Source: a virus
Direction: 5' to 3' (one strand)
Virus record (IMG/VR): IMGVR_UViG_3300042296_001256
Location: 1-62,356 of that record
Length of the DNA: 62,356 nt
A model generated the notes under the pieces. That model was not told the DNA's origin and did no database searches. It was given only the letters and a program-made list of their open reading frames with translations. The translations under genes and the position numbers were made by a program. Positions 1 to 62,356 of this stretch are shown in pieces; position 1 is the first letter of the stretch, and every line of letters begins with the position of its first letter.

Positions 1-2
1 AC

Positions 3-98
3 GGAGTTGATGGTTATTTTGGACCAGAAACAGCAATAGCTATTCAGAAATTCAATGAGGATACTACAAAAATCAGCACTTCAGATAATGGAAAATAA
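3..98 (+). CDS. C-terminal end of a peptidoglycan-binding-domain protein (5' partial)
   Basis: An open frame enters from the left edge and ends at TAA 96-98. It reads GVDGYFGPETAIAIQKFNED, the classic end of a PG_binding_1 repeat (DGxFGxxT..AIxxFN), followed by a short polar tail. The domain binds peptidoglycan and usually anchors lytic enzymes to the wall. It overlaps the next gene's start by 11 nt, so the two are probably translated together with the endolysin. Only about 31 residues are visible, so the full protein cannot be assigned. Confidence 0.7.
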   Translation, partial: GVDGYFGPETAIAIQKFNEDTTKISTSDNGK

Positions 99-1341
99 GA
101 TATTAAATTTCAAACAGTTTTTAACTGAAGCCGCAAATGGCCGACTTGATACTACTGGATTAGAACCTATCGCTGGTGCAGGACAACCGACTAAAGGTCA
201 TAAATTAAATTCAATTGCAGCGAAAGCATACGAAGAAATGAGAGCTGCTGCCGAAGCAGACGGAATAACTTGGGGAATTACTGACTCGTACAGAGATTAC
301 GATTCGCAAGTTGATGTCGCTGCACGTAAAGGTCTCTATAAAAATGGAGGACTTGCGGCAGTTCCTGGAACTTCCAATCACGGATGGGGAAGCGCTCTTG
401 ACTTAGACCTTAGTGCTGAAGCTCTTCAGTGGTTGAAGGACAATGCTGCAACTTATGGATTCACAAATATTCCAAGAGAGTCTTGGCATTGGGAACACAA
501 AGGCAGCGTTGAATTTGCAAAGACTGGTAAAGAGGGAGCCGGTCGAACTACTGACTCTGTTTTAATTGATGCAAATCTTATTAACCGACTAATCACAGCC
601 CTTAAAGATAAAAACTTTTCACAAGCTGATCTAGATAAACACACAACTCTTACCCCAGGAAAAGGGCAGAATTTTAAATCTACCTCAAAATTCCCTGAAG
701 AAAATATGGATGCCTTACTAAAGGCGATGGATCAAAACGGAATAACTAATGAATTTGCTAGAAAGGCAGTACTTGGAGTTATTTCAAAAGAGTCTCCTAA
801 TTTAACTAGTGAAATTTCTTATTTCGGTACCCCTATTTCAAGAATACGTGAGGTATTTCCAAGCAAATTATCCCAATACACCGATGAACAAATTGAGGGT
901 TGGAGGACCCAAGGCCAAGAATTATTCGATAGCCTATTTTGGGAAGCAGTATACGGTGGAAAATACGGAAACGTTTCTCCAGGAGACGGAGCTAAGTATA
1001 GAGGCCGTGGATTTAATGGAATAACGTTTAAAGGAAATTACGAAAATCTTCAAAGAATATACGACCAAATGGGAGCTAAACTTGGAAAAGTTAATATTGT
1101 TGAGAATCCTGAAGAATTGGAAAAACCTGAAGTTGCAGCAGAATTCGCAGTAATTTATTTCATTGATTCGTTTGATCGCAAAGGAAAAGATCCAAATGCA
1201 TATACTGACTTAGACAGTGCAGTACAAGACTACGTTCAGGCAAATGCCGGATGGGGCTCTTCATTGGGATCAACTGTCGGTAGAGAAGCTATAGCGAAAG
1301 CAAGCGCCTTCGCTAAGAGCCTAGATGCAGAAGTTGCTTAA
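88..1341 (+). CDS. Two-domain endolysin: VanY-type M15 peptidase plus GH19-like glycosidase
   Basis: The protein is 417 aa from the ATG at 88; a longer start at 55 is possible but less likely. Residues about 60-140 form an M15 D,D-carboxypeptidase/L-Ala-D-Glu peptidase domain with SNHGWGSALDLD (zinc ligands H98 and D105) and ESWHWEH (catalytic E131, zinc ligand H134). From about residue 200 a GH19/lysozyme-like domain follows, with VISKES supplying the probable catalytic Glu and GAKYRGRGFNGITF as the family signature. It should cut both peptide and glycan bonds of peptidoglycan. The N-terminus MENKILNFKQFLTEAA resembles a T4 capsid-targeting peptide with an LxE cleavage site, so it may be packaged in the virion rather than, or as well as, used for lysis. 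Its stop overlaps the convergent gene's stop by 4 nt. Confidence 0.85.
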   Translation: MENKILNFKQFLTEAANGRLDTTGLEPIAGAGQPTKGHKLNSIAAKAYEEMRAAAEADGITWGITDSYRDYDSQVDVAARKGLYKNGGLAAVPGTSNHGWGSALDLDLSAEALQWLKDNAATYGFTNIPRESWHWEHKGSVEFAKTGKEGAGRTTDSVLIDANLINRLITALKDKNFSQADLDKHTTLTPGKGQNFKSTSKFPEENMDALLKAMDQNGITNEFARKAVLGVISKESPNLTSEISYFGTPISRIREVFPSKLSQYTDEQIEGWRTQGQELFDSLFWEAVYGGKYGNVSPGDGAKYRGRGFNGITFKGNYENLQRIYDQMGAKLGKVNIVENPEELEKPEVAAEFAVIYFIDSFDRKGKDPNAYTDLDSAVQDYVQANAGWGSSLGSTVGREAIAKASAFAKSLDAEVA

Positions 1342-1697
1342 TTTAAGCGGTAATTCTTAAAGTGAGTTGGAATACTTATCGTTTCATCATACCATTCGAA
1401 TGAGTCAAGGTTAACCTCTTTCATTGATTCAAGCAGAGCATCATACTCCATTCCAGTTTCGTAATAGTTTGCAACGAACCATGCAACTCTCTCTTCGTAT
1501 GTAGCTTCGCGATTCGCTTGATCGTCTAAATAGAATTCACGATTAGGATCGCCGTTCTCAGCGTTATCTCTCCCAAGAGCAGACTTAACCCAGTTAGCTA
1601 ATTGTTCATCCGCACACGTTGCAACGGTTCCTTCTTGACTAATTGATCCAGTATCTGGGTCAATGTCTCTAAATTTTACTAGTATCATAGATTCCAT
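1338..1697 (-). CDS. Hypothetical protein, 119 aa
   Basis: I do not recognise this acidic, soluble protein. It has no membrane segment or known motif. It starts MESMILVKFRDIDPDTGS, and an alternative start at Met4 is possible. It is the last gene of the minus-strand run that includes thymidylate synthase. Its start overlaps the end of a 43-residue ORF, and its stop shares TTAA with the convergent endolysin gene. The tight packing supports it as a real gene; no function can be assigned. Confidence 0.65.
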   Translation of the reverse strand: MESMILVKFRDIDPDTGSISQEGTVATCADEQLANWVKSALGRDNAENGDPNREFYLDDQANREATYEERVAWFVANYYETGMEYDALLESMKEVNLDSFEWYDETISIPTHFKNYRLN

Positions 1698-1816
1698 TTG
1701 TTTTTAATTTTAATAAAGTACTGATCCTGCTTACGACCGTTTACGAAAAACCAGCCAATGTACAAATCCCAAAACTGTTCAAGTCTTTTGATCCTGGATA
1801 AAGTTTCAGTTTTCAT
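1685..1816 (-). CDS. Small hypothetical protein, 43 aa
   Basis: This ORF starts one base after the thymidylate synthase stop and ends inside the start region of the next gene (CTATGA overlap), so it exactly fills the gap between the two. It reads MKTETLSRIKRLEQFWDLYI and continues with an aromatic and basic stretch. Length and sequence give no function. The position in a tightly packed operon is the only support. Confidence 0.5.
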   Translation of the reverse strand: MKTETLSRIKRLEQFWDLYIGWFFVNGRKQDQYFIKIKNKWNL

Positions 1817-1817
1817 G

Positions 1818-2984
1818 TTAGTTACTTAGTGGTGCTTTAATTGATGGGTGTGATTGATAATCGACTAATTCAAAATCATCAATTAACCAATGTTCTGGCG
1901 TGAATGATGGTTCGTTTTTAAAATGCAATTTGATATTGCACTTAGGTAACTCAAATGGTTCTCTTGTACGGTACGGAATTTTATAAGCATCGTAGTACTC
2001 AGACATACCTCCACCGAATGGCATCAGTTCATTAACTGCTTTGTTATATAAACGCAAGCTCATAGCATCCTTTAACATGGTCTCCCTTTCTTCTGGTGTA
2101 TACTTTCTACCAATTTGTTCCTTTGCTTGTTCAATGTGGTTCAAATATAAATGAGTATCTCCTAAGTTTCCAATCAATTCATCAGGAATCATATTAACTT
2201 CTTTTGCAATGATTTCTAGAAGAAGTCCGTAACTTGCAATATTGAACGGAAGGCCTAAGAATGTATCTACTGAACGTTGATTCCACATAAGGGAGATTGC
2301 TCTGGTTGGAACATTCCATTGATTGATTTCAGAATGGGATAAGGTATCCGGCCCACCTCCATTATAGATTTGATTAAACATTTCTTGACTGACTAAGGAT
2401 CTTCTTTCTTCTAAACTTAATTCTCTTGTATAACATTGAAATCCATAATGACAAGGTGGAAGTGTCATTTGGTCTAATTCACCTACATTCCATGCATTTA
2501 CCATTAATCGTCTTGAGTCTGGATTTGTTTTAAGGTCGTTGATTAGGTTTTGGATTTGGTCTACTCCTCCATCAAATATAGCGCCCCAATTTCTCCATTG
2601 TCTACCATAAATTGGACCTAATTCACCCCAGGTCTTTGCTCTTAACGAATCATTTTTTATTGTATCAATAAACTCCATTATTGATAATGTATGGTCTGCT
2701 GTACTTTTGTATTTCTTATAAGCATCACCATCCCAAATATGACAATTATTGTCAACCAAATACTTAATATTTGTATCACCACGCAAGAACCACAATAATT
2801 CAGTTACAATTGTTTTGAATGGCATCTTCTTAGTTGTAAGTAAAGGAAACCCTTCACTCATTTTATGACGGATCTGTCTACCGAATACTGAAATTGTTCC
2901 AGTACCGGTTCGGTCACTCTTCTCCACTCCATAATCTAAAATCGATTGAAGAAGATCGGTGTATTGTTTATCGAGTCGGTTCAT
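1818..2984 (-). CDS. thyA: Thymidylate synthase (dUMP methylase), enlarged form
   Basis: This enzyme converts dUMP to dTMP using methylene-tetrahydrofolate and supplies the phage dNTP pool. Seen in the sequence: SDRTGTGT phosphate-loop region, paired arginines R158/R159 in DSRRLMVNAWN, catalytic C178 in LPPCHYGFQCY, and QRSVDTFLGLPFNIASY. Asn248 in LPFN is the residue that selects dUMP; an Asp there would mark a dCMP hydroxymethylase. The protein is 388 aa against about 264-290 for common homologues. The extra length lies mostly in an insertion after C178 (about residues 186-230) and another before the C-terminal domain. It overlaps a 49-aa ORF upstream and abuts a 43-aa ORF downstream. Confidence 0.97.
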   Translation of the reverse strand: MNRLDKQYTDLLQSILDYGVEKSDRTGTGTISVFGRQIRHKMSEGFPLLTTKKMPFKTIVTELLWFLRGDTNIKYLVDNNCHIWDGDAYKKYKSTADHTLSIMEFIDTIKNDSLRAKTWGELGPIYGRQWRNWGAIFDGGVDQIQNLINDLKTNPDSRRLMVNAWNVGELDQMTLPPCHYGFQCYTRELSLEERRSLVSQEMFNQIYNGGGPDTLSHSEINQWNVPTRAISLMWNQRSVDTFLGLPFNIASYGLLLEIIAKEVNMIPDELIGNLGDTHLYLNHIEQAKEQIGRKYTPEERETMLKDAMSLRLYNKAVNELMPFGGGMSEYYDAYKIPYRTREPFELPKCNIKLHFKNEPSFTPEHWLIDDFELVDYQSHPSIKAPLSN

Positions 2985-3117
2985 TGATAATTTCTCTTAA
3001 TCTTTTAATTTCTGCAATTACATCATCGCCTAATTCAATTTTAGACATTATTGTTAGGTCTGCAACTTGGTCCATCAATACCTCGATTAGTGCATCCTTT
3101 GCTTGATCTGGTGTCAT
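2968..3117 (-). CDS. Small hypothetical protein, 49 aa
   Basis: This acidic helical ORF begins MTPDQAKDALIEVLMDQVAD and overlaps the thymidylate synthase start by 17 nt. It lies just downstream of the 77-aa gene. It fills what would otherwise be a gap in the operon. Composition suggests one or two amphipathic helices. No family is recognised. Confidence 0.55.
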   Translation of the reverse strand: MTPDQAKDALIEVLMDQVADLTIMSKIELGDDVIAEIKRLREIINEPTR

Positions 3118-3137
3118 ACTTTTTCTATTTTTTAGGT

Positions 3138-3371
3138 TTATAATAAATCGTCCAATCCATTGGACTCTTGGTTTAATTCTTCAATTCGAGTATCTACGTA
3201 ACTCTTTAATTCGCTAGCCGCTTTTAAGTAAGCCTCTCTAAGTTCATGGAATTTAGGATCCTTTACCTCTTCGAAACTTGAATAGTGCTCAAAGCAATAG
3301 TGCATACCTTCAGCTCTCATTCGGTAGCTAACGTTTTCAAATTGTTCTATTTGAGTATCTAAGTCTGCCAT
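3138..3371 (-). CDS. Hypothetical protein, 77 aa
   Basis: A small, charged, mostly helical protein beginning MADLDTQIEQFENVSYRMRA and ending in an acidic NGLDDLL. No motif is recognised. It follows the 2OG-Fe(II) oxygenase gene by 8 nt and is transcribed in the same direction, so it is probably in the same operon. Confidence 0.65.
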   Translation of the reverse strand: MADLDTQIEQFENVSYRMRAEGMHYCFEHYSSFEEVKDPKFHELREAYLKAASELKSYVDTRIEELNQESNGLDDLL

Positions 3372-3379
3372 AATTATAA

Positions 3380-4069
3380 TTATTTGTACCAGCCAGTAAA
3401 GCTGATTCTTTTATTTTTGCAACCTTGAGCAATTTCAGTAACGAAATGCGGAGCTCCACTAGCTGCATTTCCAAATACATTAAACATAACCAAGTTATTA
3501 AATTTAGGAACCACTATTGCATCCGCGTTTTTCCAATCCCAATCCATTCTAACAAAAAGTCCACCGTTCCACGGTTTCCAATTTTTGGAAAGGTGATACA
3601 CAAACGCAATTCGGCCATTTACTCCATCAGTATGAGGTCCATTGTAATGGCCTTCCTCATAGCAATTCATAAACGTGTAATTAGGATCAAGCGTAATTCC
3701 AGAATATCCAGTAATGTACTCAAGAGCTTCAATGAATTCAGCTGATTTAAAAACTTCCAAGTTATAATGATGATCTTCTGTTCTTCTATACGTGTAGGAG
3801 AATTGGTTTTGATCATTTAATTCCCTAATGTATGCTAATCTTTCTGGAATGGAAGGATCTCCAGGCTTGCATCTATAAATTGGATAGGCTGCTGACAAGT
3901 TATATTGGTCTGGATAAATTGCCAAATCCCAATAATCAGCAGGCTTATTAAAGTAATATTGTTGAATTTGCTCAGCATCAGCATCCACCAAAAAATCCTC
4001 AAAAGAAATGAAGTTTTTTTCGATCCATTGCTGACGTATCTTTTCTACATTAAAAAGGTTTATTGCCAT
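3380..4069 (-). CDS. 2OG-Fe(II) oxygenase, prolyl-4-hydroxylase-like
   Basis: This is a non-haem iron, 2-oxoglutarate-dependent hydroxylase. The double-stranded beta-helix iron triad is visible: H146 and D148 in GPHTDGV, distal H208 in APHFVTEI, and the 2OG-binding R221 in KRISFTGWYK. WNGGLF matches the GG-L/F strand of prolyl hydroxylases. I chose the ATG at 4069, two bases after the upstream stop, giving 229 aa; a start at 4093 would overlap the upstream gene by 22 nt. The target is unknown. Collagen-like Gly-X-Y fibres elsewhere in this genome are candidates, but the neighbours are nucleotide and repair genes, so a nucleic-acid target is also possible. Confidence 0.85.
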   Translation of the reverse strand: MAINLFNVEKIRQQWIEKNFISFEDFLVDADAEQIQQYYFNKPADYWDLAIYPDQYNLSAAYPIYRCKPGDPSIPERLAYIRELNDQNQFSYTYRRTEDHHYNLEVFKSAEFIEALEYITGYSGITLDPNYTFMNCYEEGHYNGPHTDGVNGRIAFVYHLSKNWKPWNGGLFVRMDWDWKNADAIVVPKFNNLVMFNVFGNAASGAPHFVTEIAQGCKNKRISFTGWYK

Positions 4070-4071
4070 TG

Positions 4072-4431
4072 CTATAAGTTTATTTCTCGCCAAGGAGTTT
4101 CATTATTCCAAAATTCAAAAGTATCTCCGTCCTGTGGATTAACGTTTCTGGATTGAGGGCTAATCTCCTTCATTATCCGTTGAGCCGCGATTAACTCTTT
4201 TTGAAATTTAGAGTCCTTCCAGGCTGCATCTAATTTGGCAATTTCAGGATCCTCAAAATTATAGGTTAAACCTGCTTCTTCTACTATAATCCAATTAGCT
4301 GAATCAATTACAAACCACGTATTTCCCATTGTAATTCCATACAGGAATAGCGTACGAGACTCTTCAAGTTCCCTGTGTTGTTTTATTAGATGACTAAATA
4401 CCTCATTTCCGAGGTCGATAATATCTTTCAT
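4072..4431 (-). CDS. Hypothetical protein, 119 aa
   Basis: An unrecognised soluble protein beginning MKDIIDLGNEVFSHLIKQHR. It has no signal peptide or membrane segment. It starts 6 nt after a strong TATAAT box embedded in the 3' end of mutM and ends directly before the 2OG oxygenase start, so it probably heads an early operon leading into the oxygenase gene. Confidence 0.7.
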   Translation of the reverse strand: MKDIIDLGNEVFSHLIKQHRELEESRTLFLYGITMGNTWFVIDSANWIIVEEAGLTYNFEDPEIAKLDAAWKDSKFQKELIAAQRIMKEISPQSRNVNPQDGDTFEFWNNETPWREINL

Positions 4432-4448
4432 GCTACTATTATACTATA
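4432..4448 (-). promoter_or_regulatory. Probable early promoter, TATAGTATAATAG
   Basis: On the minus strand the sequence reads TATAGTATAATAGTAGC directly before the ATG at 4431. The TATAAT box ends 6 nt before the start codon. The same box and spacing recur before genes starting at 6811, 9627, 13381 and 14535. Transcription would start at or next to the ATG, giving a leaderless or nearly leaderless mRNA (inference). Confidence 0.6.
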
Positions 4449-5250
4449 ATTGTAGACTTGGAACCCAATGAGTGGTTCTTCCGTCTAAGGTTTCTTCCCT
4501 AACCACCAGATTGCCCAATAGATCGGTCTTTTGTGCATACACTTCAAAGTCAAAGGTAAATCCACCTGACTCACCAGTTACCTGTCGATAATTTCGGATA
4601 CTGGCGCCGCCTTGTGTATAGGAAGATCGCATGATTAATTTTCCCCAATTCCATAATCCACAAATATCTTCCTGAGTTAGGTCGCTGACCAGTCGATATG
4701 GGGATATTCTGCACCGGTAAAGCATTTCACATTTGATATAGTTACCGACCCCGGCAAATAGCGACTGGTCCATTAAAGCTTCAGCTACAGTTTTCTTCTG
4801 AGCCTTAGGTAACTCAACTTTTCTAACAAAATCGTACATGCTTGAGGTCTGATCGTTTAGCATATCAAGCCCCAAGCCGGCCAGTTTTTTTGCAAGATCT
4901 GAAGTTTGCATGAACTTTAGTGTACCGAATCTGCGTTGATCAACGAAATATAACGAAGTGCCATCATCGAAGCCTATACGGAAATGGCTGTGTGGTCTCA
5001 AGTCAGTTGACCAGAACCCGCTCATTCCCAGTGTTATCCAGAGGCAGGTCTCGTCACTTAATTCAAGCCAAATGAATTTGCCTTTAACTCCACCGCCCAC
5101 TACTCTGGTGGGTAAACTGGGGCTAACGACTAGGTCCGGTGCTCTCTTTAGGAAGCGGCCGCCTAATACTTCAAATTGAGTAACCGTCTTTCCTTTGGAA
5201 AATTCGGCAATTCCTTCGTACACTCTTCTACATTCAGGTCCTTCTGGCAT
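4444..5250 (-). CDS. mutM: Formamidopyrimidine-DNA glycosylase / endonuclease VIII family (zincless)
   Basis: This base-excision repair glycosylase/AP lyase removes oxidised bases. The N-terminus MPEGPECRRVYEGI provides the catalytic Pro and Glu after Met removal. The H2TH region is seen around ALMDQSLFAGVGNYIKCEML. At the C-terminus the usual four-Cys zinc finger is replaced: VYAQKTDLLGNL and REETLDGRTTHWVPSLQ keep the beta-hairpin and its Arg without the Cys ligands, like zincless fingers of NEIL1 and plant or mimivirus Nei proteins. At 268 aa it has full family length. It has its own upstream TATAAT box in the divergent intergenic region. Confidence 0.93.
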   Translation of the reverse strand: MPEGPECRRVYEGIAEFSKGKTVTQFEVLGGRFLKRAPDLVVSPSLPTRVVGGGVKGKFIWLELSDETCLWITLGMSGFWSTDLRPHSHFRIGFDDGTSLYFVDQRRFGTLKFMQTSDLAKKLAGLGLDMLNDQTSSMYDFVRKVELPKAQKKTVAEALMDQSLFAGVGNYIKCEMLYRCRISPYRLVSDLTQEDICGLWNWGKLIMRSSYTQGGASIRNYRQVTGESGGFTFDFEVYAQKTDLLGNLVVREETLDGRTTHWVPSLQL

Positions 5251-5280
5251 GGATAAATAAATTTATTAAAATTATACCAA
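5251..5280. promoter_or_regulatory. Divergent promoter region: late motif (+) and TATAAT (-)
   Basis: On the plus strand GGATAAATAAATTT (5251-5264) lies about 24 nt before the ATG at 5288 and matches the late-type motif found before virion genes. On the minus strand GGTATAAT (5273-5280) lies about 20 nt before the mutM ATG. The two motifs face opposite genes of apparently different classes. Confidence 0.5.
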
Positions 5281-5287
5281 AAACATA

Positions 5288-5764
5288 ATGAAACGATACG
5301 TTGCACTATTTGAAAGTTTCGAAGAAAGCTTTGACGATTTTCACCAAAAAGCGGATATGAAGTCAGACCGATTCTATCACGAAACGGCTAGAGAATTAAT
5401 TGAATTGGCGAATCAATACAGCTCAGCAGGCATTGATATTGACCCTTACTCTGAAAAATACGGCACTGCTACCCGATTAACAGACCTTGAGAATGACTTA
5501 ATTGTTATGATTAATGACGAAATGGGAGAGGCAATTGCTGAAGAATTCGCAGATGAAGCTGATACTCTATTGGCTCAGTATGCAGAAGGTTCTGATCTTA
5601 ACGAAAAGAAGAAGACCAAGAAAATGAATGGCGATAAAGTATTCAAGAAGGACAAAGAGGTAAAGGATAATAAAATTATGCAAGCCAATCCTGTAAAATC
5701 TAGTTTTGAGTCTCCTGGTAAAAGGTTATCGATGAGATCTAATCAAGCAGCTGCTAAACAGTAA
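5288..5764 (+). CDS. Hypothetical protein with basic tail, possible head-packaged protein, 158 aa
   Basis: The N-terminus MKRYVALFESFEESFDDF resembles the MKxxxxFxxF.xE leader shared by several proteins here and by T4 capsid-targeting peptides. The middle is acidic (residues about 30-105). The C-terminal 50 residues are strongly basic (EKKKTKKMNGDKVFKKDKEV), as expected for a DNA-contacting internal protein. A late-type motif precedes it. No enzymatic motif is seen and the function is unknown. Confidence 0.65.
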   Translation: MKRYVALFESFEESFDDFHQKADMKSDRFYHETARELIELANQYSSAGIDIDPYSEKYGTATRLTDLENDLIVMINDEMGEAIAEEFADEADTLLAQYAEGSDLNEKKKTKKMNGDKVFKKDKEVKDNKIMQANPVKSSFESPGKRLSMRSNQAAAKQ

Positions 5765-5809
5765 ACCTAATCCAGATTCTCAGTATAACACTCTATAAAT
5801 TTATAAATT

Positions 5810-6007
5810 ATGTATTACTTAGCAAAATTAAGATTCGAGTCGGAAGACGACAACGGCAAAACAAAAAAGATTCGTGAACAGTACTTAGTTGAGGCAAGCT
5901 CAGTAGGAGAAGCTGAACAGAAATTACTTGACAGATTTGGAGAAGGAATTTCCCCATGTCAGTTAGAGGCAGTTCAGGAATCAAGAATATTGGGACTTAT
6001 TGAATAA
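5810..6007 (+). CDS. DUF4494-like small protein, 65 aa
   Basis: MYYLAKLRFESEDDNGKTKK, then EQYLVEASSVGEAEQKLLDR, resembles the DUF4494 pattern (aromatic beta-strand, YLV.A.S..EAE), a small family I associate with Bacteroidota and their phages. Function is unknown. The upstream CTATAAATTTATAAATTATG may carry a promoter. A strong terminator follows the stop. Confidence 0.65.
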   Translation: MYYLAKLRFESEDDNGKTKKIREQYLVEASSVGEAEQKLLDRFGEGISPCQLEAVQESRILGLIE

Positions 6008-6026
6008 GTTTACAGATATTAAAAAG

Positions 6027-6056
6027 AAAAAAGGGAGCACTTGCTCCCTTTTTTAT
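6027..6056. terminator. Bidirectional rho-independent terminator
   Basis: AAAAAAGGGAGC-ACTT-GCTCCCTTTTTT is a perfect GC stem flanked by A and T runs. It lies between the convergent DUF4494-like gene and the gene ending at 6053, so it can stop transcription from both sides. Confidence 0.9.
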
Positions 6057-6310
6057 TGTGGTTTAGTTTGTAACAAGTCAACTATTTTTGCCTGATCTTC
6101 TGGCGTTACCAGGATATTATCAAAGTGTCCATACCTGGACCGGTAGCCAAATGCATACCTTAAGCCTGCCCATAATCTCCGAAAGAAGCCTGGAGTTGGA
6201 CATAGGTGGACCTCCAACCAAACCTCTTGATCAGTGGTGTCCTTGATTAGGATAAACTGGTGTTCTGGACAGTGACAGTCACAAATAACTACGTGTTTTT
6301 CTAAATTCAT
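6053..6310 (-). CDS. Conserved small phage protein with CxCxxxH motif, 85 aa
   Basis: The N-terminus MNLEKHVVICDCHCPEHQF carries CDCHCPEH, a possible metal site. A conserved-looking block follows: WAGLRYAFGYRSRYGHFDNI. I have seen small phage and bacterial proteins with a similar YxFGYxSxYGHFD block, but none with a known function. Its start overlaps the stop of the next upstream gene (ATGA-type overlap), so the three genes 6811 to 6053 form an operon. Confidence 0.7.
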   Translation of the reverse strand: MNLEKHVVICDCHCPEHQFILIKDTTDQEVWLEVHLCPTPGFFRRLWAGLRYAFGYRSRYGHFDNILVTPEDQAKIVDLLQTKPQ

Positions 6311-6594
6311 CTCTTTACTTTTATTTTTTGAATTATTGCCATTTTACCGACTGGCGACCATCTGGCCTCCTCCTCGTATTGAAATTTCCCAGTATCCCAA
6401 AGAAATACTTGACCGTTTCGGTTCATTACAGTTAGGGCTGCACGCTCTGGCAGATTTGGGAATGAGATGCCCTGCTCAAATAGTGCAAGTTTATAGGCTG
6501 ACCGGAATGTGCTTGAAACTCCGCTATGTACTTCAGTTTCACCAACTCTTAGTGTTACTAAACAGACATCATTAGCTCTTAACGGACTCGCCAT
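6307..6594 (-). CDS. Hypothetical protein, 95 aa
   Basis: Predicted soluble and beta-rich, beginning MASPLRANDVCLVTLRVGET and ending with a basic KIKVKR. It overlaps both operon neighbours by a few bases (its start by 23 nt with the upstream gene). No recognisable domain. Confidence 0.6.
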   Translation of the reverse strand: MASPLRANDVCLVTLRVGETEVHSGVSSTFRSAYKLALFEQGISFPNLPERAALTVMNRNGQVFLWDTGKFQYEEEARWSPVGKMAIIQKIKVKR

Positions 6595-6811
6595 TGAAAT
6601 AGGTTGGAAATTTTTTACGCAAGCTCTGCATCACAGTTGCATCATCTTTACCTAAGGTCACCTCTTCATAGATGTGATCTAGTATATCTATGCTGACTGG
6701 ATTTCCGATCACTGCATCTATTTTTCTGGAGATAAAAGCCTTTGGCCCTTTCTTCTTTACTAGATCAGCAACCACTTCTGGTTCTGGAATAAAATATTTA
6801 TTAAAGCTCAT
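6572..6811 (-). CDS. Hypothetical protein, 79 aa
   Basis: A short basic protein starting MSFNKYFIPEPEVVADLVKK. It is the first gene of a three-gene operon and starts 6 nt after a TATAAT box, so expression is probably early. No family is recognised. Confidence 0.65.
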   Translation of the reverse strand: MSFNKYFIPEPEVVADLVKKKGPKAFISRKIDAVIGNPVSIDILDHIYEEVTLGKDDATVMQSLRKKFPTYFNGESVKS

Positions 6812-6829
6812 GCTATTATTATACTACAG
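6812..6829 (-). promoter_or_regulatory. Probable early promoter, GTAGTATAATAATAGC
   Basis: The minus strand reads GTAGTATAATAATAGC immediately before the ATG at 6811, again with 6 nt between TATAAT and ATG. Confidence 0.6.
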
Positions 6830-6869
6830 TAGAGAATAAAAGGTTACATCGAAGACTTGCTAAACTTTC

Positions 6870-6884
6870 GCAAATAAATAAATT
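6870..6884 (+). promoter_or_regulatory. Probable late promoter, CAAATAAATAAATTC
   Basis: An AAATAAATAA motif lies about 20 nt upstream of the ATG at 6903. It matches the late-type motif found before other virion genes, and the downstream gene is a lectin-like adhesin. Confidence 0.45.
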
Positions 6885-6902
6885 CAAATAATTTTATACA
6901 CT

Positions 6903-8045
6903 ATGACACCAAATCCAGTATGTTATAATCGCCTTAGCCAATCACCGGCAGCGATTCATATAGGAACCGTTTCTTTGGGACTTACTCCTAAGGATTACCG
7001 AGCGGACACTGCTCGAAAATGGAGAGCGGGTATTTCTCCAAACACAAATATAGTTCTGTATTCAGATACTTTTAGTAGAGGAATAGACACCGAAGATAAT
7101 GCAGTACCGCGTATCTGGTGGATCGATGGAACTGGAACCTACACTGACAAAATCGCCGAATTAGTAAGTAGACTACCTGACCGAAGTGCAAATAATTATG
7201 CACTGATGAGTTACACAGAGACACTTGCCTGGTTAAAGGCCAGCGGCAAATATGCACTAATTAACTGTGATTACCCAGAATATACGTTCGCAGAGTCACT
7301 GACTGGTTGTCAAACGGTTGCGAATATTGAATCAGGTTACTTGGGAAGCTATTACGGCGGAGGAGACACTGAAATGTTTAACTTAGCAAATCCCACAACA
7401 TCCGTTGGATTTGGAACACACGCTCCAGCTGCATTCAAAGTTAAAGATTTTAATTTAATTAGCGCGACTGGAGTCACCCCAAATGGTAACGGCCTTGGCT
7501 CGGAGGGCGGATTTGTATTAGGAGGAGCAGGCGGTCTTGTACAGACCACAGCAACGGCTGCAAGCGTTTACTCGAATGGCTTTGTATTTGAGGGAGTATT
7601 TGGAGAACTTGTACCTGACAAAACACTTTTTGAATTATATGACACTGTCGCAAATAAAGCAATTTACCAAGTTCGAACAGCTGATTCAGGTATTCAGGTG
7701 TTGAATATCAGTGGATCGATTTGTTATCAAGTCGACTATGACTTGGCTCTAACTCAACCGTCCACGTACATTACCTTCGCTCATAAAGCTGGAGAAACTC
7801 CGATCATTCGAGCGAACGGCGGAGAGAGCCGCAATTTATCAGTAATTACGCCTATTACCTGGACAAACACTACTAAATGGGTAGTTGGATCACATTTAAA
7901 TGCTGGAACATATAGTGAGCAAGTACAGACCGTTAAGTCTTTTAAAATACACTTAGCTAATGATTCAGCTGCTGGCCATAGGGATTTACAGCAACTTTTA
8001 CATTCCGCTAATTATCCAATTGTAAGTAGTCTGTATACAGTTTAA
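6903..8045 (+). CDS. Lectin-like (ConA/LamG-type) virion adhesin, 380 aa
   Basis: The N-terminal half (to about residue 135) has the same layout as the two adhesins at 38.3 and 40.0 kb: a short beta region, then a TDKIAELVSRLP helix and TETLAWLKASGKYALI. The C-terminal half (about 190-380) is beta-rich with repeating aromatic/Gly strands typical of LamG/concanavalin-A-like folds (GFVFEGVFGELVPDKTLFEL, TKWVVGSHLNAGTYSEQVQT). It probably binds host surface glycans as part of a fibre or decoration. It is flanked by a late-type motif and a strong terminator, so it behaves as a single-gene unit. Exact virion location is unknown. Confidence 0.6.
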   Translation: MTPNPVCYNRLSQSPAAIHIGTVSLGLTPKDYRADTARKWRAGISPNTNIVLYSDTFSRGIDTEDNAVPRIWWIDGTGTYTDKIAELVSRLPDRSANNYALMSYTETLAWLKASGKYALINCDYPEYTFAESLTGCQTVANIESGYLGSYYGGGDTEMFNLANPTTSVGFGTHAPAAFKVKDFNLISATGVTPNGNGLGSEGGFVLGGAGGLVQTTATAASVYSNGFVFEGVFGELVPDKTLFELYDTVANKAIYQVRTADSGIQVLNISGSICYQVDYDLALTQPSTYITFAHKAGETPIIRANGGESRNLSVITPITWTNTTKWVVGSHLNAGTYSEQVQTVKSFKIHLANDSAAGHRDLQQLLHSANYPIVSSLYTV

Positions 8046-8063
8046 TCGGTTAATATAACTAAC

Positions 8064-8092
8064 AAAAAAGGACTCTTAAAGAGTCCTTTTTT
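8064..8092. terminator. Bidirectional rho-independent terminator
   Basis: AAAAAAGGACTCT-TAA-AGAGTCCTTTTTT forms a 7-bp stem with A and T tracts on either side. It separates the convergent adhesin gene and the membrane protein gene. Confidence 0.9.
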
Positions 8093-8333
8093 GTTTAACA
8101 AGTTTTTTATATCGCCAACGAAAGTAGAAAGAGCAGCCAAAGAATAGTGCCGCTATGCAGTACAAAACGAAGTTGGCTCTCCATAAACTGCCAGTTACCT
8201 GCATTAGCCAATACTGTACGATATCGAAACCGAACGGATTGAAGAACAGTGCGATCATCATGCACCATGTTGCCAGGTTGGCCATTAAGGTTTGTCTCCA
8301 AGTTTTGACTCTCACTGTCCATAGGGTTATCAT
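8076..8333 (-). CDS. Small two-TM phage membrane protein
   Basis: Residues about 17-37 (LATWCMMIALFFNPFGFDIV) and 52-72 (FVLYCIAALFFGCSFYFRW) are membrane segments, followed by a basic tail KKLVKQKRTL. The pattern NLATWCMMIALFFNPFGFD and TGSLWRANFVLYCIAALFFG resembles a small membrane protein I have seen in large phages. Starts at 8333 or at an internal Met (about 8285) are both possible. Its 3' end overlaps the terminator. Another ORF in a shifted frame (8107-8382) lacks such features. Confidence 0.65.
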   Translation of the reverse strand: MITLWTVRVKTWRQTLMANLATWCMMIALFFNPFGFDIVQYWLMQVTGSLWRANFVLYCIAALFFGCSFYFRWRYKKLVKQKRTL

Positions 8334-8391
8334 TTTTCAAAGAGTCAGTGATTGACTCTAGGAAATTAAAAGTAAATTTCAAGATTATTTA

Positions 8392-8652
8392 TTACCACTT
8401 AGGTTGCTCGCCTATTTGATCTAGCGCGCAGTGAAATCCTACCAGTCGAGTCTTTGCTTCAAGAAAACAGCCGCATATTCCACATTGGGATAGGGTCTCT
8501 CCAAAATGAGGACACTGTTTGCAAATGGACATTCGGTGATTCTTTAGATCTTCACTAACAAACACTTTATCGATGATTCGGCTAAGTACCGTAGGTTTTG
8601 GAGTTGCTGGCGTTGAACCGCATCCGCAGTCTTCAGTAGTTTGATCAGTCAT
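8392..8652 (-). CDS. Cys-rich zinc-ribbon protein, 86 aa
   Basis: Two clusters, CKQCPHFGETLSQCGICGCF and a later HC, give at least four closely spaced Cys that could bind zinc. The N-terminus MTDQTTEDCGCGSTPATP adds three more. The pattern is that of small phage zinc-ribbon proteins of unknown function. It starts directly after the UVDE gene stop and is probably cotranscribed with it. Confidence 0.7.
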   Translation of the reverse strand: MTDQTTEDCGCGSTPATPKPTVLSRIIDKVFVSEDLKNHRMSICKQCPHFGETLSQCGICGCFLEAKTRLVGFHCALDQIGEQPKW

Positions 8653-9627
8653 TTAGTCTGCTATTTTTTCAAAGTATCTTTTATCATCGAACTCCAAGTA
8701 GTTTTCAAGAAGACTCACAGAAGAGTCACGATACTTAAGTACGGCTAGGTCTTTTGCCTTGGCCTCTATCTCAATATCGAAACTGCGATTATAAGTATTT
8801 ATCTGTTCGTAAACGTAATCAGCATGGGATCTGGCAATAACTGACGGATCTTCAAATGTTTTTTTACTACTAGAGTAATGAGTGAGCGGAGTCACGCGTC
8901 CCCAGGTAGTGGCAGCTAGGGCGAGTGCAGCTTCCTCAGTAAGATCGCTGGTGTTAAAACGGTGATGATGGAAATCAAATGTAATTGGCGTGCCAATATT
9001 CGTATAGACTAATTGAAAAAGATCGAGTACCGAGTACTGTGTAGCCTTATCGTCGTTTTCGACAACAAGCCTGGCCTTAGTATTTTCGTGGAGACGTTGA
9101 AAATTCTGACAGAATCGTTGAGCAGCGGACTCCTTATCGCCATAGGTCCCACCGACATGAATGTTAATTGGATAATTATGGTCAATTGGCAAGCCCATTA
9201 AGGTCATAATTTGCGCATGCTGGTCCAGATCCTTGACTGTTTTTGTGACAACCGCTGGATTGGGAGATGGCAGAACATCGAACTGGCCTGGATGCATTGA
9301 GATTCGCATGCCGTTTGCAATTACAAACTTGCCGATTGCCTGCATGTCTGGCAAGATTTCCATAAAGTTTGGAAGCTGAGTAATTTCGTACTCTGACATC
9401 CATGGAAAAATATCGCTTGACATTCGATATACGTAAATGCCATTAGCTAAATTCCATTGTAGAATTTTTAGAACATCTTTTATATTTTGATGCGCAAGCT
9501 CAGCACAATATGAAACGCCCTTTTCTTGAAAGGTTTTACGGATCATACCTCGATTGGCTGTAATTTTTTGGTCGGCTAGAGACAAGTTAATGCAACAGTA
9601 ACCCAAACGGACGTTAGTATCTTTCAT
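8653..9627 (-). CDS. uvsE: UV damage endonuclease (UVDE), 324 aa
   Basis: A TIM-barrel metal-dependent endonuclease that nicks DNA 5' of UV photoproducts. Family signatures: RLGYCCINLSL at the N-terminus, a NLANGIYVYRMSSDIFPW block, RISMHPGQFDVLPSPNP, NIHVGGTYGDKE, VVENDD and FDFHHHRFN, which supply the His/Glu/Asp metal ligands. Full family length. It has an early-type promoter directly upstream. With MutM, the MBD4-like glycosylase and DNA ligase it forms a sizeable repair set. Confidence 0.96.
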   Translation of the reverse strand: MKDTNVRLGYCCINLSLADQKITANRGMIRKTFQEKGVSYCAELAHQNIKDVLKILQWNLANGIYVYRMSSDIFPWMSEYEITQLPNFMEILPDMQAIGKFVIANGMRISMHPGQFDVLPSPNPAVVTKTVKDLDQHAQIMTLMGLPIDHNYPINIHVGGTYGDKESAAQRFCQNFQRLHENTKARLVVENDDKATQYSVLDLFQLVYTNIGTPITFDFHHHRFNTSDLTEEAALALAATTWGRVTPLTHYSSSKKTFEDPSVIARSHADYVYEQINTYNRSFDIEIEAKAKDLAVLKYRDSSVSLLENYLEFDDKRYFEKIAD

Positions 9628-9645
9628 GTAGTTATTATACTACAA
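9628..9645 (-). promoter_or_regulatory. Probable early promoter, GTAGTATAATAACTAC
   Basis: The minus strand reads TTGTAGTATAATAACTAC before the uvsE ATG at 9627. TATAAT ends 6 nt before the ATG. It overlaps the last codons of the preceding gene. Confidence 0.65.
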
Positions 9646-9912
9646 AATTGTATTGGCTAGTTGAACCGATAACCAAATTCCTAAATATGACCCGGCTACT
9701 GAGCCAGTAACATAACCAAACCATTGGTGTAGTGAATCTTCGCTCTTTGCAATTTTTCGGATTACGAAAAAATTTAGTGAAGCTATTGTAAAATCACTAA
9801 CTGCTGCTAAGTGATATTGAGTTTCAGCAACTGCTCTAAAATTTATGCATAAAATTCCATACAGTACAAGCTGAATTGCAAATAATAATAAACATTCTTT
9901 TAATTTTGTCAT
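9640..9912 (-). CDS. Small three-TM membrane protein, 90 aa
   Basis: Hydrophobic segments lie at about 7-24 (LLLFAIQLVLYGILCI), 37-52 (FTIASLNFFVIRKIAK) and 65-88 (YVTGSVAGSYLGIWLSVQLA). I chose ATG 9912 rather than TTG 9918. It follows the gene ending at 9919 without a gap. A similar membrane protein occurs in other T4-like phages, as far as I recall. No function is known; a holin role is not supported by anything seen here. Confidence 0.65.
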   Translation of the reverse strand: MTKLKECLLLFAIQLVLYGILCINFRAVAETQYHLAAVSDFTIASLNFFVIRKIAKSEDSLHQWFGYVTGSVAGSYLGIWLSVQLANTIL

Positions 9913-9918
9913 AGACAA

Positions 9919-10509
9919 TTAGTTATATAAAAAGTTACGAATTAATAGTTTAATATTTTTGAATATTAAAGATTTCCTAGAATTAAGAGATTTGGTAAAA
10001 GAAACTGACCAGTTTGAAGCATTATTTGCCTCAATTGACTTACTGTCAAATTTGTAACCAATCATAAAGCCTACATCAAATAACGATTCCACTAATTGTA
10101 TAATTTGATTCACTAAGTCTGAGTCAGTTTTTTGCGAATCAAAGTCAGCAGCGGATGGAGCCAGTAATTTAAGTGCTGATTTTTTAAGTGTACCAATTGA
10201 CTTTAATTGATTTTGTATTTCCATATAAATGAAAGTATATGCCTCAATTACCAGTTTATCAGCAGTTCCTGGCGAATTTAATAGAGCAGCTTGGACCATT
10301 GCTGGAGTTTTACCAACTAGCCAGGTACTAAATTTATCAATTACCTGGTATACGTTAACAATCTTATTTGCTTTATCTAACTCAGTTTTATAAGTACTTT
10401 TAAATTCAGAAATACTCTTAAGTTGATTAGCTGTACACTCATTAATTGAACTAGTTAAAATAGCTGGACTAAGTGCTTCATTTGTAAAAGTTTTAAAGGT
10501 CTTAATCAT
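9919..10509 (-). CDS. Hypothetical protein with capsid-targeting-like N-terminus, 196 aa
   Basis: The start MIKTFKTFTNEALSP fits the MKxFxxFxxEA leader shared by several proteins in this genome. The rest is alpha-helical with no recognised domain. A 7-8 residue conserved-looking IQLVESLFDVGFMIGYKFDS stretch lies near residue 140. It could be a minor head-internal protein if the leader is a true targeting peptide (inference). Confidence 0.6.
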   Translation of the reverse strand: MIKTFKTFTNEALSPAILTSSINECTANQLKSISEFKSTYKTELDKANKIVNVYQVIDKFSTWLVGKTPAMVQAALLNSPGTADKLVIEAYTFIYMEIQNQLKSIGTLKKSALKLLAPSAADFDSQKTDSDLVNQIIQLVESLFDVGFMIGYKFDSKSIEANNASNWSVSFTKSLNSRKSLIFKNIKLLIRNFLYN

Positions 10510-10545
10510 AACACGTAATATTTTTATAATGTTATCTATTTCAGC

Positions 10546-11172
10546 CTAATTAATATTAACAAAGTTATAATTACTAGTTACAGTTCGGATGACTCTAACT
10601 ACATCTAATGCATCTTGCAGAGCATCATGGGTTACTTCTCCAGATAATTGGCATCGATCCATGCACGTCTGTAAATTAGGTAAGCTCTCGTCAGTTTTCC
10701 AATTCATTAACAGAATGGCTGGATCCAAGATTCTCTGTCTAATCTGCACGTTTGAACTCCAGTTTGGAAGTTTCTGCAGAAATACTTTGTCAAAACTTGC
10801 AAAGTTCTTACCTGCTGCATTAATTTTTACGCAACCAGTCGCCTCAGCTGGGATACCATTTGAAGCTAGCCACATTTGAAATGAGTGGGCTACTAGTCCA
10901 ACCGGTAAAATGTTATGATACTTTCGGTATGCGAGACGTTCGTCCTTTGTTAGATTCTCTAAACCGCCAAGAATTTTTAGAATCCAAGAGTTTAGAGATA
11001 GGGCAAATGGACTTCCTACATACGTAGTGTGTTCCACAATACACTGAAATTTAGGTAGTTCTTCCAATGAGGCTGGATTTAGGGTGTCCTCAATGACAGC
11101 TCCAATCTGTAAAATTTGACAGGTCTCTGGATCAAGACCCGTCGTTTCAATATCAATCGATACGTATTTCAT
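10546..11172 (-). CDS. DEDD 3'-5' exonuclease (DnaQ/RNase T-like), 208 aa
   Basis: Motif Exo I is SIDIETTGLDP (D7, E9). Exo II is around GKNFASFDKVFLQ. Exo III is HDALQDALDVVRVI, with the His and Asp of the DEDDh type. It should degrade single-stranded DNA or RNA 3' ends. It lies 2 nt from the DUF3127 gene and in the same operon as guanylate kinase and ligase, which suggests a replication or repair role. Confidence 0.9.
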   Translation of the reverse strand: MKYVSIDIETTGLDPETCQILQIGAVIEDTLNPASLEELPKFQCIVEHTTYVGSPFALSLNSWILKILGGLENLTKDERLAYRKYHNILPVGLVAHSFQMWLASNGIPAEATGCVKINAAGKNFASFDKVFLQKLPNWSSNVQIRQRILDPAILLMNWKTDESLPNLQTCMDRCQLSGEVTHDALQDALDVVRVIRTVTSNYNFVNIN

Positions 11173-11174
11173 AA

Positions 11175-11603
11175 TTAAAAGTCGAATGGTAAATCGTCAT
11201 CAGTCAAAGTAGACTGAGTCGATGTTGATTTTTTTGGTGCAGAGGTCTCAATTCCAAGGCTACGGAAGATTTCGTCATCGTCCTCATCATTAAAATCAGA
11301 AGCAGGTTTACTTACGTTAGCTCTCTGCTGTCCGTTGATTCGGTAAGCCTCAAGGCTATTAAAGTATTTTGTCTGACCTGACTTGTCTGTCCAGTCTCGG
11401 CCTTTTACATCAAACGCAACTGAGACAGTATCTCCGATTCCATAAGAATCAATCATGTCACATTTGTCCTGTACAAGTCCAAATACAATTTTTTGCGGGT
11501 ACTTATCTCCCGATTCAATTACAAATTCTCTCTTACGAAAGCCTTTATTGAAAGTCTGTGCTGGGAAAATCTCAATGATTATTCCGTTTAGTTCAAATGC
11601 CAT
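11175..11603 (-). CDS. DUF3127 OB-fold protein, SSB-like, 142 aa
   Basis: Residues 1-95 follow the DUF3127 pattern: an opening beta-strand, KREFVIESGDKYPQKIVF, DSYGIGDTVSVAFDVKGRDW and KYFNSLEAYRI. The C-terminus is a disordered acidic tail ending DDDLPFDF, the hallmark of single-strand DNA-binding proteins that recruit partners. DUF3127 is largely confined to Bacteroidota, so this is strong host evidence. It is probably the phage SSB or an auxiliary ssDNA binder. It lies between exonuclease and guanylate kinase genes. Confidence 0.85.
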   Translation of the reverse strand: MAFELNGIIIEIFPAQTFNKGFRKREFVIESGDKYPQKIVFGLVQDKCDMIDSYGIGDTVSVAFDVKGRDWTDKSGQTKYFNSLEAYRINGQQRANVSKPASDFNDEDDDEIFRSLGIETSAPKKSTSTQSTLTDDDLPFDF

Positions 11604-11604
11604 A

Positions 11605-12084
11605 TTAGAAATCGTGGTTAGTTATTTTTATATCATAATTTGTGAAGCCTTCAAAATCTTTACGATCGGCCTCTAATCGTCTGTCTACTGAATCACCGGG
11701 CATGTCTCGGTCCATCATACGTTGACGCCTAACATCCTCAGCAATATCAAAGAATATTACCAATGACTCTTTACGCGCATCATCAGACAGGTGAGCTAAG
11801 CCACTAGGTGTCATGATGAATACGTCATCCTCATCGAATTGGTCACGAGTAGTTCCGTAAATCCAGCCATTAAACTCAACGTATTCATAGAACTCGTCAT
11901 TTTTAATTAGATCAGCTGCCTGTTCTGGACTTAAGAAGAAGTAATCTCTTCCTTCAACTTCCCCTTCGCGTGGAGGGCGTGTTGTGTAACTTACTGCGTA
12001 CCTAAAACCTCTATCTTCGAATTTTTTACGAAGAAAATCTTTTCCGCTTGCGGCTCTGCCGACTACAATTATTCGTTTGCTCAT
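11605..12084 (-). CDS. gmk: Guanylate kinase, 159 aa
   Basis: It phosphorylates (d)GMP to (d)GDP, feeding the dNTP pool. The P-loop GRAASGKD (residues 9-16) is followed by the guanylate-kinase GMP-binding region VSYTTRPPREGEVEGRDYFF and FYEYVEFNGWIYGT, then FFDIAEDVRRQRMMDRD. It is somewhat shorter than the bacterial enzyme (about 205 aa), with a reduced C-terminal region. It lies between ligase and the DUF3127 gene in one operon. Confidence 0.93.
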   Translation of the reverse strand: MSKRIIVVGRAASGKDFLRKKFEDRGFRYAVSYTTRPPREGEVEGRDYFFLSPEQAADLIKNDEFYEYVEFNGWIYGTTRDQFDEDDVFIMTPSGLAHLSDDARKESLVIFFDIAEDVRRQRMMDRDMPGDSVDRRLEADRKDFEGFTNYDIKITNHDF

Positions 12085-12091
12085 ATATAAA

Positions 12092-13381
12092 TTAAAATTC
12101 TCTCTTTTGACCGTGGATTGCTTTGAATACTGGAAATCTTAGGGAATGAGCTCCGTGTTGATCAGTAGTTTCTTCAAAGAATTGAACGGTAATTGTTTTA
12201 CCTAAAATTTCATTTGGGTTTTTGTGATAGTATCTTCGCTGTTCAATATTAAAACCTGAACCCACTCTAACTGTATTGCCTTTATGCTCTACGATTACTG
12301 CTTTCAACATGACCTCCTCAACCTCTTTTCCCATGTCAATGATACGATTTACGTCAGATTCAAGATCAATTACGACGTATTCTGCATCGTGCATCTTTTT
12401 AACTTTAAGCAGATTCTTTGAGCGTTTGCCTTCGTAACCAATATCCTTACGCATCATTACTCCTTCGTAACCCATTTCAGTTGCATCAGCTACAATCTTT
12501 TCAAATTCGTCAACCGATTTTATTTGAAATTGTGGAAGTGGTTCTGCATAGGTTAAGTCAGTTACGATTGCATTTAAGATAATTAATCGAGCTGAAAGAG
12601 AAACTTCCCCTGCTTGATTATTAAATTCAGCCATTTCTAAGAAGTCAAATACGTAATACTTTGGAGTCTGAATCGTATGGTTCTTTCTGCCGATCTCCTT
12701 GATAATTCCTTGGAAATCTTCAAGTCCACCTTCTTTCATAACGCAAACTTCTCCGTCCAATACTTTGTTTCTGAGACCAAGTTTCTTAATGTCCTCTGCT
12801 AAAACTGAAAGAGTTAAGAATTCATTGCCCGCTCGTGAATAAAATTTAGGTTCTCCGTGTTCGTCAATTATTGTAATACACCGAACTCCATCAAGCTTAC
12901 GACTTGCCCACCATTCTCCAGATTCGAAATTTACCTTCTTTTCATTTCCGTCAAACTTCTCAGCGAGAGCGACATCAAAAGTAGGAACCGTTCCGGGCAT
13001 TACTGAGTTAATTAAAGTAGCCGTAGCTCTAGTCTTTAAGTTACGATCTATCACATCATAGATCACATCTGCGAACTCCTGATTCTTGGCAATAAAACCA
13101 TTAACTACCTGTATAGCATTATGGCCAGTGACACGACGTTCATTCAGATCGTCAAGTAATTGAAACAAGTTATCGTAACTATCGACAGTAAGATCTTGAC
13201 GCTTTTTCAAGTTATCTGAGGTAACGTAGTACTGCTTAAACGGAGAGTATACGTATTCAAATAACTTACGCAAGGTCGAGGTATCATACTTTTTAAGTAT
13301 CTCCTTTTTATCGTTGGTTGAAGAAGTAGCCTTCATTTCTTCAATGAACTCGGCAACCTGTTTAAAATCTGATGTTTTCAT
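12092..13381 (-). CDS. ATP-dependent DNA ligase, 429 aa
   Basis: It seals nicks in phage DNA. Nucleotidyltransferase motifs: ASRKLDGVR with the adenylated K162, FYSRAGNE, KVLDGEVCVM, YEGVMMRKD and LLKVKKMHDAEYVV. A C-terminal OB domain follows (VRVGSGFNIEQR, GKTITVQF). Size and layout match T4 gp30-type ligases. I chose ATG 13381 (MKTSDFKQ), 7 nt after a TATAAT box; the longer frame to 13429 would run through a terminator hairpin and is not credible. Confidence 0.95.
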   Translation of the reverse strand: MKTSDFKQVAEFIEEMKATSSTNDKKEILKKYDTSTLRKLFEYVYSPFKQYYVTSDNLKKRQDLTVDSYDNLFQLLDDLNERRVTGHNAIQVVNGFIAKNQEFADVIYDVIDRNLKTRATATLINSVMPGTVPTFDVALAEKFDGNEKKVNFESGEWWASRKLDGVRCITIIDEHGEPKFYSRAGNEFLTLSVLAEDIKKLGLRNKVLDGEVCVMKEGGLEDFQGIIKEIGRKNHTIQTPKYYVFDFLEMAEFNNQAGEVSLSARLIILNAIVTDLTYAEPLPQFQIKSVDEFEKIVADATEMGYEGVMMRKDIGYEGKRSKNLLKVKKMHDAEYVVIDLESDVNRIIDMGKEVEEVMLKAVIVEHKGNTVRVGSGFNIEQRRYYHKNPNEILGKTITVQFFEETTDQHGAHSLRFPVFKAIHGQKREF

Positions 13382-13400
13382 ATTGATTATTATACTAAAC
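13382..13400 (-). promoter_or_regulatory. Probable early promoter, GTTTAGTATAATAATCAAT
   Basis: The minus strand carries TATAAT 7 nt before the ligase ATG at 13381 and directly after a terminator, so the operon ligase-gmk-DUF3127-exonuclease begins here. Confidence 0.65.
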
Positions 13401-13426
13401 AAAAAAAGCCGCTGTCGCGGCTTTTT
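13401..13426 (-). terminator. Rho-independent terminator
   Basis: The minus strand reads AAAAAGCCGC-GACA-GCGGCTTTTTTT, a 5-bp GC stem with a T run. It ends the transcript of the gene at 13445-14011 just before the ligase promoter. Flanking A/T tracts could also let it work on the plus strand. Confidence 0.85.
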
Positions 13427-13444
13427 CATAAAATTTATAAATTA

Positions 13445-14011
13445 TTAGCTAGGGTTTACAACCTCTTCGTTAGCCAAGTTATCAAGTTCGTCTTGTTTCG
13501 CCATTCCAACTTTGATAGTTTGGATAATACGATCAAGCTCTTTCATTTCCATTACTGAAGTGTTAAGAGCTACTGCGATACGAAATACACGTTGTGCTGA
13601 TTCAAGGCTAGATCCTTCGAACTTGTTAAGTAGAATTGCTGCAGCTTCTAGGGCAGATGCCTGAATTTGAACTGCTCCACTCGATTCAGTGTTTTCGTCC
13701 TGTTCCTGCTCCAATCGCGCAATTGCAGAAGAGAATCCCAAGAAACAATTCATTACCATGAATGCTTCATTAGGGCCAGTGAAAGTAAATTTACCTCCAT
13801 TGCATGCATTTTTGATCCATTTAAGATCAGCTAATTCTAATTTAACTGGGAAGTATCCAGTACGACGATTGATAAGCATGTCAAGTTCTGACATTTCTTG
13901 TACAGGCTCTTCGCCGCCTTCTTGTGTTGGTTCCATTTCTGGAGAAGTTTCTTCGACCATTACAGTTTCTTCAACTAATAAGTCGGTTGCTAGTTCTTGT
14001 GAGTTTTCCAT
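13445..14011 (-). CDS. Hypothetical acidic protein, 188 aa
   Basis: The N-terminal 45 residues are rich in Glu and probably disordered (MENSQELATDLLVEETVMVE). A helical body follows (LADLKWIKNACNGGKFTF, ALEAAAILLNKFEGSS). No recognised family. A variant of the early motif (TAGTAGAATAAT) lies upstream around 14027-14048 and a terminator follows, so it is its own transcription unit. Confidence 0.65.
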   Translation of the reverse strand: MENSQELATDLLVEETVMVEETSPEMEPTQEGGEEPVQEMSELDMLINRRTGYFPVKLELADLKWIKNACNGGKFTFTGPNEAFMVMNCFLGFSSAIARLEQEQDENTESSGAVQIQASALEAAAILLNKFEGSSLESAQRVFRIAVALNTSVMEMKELDRIIQTIKVGMAKQDELDNLANEEVVNPS

Positions 14012-14064
14012 TTGAATAAAGATATTGTTTAGATTATTATTCTACTAGGAAACTTGAACTAGTT

Positions 14065-14535
14065 TTAGGAAAGTCTGTCTAAAATTATAAGTTGGGCTCG
14101 CGAAACTTTTGAGTAAGCCTCTTTGATATCGATGAATCCGGCCCAGTCAATCTCTTCTGCCTGAAGTTGGCTCTTTGGAATAGTTAATGACTCCAGCTCA
14201 ATCTCAGATAGATCCTCAATTCGGAAAACGAAATAGTGTAGTGCATTCTTGTACTTGCCGTCTTTATCGTAAACTTCAACTGTCTGCACGGGCAATTCTA
14301 ATTTATCTGGAGAAAGATAGATTCCTGTCTCTTCGCTAAGTTCTCGTAGAGCAGCATTCATTAGGTCTTCGCCAGCTTCGACCTTGCCCTTTGGAATTCC
14401 CATGATTGGTCTAACCCAACTTCCATTAGTTGGATGAACTAGTAAAATTTTTTGATTGTATAATATTGCTACACCGGCCGTATCGTGGCCAGCTGATGAC
14501 TCAGCTAAGAATTCAGAGAATGCTTTAATCTTCAT
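14065..14535 (-). CDS. Nudix hydrolase with capsid-targeting-like leader, 156 aa
   Basis: A perfect Nudix box (GX5EX7REUXEEXGU) runs from G50 to I72: GKVEAGEDLMNAALRELSEE then TGI. The enzyme hydrolyses a nucleoside diphosphate linked to another group; the substrate (damaged dNTP, ADP-ribose, NAD or RNA cap) cannot be read from the sequence. The N-terminus MKIKAFSEFLAESSAG looks like a T4 capsid-targeting peptide with an LAE|S cleavage site ahead of the domain, so the enzyme may be injected with the DNA (inference). Early-type promoter directly upstream. Confidence 0.92.
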   Translation of the reverse strand: MKIKAFSEFLAESSAGHDTAGVAILYNQKILLVHPTNGSWVRPIMGIPKGKVEAGEDLMNAALRELSEETGIYLSPDKLELPVQTVEVYDKDGKYKNALHYFVFRIEDLSEIELESLTIPKSQLQAEEIDWAGFIDIKEAYSKVSRAQLIILDRLS

Positions 14536-14551
14536 TTAGTTATTATACTAA
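14536..14551 (-). promoter_or_regulatory. Probable early promoter, TTTAGTATAATAACTAA
   Basis: TATAAT lies 6 nt before the Nudix gene ATG at 14535. The box overlaps the final codons and stop of the upstream 332-aa gene. Confidence 0.6.
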
Positions 14552-15541
14552 AGCTGCCTTTATTGCTGCGATACTCTCAGTATACGTGACCGTATCGAAT
14601 CTGTATGCTGTGTAAAAACCGGACCAAAGCGTGAGACCTCTTATTCCAACTGTCCAGGCCGCAAATTTTTCAGGCCATTTTTGGGTAGTACCCATAATCT
14701 CGTCGATTTCCCCAGCAATACCTGTTAAAAAACCGCCAGATTTACCGGACGCTGTCCACATCTTGGCAAGTTGATCAGCGGAGAATTTTGGTGAAATTAG
14801 CATGTACAAACCGTGCATAGCTGCACTATCAGCAAATGATGTAACTGTCTCATTTAGCTTAAGATCAACTGCGTCCATGATCATCTTAATATCAGCATCT
14901 GACTCAACTGAGCCGGCTTTCTTGTATTTTGAGGTAATTGTGGTTACTTGTGTAGGTAAATCTCCACCGGTCAGCTTAATCCAATTGTCTGCGATATTAC
15001 CGTCACCTAGTAAAAAGCTGGCATTTGCTGCTTTTTCGATTCCTGCGAAGGAGCCGCCTAATGCTTTAACCTTATTGGTTTGAGCAGTAACCCATTTAAT
15101 ATGATCAGGAGTCCATGCCTTTCCGAATTTTTGAATCGATATTGTGATTAATGCAGCAATAAATTCATACATTTTACCCTTTGGGTCATATTCGGCAATC
15201 TTATTAATGTCAATAGATGAGCCGGAAACTGGAGACGACGAGGTTGCCGCTGCTAGCTTAAGACTTCCTTTTACTGGCTTTAAGTCTGTTCCGATTTGAT
15301 AAGCGACGTTAATCATGTCTTTTCCGTTATCGTGTTTAACCATGAACGTATAGTTACCAGCTGCCTTCTTTGATTCAACTTCATCCATGAATTGGTTCCA
15401 TTGGTTTGCATAAGGTCCTCCATTTTGACCAGATAATAGTTTAGTTAAACCGTCAGCTGTTTGCATATCAGCGGCCTCATTGACCAGTAAGTAGCCATGA
15501 GACTTTTTCTCTAAAATAAGCGCGTAATTTGAAATATTCAT
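14543..15541 (-). CDS. Hypothetical protein, possible head-internal virion protein, 332 aa
   Basis: No recognised domain. The N-terminus MNISNYALILEKKSHGYLLV, then NEAADMQTADGLTKLLS, ends a leader-like segment with VNE|A, resembling the prohead-protease sites of neighbouring proteins. It contains a Ser-rich linker near residue 110 (AAATSSSPVSGSS) and mostly helical sequence after that. It lies just downstream of two other leader-bearing genes and has a late-type AAATAAATATA motif upstream. Confidence 0.6.
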   Translation of the reverse strand: MNISNYALILEKKSHGYLLVNEAADMQTADGLTKLLSGQNGGPYANQWNQFMDEVESKKAAGNYTFMVKHDNGKDMINVAYQIGTDLKPVKGSLKLAAATSSSPVSGSSIDINKIAEYDPKGKMYEFIAALITISIQKFGKAWTPDHIKWVTAQTNKVKALGGSFAGIEKAANASFLLGDGNIADNWIKLTGGDLPTQVTTITSKYKKAGSVESDADIKMIMDAVDLKLNETVTSFADSAAMHGLYMLISPKFSADQLAKMWTASGKSGGFLTGIAGEIDEIMGTTQKWPEKFAAWTVGIRGLTLWSGFYTAYRFDTVTYTESIAAIKAALV

Positions 15542-15550
15542 TTGTTGTAG

Positions 15551-15564
15551 TATATTTATTTTTT
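15551..15564 (-). promoter_or_regulatory. Probable late promoter, AAAAAATAAATATA
   Basis: The minus strand motif AATAAATATA lies about 10 nt before the ATG at 15541. It is close to the T4 late consensus TATAAATA. Confidence 0.4.
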
Positions 15565-15565
15565 A

Positions 15566-16570
15566 TTAAAATGGACTAGGCCTTTGAACTTTACGGTCGA
15601 CTGGCTTTTCTACTTTCTTATTAGCTGCATCGATTTGAGCTTGAGTTAAGTTCACAAAGGCTGCATCTAATTTAGCAGAAATCTCTGCATTAATTGAGTC
15701 AACTGGAGTACCGTTATTTACAAGTTTTCCAATTGCATTAGCTGTACCGCTTCCATATTTACCGTCTGCTCCGAATTTACCAAGAGCCGTTGCTGCGTCT
15801 CCGCCTAGTGTCTTGATCTTCTTCTGTAGATCTTGAACCTTTTGATTAAATCCTGGGGCTTTCTTAAGATCAACGAAGGTAGTTGAGTTCGATTGAGAGC
15901 CTTGTGGCGAGTCGACCGTTTGTGTAGAAGTAGTAGGTGAAACTGTCGTTGTATCAGTAGTCGTAGGTTTATCAGTAGCTGATTGGCCTTCGCTTTTCAT
16001 GTAAGACGGATAAACTTTATCGATTTCAATAAGCTTGCCCGATTTATCCCTTGCTGGTACTGGCTGCGCCAACTTAATATCAATTAATTTTTCTTGATGC
16101 CATACAGCTAACGGAATCTTTGAACCTGAAACGGTCGCGGTTGCGATTGGTTCAGCTTTAGTTACATCATAGAATACGTCGGCTGCAGGTTTGTCAACTC
16201 CAGCAGATTCGCCTGTGTGTTGTCTTCTATACGTAACAAAGGCAATTTCAGCTTTAGCTACCTCTTTTCCAACTAAATTCGTCTTGTTCATAACTCCACT
16301 GTACACAATACCAAGGGTCATGCTCGCAGGAGTTCCTTCAAATTTAGTAGTAGTCCACCAATTTTTAAAATCGCCGTTCATTACTAAACTGTCGATAATC
16401 GACTGAATTGGTGTTGCATTGCTGATTGAATCAGCAGATCCACTCTTTAGTACAACTTTCCATCTAGCAAGTTCGCCGGCTTCTGGTGAAATCTTAGTTA
16501 TGTTTGCTTTATCGACTGCTTCAGTTAACGAAGTTGCTCTAAAGCTTTCAAATGTTTTAACAAAGGTCAT
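15566..16570 (-). CDS. Probable virion protein with leader peptide and PG-binding-like C-terminus, 334 aa
   Basis: The N-terminus MTFVKTFESFRATSLTEAVD carries a leader-like LTE|A site. A beta-rich middle follows, then a Thr/Ser-rich linker (about 205-230, TTTDTTTVSPTTSTQTVDSP). The C-terminal region contains VQDLQKKIKTLGG and FGADGKYGSGTANAIGKLV, which fits a PG_binding_1 repeat. A peptidoglycan-contacting protein delivered from the head would fit, but no catalytic domain is seen. Confidence 0.65.
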   Translation of the reverse strand: MTFVKTFESFRATSLTEAVDKANITKISPEAGELARWKVVLKSGSADSISNATPIQSIIDSLVMNGDFKNWWTTTKFEGTPASMTLGIVYSGVMNKTNLVGKEVAKAEIAFVTYRRQHTGESAGVDKPAADVFYDVTKAEPIATATVSGSKIPLAVWHQEKLIDIKLAQPVPARDKSGKLIEIDKVYPSYMKSEGQSATDKPTTTDTTTVSPTTSTQTVDSPQGSQSNSTTFVDLKKAPGFNQKVQDLQKKIKTLGGDAATALGKFGADGKYGSGTANAIGKLVNNGTPVDSINAEISAKLDAAFVNLTQAQIDAANKKVEKPVDRKVQRPSPF

Positions 16571-16591
16571 TTGTTTCTGTTATTATTTTAA

Positions 16592-18862
16592 TTATTTATT
16601 TCCGAATGAAAGGCCTTTAACTGAGAAGAGCCCTTCGTTTACTGGAGGTAACTTAATTTCAGGTTCTTCGCCCGATTGAATAAGTTTCAAGGCTTCTGCT
16701 TTTATACCAGCAGCCTCTTCCGGTCGGATTTTTCCCATACGAACCATCTCTTGAATGGTGCTGTCTAACCGAGACTTATCGACTAGATTTACATTAATTA
16801 CTCCAGATTCAGGATCGTAAACATCTGCGAAATAGGCTTGGACGACAGGCTCATTATAGTCAAGAGCATGTTGAACATCAATTGATGTATCTAATCCTAG
16901 TGAAGCTAGTACCTGTTTTGAGTAGTCTGTGCTCTTCTTTTGGAATTCAGCTGCTTGTGCAGGATCTTCTCCCATGTTAGCAGTTCCTCCTAAATTTGCA
17001 GTACTTCCTGGAAAATCTGCAACGAATGAGCCGGTTGTTGCTTGAACAGCCGCCGCCTGTAATCCGCAATCTACCTTTGCGACAGTCCTTTGTGGGTTTG
17101 AACTTTCTTCTGCTTCTTCCAATGCAGATATTCCTGTTCTAACTAACGATGAAGTTGCGCCAAGAGCTACATCTCCTGCTTTATTTGCGCCGGCTTGGAT
17201 AATACATTCAAGTGATCCGTATTTTTGCCAAACTAATCTAGCTACCAGGTTAAGAACTCGCTTGAAAGGTACGGCTCTCATTCCAATAGCGCCGCCTTTC
17301 TTTGTGAGAATTTCAAGAGTCTTAACGCTACCATTAAATTTAGCAACTCCCTCGATGAATGCTTCCGGCTTAGCAACAAACGGTGCAAATGCTCTAATTT
17401 CAGATTTAGATAAGTTCTTAGCTATTGCTGGATTAGTTAAGAACACTTCAAAGAATTTCTTAACTTCTTGAGGGTTTCCTCCTCTAGCTAATCTAATTAA
17501 GTGATCTCCACCTGGTCTCCAGCCGGCTGCACCTAACAGTTTAACTGCCTCAGGATCTTTCATTATCCTATCAACTGACAGTTTAGCTTGTCCAATTAAT
17601 TCATTTTCCATTTTTGCAGCGATCGCAATGTCTTTCTGCTTGGAAGATAATTGGCTAATTGAATCCATGAATTTCGTATTTGAAGTAACTGTCTGCTTTA
17701 GATCACTTAAGTAACCTCCTCTAGCTCTAATGTACTTATCTGCTTGAGTTGCATCAAAGTCTTTAAGTGCTGCACTGATATCTGCTCCGACTTCAGATGA
17801 AGTTTTTCCAGCTTTAAGAGCTTGATCTTGAGCACCTAGGGCAACTTCTTTACGAGCAGCTTTAGCCAAGTCATCCGCACTTTGAGCAATTTCTTTTCCT
17901 ACTCCAGGCTTTGTAAGAATTTGAGTAGCTGTATCGAAATTTCTACCAATCATCGAGACGTTCACTACAATAGAGTCTACTAATTTTGAAATTTTAAATC
18001 CAAATTTTCCAGCCATACCAAAGGTTGCAAGATTAATCGCAGTATCCATAAACCCGGCGATCATTCTAACTACTGAGACTGCGGTGTTTAGGAAAAACTT
18101 AGCAAGTCCTTTAAATAAGCTAATCACATTGTCTAATAAACTCTTTCCGCCGATTCGGATAATTCCATCTTTTAGTGCAATTACTCCTTTTTCTAGAGCA
18201 ACAACGTCCTTCCCAGATCTAAATATGAGAGGTAGAATTTTTTCCAATAACGGCATTGCTGGTTTTAGTACTATCTTCAATACATCAGAGGCTTGAGTAA
18301 TATCAATTGCTGAAAGAAGGCTTAATACCATTGAGACGTACTCCCCTTTATACAATGAAATTAGAGCAGATAGAACGTTTGCAACAATATCAATAGGAAA
18401 ACCTACCCATGTGAATGGCACAAGTCCAATAATATCCAGCACAAGACGTAAGATATTAAGACCCATTTCTACTGGATCCGGATCACTTACTAGGCTAGCT
18501 AAGAAGTCTCCAATAGACCCTAATAGACCCTCGTTAAGAGTTTCAATTGTTTCTAAATAAGATTCATTGATTCTTAATTCAATCGTATCATATCCAGCTC
18601 GAGCTAAAAAATCTTCCTTTCGAATAATATCTTGAATATCTTCAAAATTCTCAAATAAGTATACTTGGTGAGCAAAAACTTCTGATTCAGAATGTTTTCT
18701 TTTGATTGTAACTGGCGTTGCCAAAATACTAAAATCAACTTTATCTAGAGCCTCAAAAAAGGCAGCAGGTATTTGATTAAAGTATTGGGTCAGCTTATCA
18801 GTAGAGTTTCCTGAAGTCGATAACGATTCAAAAAACTGTTGGGACGAAACTACGTATGACAT
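16592..18862 (-). CDS. Large virion-type protein with a central membrane-active region, 756 aa
   Basis: No family is assigned. Residues about 110-220 are strongly hydrophobic, in several amphipathic stretches (GLLGSIGDFLASLV, NILRLVLDIIGLVPFTWVGF, VANVLSALISLYKGEYVSMV). A second hydrophobic stretch is near 255-275. The rest is helical and Ala/Lys-rich, with acid stretches late. The layout recalls internal head proteins that insert in membranes during DNA ejection, or pre-toxin-like helical regions. The N-terminus MSYVVSSQQFFESLS weakly resembles the leader seen in neighbours. Confidence 0.6.
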   Translation of the reverse strand: MSYVVSSQQFFESLSTSGNSTDKLTQYFNQIPAAFFEALDKVDFSILATPVTIKRKHSESEVFAHQVYLFENFEDIQDIIRKEDFLARAGYDTIELRINESYLETIETLNEGLLGSIGDFLASLVSDPDPVEMGLNILRLVLDIIGLVPFTWVGFPIDIVANVLSALISLYKGEYVSMVLSLLSAIDITQASDVLKIVLKPAMPLLEKILPLIFRSGKDVVALEKGVIALKDGIIRIGGKSLLDNVISLFKGLAKFFLNTAVSVVRMIAGFMDTAINLATFGMAGKFGFKISKLVDSIVVNVSMIGRNFDTATQILTKPGVGKEIAQSADDLAKAARKEVALGAQDQALKAGKTSSEVGADISAALKDFDATQADKYIRARGGYLSDLKQTVTSNTKFMDSISQLSSKQKDIAIAAKMENELIGQAKLSVDRIMKDPEAVKLLGAAGWRPGGDHLIRLARGGNPQEVKKFFEVFLTNPAIAKNLSKSEIRAFAPFVAKPEAFIEGVAKFNGSVKTLEILTKKGGAIGMRAVPFKRVLNLVARLVWQKYGSLECIIQAGANKAGDVALGATSSLVRTGISALEEAEESSNPQRTVAKVDCGLQAAAVQATTGSFVADFPGSTANLGGTANMGEDPAQAAEFQKKSTDYSKQVLASLGLDTSIDVQHALDYNEPVVQAYFADVYDPESGVINVNLVDKSRLDSTIQEMVRMGKIRPEEAAGIKAEALKLIQSGEEPEIKLPPVNEGLFSVKGLSFGNK

Positions 18863-18880
18863 TTATAAAAATAGTAATTT

Positions 18881-18893
18881 CTTATTATTTATT
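18881..18893 (-). promoter_or_regulatory. Probable late promoter, AATAAATAATAAG
   Basis: This late-type motif lies about 19-31 nt upstream of the ATG at 18862 and separates the virion genes from the preceding enzyme block. Confidence 0.5.
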
Positions 18894-18907
18894 CGTGGGC
18901 CCTGATG

Positions 18908-19966
18908 CTAAAGCGCCTTTGCGATTTCTCGAAGTATTTTAAAATAGTCACCCGATGAGCACTCGGAAAGGAACTTGCAAATCTCAAAGAAGTCATCTAC
19001 TGTTTCAAATGTCATTGCTGAATGGTGGCCTTTCATATATGAAACTGGAATTACTCCAAAAATAATGGATTCGTACACTCTAGCTGGAGTAAAACCTGCC
19101 TGTAAATAAAGATCTTTACTTACATTAATTGATACGAGCGAGTTAGTGAATGAATTCCAAATCGCTTCACGATTCTGTCTAGGAATCAAGTACGCTCGAT
19201 CTAATGAATTGATCCAATTAGTTAAGTCCTCAGTTTCTTTAGCCGATACAGTTAATTGAAAAGTATCACCGTTGAACATTTTCACATTTTCCACCTGAGT
19301 AATAATATCATTTATTATTGGGTTTTTTGTGTGACCTTCTTTATAATTATCAAATGACAGATTTCCGTAATATAGTAAGCTGTTAACAGTCGGCTTTATT
19401 GAGTTCTCATGCACAGACAAACACGAATCTAAGAATTTTGATCCTATTCCTGGAATAGTTACTGAGACAATTTCTCTAGTTATCCCAAGATTCTCAATCG
19501 TTTCTAAGAATTCCGGACTTAGAGATAAGTCAGTATCTAAAATAACGATGTCAGATGGAGCGTATCCGCAAGCCAATGCATGTTTTATAAATGTCTCAAA
19601 TCTCTGAGCATCCTTTAACTTCTTTTGGAGAGTTGAAAGATTTCTGAATCTAGCCTTTAAGAAAATTTTATCGTATTCTTTATTTGACATATTCAGAAGA
19701 ACATCCTCATAGCCAATTCGATACTCCTTGATTAAGTGTTGAGTAAAACCCTCAAACACCTGTCCAAGTATTCCGTCTGGATATATCGGCCTAACGGCAA
19801 ATGCACGTTCTGTGTCCATGTAATTATAGAAATCGAAATTCTCGTTTCCGTATTTTTCAGAGATTGCATCAAGTAATCCAATTTGATAAAAAGTATGGCC
19901 TGGGATATTTTCTTCAAAAATTCCTAGTTCGCCAAAGTAGCAGTATAATGATTTTGTCTTTTCCAT
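18908..19966 (-). CDS. Putative GT-B glycosyltransferase, 352 aa
   Basis: The C-terminal third has the look of a GT-B sugar-nucleotide domain: SLVSINVSKDLYLQAGFTPA, then RVYESIIFGVIPVSYMKGHH, where a conserved Arg/Glu pair and a Gly-Val-Ile-Pro turn follow an alpha-helix. Size (352 aa) and arrangement resemble T4 DNA beta-glucosyltransferase (351 aa), but similarity by eye is weak. It sits in a three-gene block with an MBD4-like DNA glycosylase and an FkbM methyltransferase. Either DNA or a surface glycan/fibre could be the acceptor. It overlaps the glycosylase gene by 43 nt. Confidence 0.6.
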   Translation of the reverse strand: MEKTKSLYCYFGELGIFEENIPGHTFYQIGLLDAISEKYGNENFDFYNYMDTERAFAVRPIYPDGILGQVFEGFTQHLIKEYRIGYEDVLLNMSNKEYDKIFLKARFRNLSTLQKKLKDAQRFETFIKHALACGYAPSDIVILDTDLSLSPEFLETIENLGITREIVSVTIPGIGSKFLDSCLSVHENSIKPTVNSLLYYGNLSFDNYKEGHTKNPIINDIITQVENVKMFNGDTFQLTVSAKETEDLTNWINSLDRAYLIPRQNREAIWNSFTNSLVSINVSKDLYLQAGFTPARVYESIIFGVIPVSYMKGHHSAMTFETVDDFFEICKFLSECSSGDYFKILREIAKAL

Positions 19967-20343
19967 TCTAAGTATTTTACTAGAACTCCATCATTGGGTT
20001 CTATGTCAAGTCTATTATTGTAAAAAATATCCCATGAGTCTGCTGCATACTGCCCAATTCCATGAAGTTCTCGAGGATGATCCCACTCTTTTGTAATCCA
20101 CTCAGTACTAAACTTAATTAATGATCGTGACCTGCGATTATAAAAACCAAGAGGCCGAATTACTTCGGCCAATTGAATAGGATCAGCGTTTGATAACTCA
20201 GCCGCGTCTCGATATGTGTTAAATAGTTCTTCTCTTATTCGGTCTACCTGTTTTCTACGAGTACAATTCAATAGAATACAGCAGACTTGCGACTTCCACG
20301 GGTCATCATGATAAATTTCCTGTAAAAGTTCGTATGGGCTCAT
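19924..20343 (-). CDS. MBD4-like DNA glycosylase (HhH-GPD), 139 aa
   Basis: The whole protein follows the catalytic domain of human MBD4: HDDPWKSQVCCILLNCTRRK, then PLGFYNRRSRSLIKFSTEW, ELHGIGQYAADSWDIF (the helix-hairpin-helix, about 93-107) and IEPNDGVLVKYLEW with the catalytic Asp at 118. MBD4 removes T or U (and related bases) from G mismatches, often at deaminated methyl- or hydroxymethyl-cytosine sites. No methyl-CpG-binding domain and no Fe-S cluster Cys are present. It starts overlapping the FkbM gene stop (TAATG) and overlaps the glycosyltransferase gene by 43 nt, so it is translationally coupled to both. Confidence 0.85.
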   Translation of the reverse strand: MSPYELLQEIYHDDPWKSQVCCILLNCTRRKQVDRIREELFNTYRDAAELSNADPIQLAEVIRPLGFYNRRSRSLIKFSTEWITKEWDHPRELHGIGQYAADSWDIFYNNRLDIEPNDGVLVKYLEWKRQNHYTATLAN

Positions 20344-21155
20344 TAACGTCCTTTAAATCCTGCGAAGTGAGTAATAAAGTGTTTGCCGTTTATTGTTTTA
20401 GGGTTAACGAAGAGTTCTCCAAAGTTAGCTCTAAAAATATCTAGGATCTCTGTAAATTTCGCTGAGCGATTTTCCAATAACCAGCTGTAGTGAAAATGGT
20501 ATTCAACTATGAATAACCTGATTTGATCTAAACTTTCTTGATTTAAAGCTTTAATCATATCGTATTCAAGACCTTCAATATCCATCTTGATCGCAGTGAT
20601 ACCCTTTTCTTTGATTATAGTGTTAATATTCTCAGCAGGTACGGTGGTGACCTGACGACCTCTAATGTGATGGACGCTATGCTTACCTGAATCTTGTGAT
20701 AAGTAGAATTCAACTTCAGTTGAATCGTCCGCGACAATTGCTTTTTCGATAATTTCACAACGATCTTCAACACTATTCATTTGAAGGTTTTGTTCTAGGA
20801 ACTCCACGTTATTATGGAAAGGTTCGTATGAGTATACTTTCTTTACTTTTGGAAATTGCGTTAGTAAACGAGTTGCAAATATGCCAATGTGGCCGCCTGC
20901 ATCCAACCAAACGTCTTCGTGGTCCAAGTCTTCTAAGAGCATAGGGCCGCCGTTTTGTGCATAATGCGGTATGAACAGAGGTTTGAAGTATTCTCCACCA
21001 GTAGGTTTAGTAGAGATATTCTGAGACACGTTAAATTTAATCTCTTCAGAAGATCTAACTAAGAATTGATAATCGTGATATTTGGTCTTCTTTTCGAAAA
21101 CCTGAAGGGTGCCATTTTCGCGAGCCTCTTCAATTGAGCATAATACGTCAGCCAT
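20343..21155 (-). CDS. FkbM-family methyltransferase, 270 aa
   Basis: SAM-binding motif I is VWLDAGGHIGIFATRL. The acidic post-I residue is in VYSYEPFHNNVEFLEQNL. The FkbM signature AIKMDIEGLEYDMIKAL and a late IVEYHFHY follow. Family members O-methylate sugars or other hydroxyls. It is the first gene of a block with an early-type TATAAT promoter, followed by the MBD4-like and glycosyltransferase genes. Confidence 0.9.
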   Translation of the reverse strand: MADVLCSIEEARENGTLQVFEKKTKYHDYQFLVRSSEEIKFNVSQNISTKPTGGEYFKPLFIPHYAQNGGPMLLEDLDHEDVWLDAGGHIGIFATRLLTQFPKVKKVYSYEPFHNNVEFLEQNLQMNSVEDRCEIIEKAIVADDSTEVEFYLSQDSGKHSVHHIRGRQVTTVPAENINTIIKEKGITAIKMDIEGLEYDMIKALNQESLDQIRLFIVEYHFHYSWLLENRSAKFTEILDIFRANFGELFVNPKTINGKHFITHFAGFKGR

Positions 21156-21169
21156 TTGTAAGTTTCTTT

Positions 21170-21186
21170 TAGTAATTATACTACAG
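21170..21186 (-). promoter_or_regulatory. Probable early promoter, CTGTAGTATAATTACTA
   Basis: The minus strand reads CTGTAGTATAATTACTA, with the box about 20 nt before the ATG at 21155. It differs from the others by the longer leader. It puts the FkbM-MBD4-GT block under an early-type promoter inside a late-type region. Confidence 0.55.
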
Positions 21187-21190
21187 ATAC

Positions 21191-21454
21191 TTACTTTTGG
21201 TCTACGGCAACGTCCTTTGTTTTAATTGAGAGTTCGTCTGGATTCTTTGGATCAGGTCCTGAAGCTTGATAATCGGTAAATTTACCAGTATCGAGTTTAT
21301 CAATCTCATCAGGTTTTACTGATTTATATTGATTGTCTGCTCCCATTACTTTATAGGTTTGACCTACTGGATCGATTCCAACAATTGTAGCACTTTGCCC
21401 AGACTTTAACATGACCTTTTGGCCAGTTACGTACTTAGCTGCGGTCGCGGACAC
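21191..21454 (-). CDS. C-terminal KOW/SH3-like domain, probably a frameshift extension of the upstream protein
   Basis: The 87-aa ORF has no ATG. Its first in-frame start is GTG 21454, although the frame is open upstream as far as the A9 run at the end of the preceding gene. The sequence YVTGQKVMLKSGQSATIVGI, then VGQTYKVMGADNQYKSVKPD, is a small beta-barrel like KOW or SH3 domains. Without a start it is best read as the C-terminus of the 512-aa protein reached by slippage on the A run. An alternative is independent initiation at GTG. Confidence 0.6.
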   Translation of the reverse strand: MSATAAKYVTGQKVMLKSGQSATIVGIDPVGQTYKVMGADNQYKSVKPDEIDKLDTGKFTDYQASGPDPKNPDELSIKTKDVAVDQK

Positions 21455-21477
21455 TATAGTAATGTCCTCAGACTCAG

Positions 21478-23016
21478 TTAGGCTTTTTTTTTGGACTGGT
21501 CTACTAAAATGTATTGATTCTTAAGAGCATTAACGTTCTTCTCGATTGACATCTTAAGTTCATTAAGTTTCTCACGATAGTCTGCCGTAAGAGATGTATC
21601 AGTTAAGGCCTCTTGAATTTGAGAGATTGAAGTTTCTAATTTAGCAAGATTTTGCTCAATCGTAACTTTTTCAGCATCAAGTGATTTAAGGTTGGCTTCT
21701 CTTTCCTCCAATTGAATAGAGTACATTTCGCTAACATCGTATTTGAAGTTTTCCATAACATAATTATGGAAAGTTAAACCTTTCATTTTCTTAAGAATTC
21801 TAGTCTCAGCTAATTTCTCGAATACGTAAATATCTTCTCCGAAATTTAAAACGATCGATTCTTTACCAAGTCTTTCATTAACGATTGTTTTTCCAAACTC
21901 TAAATTAACGATTAGGTCTAAGTTTTTGAAGATTTTAGTAAGAGCATTACGAGTATCAATGGTCTCCATTAATACGATTTCTGAAAATTTAACTGAATCG
22001 ATATTATCAATTACTGAACCATTGATTTTTAGGTTCAATGAGCCGTTTTCGTTAATTCCAAAAGCAACTGTTAAATTTCTACTAGCTGATACTAATTCTG
22101 TGCTCTTCTCTTTGAAGTTTAGGGCACTGAAGGCTTCGCAAGTTTCAAAGAAATCTGGAAAGTCTTTTGCATCGTCTGCTGATACTTGAGTAGGATCCGC
22201 ATCTTCCGATACTTTGATAAATTTATTATCTACAAAGATTAGTGCTGAGTTTTCGCTAACTTTATAAAAAGGAGCAATAATAGGTTTTACGAATGCATCG
22301 CCGTTACCAATACCTAAATTAAACGAACCAGTTTCTTTAGATTCTAGCATGCTAATTTTATTAATCAATTGGTTAACTACTGGCAAATTAGAATGAGAAC
22401 GTAATTTCATTTTTAATGAATCAGCTGTCTGTACATTTTCCAATAGAGCTTGTTCCAATAGAGAACATGCATCTTTATAAAGAACTGCACCAGTTACTCT
22501 CATTTCGAAAATTGAATTTAAGATTTCAAGTTTAATACGATTCTCATTAACGTAAGTTGATAATGATTCTAAAACTTCAGAAACAGTCGTATCGTAGTTA
22601 AACTTAGATAGACCTTCAAAGAAGAAATGGATTGCTCTAAATTCAGGCATAGATTTAACAGCTTCCTCTAGTCTAGCAACTGTATGCTTAACTACTGGAT
22701 CTTTGTAAATTTGTGCCTCTTTGATAGCTTGAATCTTGATAGAAAGACCTGCTTCTTTAGCCATGTTTTGAAGACGGCTTGTTGGTTTTTCTGCCATTTT
22801 TTTGAATTTAGCTACCACTTCTTTAATATTCTCGTTTACCAATTCAGTAGCGAATTGATCTAGTGTATTTAGAGAGTTTTCTAAAATCTGATCATTTGCA
22901 ACCCCCAACATTAGTGAGTTGTTAATTGATTCTAATACTACTTTAGCAGCAATGCTAGAATTTACGCTCGAATTATTTTTGAGCTCGTTAGTTAGTTCTT
23001 GTATGAGACCGTTCAT
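21478..23016 (-). CDS. Virion-type structural protein, 512 aa (longer form about 608 aa by slippage)
   Basis: Helical N-terminal half, mixed middle (residues about 230-430, with an FVKPIIAPFYKVSENSALIF strand region), and a C-terminal coiled coil (about 440-505, EEREANLKSLDAEKVTIEQN). It ends in DQSKKKA at a run of nine A. A -1 shift on this run enters an open frame and adds a KOW-like domain. Late-type promoter motifs precede it. Its place in a T4-like virion is not recognised; a head or tail scaffold-type role is possible. Confidence 0.7.
   Translation of the reverse strand: MNGLIQELTNELKNNSSVNSSIAAKVVLESINNSLMLGVANDQILENSLNTLDQFATELVNENIKEVVAKFKKMAEKPTSRLQNMAKEAGLSIKIQAIKEAQIYKDPVVKHTVARLEEAVKSMPEFRAIHFFFEGLSKFNYDTTVSEVLESLSTYVNENRIKLEILNSIFEMRVTGAVLYKDACSLLEQALLENVQTADSLKMKLRSHSNLPVVNQLINKISMLESKETGSFNLGIGNGDAFVKPIIAPFYKVSENSALIFVDNKFIKVSEDADPTQVSADDAKDFPDFFETCEAFSALNFKEKSTELVSASRNLTVAFGINENGSLNLKINGSVIDNIDSVKFSEIVLMETIDTRNALTKIFKNLDLIVNLEFGKTIVNERLGKESIVLNFGEDIYVFEKLAETRILKKMKGLTFHNYVMENFKYDVSEMYSIQLEEREANLKSLDAEKVTIEQNLAKLETSISQIQEALTDTSLTADYREKLNELKMSIEKNVNALKNQYILVDQSKKKA
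21484..21492 (-). other. Candidate -1 slippage site, A9 run before a stop codon
   Basis: The minus strand reads TCC AAA AAA AAA GCC TAA. A AAA AAA sits in the X XXY YYZ phase of programmed -1 sites. In the -1 frame the reading continues as SLTESEDITIV into the downstream ORF without a stop. Ribosomal or transcriptional slippage, or a homopolymer miscount in the assembly, would each join the two frames. Confidence 0.6.
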
Positions 23017-23035
23017 TGAAACGCTTGTCTTTTTT

Positions 23036-23093
23036 ATTATTTATCCGTTTTTGATAAGTTTATTTATCTGCTATCGTCTATATTATTTATAGG
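23036..23093 (-). promoter_or_regulatory. Cluster of three late-type promoter motifs
   Basis: On the minus strand CTATAAATAATATAG (about 23080-23094), AGATAAATAAAC (about 23059-23070) and GGATAAATAATAA (about 23034-23046) occur in series upstream of the ATG at 23016. The first is flanked by GCTATC/GATAGC inverted repeats. The stretch contains no gene. Confidence 0.5.
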
Positions 23094-23111
23094 ATAGCCT
23101 AATTACTTACG

Positions 23112-25052
23112 TTATGTTGCATTCCTAAATCCAGCCATCGGGTTGATTGATTTAGAGGTTTCGTCAACCCTTGAGTATCTTACGCTCTTTGAACTAACTA
23201 TCTTGGTTTTAAGTTTTTCATTCTCGGTCGTAAGATCCGCAATTGACTTGTTTAAAGTTGCAATTGTTTCATACGGGTCATTTAGTAGTGCATTTTTAGC
23301 AGCATCATTTGCTCTTAAAATTGCGCCGTAGTCAGAAGAAGCCATCCATTTTCCTGTGTATAATAAAGTTTCGCTTCCGTCTACTCCAATTAATGAAATA
23401 AACATTAGCGAGTCAGTCGATTCAAGAATCTGTTTCGCTTGATCCTTAGGTATACGAAAGGCCAGTTTTCCACTAGCTGGTTCCGAGACAGCCGGATCAC
23501 TTAGTGAATTATATGTATACTTCGAGTCTTTACCGAAGTTAAGGGTGAAAGTTGAAGTGGGATTCAAATTAGCTGGAGTCTGCTCGCTAGGTTTAGCTGG
23601 GTTAGCCTCATACACTGAAAACTTAATGTAATTGTCAGTTGGGTCAATTGGTAAAACCATGTCGCCTTGTCCAAAAATTACTTCAGACGTTCCGTTAGTA
23701 GCTTTTAGTAGAGCGTTCTTTTGGCTGATTCGAATATTTGCCTGTTTATAAAAAGTCGGAACTGCTACGTTAACTGGTTTGTCTACATACACAATTGATG
23801 CAGTTGGCGTAGCTGTTGTTGGTATTTTTTTACCAGTAAATAAGTTACTTATCTCTAAATTCTTTTGAACAATTTTATTATAAACTTTCATAGATTGAGG
23901 CTTATCTGCCAGTTCCAATTTAGCTAAGTGCTTTCCATACTTATTTGGATTAAACAGAGACATTGACCCGGTTCTGATTACTTGATCTCCGGTCTTTTTG
24001 TTAAGTAACCGTACGATATAGTCGATTGACATTGAAACTGCAAAACCTGCATCCTTTAGAATTGGTCTGTATGATAATGGAACATCAAAATTGTCTTCTT
24101 GATAGACTAGAAAATTTCCAGAAGGAGTTATAATACTTCCAACCTGTTCGTATACTTGTAAGTTATGAATTAAGATCCAGTCATTATCTACGCCTTTTGC
24201 ATTAAGAGTAGATATTAAGTCTTCTGGGAATGCGCCGTTCCATGTTGCAAAGAATTCAATATAGTCTCCATCTATTGCTTCTTGAATAACTGCTCCTAAA
24301 CTATCAAATTCATTTACTTGCGCAACTGAACCTTCGTAATAATTAACAACGCGGTAGGCTTCATACTGCTCGCCGTTATCTGCAAATAGGTCTTCATATT
24401 CAGCTTCACTTAAAGATACGGTGATTGGTGAGTTTTTAATAAAACCAGTACCGTTCGTAATCGCATGTTCAAAGGAAGCTGACCCGAATTGCGTAAAGTC
24501 TTCATCTAGATACGAACATGCTGGGACTTTAATATCAATGTACTTATCGTAAATTGTATTTGCTAAGAAAAGCGGTTTATTGTTGAAGGTTAAAAGGTCT
24601 TGTGCAGTAACTGAAGTCACTAAAATATTAACTAGCTGGATCTGCTTTAAGTCATTTAATTTTTGGCGAGCTCCTAATATAATATTTTCAACTTCTGTAA
24701 AATTGAACCCTGATGCAAAATGGAATCGCATAGTGTCCATGACTAGAGCATTACTATAGCTATTAGATAATTCAGTTTCACTTATTGCTGGATCGTATGC
24801 AGTATAAATTGGAATATCAGTTAAGTCAACTCTAATCAGCTTAGATCCTCCAACCGGTACTACACTTAATCCTCTTGAGTTTTTAGTCGTTGCTGCATAG
24901 GCATCAGTATTGTAAATCTGAAACAGATCAACATGAGCATTTTCGAGAAAATAATAGTTCGTATTAATTATCTCTGGTGCAGGATCGCCCGCTGGAGTCA
25001 ACATGTACTCCAATATACAATAGTCAGATAGAGTTACAAACCTTGATGTCAT
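23112..25052 (-). CDS. Virion structural protein, 646 aa
   Basis: A large beta-rich protein (MTSRFVTLSDYCILEYMLTP) with Thr-rich segments and a C-terminal coiled coil (about 590-620, NKSIADLTTENEKLKTKIVS). No enzymatic motif. Its size, location among tail and baseplate genes and the upstream AT-rich start suggest a neck, baseplate or tail component. No T4 homologue is recognised with confidence. Confidence 0.65.
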   Translation of the reverse strand: MTSRFVTLSDYCILEYMLTPAGDPAPEIINTNYYFLENAHVDLFQIYNTDAYAATTKNSRGLSVVPVGGSKLIRVDLTDIPIYTAYDPAISETELSNSYSNALVMDTMRFHFASGFNFTEVENIILGARQKLNDLKQIQLVNILVTSVTAQDLLTFNNKPLFLANTIYDKYIDIKVPACSYLDEDFTQFGSASFEHAITNGTGFIKNSPITVSLSEAEYEDLFADNGEQYEAYRVVNYYEGSVAQVNEFDSLGAVIQEAIDGDYIEFFATWNGAFPEDLISTLNAKGVDNDWILIHNLQVYEQVGSIITPSGNFLVYQEDNFDVPLSYRPILKDAGFAVSMSIDYIVRLLNKKTGDQVIRTGSMSLFNPNKYGKHLAKLELADKPQSMKVYNKIVQKNLEISNLFTGKKIPTTATPTASIVYVDKPVNVAVPTFYKQANIRISQKNALLKATNGTSEVIFGQGDMVLPIDPTDNYIKFSVYEANPAKPSEQTPANLNPTSTFTLNFGKDSKYTYNSLSDPAVSEPASGKLAFRIPKDQAKQILESTDSLMFISLIGVDGSETLLYTGKWMASSDYGAILRANDAAKNALLNDPYETIATLNKSIADLTTENEKLKTKIVSSKSVRYSRVDETSKSINPMAGFRNAT

Positions 25053-25062
25053 GCGTATTTAA

Positions 25063-25692
25063 TTATTTCTTTAATTTAATTTTCCAGTAGATTCCTCCTT
25101 GGATTGAAACTGCTCCGCTTCCAGCATAACCGACTCCGACACTATAAATCTTGTCGGTTTTGGTTTTTAATAATAGAGAAGGGCCTGCAAAATTAACGAT
25201 ATTTACCTTGTCAAATCCTCCAACTACTCCAATGTAAACTTGGTTTTTAGGAAGTTCCTTAACGATTATTTGTTCCTTGATCGTTGTTTTATTTACTTGA
25301 GCGGTCCAAAGTCTACCGAGAAGAGAATTCTCAGAGATTGTATCATTTACTACAATGTATCCTAGTGAATCGGCTAATTTTAGAGTATCGATGTAAACGT
25401 GCTTTGCATAAAAATCCTTAAGTATAGCGAGTGTGTCTACATCAATTGGCACTACTTGATACACTGGGACTTCATGGTAAATATCTTTACCCTTTCGGTA
25501 TACAATAGTATCATGAGGTACAATTACCGTATCAATTGTGTGTTTTAATACTTCGTATTTCTTACCATCAATATTGATGATTTCTCCGGGGTTTTTTCCT
25601 GAACCGTCACACGATCTCATTAAGACTATTATAATCACTAATGCGATAAGCAATAGAGTTTTAATGTCTAGTTTAAGAAGGGATTTAAACAT
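25063..25692 (-). CDS. Membrane-anchored protein with beta-rich outer domain, 209 aa
   Basis: An N-terminal membrane segment (about 11-26, TLLLIALVIIIVLMRS) is followed by a Cys and a periplasm-facing region: GEIINIDGKKYEVLKHTIDT then VDTLAILKDFYAKHVYIDTL. Beta-strands follow to the end (IYSVGVGYAGSG, GGIYWKIKLKK). I believe similar proteins occur in other Bacteroidota phages. A spanin-like or envelope role is possible but not shown. It overlaps the next upstream gene's stop by 8 nt. Confidence 0.7.
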   Translation of the reverse strand: MFKSLLKLDIKTLLLIALVIIIVLMRSCDGSGKNPGEIINIDGKKYEVLKHTIDTVIVPHDTIVYRKGKDIYHEVPVYQVVPIDVDTLAILKDFYAKHVYIDTLKLADSLGYIVVNDTISENSLLGRLWTAQVNKTTIKEQIIVKELPKNQVYIGVVGGFDKVNIVNFAGPSLLLKTKTDKIYSVGVGYAGSGAVSIQGGIYWKIKLKK

Positions 25693-25912
25693 TTAATTCT
25701 TGCATAATTTTGTAGTAATCAGGCTGTTCGCCTGTTTCCTTTACTATTTTATCTATTAGAGTCTTCTCCTTTTCCTTATTTGAATTTAGTGCATGCTCCA
25801 ACTCAGTTTTTCTAAGCTGAAGAAGATTTGTCATTTTTTCAAGTTCAGATAAACCTGCATTGATTCGGTCGTATTCTGATATGATTTGCTTAATTTCTTT
25901 AAAGTGCTTCAT
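25685..25912 (-). CDS. Coiled-coil protein, 75 aa
   Basis: Nearly all helix, with heptads from about residue 5 to 60 (ISEYDRINAGLSELEKMTNL, LRKTELEHALNSNKEKEKTL). The charged, soluble sequence has no membrane segment. It lies between a Ser/Thr/Asn-rich structural protein and a membrane-anchored protein, in tight overlap with the latter. Function unknown. Confidence 0.65.
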   Translation of the reverse strand: MKHFKEIKQIISEYDRINAGLSELEKMTNLLQLRKTELEHALNSNKEKEKTLIDKIVKETGEQPDYYKIMQELNV

Positions 25913-25916
25913 GTTA

Positions 25917-27044
25917 TTAGTATCCTAAGGTTACTTTTATTTTTCCAGACATTAGTGCCGAGTATATTGCCTGTAAGTAATAGTCATTGTTTATGCCTGG
26001 AGCAATAGCTACTGGCTTAGAGTCAGCAGACTCAGCCTTATTCATATTTCCAGAAGTAGGACTATTAATCGTAGTTTGGTTACGTTGATCAATCTTTGCC
26101 CCTTCATTCATAACTGAGGTTGACGAGCTGGTTTGCGGCGAAATTGAAGTTACTGAGTTACTTAAGTTATTAACTGCGTCCGGTAAAGATTTAGATAAGC
26201 TAGTTACGCTTTTTTCTAACGTTTTATCTGGAGCTAGCATTTTTTTAACATTTGACGACTCAACTAATTTTGAACTTTTTACTTGAGTTAAGTTATTCGT
26301 AACCTCATCGGTTTTAGTATTAGTCGAGTCAGACTTTCCGGTAAGCGTCGAGAGTATTGAACTCTCTAATGTAGATAAATTAGAAGACTCGGCCTTTGAT
26401 TTTTCAGAATTAGAGGTTACCTTCGTTAGTGAGTCTTTAGTTAATAAGTTAATTGCATCGGCATCCTTCGACCCGTTAGCTAATGATCTAAGCGATTCAA
26501 TAAGAGCTGAATTGTTAACGATTGAGTTGATCGAGTCGGTCTTGCTCAAATTTTTAGTTAACGACTGTATTGACTCCATTACATTTTTACTGGAGTCTAC
26601 TAATATATTAGATGAATTCACTGACGAATTTGAGGCAGCTGCTGCTAATTGACTAGGTAAAGAATTAGAAATTGACGTATTATTAACAGTAGTTGTATTA
26701 GCTGGAGCTAATTGTAATTGGCTTTTCTCAATCTCAGCAGTTGTGACTTTTCCAGAAGTAGCGTCAGTTGGTTTTACAAGTACCTCAATAGGCTTAAGTT
26801 CAATAACTACTGGTTTATCTAAATCTACTGGGTTTAAGTCAACTCCATCAACTGTGGGCGAAGGAGTTTCAATTGGAACTGATCTAACTGAAGTAGTCGC
26901 TTGAGTATTTACATTCTTTAAGAGTTCACCTTCGAGTATCGCGTCGCCAGTTGGAGCTTTTTTACTGAAAACTCTATCTAATGCAGCAAGAAGAACTGAC
27001 TCTTGATCAGTTTCAAAGGCAGAAGAGTTTTCTAGGTTAGTCAT
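25917..27044 (-). CDS. Ser/Asn/Thr-rich virion protein, 375 aa
   Basis: Low-complexity sequence, rich in Ser, Asn and Thr with scattered Lys and Asp, runs from about residue 100 to 350 (SLPSQLAAAASNSSVNSSNI, TSISPQTSSSTSVMNEGAKI). The ends are more ordered; the C-terminus ends DYYLQAIYSALMSGKIKVTL then GY. It is preceded by a strong late-type motif and a terminator. A fibrous or linker role in the tail is possible, and it is also a candidate glycosylation acceptor. Confidence 0.6.
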   Translation of the reverse strand: MTNLENSSAFETDQESVLLAALDRVFSKKAPTGDAILEGELLKNVNTQATTSVRSVPIETPSPTVDGVDLNPVDLDKPVVIELKPIEVLVKPTDATSGKVTTAEIEKSQLQLAPANTTTVNNTSISNSLPSQLAAAASNSSVNSSNILVDSSKNVMESIQSLTKNLSKTDSINSIVNNSALIESLRSLANGSKDADAINLLTKDSLTKVTSNSEKSKAESSNLSTLESSILSTLTGKSDSTNTKTDEVTNNLTQVKSSKLVESSNVKKMLAPDKTLEKSVTSLSKSLPDAVNNLSNSVTSISPQTSSSTSVMNEGAKIDQRNQTTINSPTSGNMNKAESADSKPVAIAPGINNDYYLQAIYSALMSGKIKVTLGY

Positions 27045-27059
27045 TGTGTAATCTTTTTA

Positions 27060-27070
27060 GTTATTTATTA
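27060..27070 (-). promoter_or_regulatory. Probable late promoter, TAATAAATAAC
   Basis: The minus strand motif TAATAAATAAC lies about 16 nt before the ATG at 27044, directly after a terminator. This makes it a well-isolated example of the late motif. Confidence 0.6.
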
Positions 27071-27108
27071 AAAAAAGAAGGACTTGAGTCGATTAGTCCT
27101 CAAGTCCT
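27071..27108 (-). terminator. Rho-independent terminator containing a stop codon in its loop
   Basis: On the minus strand GGACTTGAG ... CTCAAGTCC forms a 9-bp stem followed by TTCTTTTTTT. The TAA of the upstream gene lies in the loop, so ribosomes ending there would cover the 5' arm. The T run leads straight into the next late promoter. Confidence 0.8.
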
Positions 27109-27263
27109 GTTTGAATTTCAAATGTTTCTTGAACAGATTCTCCAGACTCGTCTACTAGAAATTTAACGTAACTTAAATACTCATAGAACGGTAGAGTGTA
27201 CAGTTCGGTTATCGATTGATTCAGCTTCACGGCCAAGAGACGGTTTGTCTCAAATAAGTTCAT
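27093..27263 (-). CDS. Small overlapping gene after the gp26-like gene, 56 aa
   Basis: MNLFETNRLLAVKLNQSITE, then YTLPFYEYLSYVKFLVDESG. I chose Met at 27263, which overlaps the gp26-like stop by 14 nt; the longer frame to 27344 overlaps by 95 nt and is less likely. T4-like phages often carry a short helical gene after gp26, and the arrangement suggests a baseplate assembly partner translated by coupling. No firm homology can be shown. Confidence 0.55.
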   Translation of the reverse strand: MNLFETNRLLAVKLNQSITELYTLPFYEYLSYVKFLVDESGESVQETFEIQTGLED

Positions 27264-28278
27264 TAAGTCTACCTGAAATAAGGAAAAGATCTTTGATCGT
27301 GAAGCTGTCTGACGAAAAAATTGAACTGGATAATTTTGACCCACATTTAGGACAAATTGTTCCGATTGAATTATCTCGTGAAGCTTGCATCATTTCTGAG
27401 AACTTTGTAATAAATGTAAATTTATTTAGGTTCCAGGAAAATGATTCAGATTGAATAGATGAATATTGTTCCTGTCCAAACTTTGACCAGTCTTGAATAA
27501 GGTATGGTGCAATTTTAATAAAAGATTTATCAATTTGGCGACCAGTTAATTTAGACTCAGCTATTCGTTTACGAAGTCTTTCAATTACACCGAGAGTCGG
27601 CATGTACAGGTAAAACGTCTCATTTAACTTCTGGGAAACTACTTCAAAGCATCGATATTCGTCAGAATACCAAACCTCAACTTCTTCAGGAAGATCGAAT
27701 AGTTGTAACATGTTGCTTCTGACCTTAACGTCATCGCTCCAAGCACCGTCTTCTGAGCAAGTTTGAGTACACGCAATTTTAGTAAATAGCTCATTTTGTC
27801 CTTCTGGAAAAGTTATTTCGTGAATTACAAAGATGATGTACAATCGGTCGACTTCTGAAATATCTCTCCAAGTTAACCAGGATTGTCCGCCGTTTACTTT
27901 AAAACGTGTACATTTCTCAATTATAAAATTTAGTTTGTCGTCTATGTCTAAGACATCGCTATCGTCGATAGTCGACCAGTGTCGAATCTCAGAAACAGTC
28001 GCTGCTCTAACCGTTAACTCAGAGCCTTTAGCGTAGAATAGTCCACGTGACGGTAAATTTTCTAATGGAATGTTTTTCCAAAAGTTATCATTTGCGCCAG
28101 AAATGGTCGATTGAATTGGTCCGGCTGAGATAGCTTGGCCTAAACTAGTGACTGGTTTTTCAGATTCAATTGATTTATTGGAGTTATTAGAGTTCTTGCC
28201 GTATTTAGCGTCCTCAGATTCAAGGAATGCTTGAACTTCATCCTCTTGATTAAGCGGACGGTCTTGTTCGTTGCCCAT
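27250..28278 (-). CDS. T4 gp26-like baseplate protein with zinc ribbon, 342 aa
   Basis: The middle of the protein begins with NLPSRGLFYAKGSELTVRAA, the LPSxGxFY...I.VR..T entry typical of T4 gp26/base-plate proteins (PF12322-type). The first 75 residues are polar and disordered. Near residue 310 is CPKCGSKL. Only one CxxC is present in this part, with two further Cys (ACTQTCS) near 165, so the metal site is uncertain. The gene lies between other tail genes and overlaps a 56-aa gene. Confidence 0.6.
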   Translation of the reverse strand: MGNEQDRPLNQEDEVQAFLESEDAKYGKNSNNSNKSIESEKPVTSLGQAISAGPIQSTISGANDNFWKNIPLENLPSRGLFYAKGSELTVRAATVSEIRHWSTIDDSDVLDIDDKLNFIIEKCTRFKVNGGQSWLTWRDISEVDRLYIIFVIHEITFPEGQNELFTKIACTQTCSEDGAWSDDVKVRSNMLQLFDLPEEVEVWYSDEYRCFEVVSQKLNETFYLYMPTLGVIERLRKRIAESKLTGRQIDKSFIKIAPYLIQDWSKFGQEQYSSIQSESFSWNLNKFTFITKFSEMMQASRDNSIGTICPKCGSKLSSSIFSSDSFTIKDLFLISGRLNELI

Positions 28279-28298
28279 AAATAAACAGTTTTTTAGAA

Positions 28299-28751
28299 TT
28301 ATATCACGAAATCTAGGAAGGTTTTCGCAAGATACGATTTAGACTCATTAAGTCTATTTAAAGTTTCAGGATAAACTTCAATTACTTCCATTGTTTTTGG
28401 ATCCCTAATGAAAGCTCTGATGGTTTTGTGCTTTTTATCAATTTTGAAAGCTTCAAACTTTCCGATAATATTTTCAGGTTCATGTTTCTTGTTTTTAAAA
28501 GTAGAGTTAACCTTAACTCCAGTTAATCTAGAACCCTTTTTGAATGCTTGATTTAAAGCCTTAACATCTTGGACAAAGTCGTCTACTTCAACCTGTTGAG
28601 GTCTAGACAAATCGGATAACGGTAAAATACTAATTGCAATACCGTTTGAGAAACCGCTTCTTGATGCAACAAAATTAAAATCGCCCTTCCCATAAAAAGG
28701 AAGACCTCTCATTGCTTGCTGTCTCTGACCGAATGTTAAGATTGGCGTCAT
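28299..28751 (-). CDS. Hypothetical basic protein, 150 aa
   Basis: A basic protein (MTPILTFGQRQQAMRGLPFY) with Lys-rich strands (KGSRLTGVKVNSTFKNKKHE). No known domain. It shares one base with the stop/start of the upstream 109-aa gene and probably belongs to the same late operon of tail or neck proteins. Confidence 0.6.
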   Translation of the reverse strand: MTPILTFGQRQQAMRGLPFYGKGDFNFVASRSGFSNGIAISILPLSDLSRPQQVEVDDFVQDVKALNQAFKKGSRLTGVKVNSTFKNKKHEPENIIGKFEAFKIDKKHKTIRAFIRDPKTMEVIEVYPETLNRLNESKSYLAKTFLDFVI

Positions 28752-29080
28752 TATCTACTAAATGTTGTTGGTATACCTAATAGAACCATGTCAGCAGATA
28801 CTGTTAATTTAGAAAGAGTTGCATAGAAAGTTTCTCCTGGGAGAATTCGTACGTCTACGCCAGATCCTCCAATTCCTTGGTCAACGGTCCATACCGTAAC
28901 AGTTTGTGCAGTAGTTTGAGGATTGTGAACTCCGAACCATGTATCAGTAAAGTAACCTACTCCAGTAGTTGCATCGGACGCAGTATCTCTAGTACTTTGA
29001 GTAGTAAAGACCGGCGTGTAATTTGTACTGTTATTAGCGGTTCCGTGTTTTTTTACAAGTTTTGCAACAATATTGTTCAT
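28751..29080 (-). CDS. Small virion-type beta protein, 109 aa
   Basis: MNNIVAKLVKKHGTANNSTN opens a short helix, followed by Thr/Gly-rich beta-strands (GVGYFTDTWFGVHNPQTTAQ, GETFYATLSKLTVSADMVLL). Typical of small decoration or tail-associated proteins. No family is recognised. Confidence 0.55.
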   Translation of the reverse strand: MNNIVAKLVKKHGTANNSTNYTPVFTTQSTRDTASDATTGVGYFTDTWFGVHNPQTTAQTVTVWTVDQGIGGSGVDVRILPGETFYATLSKLTVSADMVLLGIPTTFSR

Positions 29081-29095
29081 TTCATTTTAGTATTT

Positions 29096-29794
29096 TTAGC
29101 AAGCACAATTGTTTGGATCAGTGTTGCTTTTTACATATACTACCAAGCCTTTAACCTTAATACTAAAGTCTAGATTTGGATTATGTATCTCTATCTTATT
29201 TATCAGCTTAGTTGCGTTAAGAGTCTCAGGATTACTGAACTGTGAAAAGAACTGTGAAATTGGATATGAAATAGACGAACCTGTGTAGTCCGTAATAATT
29301 ATATCGCAAGATAGAGCGGCTGGCACAATGGCCTCACCGTTTTTATCAAGACTCGGATAGTCGATGTACAAGATACAGCCACGTGCGTAATTTCTGTCAT
29401 TCTGTAGTAGATAATACGCTGGGCTTGAAGAAGTTCCTGCTGGAATTGCTGTAAAGTATTCTAATGGATTTGATACAGCTGGATAATTAGTGGGAGTAGT
29501 TACGTTTGCTTGGTAAGTTGGAATTATTGAATCTAGTGAATTATCATAGATCACTAAAGTTTCGCCAGGGTTTCCTCCACATACTTCAAAATCAATAGAT
29601 TGACTTCCGTCTACTGGATATAGAAATTTCTCTAAATCACAAAAACTTGCTTCAGATTTTCCATTGTTAAAAATCTTAAAACAACGATCTAGTAATTTTA
29701 AAACCTTTTTAGTAGGATCGCCCGCGCATAGATTAGCAAATGAATTGTTAAATCTTTGGGCAATCGGATCGTCTTGAAATTTAATGTATGACAT
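29096..29794 (-). CDS. Virion-type protein ending in a Cys pair, 232 aa
   Basis: A mainly beta protein with an N-terminal helix (QRFNNSFANLCAGDPTKKVL) and a C-terminus ending in NNCAC. It has several other Cys (RCFKIF, SFCDLEKF, EVCGGNPGE). No enzyme motif. It sits between a membrane protein gene and small virion genes. Confidence 0.55.
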   Translation of the reverse strand: MSYIKFQDDPIAQRFNNSFANLCAGDPTKKVLKLLDRCFKIFNNGKSEASFCDLEKFLYPVDGSQSIDFEVCGGNPGETLVIYDNSLDSIIPTYQANVTTPTNYPAVSNPLEYFTAIPAGTSSSPAYYLLQNDRNYARGCILYIDYPSLDKNGEAIVPAALSCDIIITDYTGSSISYPISQFFSQFSNPETLNATKLINKIEIHNPNLDFSIKVKGLVVYVKSNTDPNNCAC

Positions 29795-29809
29795 TCATGG
29801 TTGACTTTT

Positions 29810-30586
29810 TTAAATAACGTCGCTAAATAATATTCCACTTTTGTGTGAAGTAAGGCCTCTGGCTATTTTATCATCGATTGACATTTGTATATCTTTATTA
29901 TCTACCTGTGTTTCAGTTGGAATTTCTTCAATTTGACTTGGAGAAATCTCTACTTCATCCGTGATCACGTCTTCTTCAATTACAACCGGTTCGGTTTCGT
30001 ATACTTCTTGCTCGCTAGCAGGAAAAGTCTCAATTTTTTCCAAATCCTCAAACAGATCATCCGATGGTATCTCAATTGCTTGAGTAACAGCGTCAGTAAT
30101 TTGTGGATTTACAGGATCACCTACTATATCATTTACGGTATCATTTACGGTATCAGCCGGTTTAATGTAGTCAACTAGTGATTTAATGAAGCCTAATGCA
30201 ACGATTGGTAGAATTGCTCCACTAACAATTGAAAGTACTCGTTTTTGGTATATCAATTCTTCTTCAACTAGGCCAAATAATTCAATCCATCCTTGAAAAT
30301 CCTTAAGGTGAACGTATGTGTAATAGGTATTTCCCATTGCCTGCATTGCAGTTAATAGAATAAAAAGAGCCCAAACAATTCCCTTATTCATCTTATCTAA
30401 TGTGATAATTGATGCAAGAGAAGCTGCTGCTCCTACCTCAAATGCGATTGCTAGGCTAATTGCTAACCATGGTGGGTTAGACATACTAAAGAAATCAATA
30501 ACGTGGATTGTTGAAATTACTGATACTAATAAGTATAGAGTAACAAACGTCCCAATAATAAAGATTTTTGTTGCTTTGCTTGACAT
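29810..30586 (-). CDS. Four-TM membrane protein with acidic cytoplasmic tail, 258 aa
   Basis: Membrane helices at about 7-28, 40-60, 70-87 and 117-137 (IIGTFVTLYLLVSVISTIHV, WLAISLAIAFEVGAAASLAS, IVWALFILLTAMQAMGNTYY, RVLSIVSGAILPIVALGFIK). The last 110 residues are very acidic (EDLEKIETFPASEQEVYETE). A short tandem DNA repeat (about 30130-30155) encodes TVNDTVNDIV. It lies next to a membrane-anchored 99-aa gene with an overlapping stop/start. The role (envelope interaction, possibly lysis) is not established. Confidence 0.7.
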   Translation of the reverse strand: MSSKATKIFIIGTFVTLYLLVSVISTIHVIDFFSMSNPPWLAISLAIAFEVGAAASLASIITLDKMNKGIVWALFILLTAMQAMGNTYYTYVHLKDFQGWIELFGLVEEELIYQKRVLSIVSGAILPIVALGFIKSLVDYIKPADTVNDTVNDIVGDPVNPQITDAVTQAIEIPSDDLFEDLEKIETFPASEQEVYETEPVVIEEDVITDEVEISPSQIEEIPTETQVDNKDIQMSIDDKIARGLTSHKSGILFSDVI

Positions 30587-30885
30587 TACTTAGAATTTCT
30601 GATTTTTTCTATTTCTAAATCGTATTGGTTCATACGATCATCAGGTCTAACCGTTGTTCTAATAACTGAATTCCAGTCGTATAGTGTACGTTTGGACGCT
30701 TTTAAACCTTCAACCTCAATCATTTTCTTAAGATCTGAGGTATACACTGAATCAATTCTTTGATTCATTAGCTTTTCCTGTTTTTCAACTTTTGCAATTT
30801 TACTTGAATTATTGCACTGTTGTACCATTAGGATTAACAGTAATCCAAGTACAATTTTCTCAAAATGTAATTTAATGAATTTCAT
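30586..30885 (-). CDS. Single-pass membrane protein, 99 aa
   Basis: The N-terminal segment KIVLGLLLILMVQQCNNSSK is a signal anchor, possibly with a Cys at the end of the membrane span. It is followed by a charged, helical outer domain (KVEKQEKLMNQRIDSVYTSD). It overlaps the next gene by a shared base, which suggests coupling. An inner-membrane spanin subunit would look like this, but nothing is specific to that family. Confidence 0.6.
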   Translation of the reverse strand: MKFIKLHFEKIVLGLLLILMVQQCNNSSKIAKVEKQEKLMNQRIDSVYTSDLKKMIEVEGLKASKRTLYDWNSVIRTTVRPDDRMNQYDLEIEKIRNSK

Positions 30886-30902
30886 AAAAGTTATTTCTTT
30901 TA

Positions 30903-30913
30903 GTTATTTATTT
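30903..30913 (-). promoter_or_regulatory. Probable late promoter, AAATAAATAAC
   Basis: The minus strand reads GTAAATAAATAAC about 18 nt before the ATG at 30885. It overlaps the end of the upstream gene. Confidence 0.45.
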
Positions 30914-31418
30914 ACTTTCCGTTAATAATTTGAAGAGCCGACTCTTGTATTTGGCTGATGTTATTAACTAAATAGCCAATGTAAGTTATTCCGAAATAGG
31001 CGATTAGGGCAAACCCTAGGACTCTTAATAGATTTGAAAATTTGAATTTAGAATCGTATTTAATTAGAATTAAGAACGCGTAATACTCATCTGTTTTAAT
31101 TCGAGTAGAGGACACATTAATTATTTCAACTAAATTATGATCGGCGAATCGACCCTGTATTTTAGAAACTGACTCAAATACTCGACTTTTCTCAAGATCA
31201 GCTAGATCACCAGTCGCTAACAGAGTTTCAGGTTCAAGATTAAGAACATAATAGACACGTCTCAATAAGTCAGTTCTGGCATTCAAATCCTTAAAAAAGT
31301 TTTGAGTTTCCATCTTCTTTATCTGCTTTCTATAAAAGACATAATTATTAAGGTCCTTGATAATGTCCTTAGCCGAATTAAAGGCAATGACTGGATTTAT
31401 AAAGTTTAATAGTTTCAT
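30912..31418 (-). CDS. Hypothetical protein with one membrane segment, 168 aa
   Basis: The soluble N-terminus (MKLLNFINPVIAFNSAKDII) and a basic/acidic middle precede a membrane helix at about 130-150 (LLRVLGFALIAYFGITYIGY). It begins 2 nt after the sigma factor gene, which would fit a co-regulated partner such as an anti-sigma, but no such family is recognised and the fold is unknown. Confidence 0.6.
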   Translation of the reverse strand: MKLLNFINPVIAFNSAKDIIKDLNNYVFYRKQIKKMETQNFFKDLNARTDLLRRVYYVLNLEPETLLATGDLADLEKSRVFESVSKIQGRFADHNLVEIINVSSTRIKTDEYYAFLILIKYDSKFKFSNLLRVLGFALIAYFGITYIGYLVNNISQIQESALQIINGK

Positions 31419-31420
31419 AG

Positions 31421-32050
31421 TTAAAAGTATTCAGTTAATCGGTCTACCATTTCCGGATTTTTAGTTAAAACAGCTTCCTTTAACATTTTACGAGCTTTTC
31501 GTATTTTGGTTTTAACTGTATTTAGATTCATTGCATATTTCTCAGCAATTTCATTACCTCGCATGTGATGTAATTCCTTGTCAATTAGGATAAATTTTTC
31601 AATACAGTCAGGGAGCCCGTTTAATTCAGAAGTAGTCATGGTGTAGAGAGAGTCCATGTAAATCTCTTTTTCGAAAGTACTTACTGACTCGTCTGGTAAA
31701 TTTAGAGGTTTTGCTAAATTGTCAATGCTGGTTGCGTATTGAACTTTTAACTTATGTTGGTGGAGTAGGGCTTCGTTTTTAGCGATAGTATAGATCCACG
31801 TAGTGAACCTATAACTATCGCTGTATGAAGCAAGTCCCTTAAAGATTTTAAATAGCGTATTATGTAAAACCTCATCCGTCTCATCTGGGTCATTAAAAAA
31901 CTTCCAAATGAAGTATTTTAGTTTGGGATACATTATTGAAGCTAGTCGATTTCTGTCTCTTTCCGTGTATTTGCCAGATTTAATAAGCTCCGCAAGGCTC
32001 TGCATTTCGTCATTTAGCTGCTTGTTAATTAAGTCGTACGCGCTCATCAA
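31421..32050 (-). CDS. ECF-like RNA polymerase sigma factor, 209 aa
   Basis: Region 2 is seen as FNDPDETDEVLHNTLFKIFK, then YRFTTWIYTIAKNEALLHQH, the core-binding and -10 melting part. Region 4 is a helix-turn-helix near the C-terminus: LPDCIEKFILIDKELHHMRG, then NEIAEKYAMNLNTVKTKIRK. The spacer is short and region 1 is absent, as in group 4 (ECF) sigma factors. It sits between PhoH and virion genes. It is the natural candidate to recognise the GATAAATAA motif before late genes, like T4 gp55 does for TATAAATA, though gp55 itself is not ECF-like. Confidence 0.9.
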   Translation of the reverse strand: MMSAYDLINKQLNDEMQSLAELIKSGKYTERDRNRLASIMYPKLKYFIWKFFNDPDETDEVLHNTLFKIFKGLASYSDSYRFTTWIYTIAKNEALLHQHKLKVQYATSIDNLAKPLNLPDESVSTFEKEIYMDSLYTMTTSELNGLPDCIEKFILIDKELHHMRGNEIAEKYAMNLNTVKTKIRKARKMLKEAVLTKNPEMVDRLTEYF

Positions 32051-32059
32051 GTATTTTAG

Positions 32060-32773
32060 TTAAAAGTGTTTGGGATTATTTGCTTTCCATTTCTCGTATC
32101 GATCCGTGATCTGTATTAAAATCTTATTTCGGACAATATCCTCATCTCTAAATTGGTGAATAGCCAATCCATTAATCCCATTTAATAGAGAAATAAACTC
32201 CGGTAAAGCTACTTTACTCTTTGCGATGTCATATTGGCTAACATCGCCACAAATTAATACTTTTGAATCTTTACCCATTCGAGTAATGAAAAGCATAAGT
32301 TGTTTGAAATCAGCATTTTGTGCCTCATCCAATATCATTAAACAATTATCGAAGGTTGCTCCTCTCATATAGGCAAGAGGTCTAAATTCAATAACTCCCA
32401 TGGCTTCAAGCCATCCCACATTATTCGGATCATTTAGTAATTTTACCAAATTTGATCGATAACTTTCCATAAATGGATCAATTTTATCCTTTATTTCGCC
32501 AGGTAAAAACCCAAGCTTCTCGCCGGACTCTTGAATCGGTTTTGAAAGAATAATCTTTTTAATTTTTCCGCCCATGTAAAGCTTTAGTGCGGCTAGGCAA
32601 GCAGTAAACGTTTTACTGGTACCAGCTGGGCCGTAGCAAAACGTAATGTCATTCGAAATAATCTTGTCTAGATACTCTCCTTGCGAATTTTTTAAACTGA
32701 TTTGACGTAAGTCTTTTTCATTTAACTCAATTTTTGTTATTTGCGGTTTTTTCCTAACTTGTCTTTCTGCCAT
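32060..32773 (-). CDS. phoH: PhoH-like P-loop ATPase, 237 aa
   Basis: Walker A is FCYGPAGTSKTFTACLAA; Walker B is CLMILDEAQN; a Q/Ser-containing motif follows in LICGDVSQYD. Classic PhoH motifs are KPIQESGEKLGFLPGEIKDK and RGATFDN. The family is common in large phages and is thought to act as an RNA-related ATPase; its phage role is unknown. I chose Met at 32773, overlapping the upstream gene by 20 nt. Confidence 0.93.
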   Translation of the reverse strand: MAERQVRKKPQITKIELNEKDLRQISLKNSQGEYLDKIISNDITFCYGPAGTSKTFTACLAALKLYMGGKIKKIILSKPIQESGEKLGFLPGEIKDKIDPFMESYRSNLVKLLNDPNNVGWLEAMGVIEFRPLAYMRGATFDNCLMILDEAQNADFKQLMLFITRMGKDSKVLICGDVSQYDIAKSKVALPEFISLLNGINGLAIHQFRDEDIVRNKILIQITDRYEKWKANNPKHF

Positions 32774-33065
32774 TTGATTTTGTTTTTTTATTTGGAGACT
32801 GAATCTTGGCCAATAGAGTTTGACACTTTGAGCAAGACTCGTAGTCTTCAATCTGTTTGTAAAAATTTAGTGCTTTAGTTAAGCAGTCTGGCCAATCTTT
32901 TTCTTGGGCAATTACATCGACCTTTTCGTCGATGATAGTTAACTCTCGAATAAAGATTTTAGGTAGTTTACTTTCGTGAGCTTCTTGAATATGAGAAACT
33001 ACTATATCGAATATTTGTTTCTTGTTTCCTTCGTAATCGAAGTTGATTAGCATGTCGTATCTCAT
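32754..33065 (-). CDS. Hypothetical protein, 103 aa
   Basis: MRYDMLINFDYEGNKKQIFD opens an alpha/beta fold of unknown family; the C-terminus is basic (KIQSPNKKTKSNGRKTS). It overlaps the terminase stop by 4 nt (ATGA) and the PhoH gene by 20 nt, so the three are in one operon. Confidence 0.7.
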   Translation of the reverse strand: MRYDMLINFDYEGNKKQIFDIVVSHIQEAHESKLPKIFIRELTIIDEKVDVIAQEKDWPDCLTKALNFYKQIEDYESCSKCQTLLAKIQSPNKKTKSNGRKTS

Positions 33066-35020
33066 CCGCCATTATTGTTATTTCCGTAAAACTGAGAGAG
33101 TAAATTACGGTATTGGTCAACCGTATTTTCATCAAACCGTTTAGTTGCTCCAGGTTTTTTTATTGCTGGAGTTGCATTTAATTCTCTAAGAGCCCCATAA
33201 TCATATCCGTTTGAGGAACTAATATAGGTTTCTCCAAGAAAATCGGCGTACACTTTTTCCAAGTAGTCTTTAGGTAATCTGTCAAGTTCTTCATTAACGA
33301 GTTCCCAGAAATTCGGAGATTCAAAGAATGCTGCAGTTGAAACGCATGTCATTGCCAAGTCGTCATTGCCGTTTTGGCTTCTATATGTTCCATTTGAAGA
33401 TTTTCCAAATGCACCAAGTTCATGAACTGTTTTAAATTCGTTAGGAAGAATTTTATTAACTGCGGCTAGGTACTTGAAACGTTCGCAATATTTTGATTTA
33501 TTCGTCTCAGTCATCTTTAAACCGGGTTTCCAGTTAGTTGAAGAGATTGTATGTTTTGAATGTATTAATTGGCCGGGCCAAAAAAGTTCGTTCTGCTGTA
33601 TTTTGTCCATTACATAATCCCCTTTATGGTCTAACTCAATTAAGAGTCTGACTTTTTCAGGATTAAACAAGGAGTACGTTAAGTATTCCAGAACATTAGT
33701 GAATTCATTAATATCCTTTTTATTTGATCTGAACGAGGCTACTTGAACCAGTCCAAAAAAGTCGCCTTCATTTTTAATAAAGTCCTTAACTTGGTCAAGC
33801 ATTCGATACGGTAGAGCAGTCAATTTAAAAATATTAATAACTGAGTAATCACGACCTACGCCAGACGCGGTATCGACTGAGAATATGTACATATTACCGT
33901 CATTGCGGATATCATCAGGGGTTAACTTGCTAAAGTTAGGATGAACTGAGAAGCCATCTAATAGATTCATATTGTCTGGAGCTTGCGCCCATTCTGGGGT
34001 GACGTATGTCGTCCTGAACGTAAATATCTTTCTAAGATCCTTGGAAGGCAGTAATAGTTTATCCGAAGAGAAGAATTGCAGCCCGTATTCCTGATTAAAA
34101 TCTTCTTCTGATCCTAGGTTGGCAATAGTCATCTGCTTCCATGCGTCGTCTCTGCCTGGAACTTGCCACCAGTCAACTCGTAGCGGAACGTAAGTATTAT
34201 CCCCATTCAGTGCATCCATGTAGATTTCGTAGAAACGGTTCATTCCATTCGGAGTGGATGTTATAATAATCTTGGAATTTGAGGAGGCTGAGATCGTCGG
34301 ATAGATTGCTCGATAGAAGAAGTCCAAGTAAGATGGATTAATATGGGCGAACTCATCAATGTACAGTACGTGAATTGTAAAACCAATACCTGTATTTTTC
34401 GTAGTTGTTCTACCGATCAAACGACAGCCGTTGTCGAACTTAAGTGACATTACGTTATTTGAAATACATCCAGGTTTTAGAAAGAACGGTAAGTTTTCAA
34501 GTACCGATTTAATTTTATCTAATACCTCTTTAGTAGTTGATGCAATATTCGCTACAGCTAATACGTTTTTATCAGTATGAAAAATTAGGTACCATGCAAT
34601 AAATACACCCGACATTACAGTCTTACCGATCTGGCGACTTGCCATTAGGCAGTTAAAGCGATTATTCTTAAATGATTTAATAATCTCTTCCTGATAATCC
34701 CTTAGTGTAATTTGTTGAATTCCGTCTTCCGTCATTACTTGGGCGTATTTGGAAGCGAAATAAACTGGATCAGCTTTACACTTCTTTAATTCCTCAAGCT
34801 CTTCGGGTGTGTATTCAAAAACAATATTAGCTTTTTTCCAAACTGGATCATTGTCCTTAAAAGGAGAGTTTCGGATTGTCTTAATATCAATTACCCCATT
34901 TTCAAAATCATCGAGTAATTGTTGTATCTTAACGGTTGTCCAAATTGCGCTATTCTCTTGATCGAGATTGGACAATTTCATTTGGGTTCTACCGCCGCTG
35001 TTTGCTATAAAATCTTTCAT
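33062..35020 (-). CDS. terL: Terminase large subunit (gp17-like), 652 aa
   Basis: The DNA-packaging motor: ATPase plus nuclease. Walker A is ASRQIGKT (127-134); Walker B is VLYIDEFAH (218-226) with catalytic E223; the coupling motif is ITSTPNGMNRF. The RNase H-like nuclease follows with FSVDTASGVGRDYS, then LLIELDHKGD and GNDDLAMT supplying acidic metal ligands. It overlaps the small-subunit candidate by 4 nt. Location next to the terS candidate and baseplate genes matches T4-like gene order broadly. Confidence 0.97.
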   Translation of the reverse strand: MKDFIANSGGRTQMKLSNLDQENSAIWTTVKIQQLLDDFENGVIDIKTIRNSPFKDNDPVWKKANIVFEYTPEELEELKKCKADPVYFASKYAQVMTEDGIQQITLRDYQEEIIKSFKNNRFNCLMASRQIGKTVMSGVFIAWYLIFHTDKNVLAVANIASTTKEVLDKIKSVLENLPFFLKPGCISNNVMSLKFDNGCRLIGRTTTKNTGIGFTIHVLYIDEFAHINPSYLDFFYRAIYPTISASSNSKIIITSTPNGMNRFYEIYMDALNGDNTYVPLRVDWWQVPGRDDAWKQMTIANLGSEEDFNQEYGLQFFSSDKLLLPSKDLRKIFTFRTTYVTPEWAQAPDNMNLLDGFSVHPNFSKLTPDDIRNDGNMYIFSVDTASGVGRDYSVINIFKLTALPYRMLDQVKDFIKNEGDFFGLVQVASFRSNKKDINEFTNVLEYLTYSLFNPEKVRLLIELDHKGDYVMDKIQQNELFWPGQLIHSKHTISSTNWKPGLKMTETNKSKYCERFKYLAAVNKILPNEFKTVHELGAFGKSSNGTYRSQNGNDDLAMTCVSTAAFFESPNFWELVNEELDRLPKDYLEKVYADFLGETYISSSNGYDYGALRELNATPAIKKPGATKRFDENTVDQYRNLLSQFYGNNNNGG

Positions 35021-35760
35021 ATTAACGAATTGACGTCTCCAGAAAAGTCTTCACCATCTTCTTCCTCGATGATTACGTTAGATAATCCTCTTTCCAGCAT
35101 GACTTCTGTTTTTTTCGATGGATGAGTTAGGTGTCGAGAATCTGAATCGTCATCTTCTATCTCAATTGCGTCAATTTCTTTAATTAAATTTTTTGTACCT
35201 GCGGTTATGTAATAGTCAGATGTGCTGGTAGGAAGGGCTCGACTGGTAGTTCCACCGCCGGATTCTCTCTGTTCAACATCTTGATTTACTTTCTTATACG
35301 TATCCTCTAGGAATAGCATGTAATTTGCTTGAGTTTTTACAACTGAGGTTAACTTGTCCTGTAATTGCCCAAACACCTCAAACAGTCTAGGGTGAGTGTT
35401 TCCTTGATTAATTTCTTCAGCAATTTTTTCAATTGCCATTCTGATAGTTTTTAACTGAAAGAAGATATTTTGAATACTTGAATTGTCTAGGATCTGTTTC
35501 TGCTTTACGTATTCATGTTTCTCAAGTACGCCAAGATCGACGTAGAACTTAAGCATTGAATTTGTGATATTCTTTGCCTGCTTTTCAAATTCAGAATTCA
35601 TTTCAATAAAGTCTAATGGAGGAGCTGCTGCGATTTCCGCAAGCTGATCGTCTATATTATCTTCATCGTGATTTGGTCCACCTGAATAGGTGCTCAATAG
35701 AGACTCAAGCTCTCCCTTGATTTGAGCCTTCTTTTCTTTGGAGAATACTGGTCCAGCCAT
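35017..35760 (-). CDS. terS: Probable terminase small subunit (gp16-like), 247 aa
   Basis: It lies directly before the large subunit. The central region fits small terminases of T4-like phages: EYVKQKQILDNSSIQNIFFQ, then GNTHPRLFEVFGQLQDKLTS, where the PR..EV...L pattern recurs in the family. The N-terminal linker and C-terminal acidic tail (EEEDGEDFSGDVNSLI) are longer than in T4 (164 aa). It recognises phage DNA and regulates packaging. Confidence 0.65.
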   Translation of the reverse strand: MAGPVFSKEKKAQIKGELESLLSTYSGGPNHDEDNIDDQLAEIAAAPPLDFIEMNSEFEKQAKNITNSMLKFYVDLGVLEKHEYVKQKQILDNSSIQNIFFQLKTIRMAIEKIAEEINQGNTHPRLFEVFGQLQDKLTSVVKTQANYMLFLEDTYKKVNQDVEQRESGGGTTSRALPTSTSDYYITAGTKNLIKEIDAIEIEDDDSDSRHLTHPSKKTEVMLERGLSNVIIEEEDGEDFSGDVNSLI

Positions 35761-35763
35761 ACA

Positions 35764-36009
35764 TTAGTTTAGTCGATTTTCATTCTTATCTAGCGCTGGA
35801 TTAGCGAAGATCTTGATTTGCTTAACTGCCTCAATATGCTCATACATATAAGCTTCTAAATAGGCAATGAACTCATCTAAGACTGGATTTGCTCCAAACA
35901 TTTGATTCGAAAGGACTCGCTTCATTAGGGCATCTTTGTATTTGTAACCTAGATGAAGACGTTGGTCTTTTCTATTATACACTGTTTGGTATAGAGAGTT
36001 TCTTATCAT
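35764..36009 (-). CDS. Hypothetical protein, 81 aa
   Basis: MIRNSLYQTVYNRKDQRLHL, then VLDEFIAYLEAYMYEHIEAV. Mostly helical and soluble. It overlaps the gp6-like stop by 4 nt and ends just before the small terminase gene. Its position suggests a small baseplate or neck protein. No recognised family. Confidence 0.65.
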   Translation of the reverse strand: MIRNSLYQTVYNRKDQRLHLGYKYKDALMKRVLSNQMFGANPVLDEFIAYLEAYMYEHIEAVKQIKIFANPALDKNENRLN

Positions 36010-37700
36010 AGTATGCCAGTATTTTTACGAACTACTTGTGCTTTAATTTGAATATTTAATGCACCTAATCCAGTATCGGAAAGGCCTTCAGCGTATGAGT
36101 TTCCTTGGCTGTCTTTCCAACCTCCTCGTAATACTGGGAATTCGTCTAGCCCAATAACAATATCGTTAAAGTCGTCAAGTCCAATAATCGAAGTAGAAGA
36201 CGGGTTGGTTATTTTATCAAGCTCGTTAAGTTCACTTACGACATTAACGTTAACTGAGTCAACTCCATTAATTGCTTCAATTACTGAAATAAGATCACTC
36301 TTTGGTACACGGTCATGTCTTTTTAATTTAATAAAGTAGTTACCGATGGCGTCCGCTATATCAGACTTAACAATGTCAGTAGAAACATCGTCAAACATAA
36401 TGATACTTACGTTTAGTGCGTACCTACTTATCTTAGGATCAAGTATTTTTAGATCAGACGAAATCATTTTTGTACCTGATTTTTCAATGTACTTCATTAA
36501 CTCATTTTTCTGGAATGTTGTTAACTTAAAGTTACTTAACGGTAAGTTAAAGTAGTCAGTTCCATTATTAAACATTTGAGATACGTCTGGCACTAGGAAT
36601 AAGTTAATCATTCTGGAATCTAGAATATTACCGTTTGCGTCCTGATCAAGGAATACTTTTATGGTTGAGAACATTTGCATCTTCTGCAAAAGAACTTCAT
36701 AGTTATCAATATTTACTAGGGCAAAATTCTTTGAGGCTTTTGGCGCAATTAGTCTAGTTAAGTTAGGATCCTCCGGGTCAACTCCAAAATTTGGAGGACT
36801 TACTGTTACGATTGAAAAATAGTCATTCATTAAGATTTCTTCCCCAATTGGAGAGAATCCAGTATCAGTAAAAGTAAATTGTACTTGTCTTGGGTCGTCT
36901 ACTTTTACGTTTCCGAAAGCGCCGTCCGTATTTAAGTATTCAACGACGATAGTTGATCCAGTATTAGGAATCTTTCCAAATGAGCCGTTTCCAAAATAGA
37001 TGTCTAATCCATTTGTAATACCGGTTTTAGCAAGAAAGCATTTTCCGCCTCTTGGCATATCCAAAAGAGACTCGTATTTTTGCCATTTTTCACCATTTAT
37101 ATAAACGTTTACCATGAAATTATCTAGGTAAAAATTGTTAGGAGCTCCCATTTGATAACTCTCAAAAGGAATTCCCTTTGCCGTAAATGTTTGTGATTCG
37201 ATTTGACCTTGTCTAATACTAAAAATAGCAGGAGTTTCTGTTCCAGTCAAGGCAAGTCTAACCTCTTCTTGCGTTAACTCAATTGCGTAAGTTAAGCCGT
37301 TATTTGCACAGGTGATTCTAAATAAATTATTGATTACGACCTTTGAGGCAGTAGGCTTTATTCCAGTTTTTCTGATTACTCTAATTTGACCAGTTGCACC
37401 GACTGCTCTGCTTGGATTGTGTCCAGCTAGGGTAGCTAGTGAATAGATTGATGAAACTCTACTTGCCTCATTGATATTTAGCTCTGTGATTGAATCTTCA
37501 ATGTAATAAAAGATAAGTTGACTCAAGTTCTCAACTACGATCAATAACTGACCGAATGGAGAAGCCGCGGTGAATACTGAGCGACTCTGTTTAAAAGTAG
37601 TTTGTAAGAACTGGATACTCTCACTAAGAATATCGCGAACTCGTATGCGAAGACTGGTGAACAGCCTGAGGTTTGTATTTTGATTAGTAAGACCTGCCAT
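36006..37700 (-). CDS. Baseplate wedge protein, gp6-like (baseplate J), 564 aa
   Basis: The N-terminal region (RVRDILSESIQFLQTTFKQS, then ITELNINEASRVSSIYSLAT) and GHNPSRAVGATGQIRVIRKT fit the wedge subunit/baseplate J family, in which gp6 dimers form the ring of the contractile baseplate. Later RGGKCFLAKTGITNGLDIYF and FGNGSFGKIPNTGSTIVVEY are typical of J proteins. It heads the block with the 81-aa gene and terminase. A late-type motif lies upstream. Confidence 0.85.
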   Translation of the reverse strand: MAGLTNQNTNLRLFTSLRIRVRDILSESIQFLQTTFKQSRSVFTAASPFGQLLIVVENLSQLIFYYIEDSITELNINEASRVSSIYSLATLAGHNPSRAVGATGQIRVIRKTGIKPTASKVVINNLFRITCANNGLTYAIELTQEEVRLALTGTETPAIFSIRQGQIESQTFTAKGIPFESYQMGAPNNFYLDNFMVNVYINGEKWQKYESLLDMPRGGKCFLAKTGITNGLDIYFGNGSFGKIPNTGSTIVVEYLNTDGAFGNVKVDDPRQVQFTFTDTGFSPIGEEILMNDYFSIVTVSPPNFGVDPEDPNLTRLIAPKASKNFALVNIDNYEVLLQKMQMFSTIKVFLDQDANGNILDSRMINLFLVPDVSQMFNNGTDYFNLPLSNFKLTTFQKNELMKYIEKSGTKMISSDLKILDPKISRYALNVSIIMFDDVSTDIVKSDIADAIGNYFIKLKRHDRVPKSDLISVIEAINGVDSVNVNVVSELNELDKITNPSSTSIIGLDDFNDIVIGLDEFPVLRGGWKDSQGNSYAEGLSDTGLGALNIQIKAQVVRKNTGIL

Positions 37701-37720
37701 TTAAAGTGTGACTTCTTTTA

Positions 37721-37733
37721 GGTTATTTATCAG
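37721..37733 (-). promoter_or_regulatory. Probable late promoter, CTGATAAATAACC
   Basis: The minus strand reads CTGATAAATAACC about 21-33 nt before the ATG at 37700. GATAAATAA is the exact core seen upstream of other virion genes. Confidence 0.55.
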
Positions 37734-37761
37734 TTGAGTAAAACGTTTATGAAGGGAAGCC

Positions 37762-37786
37762 TTTTGATAAATAAAGGAGTATAATA
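37762..37786 (+). promoter_or_regulatory. Promoter region of tmRNA: GATAAATAA and TATAAT
   Basis: TTTTGATAAATAAAGG (37762-37777) carries the late-type motif and TATAAT (37780-37785) lies 11 nt before the mature tmRNA 5' end. Either or both could drive expression; the mature 5' end is normally made by RNase P, so the true start could be a few bases upstream. Confidence 0.5.
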
Positions 37787-37796
37787 ACATTATTAT

Positions 37797-38163
37797 GGGG
37801 ATGACCGGATTTGACAGGAATTATCGGTTACACCTGCACGCCGAGGAAGATGCTAAGACTCGTTAAAATGTATTAAAACTATAAGTGGCAACACTAATTT
37901 CTGGAGTCTAGTTAACGAAAGCGTTAACGCTCCTGTTACTGAAGAGCTTTTAGCTGCATAAGTGACCAAGCGGCAACTGCTTGACTAACCCAAAGTTGCA
38001 AAACCAGCATGGCGTAACGGCCAAGTCGAACCGTTACCGACTTTAGCTTTAAGTCGTTAAAGAATAAGATATTTGGTCCAGTTAGAAAATGGGACTAAGC
38101 GTGTAAACGAAGGTCTAATTAGAGGTTTTTTGGACGAGGGTTCGAATCCCTCCATCTCCACCA
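37797..38163 (+). ncRNA. ssrA: tmRNA (ssrA), 367 nt
   Basis: The acceptor stem pairs GGGGATG (37797-37803) with CATCTCC (38153-38159), leaving discriminator A and an encoded CCA (38161-38163). A G3-U70 wobble, the identity element for alanyl-tRNA synthetase, is present. The T arm is GAGGG-TTCGAAT-CCCTC (38136-38152), and GGATTTGACAGG near the 5' end matches the tmRNA D-like region. The tag frame reads from GGC (about 37887) as GNTNFW... and ends ...TEELLAA before TAA 37960-37962: 24 residues if this resume codon is right, against about 10 in E. coli. The LAA end is the ClpXP-type degron. It rescues stalled ribosomes and tags their products; a phage copy would keep this active or redirect it. 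Confidence 0.93.
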
Positions 38164-38169
38164 CTTCGT

Positions 38170-38199
38170 AAAAGCCAGTCTCTAGGGATTGGCTTTTTT
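38170..38199 (+). terminator. Rho-independent terminator of tmRNA
   Basis: AAAAGCCAGTC-TCTAGG-GATTGGCTTTTTT: the stem GCCAGTC/GATTGGC (one G-T pair) with a T run, 7 nt after the tmRNA CCA end. Confidence 0.85.
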
Positions 38200-38223
38200 G
38201 GTAATGGTAGAATTGAATAATGT

Positions 38224-38236
38224 CTGATAAATAATT
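38224..38236 (+). promoter_or_regulatory. Probable late promoter, CTGATAAATAATT
   Basis: The GATAAATAA core lies about 22-34 nt before the ATG at 38258 and right after the tmRNA terminator. Confidence 0.55.
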
Positions 38237-38257
38237 AGAAATTCAGTTTTACAATAA

Positions 38258-39889
38258 ATGGCAAATGGAGTAAAGTATTCTACTGGCTCAACCCCAGCAG
38301 GTTGCCTTAGAAAGGGCAATATGTTACTCGCGGTCGGGCAGCAAGATTACGGGACGTCCTTTTATTCGGGAGTTAATCCACCGGCTGGCGGATACACGAT
38401 TTACGTTAATAAGGCAACTTCTGGTCCAAGCATACACTGCCCTCGAACTGATGCTGAACTGATTAGATTAACTAATCAAATCGCTGGAGCAAATTACACA
38501 ACAACAAGTCAGTGCTTTAGCTATTTAGCCTCGCAATCGGATAAGATAATAGTCGATTTAGCGTATCCTGATATTGCGACCTCTGGTTTACTTTTAAAGT
38601 TAGACTCAAGTTTTACAGCGTCATATCCTAAAACTGGAACTACTTGGTATGACATAAGCGGAAATAGTTCAAATGGAGTAATTTATAATGGCCCAATATG
38701 GAATTCGAATGGGTATTTTGAATTTGATGGGATCGATGACTATGTTGATACAAATAAAACTTTTCAATTTACTAGAGACAGTCAATTTTCAGTTTGTGGA
38801 TTTATAAACATTAGAGATCATAAATCTAGAGCAAGCGCTGCTGCTGGTATTATAGGAAAGGGCCATTGGTACTCTAATAGTTGGGATGTTTGGTTAAGTA
38901 ACGATAATCGAATTTACTTTGAAACTAATGGAAATAGTAATCCAAATAACGTTCATTTCCTATATAGTGATCCGTTAACAATAGACCGCTGGTATTTCTT
39001 CACCGCTATATATGAAAATGGTAGGAAACTTCTCTATCTCAACCACTCTCAATATGAAAACTTTGATGGAGGAGTCGGTGATTTCACGAACAATAATTCT
39101 GTATTAATTTCTAGGCGATATGATGACGTATATAGAAGCTTAATGGGATACGGGGCTAACTACTCAATATACGATAGGCAACTAGAGGAAACTGAAGTAT
39201 TTCAAAACTATTACGGTGGAAATATTGCGCTAGACGGATTAGTCTTATCCGTAGATGGTGCAAATATTGTTTCTTATCCCGGAACCGGTTCTACTTGGTA
39301 CGATATGACTCAAAGTGAGTACTCTGTTACTAATTGCAATATACAAAAGAGTAAAAATAACTACTATTCCTTATGGAGTAATGGAAATGACGCTGATGTT
39401 GCATCTTCCCCAATTCTAAACAATGACTATCATTCGGTAGAACTTCTGCTAATGTTTAAAGGCTCAGCGACCTATCCAAACGGATACACTGGCAGTTGGG
39501 AACAATTTTTCGGTTATTTCAGCGCAGGCTCAGATCGATCACCGGGCGTTTGGAGATTTCCGTCAGCTAGACTAATACACTGGCAATACGCTCCAGGATT
39601 CAACGGTCCTAATTTTGGAAAGAACTCAGCTAATGATGAGTTTGACCTAAATACTTATTATCATATCGTTGTAACAAAAGAAGGAGGCACCGTTAAAACT
39701 TACATAAATGGCGTTTTAACAAACACAGTCGGCGCCTCAAATCCTAAAACCGCAGGAGACTCGATTATCAGATTTTTTGACTATTACTCAGCCGATTTAA
39801 TGGAAATTCAAGTATGCAGAATATACGAAAGAACCATATCTCAAGACGAGGTCTCTCTTAATTATGCAGCAGTAAAAAATAGAATGTAA
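38258..39889 (+). CDS. LamG-type adhesin with internal duplication, 543 aa
   Basis: The N-terminal head (1-105: KYSTGSTPAGCLRKGNMLLA, YTIYVNKATSGPSIHCP, NQIAGANYTTTSQCFSYLAS) is shared with the next gene. Two LamG/ConA-like lectin domains follow (about 110-325 and 330-543), each opening with the same pattern: GLLLKLDSSFTASYPKTGTT then WYDISGN, and GLVLSVDGANIVSYPGTGST then WYDMTQS. FEFDGIDDYVDTNKTF and GNDADVAS are LamG calcium/strand-type segments. Likely a virion adhesin that binds host glycans. It is probably co-transcribed with the 31-aa and 326-aa genes. Confidence 0.75.
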   Translation: MANGVKYSTGSTPAGCLRKGNMLLAVGQQDYGTSFYSGVNPPAGGYTIYVNKATSGPSIHCPRTDAELIRLTNQIAGANYTTTSQCFSYLASQSDKIIVDLAYPDIATSGLLLKLDSSFTASYPKTGTTWYDISGNSSNGVIYNGPIWNSNGYFEFDGIDDYVDTNKTFQFTRDSQFSVCGFINIRDHKSRASAAAGIIGKGHWYSNSWDVWLSNDNRIYFETNGNSNPNNVHFLYSDPLTIDRWYFFTAIYENGRKLLYLNHSQYENFDGGVGDFTNNNSVLISRRYDDVYRSLMGYGANYSIYDRQLEETEVFQNYYGGNIALDGLVLSVDGANIVSYPGTGSTWYDMTQSEYSVTNCNIQKSKNNYYSLWSNGNDADVASSPILNNDYHSVELLLMFKGSATYPNGYTGSWEQFFGYFSAGSDRSPGVWRFPSARLIHWQYAPGFNGPNFGKNSANDEFDLNTYYHIVVTKEGGTVKTYINGVLTNTVGASNPKTAGDSIIRFFDYYSADLMEIQVCRIYERTISQDEVSLNYAAVKNRM

Positions 39890-39894
39890 TAAAG

Positions 39895-39990
39895 ATGGAA
39901 CAAGTATATGGAAATTGTGCAGAATGTGAAACAAACGGGCCATTGGATAATCAAGGTTTGTGTTCGATTTGTGGTACTAAAGACAAATAA
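39895..39990 (+). CDS. Tiny zinc-ribbon-like protein, 31 aa
   Basis: MEQVYGNCAECETNGPLDNQ, then GLCSICGTKDK. Two CxxC pairs (CAEC and CSIC) 16 residues apart form a minimal zinc ribbon. It fits exactly between two adhesin genes. The pattern is too ordered to be random, but no expression evidence can be seen. Confidence 0.6.
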   Translation: MEQVYGNCAECETNGPLDNQGLCSICGTKDK

Positions 39991-40003
39991 TCATTTATAA
40001 TAA

Positions 40004-40984
40004 ATGCCAAATCTAATAAAATATTCAGTAGGTGCGACACCAGTAGGTTGCCTCAGAAAAGGCAATATGCTGATCGGCAATAATACAGCCGATTACGGGT
40101 CGACCTTTTTTAATGGTATCGATCCACCGACTGGAGGTTATACGATCTACTTGAATAAAGCATCACAGGGACCAAGTATTTACTGCCCAGAGAATGATGC
40201 TAAATTAATTGAACGTACTAACCAAATTGCTGGAGCTAGTTATACGACAGTTGCTCAATGCCTAGCCTATTTTGCTGGGCAAACAGATAAAATCGTGGTT
40301 AAGTCGAACTATGAGGGAATAGTTACTAGTGGGTTAGTTTTGAATTTAGACGCTGGTTTTTTACCGTCATACCCAACCACCGGAACTACTTGGTATGATG
40401 TAAGTGGAAATAATTCAAATGGAATATTGACAAACGGCCCTACGTTTAGTTCCGCAAATAGCGGTACAATTGTTTTTGATGGGACAAATGACTATGCTGA
40501 TTTTATTGCACCAGGCTTAGGGACTACGACTACCGTAGAGATGTGGTGTAAAATCGGAGCGGCATACAGCGGTAGAATGTTCTTCGGTTGGGACCGTTAT
40601 GATGTTTGGTGCGGTAGCGGTACTTTAGGATTCAATACGGCAGCAAGCGATGTTTATGGTATATCAGCATCCGCAGTTTCGGCATTAGGCTTAGTTAATA
40701 ATTGGAAACATTATACTTTTGAAATGCGAAGTGATGTTGCATACACCAACAATAAAATTTATATTAACGGGGCTTCTCAAACACTATCGCAACAATTATC
40801 TTCTGAAAATGCTAGTGTTAGAAACTTTAATAGTGGTAACGGTAGAATCGCAATATGGAGGGCTACTGAAACATCATTTCAAATGCCAATGGAATGTGCT
40901 ATATTTAAAGTTTATAATAGAGCATTAACTCAAAATGAAATAACTCAAAACTATAACACAACAAAGGCTAGATTTGGACTTTAA
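40004..40984 (+). CDS. LamG-type adhesin, paralogue of the preceding one, 326 aa
   Basis: The head MPNLIKYSVGATPVGCLRKG, YTIYLNKASQGPSIYCP and NQIAGASYTTVAQCLAYFAG is strongly similar to the 38.3-kb gene. It has a single lectin domain (LVLNLDAGFLPSYPTTGTTW, IVFDGTNDYADF, YTNNKIYINGASQTLSQQ, ECAIFKVYNRALTQNEITQN), the common LamG_3 pattern. It arose by tandem duplication and diverged. It is probably a second receptor-binding or decoration protein. Confidence 0.75.
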   Translation: MPNLIKYSVGATPVGCLRKGNMLIGNNTADYGSTFFNGIDPPTGGYTIYLNKASQGPSIYCPENDAKLIERTNQIAGASYTTVAQCLAYFAGQTDKIVVKSNYEGIVTSGLVLNLDAGFLPSYPTTGTTWYDVSGNNSNGILTNGPTFSSANSGTIVFDGTNDYADFIAPGLGTTTTVEMWCKIGAAYSGRMFFGWDRYDVWCGSGTLGFNTAASDVYGISASAVSALGLVNNWKHYTFEMRSDVAYTNNKIYINGASQTLSQQLSSENASVRNFNSGNGRIAIWRATETSFQMPMECAIFKVYNRALTQNEITQNYNTTKARFGL

Positions 40985-41021
40985 TACACAACTAAAAATA
41001 AAAAAATAAAATAAAACAATA

Positions 41022-41285
41022 ATGGCAGAACAATACGAAGACCGAAGATTTGTTATCTTTAATGTTAGCGAACTATCAACAATTGATTTTGATCAAGTAT
41101 TTGAAACTTCAGCGGACACCGTTCGAAAGTCAGTTAACGGGACTTTGACTTTTGTAAAATACGACTTGCCGATGCCTTCATCAGTTACGGCATTAACTAG
41201 CCGATCACAGGAGTACACGTTTTCGCAAATCGTACCTATCTTGGCAACCTCGGCTTGGACAGATAGTTCAATAATGATACCGTAA
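41022..41285 (+). CDS. Hypothetical small virion protein, 87 aa
   Basis: MAEQYEDRRFVIFNVSELST, then FDQVFETSADTVRKSVNGTL. Alpha/beta composition, no Cys. It lies after the adhesin pair and before the gp15-like gene, so it is probably structural. No family is recognised. Confidence 0.6.
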   Translation: MAEQYEDRRFVIFNVSELSTIDFDQVFETSADTVRKSVNGTLTFVKYDLPMPSSVTALTSRSQEYTFSQIVPILATSAWTDSSIMIP

Positions 41286-41291
41286 TCATAC

Positions 41292-41304
41292 TCTAAATAA
41301 ATAA
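41292..41304 (+). promoter_or_regulatory. Probable late promoter, CTAAATAAATAAC
   Basis: CTAAATAAATAACTGT directly precedes the ATG at 41309, about 5 nt after the motif. This is closer than elsewhere, so a promoter from further upstream is also possible. Confidence 0.4.
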
Positions 41305-41308
41305 CTGT

Positions 41309-42055
41309 ATGAAGACACTTAATACTGATGACATTTTCTTAAGAAATTTAACCATTGCTCTGCTTGATCTGCTTAATGGTGAAATGGAAATGAGCTTATC
41401 CCGTGAAGATCACAAGGACACTTTCAAGGTTCCATTCGTTTATAATTACGGAACTGACGAGGGATTCCTAAAGGATTTCTATATTGGACTTCCGGATAAC
41501 TGCCGAATTCCGGTAGCTGAAGGAACCTATGACATTATCCCTAGAGGAATCGTTACTCTTTCTAGTTTCCAGGTAAAATCATCTGACATGACTAACAAAT
41601 TTGTTAGAGGTAGTTTTACTGAAACTGAACGTGGATCAAACGATCAAAATATCTTAACTGGATACTCTGCTCAACTCTTCTCTATTCCATTAGCGGTTAA
41701 GTTCGATGTAAAGATTATATGTGATAACTTAAATAAAGCATTTAAAATCGCTGAAAATATGTTGACAATTAACTACTCAAACCGGGTGGTTTACTTTCAA
41801 TACAATGGAGTTAGGATTCCAGCTCAACTGCAATTCCCTGCATCAGAAACAATTGATAAACAGTACAAATTCAGCTTAACCGATAGTAACAAAATTAATA
41901 TTACTCTTTCAGTTGACGTTGAGACCTATTTACCGAGCTTCGAAAAGACCTCTAAACGTAAGAGCTCAAATGTAATGGAGCGAATTAACGTAAACCGTAA
42001 AATTGACGGTGGAGACTTAACGGTTGGTAGCGGTTGGACTGATCAGAATAGTTAA
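41309..42055 (+). CDS. Probable tail completion / sheath stabiliser protein (gp15-like), 248 aa
   Basis: The layout fits gp15: VPFVYNYGTDEGFLKDFYIG near the start, then IIPRGIVTLSSFQVKSSDMT (PRI.L.L..), a FSIPLAVKFDVKIICDNLNK helix-strand unit and AENMLTIN, then ITLSVDVETYLPSFEK before a polar tail. gp15 caps the T4 tail tube and stabilises the sheath. No enzyme motif. Its stop shares TTAA with the convergent tail-tube-like gene. Confidence 0.55.
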   Translation: MKTLNTDDIFLRNLTIALLDLLNGEMEMSLSREDHKDTFKVPFVYNYGTDEGFLKDFYIGLPDNCRIPVAEGTYDIIPRGIVTLSSFQVKSSDMTNKFVRGSFTETERGSNDQNILTGYSAQLFSIPLAVKFDVKIICDNLNKAFKIAENMLTINYSNRVVYFQYNGVRIPAQLQFPASETIDKQYKFSLTDSNKINITLSVDVETYLPSFEKTSKRKSSNVMERINVNRKIDGGDLTVGSGWTDQNS

Positions 42056-42669
42056 TCAAAGTCTAATTCTAAATCGAAATTGTAATACTTAAACGTTGCA
42101 GTAAACGTTGTGAATTGTGGAGTGATTGATGAATAAGATAAATTCATTTCACTTAATGACGTTAGCATTGGTCGATTGAAAATAATCGAAGAAACTGCAT
42201 AACCTTCATTGTTTAGAAGAGTCAGCCTGATTGGCTGAAAGAACGGGTGATTTCCATTTGACATTGCTGGCACGGATAGTGCTTGGCCTAATGAATTTCT
42301 TCCAGTATTTTCAGTAGAAACATTGGCTGGGTCCAAGTAGTTAAGAGCATTATCTAAAAAGATAAAGTAATTCAAATACGCGTCTGTTAACTTAAACGTC
42401 ACCTTTAACTCTCTAGTAAATTGATCAGCTATTGGTTTTGAGCTCTGTAATTCTTGAGTTTTTCCAAGTGTCCTAGTTTGAGTAGGAAGAACTGAACTAA
42501 ATCCTGGAAAGTTTACACTTTGCACAGTGGATGCCATAAAGTCCGGAAGAGACTTGTAAGGTAGCAGCAGATTTCTGTAATATTTACTGTACTTCTCCTG
42601 TACAGCAGAATTAAAGAAATCTGCTGGAAAGTTTATAAAAAAGCTGTTCTGTCTAGAATTAAGTATCAT
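42052..42669 (-). CDS. Probable tail tube (or tube initiator) protein, 205 aa
   Basis: Beta-rich sequence similar in layout to the T4 gp19/gp54 tube fold: ASTVQSVNFPGFSSVLPTQT, then FTRELKVTFKLTDAYLNYFI and a C-terminal FNRPMLTSLSEMNLSYSSIT, then FTTFTATFKYYNFDLELDFD. The ...vtF.Y..y.l... end is typical of tube proteins. It is encoded opposite the gp15-like gene. Confidence 0.55.
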   Translation of the reverse strand: MILNSRQNSFFINFPADFFNSAVQEKYSKYYRNLLLPYKSLPDFMASTVQSVNFPGFSSVLPTQTRTLGKTQELQSSKPIADQFTRELKVTFKLTDAYLNYFIFLDNALNYLDPANVSTENTGRNSLGQALSVPAMSNGNHPFFQPIRLTLLNNEGYAVSSIIFNRPMLTSLSEMNLSYSSITPQFTTFTATFKYYNFDLELDFD

Positions 42670-42679
42670 ATAGAATTAT

Positions 42680-45412
42680 CTATACGAGAATTTTCTTAAG
42701 TTCAGCGATTACTTGTTCGCTAGTTATCAATTTAGAACACTCAAATTGGCGACTAGTTCCTTTATGATCAGGGCACCAATTCCAGTCTCCGGCATCAAGT
42801 CTCAAACGATTGGCACAGCCTGAGCATGCACCAGCCGGGGCAGCTAATTTAACAATTCCATTATCAGGTTCGTTGTAGGGTTCAGTAAATCCAGATACTT
42901 GAATGGTTGGGACGTTTGCTGCCCACGCTAACCAAGTTAAGCCGCTGCTTATTCCAATGAATGCTTGACACTCAGATATGTTTTTAACAGCCTCCTCGAT
43001 TGAACCTTCCGGTAACTTAGCGGCTCCGATTGGATGGCTATTTCCCATATATCCATCGTGTTCTCTTGACATAATGACTGGTTCATATCCATTTTGTAAT
43101 AACCAGTCAGTAACCTCCTGCCAGCCATTTGGATTGTTCCAATATTTGGCTTGAGCAGTTCCGTGAATTCCTAAACCTACTTTTTTAGTGACAGTAGATC
43201 GGTCGTATGTTTTAATTAAAGGCTTGATTTCAGTGTAGTCTAATCCTAAAATATCAGCAGCAGTTCTCTGTAATGGACCCAACTTAAAATCTCTAGGATT
43301 CATTGCTGAATCGAACACTTCGTTATTATTGTACCATCCGATTTTATACATTGCATAAAGGCCTGTTATACTGGAACCGGGTGCAACTAATTCGATTTCC
43401 GGATATTGCTCAGCAAATAAGTTATTCCAAAAAGTAGAGCAAACAACTTTACAATTATGTTTCTTTCTGAATTCTTCAACGTAAGGGAACCATGCTAAAT
43501 TATCACCTAGCGCCTTAGAGTCAAGTGAAATATAAACCTTCTTTCCAGCAATATTATAATTAATTTCTTCAATGACTTCGCTGTTCTGATCAAGTATTTG
43601 AATTTTCCAATCTTTAAAGTATTTAGAGTAGGTTTTTGCCCAAGTTTTATTACCTAGAGTAGTTAAAAATTCTTCTGAACCAGTTACATTATTTATGAAT
43701 TTAACTGGGTACTTAAAACTTGATGATGTTTCGATTTCAACATAGGCTCCATCCATAAAATTATAATAAACAGTTGGACTCTCTGCGTCTGAGAAAAGGG
43801 TTAATCGATTCATTACGATAAATTCAGATAGGTCGTTTTGTAAAAACTCAGAATAAACGCTCTTTCCTAAATAATTAACGGTTGCCGTTAATCCCTTTTG
43901 GTATTTACCTAGATCAACTAATGAGTAACCGTCTTTCTGTAAGGTTACGAATTTTACAAATTTACCGTATCTAACTTCCAGTAAATAGTCGCTATCTGCT
44001 TTTTCTTCGTGAAATCCTGAAATTAGGTGTAGGTATAAATTTCCATTATCACTCGCAGCTGGATAGATTTGGAATTTACCATCATCTCTTAAGATACCGT
44101 CTCTATTCCAAACAGCTTGAGTATTTAATTCGTTTGAGTTCGCAATATACTCGGTGTGACCTATGTTAGTTGTAAATTTTCTTAAGTATTCAAGAAATAC
44201 TCTCTCTAACTGCCAGCCCTTTGGCTTATTTGTAAAGTATTCGCGTTTTGTTTTTATTTGATCCATCATCTTAACGGCGATATCCGTCTTTATCGAAAAG
44301 ATGAAAGTTGCCATGAAAGGCGACAATTGAGTGTCTACACTTGAACCTTCGTGATATTCATAGATAATAGCATCATGCAATTTTGATTTTTCCAAGAAGG
44401 CTTGTCTGTATTGGAATGTATCGATTAGGTTATCGTATTCCATGAAGTGAATCATTTTCTTTCCTAGGAATTTACAGAAATTAAAAGCAATCGTCATTGA
44501 TGTCCATATTGCATAATCATGATGGTACGGCATTGCATTGTCAACTTGATAATCTGCAAATCTGGTCCATCTACCGCTTGATACTGAATGATCTTCAAAT
44601 TCTGAATTTAAAAGTAGTGGATTTTCTTTATCAAAGATATAGTAATCAACCAATTTTTGAATTTCAGGCTTTATTGCATAGTGAGATACTAATAGGATTG
44701 GGATACCTGCAAATTCTCTAAGTTTTGAAATACACTCAATTAGGTCCTGCTCTTTTTCTGGAGTATTAGGCCACGTGTCTAAAACAAAAATGTCATCCTT
44801 ATATTCTTCGGAAATAATAATGGATTCTGGAGTAGGCTTATTATAGAGTTGGTCATTCTTAATTCCGCCCTTTACTCCAAAGAAATAGAGATCTCCAGGA
44901 TGAGCTGTATATTCAAAGACTCCGTCTGGAAATGCTTGCTCAAAACCTTTAACTTCACGAATGGCCGCTTCAGTTAAATTCTTATAATAGTCAGACCATT
45001 CTTCTGAAATATTCGCAAGCAGTGGAGCGGCTGAACTGCCGTCTGATCTGCGAGTTCCGTGTTCAGGTCTACCAGTTGAAGCACATGTAAAAATGAATGC
45101 TCCTCCAGGTTTTAGCATTCGGATAATATTCTGTAGCGATTTCTCATAGAACATGTCGTGTTCAAATACTTCAGTTGAAATAATAAGATCAAACTGTTCG
45201 TTTGGTGCATCGTATAGATGAGCGACTTGAATAACGTCTACGTTTGGACCTTCACCTACATCTAATCCAATATAGTTACAATCGGTTAAGAAGAATCGGT
45301 TATTTCCATTAATATCAAGAGATCCGATATCTAGGACCTTTTTTCCAGTGAAATACTGCGGAAATACTTCACTCATTTTTTTACAAAATTCTTGCTGTTG
45401 AGGATGTGCCAT
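42680..45412 (-). CDS. Methyltransferase fused to an autotransporter-heptosyltransferase-like (TibC/AAH) glycosyltransferase, 910 aa
   Basis: Residues about 1-175 are a class I SAM methyltransferase: VLDIGSLDINGNNRFFLTD, LIISTEVFEHDMFY, MLKPGGAFIFTCAST. A long middle region (about 190-610) resembles GT-A-type enzymes plus a beta-rich stretch. The C-terminus (from about 620) is a GT-B domain (KKVYISLDSKALGDNLAWFP, GIHGTAQAKYWNNPNGWQEV, FIGISSGLTWLAWAANVPTI) followed by CSGCANRLRLDAGDWNWCPD and HKGTSRQFECSKLI. CxxC, CP and C match the iron-binding finger of bacterial autotransporter heptosyltransferases. Those enzymes glycosylate many Ser residues of adhesins. It lies in the fibre locus next to sugar methyltransferases and Gly-X-Y fibres. 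Confidence 0.85.
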   Translation of the reverse strand: MAHPQQQEFCKKMSEVFPQYFTGKKVLDIGSLDINGNNRFFLTDCNYIGLDVGEGPNVDVIQVAHLYDAPNEQFDLIISTEVFEHDMFYEKSLQNIIRMLKPGGAFIFTCASTGRPEHGTRRSDGSSAAPLLANISEEWSDYYKNLTEAAIREVKGFEQAFPDGVFEYTAHPGDLYFFGVKGGIKNDQLYNKPTPESIIISEEYKDDIFVLDTWPNTPEKEQDLIECISKLREFAGIPILLVSHYAIKPEIQKLVDYYIFDKENPLLLNSEFEDHSVSSGRWTRFADYQVDNAMPYHHDYAIWTSMTIAFNFCKFLGKKMIHFMEYDNLIDTFQYRQAFLEKSKLHDAIIYEYHEGSSVDTQLSPFMATFIFSIKTDIAVKMMDQIKTKREYFTNKPKGWQLERVFLEYLRKFTTNIGHTEYIANSNELNTQAVWNRDGILRDDGKFQIYPAASDNGNLYLHLISGFHEEKADSDYLLEVRYGKFVKFVTLQKDGYSLVDLGKYQKGLTATVNYLGKSVYSEFLQNDLSEFIVMNRLTLFSDAESPTVYYNFMDGAYVEIETSSSFKYPVKFINNVTGSEEFLTTLGNKTWAKTYSKYFKDWKIQILDQNSEVIEEINYNIAGKKVYISLDSKALGDNLAWFPYVEEFRKKHNCKVVCSTFWNNLFAEQYPEIELVAPGSSITGLYAMYKIGWYNNNEVFDSAMNPRDFKLGPLQRTAADILGLDYTEIKPLIKTYDRSTVTKKVGLGIHGTAQAKYWNNPNGWQEVTDWLLQNGYEPVIMSREHDGYMGNSHPIGAAKLPEGSIEEAVKNISECQAFIGISSGLTWLAWAANVPTIQVSGFTEPYNEPDNGIVKLAAPAGACSGCANRLRLDAGDWNWCPDHKGTSRQFECSKLITSEQVIAELKKILV

Positions 45413-45419
45413 TTGTTAA

Positions 45420-46085
45420 TTATCTTTTTGTTATAATAGTTATACCGTTTAGGAAATTTACAGATTCAATATCTGTTCTGATTTCCAAACCTTTTTCTTT
45501 TGTTTGTTTAGTTAGGAAGTCTTCTCTTCGTGCATGAACGTTCCAAAATTCTTCCTGCATTTGACCGTTAAAGTTAACATCGTCTACTAGCTTTTTGCAG
45601 AATTCAATTGACGAACCTGGATGCATAAAGCCGCCTTCCCAATCTTCCCAATACGAAGTTGAAGTATCTTCAATAACGTAGACTCCTTCAGGTTTTACGT
45701 AGTCAATTAGATTATTAAATGAGATAATTACATGTCGATTGATATGTGAACCGTCATCAAGTACCATATCAAATGGTCCCCATTTTTTAGCGACCCAATT
45801 TAAGAACTGAGGATCGTCTTGTGAACCTATTTCAACAAAAACATTTTTACTAGAGTCTTCGTATTGTTTACATGAAGGTTCAATATCAATTCCTATAATT
45901 GTTGCATTTGGATAGTATTCTCTCCAAGTCGAAAGAGATTCTCCGTGAAGAACTCCGATTTCAAGAATGGTTAAAGGTTCTAATCGATTGAACGGTAACC
46001 ATTTTTCGTACTTTTCACAGTAATTGTGAATTTCTGAAGATTTGTCTGTGCCTTTAGACTTGGCAATAGTATTTAGTGATCTCAT
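45420..46085 (-). CDS. CmcI/MycE-like sugar O-methyltransferase, 221 aa
   Basis: The N-terminal KSKGTDKSSEIHNYCEKYEK, then LTILEIGVLHGESLSTWREY (SAM motif I), TIIGIDIEPSCKQYEDSSKN, FDMVLDDGSHINRHVIISFN and YVIEDTSTSYWEDWEG follow the cephalosporin hydroxylase/rhamnosyl O-methyltransferase pattern with its metal-binding DD and ED. The likely acceptor is a sugar hydroxyl. It lies between the two giant glycosyltransferase genes and should belong to the same glycan pathway. Confidence 0.85.
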   Translation of the reverse strand: MRSLNTIAKSKGTDKSSEIHNYCEKYEKWLPFNRLEPLTILEIGVLHGESLSTWREYYPNATIIGIDIEPSCKQYEDSSKNVFVEIGSQDDPQFLNWVAKKWGPFDMVLDDGSHINRHVIISFNNLIDYVKPEGVYVIEDTSTSYWEDWEGGFMHPGSSIEFCKKLVDDVNFNGQMQEEFWNVHARREDFLTKQTKEKGLEIRTDIESVNFLNGITIITKR

Positions 46086-46098
46086 ATAAGAGTATGGG

Positions 46099-48885
46099 TT
46101 ATTTCCAAAAGTAGATTAATTGTAGTGCATTATTGTAGCCGCACATTAGCATGTAAGAATTAAAACCTAGTTTATTTAGTCGACTAACGAAATTGTTTCT
46201 AAGGTCTTCATTAAACCCTAAGTGTTCGTGATGGTACTCTACTGCGATATTTCTGATCTTTGATAAATTCTCATCGCTTATTCCATTTAGCGCAATAATT
46301 TCAGAGCCTTCAATATCTACCTTTAAAAAGTCAATTCGGTCGATTAATTTATTCTCCAGAATGAAATCTAAGGTATATAAGTTTACGTCGTATTGGGTCT
46401 GTAATGGATCTTTATGATGCCATAAGTTAGATCCCCCTAGGTGAGAACTTTCAGTAAGAGTTAAGGTTCCCAAGTTATCAGCAATTGCTGCATTAAATAG
46501 GACCGCATTTTCTGGAGCATTCTGTTTTAAGATTTCAAAGTATCGACGATCAGGCTCGAAAGTTACAATTTTACTTGCGCCCATGTGATATGCATATCGG
46601 GTAAAGATTCCAAGATTACCGCCCAAATCCACAACAACATCGCCGGGTCTAACCTTAACTTCTCCATGTTCGTAATCTTTTAGATTATAGATCTCATGAT
46701 AGATTGCGTAATCCCAACCGTATTGATGAGCAATATCCATTGTTCCTCCTGGTACATCTTTAATTGAGCCAAGATTTTTGATTTCATTTTTACCAACAAA
46801 GAAGTATTCAGTATCGTGGAAGTTTTTATCACGCTGAGTCTCGATATAGTCTGTCATAACCGTTGCGAATCCAAGATCTTTATTTCCATGAAAGTAGAGA
46901 ATATTTGATTTATCTTTAGGTACGAATTGCCAGCCGAATATTTTTCCAAAGTTCTTTGGGCCAGAGTCTCTCCAAAACGAGATAAAGTGTTCCATTGCTT
47001 TGCCAGTTGTTCCCAATAAGTCGCCGTCCCATTCTGAGACATCAAAGTTTGAAATTGGCAAAAATGTCGTAAAATTGTGTTTACTTCTCAAGTAATTATC
47101 GAGACCTTCATCGTTCCATTGTAGTAATTCGTCGTATTGGTCAAGCGGTGTTTCTTTGTACATTTTAAGAATCTCATCAAAGAACCAGGTACACTCTTTA
47201 TTGTAGACGTACATGCAAATATGAGCCTTTGTAAATAACCTCTTGACACCATCTCGGTCGCAGATACTTTGGTTAAATAATTGTCTTCCACGAAGTCCGT
47301 CTTTTCTGGTAAAGAAGCCAATAAAATCGTCCTGTATGTGAACGTCTGGAATTGGATAATTTGTAATCTGGCTAAAGTACTTAACGATATTGTCAATATT
47401 ATAATTTGCAACAATATCTCCGTCTAACCAAACTAAATTCTCGAAACTTTCTTGAATAGCTGCTTCTTTACACGCATACTGTTTCCAATACCATTTATCG
47501 TGTTCTGAATGATATGGAATACTTAATGTTCGGCTAATAACGTTTGGATGATTAAACGGAACTTCACAGTCTATTCCATATACGAGAATTTTACGATTTG
47601 AGAATTTAGCTAACGATATAACTAATTTCTCAATGATTGGCATGTATGCTAGATTACCACAGGTCACCCATGCAAAGTCAGTTGAGTATTCAATTGACTG
47701 CGGGCTAATAAGTTCCTGAATGTGATCTTGTGCGATCGTGGCAGCATTCTGCCAAGTAAATTCATTTCTAATTTGTTCTGATTCCATTAATGCTGATTTT
47801 TTATAATTTTCAAACTGGTCGTAAACTAGTCTAAGTTTTATTTGAAGATCTGAGAAATTAGGCTCACAGAAATTACCTGGAGTATTCTGATTCCAAGACT
47901 CCTCATTTGCTACACCTGCTGGAACTTCGCCAATAATTGAAACTGGAATACCCTTACCTTGAGCAAACTGCAGTTGTGCTCCCCAATTTGAGTACATTGA
48001 TGGAACTCCGCATGACATTGCCTCAATTAATGGAAGATTCCAGCCTTCACTTCTGGCACATGACACAAAAACGTCAGCCGACTTAAGTAGTTTTACGTAA
48101 TCTTCTTTTGACTGATGGTGTAGTACTTTAATTCCTGAATGAGAAAGCTCAAACTTAGCTAATCTCTCCTCAGTAGAAGAGAGGCCGTCCGTTGCAAATC
48201 GATTATCTACGCTAATGACAAGCTCAACATTCTCATCTTGTGAAAAGGTTTCAGTAAAAGCTCTGATAATTTCTTTGGTTGACTTACGATATTCCCAGCG
48301 ACCCACTACGACAAATCGGAAAGGCCTGTTCTCTGGAAAAGCCGAATCCGGTGAGGTCGGTTTAAACATCTCAGTGTCTACTCCCTCTGGTACAACTTTT
48401 ACTTTATGTGATGCGATTCCTTGCTCAATTGTGCACTGTTTTTGCCATTCACTAGGAACCCAAACTTGATCGAACTTTTTAAGTTGAGCAAAGAAGTCTT
48501 CAGGTTGTCTAGTTGTTTCCCATACATTGTATGCAATTGATGGACCTGAGTAATCTTGGCTAAAGTACAGGTGACCTGTGTCATTTAGCACAATATTAAC
48601 AGTTGGCTCAGTAGATTGAATTGGGTACTTCAAGTATAGAGGAAACTCCGCATGACCTGTTTGAGTACCTAACGTTTGTTCAGATAACATCGTCTTTAAC
48701 TCAGAGTCTATATAATACTCCCCATTGTGAGGCTCATCGTCATTGTAACCTTTCCATGAATCGCCGATCGTCCAATTTCTAACTGAAACTGGCGTTAATT
48801 GATTTAGAGCTTTAAAGAAATTTCGTGAATGGCAATTATATCCGGTATCGCCTATTATTGAAGTGTGAGCTTTGATTAGAGTCAT
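46099..48885 (-). CDS. Giant three-domain protein: two glycosyltransferases plus FkbM methyltransferase, 928 aa
   Basis: I chose ATG 48885 (MTLIKAHTSIIGDTGYNCHS). Residues about 1-400 are a GT4 glycosyltransferase: WVPSEWQKQCTIEQGI, FRFVVVGRWEYRKSTKEIIR, VFVSCARSEGWNLPLIEAMS (E..G...EAM). Residues about 400-640 form a GT-A-like domain with LVWLDGDIVANYNID (DxD-type motif). The C-terminus (about 730-928) is FkbM: VVVDLGGNLGIFTRYAYHMG, FLKVDIEGSEIIALNG, VEYHHEH. One polypeptide could add two sugars and methylate one. Starts upstream at 48975 add a hydrophobic peptide of doubtful reality. Confidence 0.88.
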   Translation of the reverse strand: MTLIKAHTSIIGDTGYNCHSRNFFKALNQLTPVSVRNWTIGDSWKGYNDDEPHNGEYYIDSELKTMLSEQTLGTQTGHAEFPLYLKYPIQSTEPTVNIVLNDTGHLYFSQDYSGPSIAYNVWETTRQPEDFFAQLKKFDQVWVPSEWQKQCTIEQGIASHKVKVVPEGVDTEMFKPTSPDSAFPENRPFRFVVVGRWEYRKSTKEIIRAFTETFSQDENVELVISVDNRFATDGLSSTEERLAKFELSHSGIKVLHHQSKEDYVKLLKSADVFVSCARSEGWNLPLIEAMSCGVPSMYSNWGAQLQFAQGKGIPVSIIGEVPAGVANEESWNQNTPGNFCEPNFSDLQIKLRLVYDQFENYKKSALMESEQIRNEFTWQNAATIAQDHIQELISPQSIEYSTDFAWVTCGNLAYMPIIEKLVISLAKFSNRKILVYGIDCEVPFNHPNVISRTLSIPYHSEHDKWYWKQYACKEAAIQESFENLVWLDGDIVANYNIDNIVKYFSQITNYPIPDVHIQDDFIGFFTRKDGLRGRQLFNQSICDRDGVKRLFTKAHICMYVYNKECTWFFDEILKMYKETPLDQYDELLQWNDEGLDNYLRSKHNFTTFLPISNFDVSEWDGDLLGTTGKAMEHFISFWRDSGPKNFGKIFGWQFVPKDKSNILYFHGNKDLGFATVMTDYIETQRDKNFHDTEYFFVGKNEIKNLGSIKDVPGGTMDIAHQYGWDYAIYHEIYNLKDYEHGEVKVRPGDVVVDLGGNLGIFTRYAYHMGASKIVTFEPDRRYFEILKQNAPENAVLFNAAIADNLGTLTLTESSHLGGSNLWHHKDPLQTQYDVNLYTLDFILENKLIDRIDFLKVDIEGSEIIALNGISDENLSKIRNIAVEYHHEHLGFNEDLRNNFVSRLNKLGFNSYMLMCGYNNALQLIYFWK

Positions 48886-48983
48886 TGACTTGATAATTGT
48901 TTCTATTTTATACTCGATTTTTATATTTTGTTTAGGTAAACCGTAAAAAATATTTAAGTATAAAAGTAAAAACACAAAGATAC

Positions 48984-49574
48984 GTGGAACGAAGATTAAT
49001 GTTTCCTCAAAAAGAGGTAGAATTATTGAACTGGTACTGGTTTAGCGAGGGCTTCTCAGCGGAAGAAATTGATAGAGTTCGCAAAGTATCAGAACTTTTT
49101 GAATATCATCAAGCTGTTACTTTTGGAAATCAAGGAGAAAACCATAAAATTAGAAAGAGCAAAATTAAATGGTTAGGCGAGAATAACGAATCGACTAAAT
49201 GGATTTATGATAAGTTGATGGAATTTGCAATAATTGCAAATCGAGAACTTTGGAATTTTGACCTAATATCAATAATTGACTCAATCCAGTACACTGAATA
49301 TTATGAAGGTGGTGGTCACTATGATTACCATGTAGATCTTGGACCAGGTTCAGCATCTCACCGGAAAATTAGTATTGTTGTACAATTAAGCGACCCTTCT
49401 GAATACGAAGGCGGCGATTTTGAAATACTTAAAGGAATAACTCCTGATAAATTGCCCCGAAATAAGGGAGCAACTATTTTATTCCCAAGTTACCTATTAC
49501 ATAGAGTAACTCCAGTAACCAAAGGAATTAGGCGAAGCCTAGTTATTTGGATAGGAGGAAATTCATTAAGATAA
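48984..49574 (+). CDS. 2OG-Fe(II) oxygenase, PKHD/prolyl-hydroxylase type, 196 aa
   Basis: The iron triad is H116 and D118 in HYDYHVDLG and H173 in YLLHRVTPV; the 2OG-binding Arg is R183 or R184 in GIRRSLVIW. YEGGDFEILKG is the PKHD-type strand that carries the GG turn. GTG 48984 or ATG 48999 (MFPQKEVELL) could be the start. It is encoded divergent to the giant glycosyltransferase gene and convergent with the fibre genes. A proline or other residue of the Gly-X-Y fibres is a reasonable target, but this is inference. Confidence 0.87.
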   Translation: MERRLMFPQKEVELLNWYWFSEGFSAEEIDRVRKVSELFEYHQAVTFGNQGENHKIRKSKIKWLGENNESTKWIYDKLMEFAIIANRELWNFDLISIIDSIQYTEYYEGGGHYDYHVDLGPGSASHRKISIVVQLSDPSEYEGGDFEILKGITPDKLPRNKGATILFPSYLLHRVTPVTKGIRRSLVIWIGGNSLR

Positions 49575-49580
49575 AGTTAC

Positions 49581-49606
49581 GGGAGAGTCAAAGACTCTCC
49601 CTTTTT
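49581..49606 (+). terminator. Rho-independent terminator
   Basis: GGGAGAGTC-AAA-GACTCTCCC-TTTTT: a 9-bp perfect stem and T5, just after the oxygenase gene. It also faces the end of the convergent 82-aa gene. Confidence 0.9.
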
Positions 49607-49607
49607 G

Positions 49608-49856
49608 TTACGCGGCAGTTAAGCCTAATGAAGTAAGAACTTTTCCAATTAGCACAGAGTCGTCTGTTCCCCAATCTGAAATACTTGTTAAGAGCCTGTC
49701 TCCGCTACAAATTGCAACCTCACTTGAATCAAGTATCTGAAACATAACTTTTACCGAAGTTGAATTCAATTTATAGTGTACAGAGAAGATGCTTAATGTT
49801 ACTCCAGTTTTTCCAAGAATAGTTATTGGGTTTATCGATATTGTAGTATTTTCCAT
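49608..49856 (-). CDS. Hypothetical small protein, 82 aa
   Basis: Beta-rich, soluble (MENTTISINPITILGKTGVT, then SVHYKLNSTSVKVMFQILDS). It follows the collagen-like gene by 27 nt and probably shares its transcript. It could be a fibre-associated cap, connector or assembly factor; no family is recognised. Confidence 0.55.
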   Translation of the reverse strand: MENTTISINPITILGKTGVTLSIFSVHYKLNSTSVKVMFQILDSSEVAICSGDRLLTSISDWGTDDSVLIGKVLTSLGLTAA

Positions 49857-49883
49857 TTTACTTTATTTTATTTTTAATACGTA

Positions 49884-52496
49884 TTACATTGGTATAACAT
49901 TAACAAGTAATCCGTTGACAAATTGCAACAGCATCATAGATCGACCATCAAAAACCATTATATCACCAGTATAGCCGCCTCCGCTGCCTCCGCCGCCTCC
50001 ATCCGCACCAGGAGGTCCGGGTGCTCCAGCAGGTCCAGTTCCTCCAGGAGTTCCAGCAGGTCCAGCAGGCCCGGCTGGACCAGTTAATCCGGTAGGTCCA
50101 GTTAATCCAGTAGGTCCTTGAATTCCTTGAGGACCTGGGGCACCAGCAGGACCAGTTCCTCCAGGTGAACCGTCTCTACCTGAAGTACCTGAAGAACCGG
50201 CTTCTCCCCTAGGCCCTTGAATTCCCTGAGGTCCAGTTGCTCCAGCTGGGCCAGTTAATCCAGTAGGGCCAGTTAATCCAGTAGGTCCAGTATTACCAAT
50301 TGGACCCTGAATTCCTTGAGGACCAGTAGCTCCAGTAGGACCAGTTATTCCACTTGTACCGGAAGAGCCTGCTTTTCCAGAAGTACCTGAGCTACCTGGT
50401 GCTCCAGCTAATCCAGTAGGTCCAGTTGCCCCAGCCGGGCCTTGAATTCCCTGAGGTCCAATTGGGCCAGTTAATCCAGTAGGTCCTTGAATTCCTTGAG
50501 GACCTGTTCCGCCAGGTGAACCGTCTCTACCGGAAGTACCAGAAGAACCATTTTCTCCCCTAGGGCCTTGAATTCCTTGAGGACCAGTTAATCCGGTAGG
50601 GCCGGTTAATCCAGTAGGTCCAGTATTACCAATTGGACCCTGAATTCCTTGAGGACCAGTAGCTCCAGTAGGACCAGTAGCACCGGTTGGACCAGTTATT
50701 CCGCTTGTTCCAGAAGTACCTCTTGTTCCAGAAGAACCTGAGCTACCTGATGCACCAGCAGGTCCGATTGGGCCGGTTGCTCCGGCTGGACCTTGAATTC
50801 CTTGAGGACCAGTAGCACCAGTTGGACCAGTTGCCCATGATCCATATCCTGAACCTGAATACCAAGTATGACCGGTTGGTATAGTAGTAAATCCAGGATT
50901 CCATTTTAGTGAGCTATTATCTCCGTTTGATGCACATATAAAGATCCATGTATCTGAGGGTCTTTGAGTGTCCGTATATGATTTAACTATTAAATAACTT
51001 GCGTTATAGGGACTAGCCATTCCCCTAGGAGGTGCATAGTATAGAGCAGACCATGTTCCAAGAGCAACTGTTTCTGGGCCAATATCGAAATGACCAGCTG
51101 TTCCGAAAGCTTTAGCGACAGGTATCGCAATTACTCTACCTGACCAAGTGACATTATTTCCGTCCCATGATACGTTACCTCCACCCGAGACAGTCCATGT
51201 TGCATTAACTGTGTCGTATTCAGTTGGGCCCTGAGGTCCAGTAGGTCCAAGAGGTCCAGTAGGTCCAAGAGGACCAATCGGACCAGTTGCTCCACTTGTA
51301 CCGGAAGTACCTCTTGTTCCAGAAGAACCTGAGCTACCTGGTGCTCCAGTTGGACCAAGAGGACCAGTTGCTCCAGCTGGACCTTGTATTCCTTGAGGAC
51401 CAGCAGGTCCGATTGGACCAGTTGCTCCACTTGTACCGGAAGTACCTCTTGTTCCAGAAGAACCTGAGCTACCTGGTGCTCCAGTTGGACCAAGAGGACC
51501 GGTAGGACCAAGAGGACCAGTTAATCCAGTTGGGCCAGTTTGACCGCTAGTTCCTGAAGAACCATTTGCTCCAGCTGGACCTTGGATTCCTTGAGGACCA
51601 GTAGGCCCAAGAGGTCCAGTAGCTCCAGCTGGACCTTGAATTCCTTGAGGACCGGTTGGACCGGTTATTCCACTTGTACCAGAAGTACCTCTTGTTCCAG
51701 AAGAACCTGAACTACCTGGTGCTCCAGTTGGGCCGATTGGGCCAGTAGCTCCAGTAGGACCAGTTGGTCCAGTTATTCCGCTTGTTCCAGAAGAACCATT
51801 TGAACCTGAAGTTCCAGAAGCACCTGACATACCGCTTGTTCCTGAAGAACCAGTAGGACCAGTCGCTCCAGTTGGACCAGTATTACCAATTGGACCTTGA
51901 ATACCCTGAGGGCCAGTTGGTCCAGTTATTCCACTAGTTCCAGAAGAACCGTTTGTTCCGGCTGGACCTTGAATACCCTGAGGACCGGTTGGTCCAGTTA
52001 TTCCACTTGTACCAGAAGTACCAGCAGTTCCTGAAGTACCTCTTGTTCCAGAAGAACCTGAGCTACCGGGTGCTCCAGTAGGTCCAGTTGCTCCAGTTGG
52101 ACCTTGAATTCCTTGAGGACCAGTTGGACCAGTTATTCCACTTGTACCAGAAGTACCAGCAGTTCCTGAAGTACCTCTTGTTCCAGAAGAACCTGACGAA
52201 CCGGATGTACCTGAAGTACCTCGTGTTCCGGAAGAACCTGAACTGCCGTTTGAGCCTGACGTTCCGCTTGTTCCAGAAGAACCTGCGGCTGACACCCAAG
52301 AGGTTCCATTAAACCTATAAATGTTTTTATCTGCTCGATTGTAGAGAATCGCGCCTTCCTTTGCATTAGCTCGACCTCTACTTATATTATCAACTAGAGT
52401 TAGAGCAAAACCGTTTACGCCGGAGGTTCCAGCGGTTCCGCTTGTACCTTCTCCAAATTCTACTCCGCCTGGTGCATTAATTTTATAACTACTCAT
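49884..52496 (-). CDS. Collagen-like fibre protein with [11 protein letters not shown] repeats, 870 aa
   Basis: Residues 1-75 form a small head domain ([47 protein letters not shown]). A Gly-X-Y array then runs to about 420, with [17 protein letters not shown] and [11 protein letters not shown]. About 425-540 is a globular island ([34 protein letters not shown]). A second Gly-X-Y array runs to about 835 with Pro-rich [10 protein letters not shown] and [10 protein letters not shown]. The C-terminus is [20 protein letters not shown] then LVNVIPM. Pro in X and Y positions makes it a true collagen-like fibre and a plausible hydroxylase substrate. Confidence 0.85.
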
Positions 52497-52510
52497 TTAT
52501 ATTCTATTTT

Positions 52511-55500
52511 TTATGGAAGCATTCCATTACTTATTATTTCATATCTAGCTGCTAATGTAATACGATTATTGGCATTATTGTTAATCTTTACAGCAAGATC
52601 AGTTCCACCGGCTCCGACTGTAATTGTGGCAGTCCATAGGGATGCATCTTGAGCAACAACAATTTCGGTGAAACCTGCACCTACTAGTGAAAGAGCACCG
52701 GCTATATTCTTAACCGCTCCAGTGTAGTGGCGATAATCAGTTGAACCGGTAACCTCTTCAGAACCTACTACGTATAATTCAATACCGTATATTCGATTAG
52801 GGGTTGGAAAGTCAAATAGGATAGGTGTACCTGGATCAATGAATAATTGACCAGCTGCCATGGGGTTAATCCGTCCAGAATAGAGTACTCCATTATGAAC
52901 TAATTTTTCGCGATCGTCAGATGCAGACTGTTTACCGTAAATGTATTCTTTAGGTCGACCGTCATATAGTGCAACTGGTCCTAATAGTAAAACATCATTA
53001 GTATCGTCTTCTCTAATATCGAAAGTTGAATCTTCAATAGTAGTCCCAGAAGCACCGTATGTTACGTATGTATTAAATGTACCGGACGTTGTGATTGACG
53101 TACCTGATGTTCCAGCTGAACCTGAAGTACCAGAAGTACCTCTTGTTCCAGAAGAACCTGAAGTACCTGAAGAACCTGTTCCACCAGGTGCACCAGTTGC
53201 TCCACTAGTTCCAGAAGTACCAGAAGTACCTCTTGTTCCAGAAGAACCAGACGAACCGGATGTTCCAGCCGTACCGCTTGAGCCGTTTGAACCAAATGTT
53301 ACAAACGAAATTGTATAGTTTATTCCATTCGTTAGTGTTCCATTTGCGGCGATTGGCGCAAGTCCAAGATCAAACCATGTTGTGTTATTGGTAATTGAAA
53401 TAAGTCTGTAAATACCTATTATGCTATTATTACCAACTTCGGTAATTTGAATTAAGCTATTAGAGGTTATTAATGATAACCAGGTTGCGTAGTTTACACT
53501 AGCAGAAGAAGTTGTAGATACGCTAAGTTTAGCTAGCGCAGCGAAGGTAGCACTATCTGTTCTAAAGAATGTTGCTCCAGGGTTAGAGTGTGCTGGTATA
53601 CTTGAATCAAATAACCATCTACCGCTATTTGAACCGTCAATACCGGCAATACCAGTCGCTCCGGATGTTCCGCTTGAGCCGTTTGAACCAGAAGTACCAG
53701 AAGTACCTCTTGTTCCAGAAGAACCAGAAGAACCATTTGAACCAGAAGTACCAGAAGAACCAGAAGAACCATTTGAACCAGAAGTACCAGAAGAACCAGA
53801 AGTACCAGAAGTACCTCTTGTTCCAGAAGAACCAGAAGAACCATTTGAACCAGAAGTACCAGAAGAGCCTGATGTACCAGACACTCCGTCTATACCGGAG
53901 GTTCCGCTTGAACCAGCTGATCCTGAAGTACCACTTGAGCCGTTTGAACCAGAAGTTCCAGAAGTACCGCTTGTGCCTCTTGTTCCAGAAGAACCTGAGC
54001 TACCATTTGAACCGGAAGTTCCGCTTGATCCATTTGAACCTGAAGTTCCTGATGTACCTGAAGAACCGTTTGAGCCGCTTGTTCCAGAAGAACCTGAGCT
54101 ACCATTTGAACCGCTTGTTCCACTTGATCCATTTGAACCAGATGTTCCAGACGTTCCAGAAGAACCGTTTGAACCGGATGTACCTGAACTTCCAGCTGAA
54201 CCTGATGTTCCAGAAGAACCGTTAGAACCGGAAGTACCTGATGTTCCACTTGAGCCGTTTGCACCAGAAGTACCTGATGTACCGCTTGATCCATTTGAAC
54301 CTGAAGTACCTGATGTACCACTAGTACCTCGTGTCCCAGACGAACCTGAGCTACCATTTGAACCGGATGTACCTGAAGAACCTGAAGTTCCGGATACTCC
54401 GTCTATACCAGAAGTTCCGCTTGAACCGGAAGTACCTGAAGTACCAGAAGTACCTCTTGTTCCAGAAGAACCAGAAGAACCATTTGAACCGGAAGTACCA
54501 GATGTACCTGAACTTCCATTAGAACCTGACGTACCTGAAGTACCTGAGCTACCATTAGAACCCGAAGTTCCACTTGATCCATTTGAACCAGAAGTACCAG
54601 ATGTTCCAGAAGAACCGTTAGAGCCGGATGTTCCGGAAGTTCCGCTTGATCCATTTGAACCAGATGTACCTGAAGTTCCACTTGAGCCGTTAGAACCAGA
54701 TGTTCCTGAAGTACCAGAAGTACCTCTTGTTCCAGAAGAACCTGAACTACCGTTTGAACCTGAAGTACCAGAGCTTCCATTCGAACCAGAAGTACCTGAA
54801 GAACCACTTGTACCACTTGAGCCGTTTGAACCTGACGTTCCAGAAGAACCATTTGAACCTGAAGTTCCCGAAGTTCCCGAAGAACCATTTGAACCTGAAG
54901 TTCCAGAAGAACCATTTGAACCTGATGTACCTGATGTGCCTGAAGAACCGGCTGTTCCAGAAGTACCGCTTGTACCGCTTGTACCTCTTGTTCCAGAAGA
55001 ACCTGAGCTACCATTTGAACCTGACGTACCGGAACTACCATTTGAACCGGAAGTACCTGACGAACCTGAAGTTCCTGATACTCCATCTATACCAGATGTT
55101 CCACTTGATCCGTTTGAACCTGACGTTCCAGATGTACCAGATGTTCCTGAAGTACCTCTTGTTCCAGAAGAACCGGAGCTACCGTTTGAGCCTGACGTAC
55201 CTGAACTTCCATTTGAACCTGAAGTTCCGCTTGTTCCAGAAGAACCATTTGAACCAGATGTTCCTGAAGTTCCAGAAGAACCATTTGAACCGGAAGTACC
55301 AGAGGTTCCACTTGATCCATTTGAACCGGAAGTACCAGAGGTTCCACTTGATCCATTTGAACCAGATGTACCTGATGTACCGCTTGTGCCTCTTGTTCCA
55401 GAAGAACCGGAGCTACCGTTTGAGCCTGAAGTACCTGAACTTCCATTTGAACCTGAAGTTCCGCTTGTACCTGAGCTACCATTAGAACCGCTTGTACCTG

Positions 55501-58500
55501 ATGTACCAGATGTACCAGAAGTACCTCGTGTTCCAGAAGAACCGCTTGATCCGTTAGAGCCTGATGTTCCAGAAGAACCTGATGTTCCAGATACTCCATC
55601 TATACCAGAAGTTCCAGAAGATCCATTAGAACCTGAAGTTCCAGAAGTACCGCTTGTTCCTCTTGTTCCAGAAGAACCACTTGAGCCGTTTGAACCTGAA
55701 GTACCACTTGAACCATTTGAACCTGAAGTCCCGCTTGAGCCGCTTGAACCGTTTGAACCTGATGTTCCAGATGTTCCACTTGATCCATTTGAACCTGATG
55801 TACCAGAGCTTCCATTAGAACCAGAAGTACCTGACGTACCTGAGCTACCGTTTGAACCTGAAGTACCTGACGTACCTGAGCTACCGTTTGAACCAGACGT
55901 ACCTGAGCTACCGTTTGAGCCGCTTGATCCTGAAGTACCAGAAGTACCTGATGCTCCAGATGCGCCGCTTGTTCCAGATGAACCGTTTGAACCGGAAGTA
56001 CCAGCTGTACCGCTTGTTCCAGAAGTTCCAGAGCTACCATTTGAACCTGATGTTCCTGAAGTGCCGGAAGAACCATTAGAACCTGAGGTTCCAGAAGAAC
56101 CGTTTGAACCTGAAGTTCCACTAGTTCCAGAAGAACCATTTGAACCGGAAGTACCAGCTGTACCTGAAGTACCACTAGTTCCTCTTGTTCCAGAAGAACC
56201 ACTTGAGCCGTTAGAACCACTTGAACCGGAAGTACCTGAGCTTCCATTTGAACCGGAAGTACCAGCAGAACCTGAAGTTCCTGATACTCCATCTATACCT
56301 GATGTTCCACTTGAACCTGACGTACCTGAGGTACCGCTTGTACCTGAAGTACCTCGTGTTCCAGAAGAACCTGAGCTACCATTTGAACCACTTGTTCCAG
56401 AAGAACCGTTTGAACCTGATGTTCCACTTGAGCCGGAAGTACCTGAAGAACCTGAAGTACCAGCTGTTCCGGAAGAACCGTTAGAACCAGATGTTCCGGA
56501 AGAACCATTTGAACCGGAAGTACCGGATGTTCCACTTGATCCGTTTGAACCTGAAGTACCACTTGATCCGTTTGAACCTGATGTTCCGCTTGTTCCTGAG
56601 CTACCGTTAGAACCAGAAGTCCCGCTTGTTCCTGAAGAACCGTTAGAACCAGAAGTCCCAGAAGATCCATTTGAACCGGACGTCCCGCTTGTTCCTGAAG
56701 TCCCGCTTGTACCGGATGTTCCTCTTGTTCCAGAAGAACCTGAGCTTCCATTTGAACCAGAAGTTCCACTTGAGCCGTTAGAACCTGATGTTCCAGCTGA
56801 ACCTGAGGTTCCGGATACACCGTCTATACCTGAAGTACCTGAAGAACCGGACGTTCCAGCTGTACCACTTGTTCCGGATGTACCTGAAGTACCTCTTGTT
56901 CCAGAAGAACCTGAGCTACCGTTAGAACCAGAAGTTCCCGAAGAACCGTTTGAACCAGAAGTACCTGATGTACCTGAGCTACCATTTGAACCAGACGTGC
57001 CAGATGAACCGTTTGAACCTGAAGTTCCAGAAGTACCTGAACTTCCATTAGAACCTGAAGTTCCACTAGTTCCAGAAGAACCATTAGAACCTGAAGTTCC
57101 ACTAGTTCCAGAAGAACCATTAGAACCAGAAGTACCTGAAGTACCGCTTGTACCTGAAGTACCTCTTGTTCCAGAAGAACCGCTTGAGCCGTTTGAACCA
57201 CTAGTTCCAGAAGAACCGTTTGAACCTGAAGAACCTGATGTACCAGAGCTACCATTTGATCCTGAAGTTCCGCTTGTTCCAGAAGTACCAGAGCTACCAT
57301 TTGAACCTGAAGTACCAGCTGAACCTGATGTTCCAGAAACACCGTCTATACCTGACGTTCCAGAGCTACCATTTGAGCCTGATGTACCTGATGTTCCAGA
57401 AGTACCTCTTGTTCCAGAAGAACCAGAAGAACCATTTGAACCAGAAGTTCCACTTGAGCCGGAAGTTCCTGAAGAACCTGAAGTTCCAGCGGTTCCAGAA
57501 GAACCGGAAGTACCGCTTGAGCCATTAGACCCAGAAGTTCCGCTTGTTCCAGAAGAACCTGAGCTTCCATTAGAACCAGATGTACCGGATGTACCAGTTG
57601 AACCTGATGTACCAGATGTTCCAGCAGTACCGCTTGAACCATTAGATCCAGAAGTTCCAGAAGAACCTGAAGTTCCAGACGAACCGTTTGATCCTGAAGT
57701 ACCTGAAGTACCCGAGCTACCGTTTGAACCGGAAGTTCCTGATGTTCCAGAGCTTCCATTAGAACCAGAAGTTCCAGAAGATCCATTAGAACCAGATGTA
57801 CCAGAAGTACCTGAAGAACCTGAAGAACCGGAAGTTCCGCTTGAACCGGATGTTCCTGACGTACCTGAACTTCCATTTGAACCAGAAGTCCCAGATGTTC
57901 CTGAAGAACCATTAGAACCCGATGTTCCTGAAGTACCTCTTGTTCCAGAAGAACCAGAAGAACCATTTGAACCAGAAGTTCCAGAAGTACCAGCAGAACC
58001 TGACGTTCCTGATACTCCATCTATACCTGATGTTCCGCTTGAACCTGAAGTACCTGAAGTACCTCTTGTTCCAGAAGAACCTGAAGAGCCATTTGAACCA
58101 GAAGTTCCAGAAGAACCGTTTGATCCTGAAGTACCTGAAGTACCTGAACTTCCATTTGAACCTGAAGTCCCAGATGTTCCGGAAGAACCGTTTGACCCGG
58201 AAGTTCCAGAAGTACCTGAGCTTCCATTTGAACCGGAAGTACCTGATGTTCCTGAAGTACCCGATGTTCCTGAGCTACCATTTGAACCTGATGTACCTGA
58301 AGTACCAGAGCTTCCGTTTGAACCAGAAGTTCCAGATGTTCCAGAAGAACCATTTGAACCGGACGTACCGCTTGTTCCAGAAGAACCATTTGAACCTGAT
58401 GTTCCGGATGTTCCAGAAGTACCTCTTGTTCCAGAAGAACCAGACGAACCGTTTGAACCAGAAGTTCCGGAGCTTCCATTTGATCCTGAAGTACCAGCTG

Positions 58501-61500
58501 AACCTGACGTTCCTGATACTCCATCTATACCGGAAGTTCCCGAGCTACCACTTGTACCTGAAGTACCGCTTGTTCCAGAAGTACCTCGTGTTCCAGAAGA
58601 ACCTGAACTTCCATTTGAACCGGAAGTTCCTGATGTGCCAGAGCTTCCATTAGAACCAGAAGTTCCAGAAGAACCGCTTGTACCACTTGATCCGTTTGAC
58701 CCTGAAGTTCCAGATGTTCCAGAAGAACCGTTTGAACCTGATGTACCTGAAGTTCCAGAAGATCCATTAGAACCAGATGTACCAGAAGATCCATTAGAAC
58801 CTGAGGTTCCAGAAGAACCTGAAGTACCGGATGTACCATTTGAACCATCTACTCCGCTTATACCTGAAGTACCAGAAGTACCTCGTGTTCCAGAAGAACC
58901 TGAGCTACCATTTGAACCACTTGTTCCAGAAGAACCGTTTGAACCTGAAGTTCCACTTGATCCGTTTGAACCTGAAGTTCCAGAAGAACCATTAGAGCCT
59001 GAAGTACCAGCAGAACCTGAAGTTCCAGATACTCCATCTATACCGGAAGTACCAGAAGAACCGGCTGTTCCGGAACTTCCATTTGATCCTGAAGTACCGC
59101 TTGAGCCGTTTGAACCAGAAGTACCTGACGTTCCTGAGCTGCCGTTTGAACCTGAAGTTCCAGCTGTTCCAGAAGAACCATTAGAACCGCTTGTCCCAGA
59201 AGTACCTGAGCTACCATTAGAACCAGATGTTCCACTTGAGCCGTTTGAACCAGAAGTACCGGCGGTTCCTGAGGTTCCAGACGTACCTGAAGTTCCTGAG
59301 GTTCCGCTTGTACCAGTCGATCCTGACGTTCCGGATGTTCCGCTTGTACCAGCAGTGCCTGATGAACCTGATGTTCCAGAAGAACTTGAAATTTGGCCAG
59401 TTGAGGTTAACACAAAAGAGTAATTTTGAGTTCCCTCAGTGTACCAAGTCACATCATGATTTCCACTAGACTGATCGACTACGTATATTTTAACAATCAT
59501 TCTATCCGTTGGATTAATAGTTGTTGTTGGTAGCACTACATCAACGTTAGCTTCAACTGGAATCGTTGAACTAATCCAACCTATAAGAACTTGATTAGTT
59601 GGTATTACTGTTCCATAACTAACACCTGCACTATTTGCTAATTCAATAGTAACAAATGTGTCTGTATTAAATCCTGCGCCGTCTTTTAAGAAATGTAAAT
59701 GGAATCTTTGTGTTCCTCCTGGTATTACAGAAAATCCTAATTCAGGAGTTATAAATTGTTGTACTAATACTGGAGTAGTACCTGTTGTAGTTTTAAGTAT
59801 TGATTGTTGAGCAGCGCCGGTCGGATTAATATTTAGGTCTCTATACGTACCTATTCCAGAAGCAACTGACTGATTAAAATAATAAATTTGACCTGCCGAT
59901 ATTCCAGTAGCTCCACTAGTTCCTGAAGAACCAGATGTTCCACTTGAACCGGAAGTTCCAGAAGTTCCGCTTGTTCCAGAAGTTCCTGACGAACCTGAAG
60001 TTCCAGAAGTTCCGCTTGTACCCGCCGTGCCGGATGAACCTGATGTTCCCGAAGTTCCACTTGAACCAGAAGTTCCAGTAGTTCCAGAAGAACCTGATGT
60101 TCCAGCCGTTCCGCTTGATCCATTTGAACCAGATGTTCCTGACGAACCAGAAGTACCTGAGCTACCGTCTGAACCTGAAGTTCCAGAAGAACCATTTGTT
60201 CCTGAGACTCCGTCTATTCCAGAAGTACCTGAAGAACCATCTGATCCTGACGTTCCAGAAGAACCATTTGAACCTGATGTACCAGATGTTCCTGACGAAC
60301 CATTAGAACCACTTGTTCCAGAAGTACCTGAGCTACCATTTGAACCGGAAGTCCCTGATGTTCCAGAAGAACCGTTAGAACCTGATGTTCCTGACGAACC
60401 AGAAGTACCTGAGCTACCGTCTGAACCCGATGTTCCAGAAGAACCGTTTGAACCTGAAGTACCAGATGAACCGTTAGAACCTGATGTTCCTGACGAACCA
60501 GAAGTACCTGAGCTACCGGCTGAACCTGACGTACCAGAAGAACCATTTGTTCCTGAGACTCCGTCTATTCCACTAGTACCTGAAGAACCATCTGAGCCTG
60601 AAGTTCCAGAAGAACCATTTGAACCTGATGTACCAGAGGTACCATTTGAACCTGAAGTTCCAGAAGAACCATTTGAACCAGAAGTACCTGATGTTCCAGA
60701 AGAACCGTTTGAACCTGAAGTACCAGTTGAACCAGAAGTACCGGATGTTCCTGAAGAACCGTCTGAACCTGAAGTTCCTGAAGAACCGTTTGAACCTGAT
60801 GTTCCAGAGCTACCATTTGAACCTGAAGTACCTGAAGTACCTGAGCTACCATCTGAGCCGGAAGTTCCGCTTGAGCCGTTTGTTCCTGAGACTCCATCTA
60901 TTCCAGAAGTTCCAGAAGAACCGTCTGAACCTGATGTACCGCTTGAGCCGTTAGAGCCTGAAGTACCAGATGTACCAGATGTTCCCGAAGAACCGTTAGA
61001 ACCTGAAGTACCTGAAGTTCCAGAAGAACCTGAAGTACCAGAGCTACCGTTTGAGCCTGAAGTACCTGAGCTACCGTCTGAGCCACTAGTACCAGAAGAA
61101 CCATTTGAACCAGATGTTCCTGAAGTACCAGAGCTACCATTTGAACCGGAGGTACCTGATGTTCCAGAAGAACCTGAAGTACCTGAGCTACCATCTGAAC
61201 CTGATGTTCCCGAAGAACCATTTGTTCCAGAAACTCCGTCTATTCCAGAAGTTCCAGAAGAACCGTCTGAACCGCTAGTACCGCTTGAGCCGTTTGAACC
61301 CGAAGTTCCAGAAGAACCGTTTGAACCTGAAGTTCCGCTTGTGCCGGAAGTTCCAGCTGAACCACTTGTTCCACTTGATCCGCTAGTACCCGAGCTACCA
61401 TTTGAGCCACTAGTACCTGAGCTACCATTTGAACCTGAAGTACCCGAAGTACCAGATGAACCAGAAGTACCGCTTGAGCCGTTTGAACCTGAAGTTCCTG

Positions 61501-62356
61501 AAGTACCTGAAGAACCGTTAGAACCAGAAGTACCTGAGCTACCGTCTGAACCTGACGTACCTGCTGAACCTGAAGTTCCTGATACACCATCTATTCCAGA
61601 AGTACCTGAAGAACCATCTGAACCTGAAGTTCCAGAAGAACCGTTTGAACCTGATGTACCGGATGTTCCAGAAGAACCGTTTGATCCTGAAGTTCCAGAA
61701 GAACCATCTGAACCTGACGTACCAGATGAACCATTTGTTCCTGAGACTCCATCTATTCCTGATGTACCTGAGCTACCGTCTGATCCTGAAGTACCTGAGG
61801 TACCATTTGAACCTGAAGTACCTGAGGTACCATTTGAACCGTTTGAACCTGAAGTTCCGTTTGAACCCGAAGTTCCAGAAGAACCATCTGAACCGGACGT
61901 ACCGGCAGAACCTGAAGTTCCTGATACTCCGTCTATTCCAGAAGTACCTGAGCTACCGTCTGATCCTGAAGTACCTGAGCTACCGTTTGATCCTGAAGTT
62001 CCAGAGCTACCATTTGAACCTGAAGTACCTGAGGTACCATTTGAACCTGAAGTACCGCTTGAGCCATCTGACCCTGAAGTTCCAGCCGAACCTGATGTTC
62101 CTGAGACTCCGTCTATTCCTGATGTTCCGGAAGATCCATTTGAACCAGAAGTTCCAGAAGAACCGTTTGAACCGGAAGTTCCAGAAGAACCATTTGAACC
62201 GGAAGTACCTGAGCTACCGTCTGAACCTGACGTACCTGCTGAACCTGAAGTTCCGGAAACTCCGTCTATTCCTGATGTTCCCGAAGAACCGTCTGACCCT
62301 GAAGTTCCAGAGCTACCATTTGAGCCTGATGTACCGCTTGAGCCGTTAGAACCTGA
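52511..62356 (-). CDS. Giant Gly-X-Y fibre protein, 5' partial, more than 3,281 aa
   Basis: The frame is open from the stop at 52511-52513 to the right edge of the window. GTG at 59536 is only an internal codon, because the upstream region reads on as coherent protein ([20 protein letters not shown]). Counted from the edge: residues 1-820 are Gly-X-Y repeats, 820-985 a beta-rich island ([20 protein letters not shown]), 985-2905 repeats, 2905-3025 an island ([20 protein letters not shown]), 3025-3085 repeats, and 3085-3281 a C-terminal domain ending [18 protein letters not shown]. The triplets are [15 protein letters not shown] and GID, almost without proline. At about 0.29 nm per residue, a triple helix of this length would be about 0.9 micrometre. 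It is probably a long adhesion fibre; the N-terminal virion-binding part lies outside the window. Confidence 0.85.
53100..62356 (-). repeat. Long Gly-X-Y coding repeat with a landmark unit near 171 bp
   Basis: The 9-nt (three-codon) triplet array covers most of this stretch, with islands at 53280-53640 and 59400-59900. A distinctive GIDGV(S) triplet pair recurs 19 times. Distances between neighbours are 513, 684, 513, 693, 531, 522, 675, 504 and 513 nt in the 3' block, then 351, 333, 342, 351, 162, 180, 180 and 153 nt in the 5' block. These are all near whole multiples of 171 nt (19 triplets) and all divisible by 9. Synonymous codons vary between copies. Confidence 0.85.

Follow-up and report, generated by a model that had tools for sequence, protein, structure and literature searches.

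A candidate phage-encoded BAHT pathway for glycosylation of the phage's own Ser/Thr-rich Gly-X-Y fibre

The window analysed here, which is the whole stretch of 62,356 bases of the virus record IMGVR_UViG_3300042296_001256 (positions 1 to 62,356), probably encodes a phage-made system in which a branch of the BAHT glycosyltransferases glycosylates the phage's own Ser/Thr-rich Gly-X-Y fibre. On the best reading of the sequences, such a fibre would constitute a new substrate class for BAHT enzymes. During infection, the BAHT domain of the 910-aa protein would draw on a nucleotide sugar, either ADP-heptose or another ADP-sugar related to it, and place one sugar on many of the Ser/Thr hydroxyls in freshly synthesised G-[ST]-S repeats. 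Next, further sugar would be added by the GT4 domain of the neighbouring 958-aa protein and methylated by three methyltransferase domains (FkbM, Methyltransf_24, and the N-terminal one). The virion would then display a fibre of great length, poor in proline and densely glycosylated, presumably a tail fibre, for which the glycans might serve protection, stiffening, or binding. If so, the phage carries an autonomous pathway that decorates its longest fibres with sugars, which would bear on fibre encounters with host surfaces, proteases, and competing phages. The genes concerned are listed in Table 1.

Table 1. Features of the window that bear on the proposed pathway
Feature	Positions	Strand	Remarks
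T4 gp15-like tail sheath stabiliser, genomic context	41309..42055	+	family match
Tail-tube-like protein, genomic context	42052..42669	-	phrog_45
BAHT (TibC/AAH-type) glycosyltransferase domain, proposed first-sugar transferase	42689..43777	-	aa 546-908 of 910-aa protein
Unassigned middle of 910-aa protein, aa 181-545	43778..44872	-	family searches: no match inside
N-terminal SAM methyltransferase domain of 910-aa protein	44873..45412	-	aa 1-180
Class I methyltransferase, 221 aa	45420..46085	-	Methyltransf_24
958-aa protein, GT4 + FkbM methyltransferase, middle unassigned	46099..48975	-	GT4 aa 215-330, FkbM aa 791-938
2OG-Fe(II) oxygenase, PKHD/PiuC type, probably outside pathway	48984..49574	+	PF13640
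82-aa protein between enzymes and fibres	49608..49856	-	family searches: no match
Second collagen-like fibre, 870 aa, possible second acceptor	49884..52496	-	mixed GPT/GPQ + GTS/GSS triplets
Giant Ser/Thr-rich Pro-poor Gly-X-Y fibre, proposed acceptor	52511..62356	-	open at window edge

The 910-aa protein (42680-45412, minus strand) is a methyltransferase fused to a TibC/AAH-type domain, as an earlier note on this DNA had proposed. At the methyltransferase end, PF13489 matched aa 1-109 and phrog_32762 matched aa 1-181. The BAHT domain matched TIGR04414 with 270.7 bits (curated cut-off, 200), far above the 28.3 bits obtained with the LPS heptosyltransferase I model TIGR02193 (cut-off, 185), and an identity as an LPS heptosyltransferase, drawn from a GT9 match, was therefore rejected. 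The top PDB sequence relative of this domain was TibC (E 8.5e-55), which was also the top fold match: aa 545-910 of the predicted model aligned with TibC 21-388 (Z 36.4; rmsd 2.5; 355 residues aligned), and the matches to WaaC and WaaF, with Z scores of about 18, lay well below it. The model has the TibC-type fold, composed of an N-terminal beta-barrel and a GT-B catalytic domain; its mean pLDDT was 73.7 overall, and the iron-finger stretch was below 50. The fold rows barely covered aa 181-545, a middle part for which 11 of the 40 representative BAHT loci had a homologue.

In the TibC numbering of PMC4358343, the catalytic base D110 and the sugar-site residues T226, K230, and W305 correspond to D637, T752, K756, and W827 of the window protein. 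After 116 phage BAHT rows had been thinned at 90% identity to 75, D110, K230, and W305 were kept in all 75, and position 226 was Thr in 70 and Ser in 5. The iron-finger cysteines are present in the window (C863, C866, C880, and C892), each being found in 74 of the 75 phage rows. According to PMC4358343, the iron finger of TibC has a role in assembly and substrate recognition, and the sugar-site residue R286 is required for activity. R286 is not kept in the window, where it is replaced by Ala-808, and it was lost from 66 of the 75 phage rows and retained in 9, as well as in 68 of 80 bacterial rows. The change was clustered on the tree (which included 36 of the 80 bacterial rows) yet did not form a single clean clade. 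Its loss in the window and in most phage rows implies that the donor is possibly not heptose; R286 is a variant site inside the family, which lowers the claim on the donor and leaves the claim on the family. At one position of the iron finger, all 93 phage-side rows had Trp, whereas 95% of the 62 others had Phe.

Among the accessory enzymes, the 221-aa protein, which had been called a sugar O-methyltransferase, proved to be a methyltransferase (Methyltransf_24, 28.6 bits; cut-off, 26.3), the sugar being its presumed substrate. The 958-aa protein had been described as two glycosyltransferases plus FkbM; Pfam recovered the GT4 and FkbM domains, whereas a second glycosyltransferase was not confirmed, the middle of the protein having neither a Pfam match nor a PDB sequence relative at E < 1. 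This middle was modelled at low confidence, and the 50 fold matches listed for the whole low-confidence model all fit its GT-B part. The true start of the protein may be a later ATG (MTLIKAHTS). GT4 was encoded in the same ORF as BAHT in 36 of 74 cases and within the locus in 37 of 40.

The two Gly-X-Y fibres of the earlier note, one of them very rich in Ser and Thr, were confirmed. The window part of the giant fibre spans 3281 aa, including 1155 Ser, 979 Gly, and 506 Thr residues and unbroken G-X-Y runs of 1917 and 819 aa, and it matched the Pfam Collagen model (PF01391) with 1200.9 bits. In a near-identical 271-kb genome (G001), the fibre has its full length of 3730 aa (80333-91525), and its two main arrays comprise 353 and 639 Gly-X-Y triplets, or 992, with 1654 Ser/Thr and with neither Pro nor Lys. 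Pro-Gly pairs numbered 4 in the giant fibre, one of which (GAP) lay in a Gly-X-Y run, the short one, and 13 in the second fibre. TIGR04415 repeats had no match in the giant fibre or the 870-aa fibre, and both matched collagen-like models.

BAHT-like domains and GSSGTSG fibres also co-occurred in other phages, in a survey that the earlier note had suggested. Two samples were drawn from among the matches listed in pattern scans, both consisting of contigs of at least 20 kb with at least 20 triplets in the locus: Pro-poor, Ser/Thr-rich records (set A; S+T at least 0.40, P < 0.06) and Pro-rich records (set B; P at least 0.04, S+T < 0.30). Among these listed matches, BAHT was found in 25 of 55 Pro-poor Ser/Thr-rich records (one of the 25 scoring below the family cut-off), compared with 1 of 29 Pro-rich Gly-X-Y records and, where GPQGPQG occurred but a long run did not, 0 of 33 records (p=4e-5 and 2.7e-9, respectively). 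The contrast among the listed contigs of at least 60 kb was 13 of 18 versus 0 of 17 (p=7e-6). Eleven pattern contigs of at least 20 kb without such an array and the GPQ contig L233 lay outside the BAHT scan; L088, which had both patterns and was BAHT-positive, and L171, L218, L252, and L301, of which none of the four had BAHT, were set apart. BAHT and the Ser/Thr-rich array thus co-occur beyond chance. Within the terminase lineage of the window, the array pattern accompanied BAHT in 6 of 8 records and occurred in 0 of the 6 that lacked BAHT, although the latter may be truncated. The enzyme and the array were on the same strand in 19 of the 25 records among the matches listed and on opposite strands in 6 (p=0.015); in the near relatives, of which 18 loci were looked at, they shared a strand in all 14 loci with a Pro-free array, and gene order was conserved. 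In an isolate, Microcystis phage Mel-JY01, whose host is Microcystis elabens, the array and the BAHT enzyme are 2.6 kb apart.

The association has exceptions on both sides. Of the 55 array records among the matches listed, 30 yielded no BAHT, one of them 148 kb long, and the strict array pattern was absent from 21 of 47 BAHT records, three of which exceeded 100 kb (one with BAHT near its end), as well as from the sole BAHT-positive record of the Pro-rich set, implying that neither requires the other within one contig. For distances, the span of an array was set either by its listed pattern positions or by the whole locus, which makes the gaps approximate; on these spans, the proximity of BAHT and array did not exceed that of random placement in the full set of 25 records (p=0.32) and did so only in the eight contigs of at least 90 kb (p=0.006). 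Tight clustering was accordingly not obtained as a general proof.

A corresponding pairing was found in bacteria. In 13 of the 18 bacterial loci nearest the phage BAHTs, a GTSG array lay within 4 kb of BAHT, compared with 0 of 62 others (p=2.7e-11); the 18 loci (L450-L466 and L470) were chosen after identity and tree were known, and they include L463, at the tree base, and L450 and L451, which are possibly binned phage contigs. At other bacterial BAHT loci, all three large neighbours scanned matched TIGR04415, the repeat known as a BAHT target. With regard to donor supply, HldE-like genes were present in 14 of 40 representative BAHT loci, and in group-2 phages an HldE-like adenylyltransferase and kinase directly follow BAHT. 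The genes behind BAHT in one such locus (L060) best matched HldE domains II and I, but their scores of 103 and 102 bits fell short of the cut-offs of 181.5 and 345 (TIGR02198/TIGR02199 tested), and by these scores the group-2 genes are HldE-like only. In the window's own lineage, the 309 ORFs of G001 gave no match at E of 1 or below to HldE, GmhA, WaaC, or WaaF of E. coli K-12 and no match to GmhB, and the HldD search returned one epimerase-like ORF alone. The core idea of the earlier note, a phage TibC/AAH-type enzyme glycosylating its own Ser-rich fibre, gains support from the contrast of 25 of 55 with 1 of 29 among the matches listed, the bacterial GTSG neighbours, and the HldE-like genes; a prolyl-hydroxylase step as part of the pathway is not supported.

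Such a step would make the oxygenase central: as happens in animal collagen or Mimivirus, prolines (or lysines) would first undergo collagen-type hydroxylation and would then receive the sugar. We regard this as highly improbable. The gene does encode a 2OG oxygenase situated between the enzymes and the fibres, and Mel-JY01 has a gene annotated as prolyl 4-hydroxylase about 140 kb off in the linear record. However, the nearest solved relatives of the oxygenase are of the PKHD type (PiuC, E 4e-10), a transmembrane prolyl 4-hydroxylase reaching just E 0.6; its strand is opposite to that of the fibres; homologues occurred in only 5 of 40 BAHT loci; and the giant fibre has almost no X-Pro-Gly sites and no Pro or Lys in its 992 main-array triplets.

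The enzymes could also act on a host-surface polysaccharide (O-chain or core), for example in blocking other phages, the adjacency to the fibres then reflecting a host-recognition island. GT4, FkbM, and HldE-like genes also belong in LPS pathways, and the GT9-type fold is common to the BAHT domain, WaaC, and WaaF. Pelagimyophage glycosyltransferases and rfaE, many in a tail-fibre island, are so interpreted in PMC7029224. A polysaccharide target nevertheless seems unlikely given the difference in score between TIGR04414 and LPS heptosyltransferase I and the near-universal iron finger, with its role in TibC; it predicts neither the association with Pro-poor rather than Pro-rich arrays nor the bacterial BAHT-GTSG neighbours. 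The latter also weigh against glycosylation of a different virion protein (baseplate, Laminin-G/ConA-like, or Peptidase_S74) with the G-[ST]-S fibre simply recurring alongside it in these large phages, since the same pairing in bacterial chromosomes is hard to derive from a shared phage lineage, and the association persisted inside the terminase lineage, with its possibly truncated BAHT-less records. In favour of such a target, BAHT and GT4 of group-2 phages adjoin giant proteins (about 1900-2500 aa) in which G-[ST]-S units are scarce, the one scanned in Pfam having Peptidase_S74 at its end, and the three BAHT records of >100 kb without the strict array pattern fit it as well; we consider it quite unlikely.

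Glycosylation of the phage's own fibre may be part of a wider scheme, on which our judgement is evenly balanced. A second, mostly viral BAHT branch (W877 type, usually without R286) would have the collagen-like G-[ST]-S repeat as its acceptor. With it, phages, of which some supply HldE-like donor genes themselves, would produce fibres glycosylated in the manner of mucins, and bacteria, methylotrophs among them, would modify small secreted-looking GTSG proteins. Dense O-glycosylation might replace proline/hydroxyproline in keeping a proline-free Gly-X-Y rod extended. If true, this would add a second class of acceptor for an enzyme family familiar from the glycosylation of adhesins, offer a possible explanation of the proline-free Gly-X-Y proteins in many viral contigs, and challenge the default reading of tail-fibre-island glycosyltransferases as host O-antigen modifiers. 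The isolate Mel-JY01 makes the idea of self-decoration testable now, and the related enzyme-fibre pairs in other viruses and some bacteria make it possible to test for an overlooked self-decoration of viruses.

Among the matches listed in the openly licensed literature, in the parts available, neither a phage TibC/BAHT enzyme nor a BAHT-fibre pairing was described. We know of no BAHT link in mycobacteriophage virion glycosylation. There too, virion proteins of the phage itself bear sugars (Freeman et al. 2023); as PMC12619734 describes them, the glycans sit where capsid and tail-tube proteins have their C-termini, in contrast to long Gly-X-Y arrays. The host-recognition cluster of pelagimyophages, which are T4-like aquatic phages, resembles the present locus in having glycosyltransferases beside tail-fibre genes, together with rfaE, but PMC7029224 interprets those enzymes as host O-chain modifiers and, in the part available, does not name BAHT. 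TibC/TibA and AAH/AIDA-I share with the phage system the TIGR04414 family, the fold, the catalytic base, the iron finger, and the pairing of the enzyme with a large Ser-rich repeat protein. Unlike them, the phage rows mostly replace R286 and carry the iron-finger Trp where others mostly have Phe, and the phage BAHT is often fused to GT4 and is phage-encoded. The candidate phage acceptor is Gly-X-Y collagen-like, whereas known BAHT targets are strand-loop-strand beta-helices (TIGR04415). Mimivirus likewise encodes modifiers of its own collagen-like proteins, namely, enzymes for lysine hydroxylation and glucosylation, whereas the main arrays here are without Pro or Lys and the enzyme class differs. 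BclA and other glycosylated bacterial collagen-like proteins bear O-linked, partly O-methylated sugars on Thr of Gly-X-Y. In those proteins the Thr is in Y (GPT), and Pro-rich phage fibres had Thr 39 times in X and 388 times in Y; in contrast, the BAHT-positive array loci place Thr in X (2322 versus 124 in Y).

The earlier note proposed that the TibC/AAH-type glycosyltransferase (BAHT) domain at the C terminus of the 910-aa protein glycosylates the Ser/Thr-rich Gly-X-Y giant fibre of the same locus, and this link appeared well supported by pairing of the two in phages and bacteria. The bacterial pairing with GTSG arrays is the strongest evidence, because shared phage lineage hardly accounts for it. 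The best 80 of 388 BAHT relatives in bacterial genome contigs were divided into the 18 loci nearest the phage rows, of which 13 had a GTSG array of at least 5 units within 4 kb of BAHT, and 62 others, of which none did (p=2.7e-11). This split was post hoc, chosen with identity and tree known, and two of these 18 may be binned phage contigs. The repeat gene lay immediately upstream of BAHT in three Methylococcaceae loci (L454, L456, and L461) and immediately downstream, on the opposite strand, in a fourth (L459), and all four repeat proteins had Collagen matches. Among the other 62 loci, a crude pattern marked 23 as rich in strand-loop-strand-like motifs, 39 showed neither these nor a GTSG array, and the three large neighbours that were scanned all matched TIGR04415.

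Phage contigs of at least 20 kb were sampled for Pro-poor, Ser/Thr-rich arrays (set A) and Pro-rich arrays (set B). BAHT was found in 25/55 set A contigs (23/50 plus 2/5; one of the 25 was below the family cut-off) and 1/29 set B contigs (Fisher, p=4e-5), and the lone positive set B record had no match to the strict (G-[ST]-[ST])3 pattern. BAHT was found in 0 of 33 GPQGPQG contigs without a long array, and adding these to set B gave p=2.7e-9. The share of set A contigs with BAHT grew to 13/18 at ≥60 kb (comparison, 0/17) and 8/9 at ≥90 kb (comparison, 0/4), which would fit if contig breaks explain many of the misses. Eight of 14 terminase relatives had BAHT, one below cut-off, and the array pattern occurred in 6 of these 8 versus 0 of the 6 without BAHT. 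Array and BAHT shared a strand in 19 of 25 records (p=0.015) and in all 14 near-relative loci, among 18 looked at, that held a Pro-free array. Over all 25 records, with approximate array spans, the distance between BAHT and array was no shorter than under random placement (p=0.32), and a shorter distance was confined to the eight contigs of ≥90 kb (p=0.006); the strict pattern was missing in 21 of 47 BAHT records, three of them >100 kb. The printed alternative is that such enzymes alter the host O-chain (excerpts of PMC7029224).

When 50,697 phage records were searched with three BAHT queries, four contained the BAHT part. One was Microcystis phage Mel-JY01; the others were two metagenomic records of the same size (735 kb) and one of 636 kb. 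The Mel-JY01 array, of 149 G-[ST]-S triplets, sits 2.6 kb ahead of a GT4-BAHT fusion annotated as “methyltransferase FkbM.” A 735-kb record had short arrays 5 to 6 kb from BAHT on the opposite strand, and the 636-kb record had no array of ≥8 triplets within 20 kb of BAHT. The antisense of Gly-X-Y arrays can remain open, a trap for gene callers.

The BAHT domain matched TIGR04414 at 270.7 bits (cut-off, 200), and, among the PDB sequence matches listed, only two TibC entries reached E ≤0.01. The predicted structure of residues 545 to 910 resembled TibC (Z, 36.4), a Veillonella GT9 enzyme (Z, 20.2), and WaaC/WaaF (Z, about 18). Among the TibC residues named in excerpts of PMC4358343 (D110, T226, K230, R286, W305, and four Cys), D110, K230, and W305 were conserved in 75/75 phage rows, T226 was Thr or Ser in all 75, and each Cys was conserved in 74. 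R286 was retained in 9 of 75 phage rows and in 68 of the best 80 of 388 bacterial relatives. In a tree of the 75 phage rows and 36 of these 80, 18 starred bacterial rows formed a group separate from the mostly phage part, and phage rows without R286 gave 11 label changes versus a shuffled mean of 35.2, which indicates that the loss is clustered yet not a single clean clade. At the cut-offs chosen, 17 alignment positions split 93 phage-side rows from 62 others; one of them, in the iron finger, was Trp in 93/93 phage-side rows versus Phe in 95% of the remaining rows.

The earlier description of the locus was largely right, and its interpretation was right in part. The 910-aa protein occurred at 100% identity in contigs of up to 271 kb; one such genome, G001, was read as 14 stretches and differed from the window at 47 of 62,356 bases. 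The surroundings were T4-like (terminase, gp15-like sheath stabiliser, and tail-tube-like and baseplate-wedge proteins). Transcription order was giant fibre, 870-aa fibre, 82-aa protein, 958-aa GT4/FkbM protein, 221-aa methyltransferase, and 910-aa methyltransferase/BAHT protein, with a 2OG oxygenase gene on the opposite strand between the 82-aa and 958-aa protein genes. The 958/221/910-like run recurred in L009, L021, L022, L024, L025, L027, and L030; Gly-X-Y arrays preceded it in L009, L021, L022, L025, and L027, and a tail-fibre-like protein lay downstream in L030.

Coordinates of features in the window and in compared loci
Record	Feature	Position	Strand	Remark
Window	tmRNA with tag peptide	37797-38163	+	phage-encoded; ARAGORN and Rfam RF00023, 129.1 bits
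Window	structural-type protein	38258-39889	+	phrog_24074 and phrog_8510 in common with next
Window	structural-type protein	40004-40984	+	Laminin_G_3 (ConA-like lectin) match
Window	910-aa methyltransferase/BAHT protein	42680-45412	-	
Window	giant fibre	52511-62356	-	open at window edge
Window	antisense frame, 1816 aa	53973-59423	+	within giant fibre
L042	440-aa ORF (42% Ser+Thr) and 675-aa radical-SAM-like protein	3727-7079		upstream of BAHT
L054	N-terminal PF01467 cytidylyltransferase-like domain	11536-15165		behind BAHT; different phage from L447
Mel-JY01 (L447, PP395634.1)	annotated protein	739-2298	-	array frame open on +
Mel-JY01	G-[ST]-S array	836-2176	+	
Mel-JY01	GT4-BAHT fusion	4750-8430		
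Mel-JY01	N-terminal PF01467 cytidylyltransferase-like domain	11243-13162		behind BAHT

From its position amid large structural-type genes, the giant protein would be a tail fibre; its N-terminal 210 aa matched PHROGs of unknown function only. In G001 it has 3,730 aa, and its two main arrays (353 and 639 triplets) together contain 1,177 Ser, 477 Thr, and no Pro or Lys. The hydroxylase step that had also been proposed was not supported, given these Pro- and Lys-free 992 triplets and an oxygenase on the other strand. The top triplets in the window were GTS (395), GSS (249), and GSN (158; n=934). Thr in position X versus Y numbered 2,322 versus 124 in 25 BAHT-positive array loci, 2,005 versus 151 in 30 BAHT-negative loci, and, oppositely, 39 versus 388 in 29 Pro-rich loci, which argues that the Ser/Thr arrays are a separate repeat class, not collagen with its prolines replaced; the resemblance of negative to positive arrays makes the triplet spectrum independent of whether the enzyme was found. 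The window ended within the fibre (position 62356), and several related contigs among L009 to L018, L021 to L023, and L027 ended within an array. The repeats probably break assemblies, so a missing fibre or enzyme says little when the record is short. GSSGTSG DNA pattern counts in six genomes (G001 to G006) were 85, 79, 86, 87, 87, and 87 despite a 100% identical 910-aa protein, which hints that the fibre changes in sequence or in copy number.

GT4 shared the ORF with BAHT in 36/74 representatives, was present in 37/40 loci, and lay directly upstream in 22/24 stand-alone cases, as scored with a profile made from eight of these proteins. HldE-like genes were found in 14/40 BAHT loci. In the group-2 phages, an adenylyltransferase (103 bits, below the 181.5 cut-off) and a kinase (102 bits, below 345) of this type immediately followed BAHT and argue for an ADP-heptose-like donor, despite Val at the R286 position. 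No HldE-like gene was found in the window's lineage, where the donor would be host-derived or a different sugar. The Ser/Thr-rich ORF and radical-SAM-like protein of L042 possibly represent an additional modification step.

Gly-X-Y repeats without proline are expected to form a weak triple helix; the sugar may therefore maintain the extended shape of the proline-free rod; alternatively, this rod may be something other than a collagen helix. A three-residue repeat with Ser/Thr in nearly every triplet would suit a ring enzyme like TibC, which assembles as a ring acting on a beta-helical partner, with processivity proposed (excerpts of PMC4358343). Relative to TibC, phages would carry a BAHT branch with a new putative acceptor class, the G-[ST]-S Gly-X-Y fibre.
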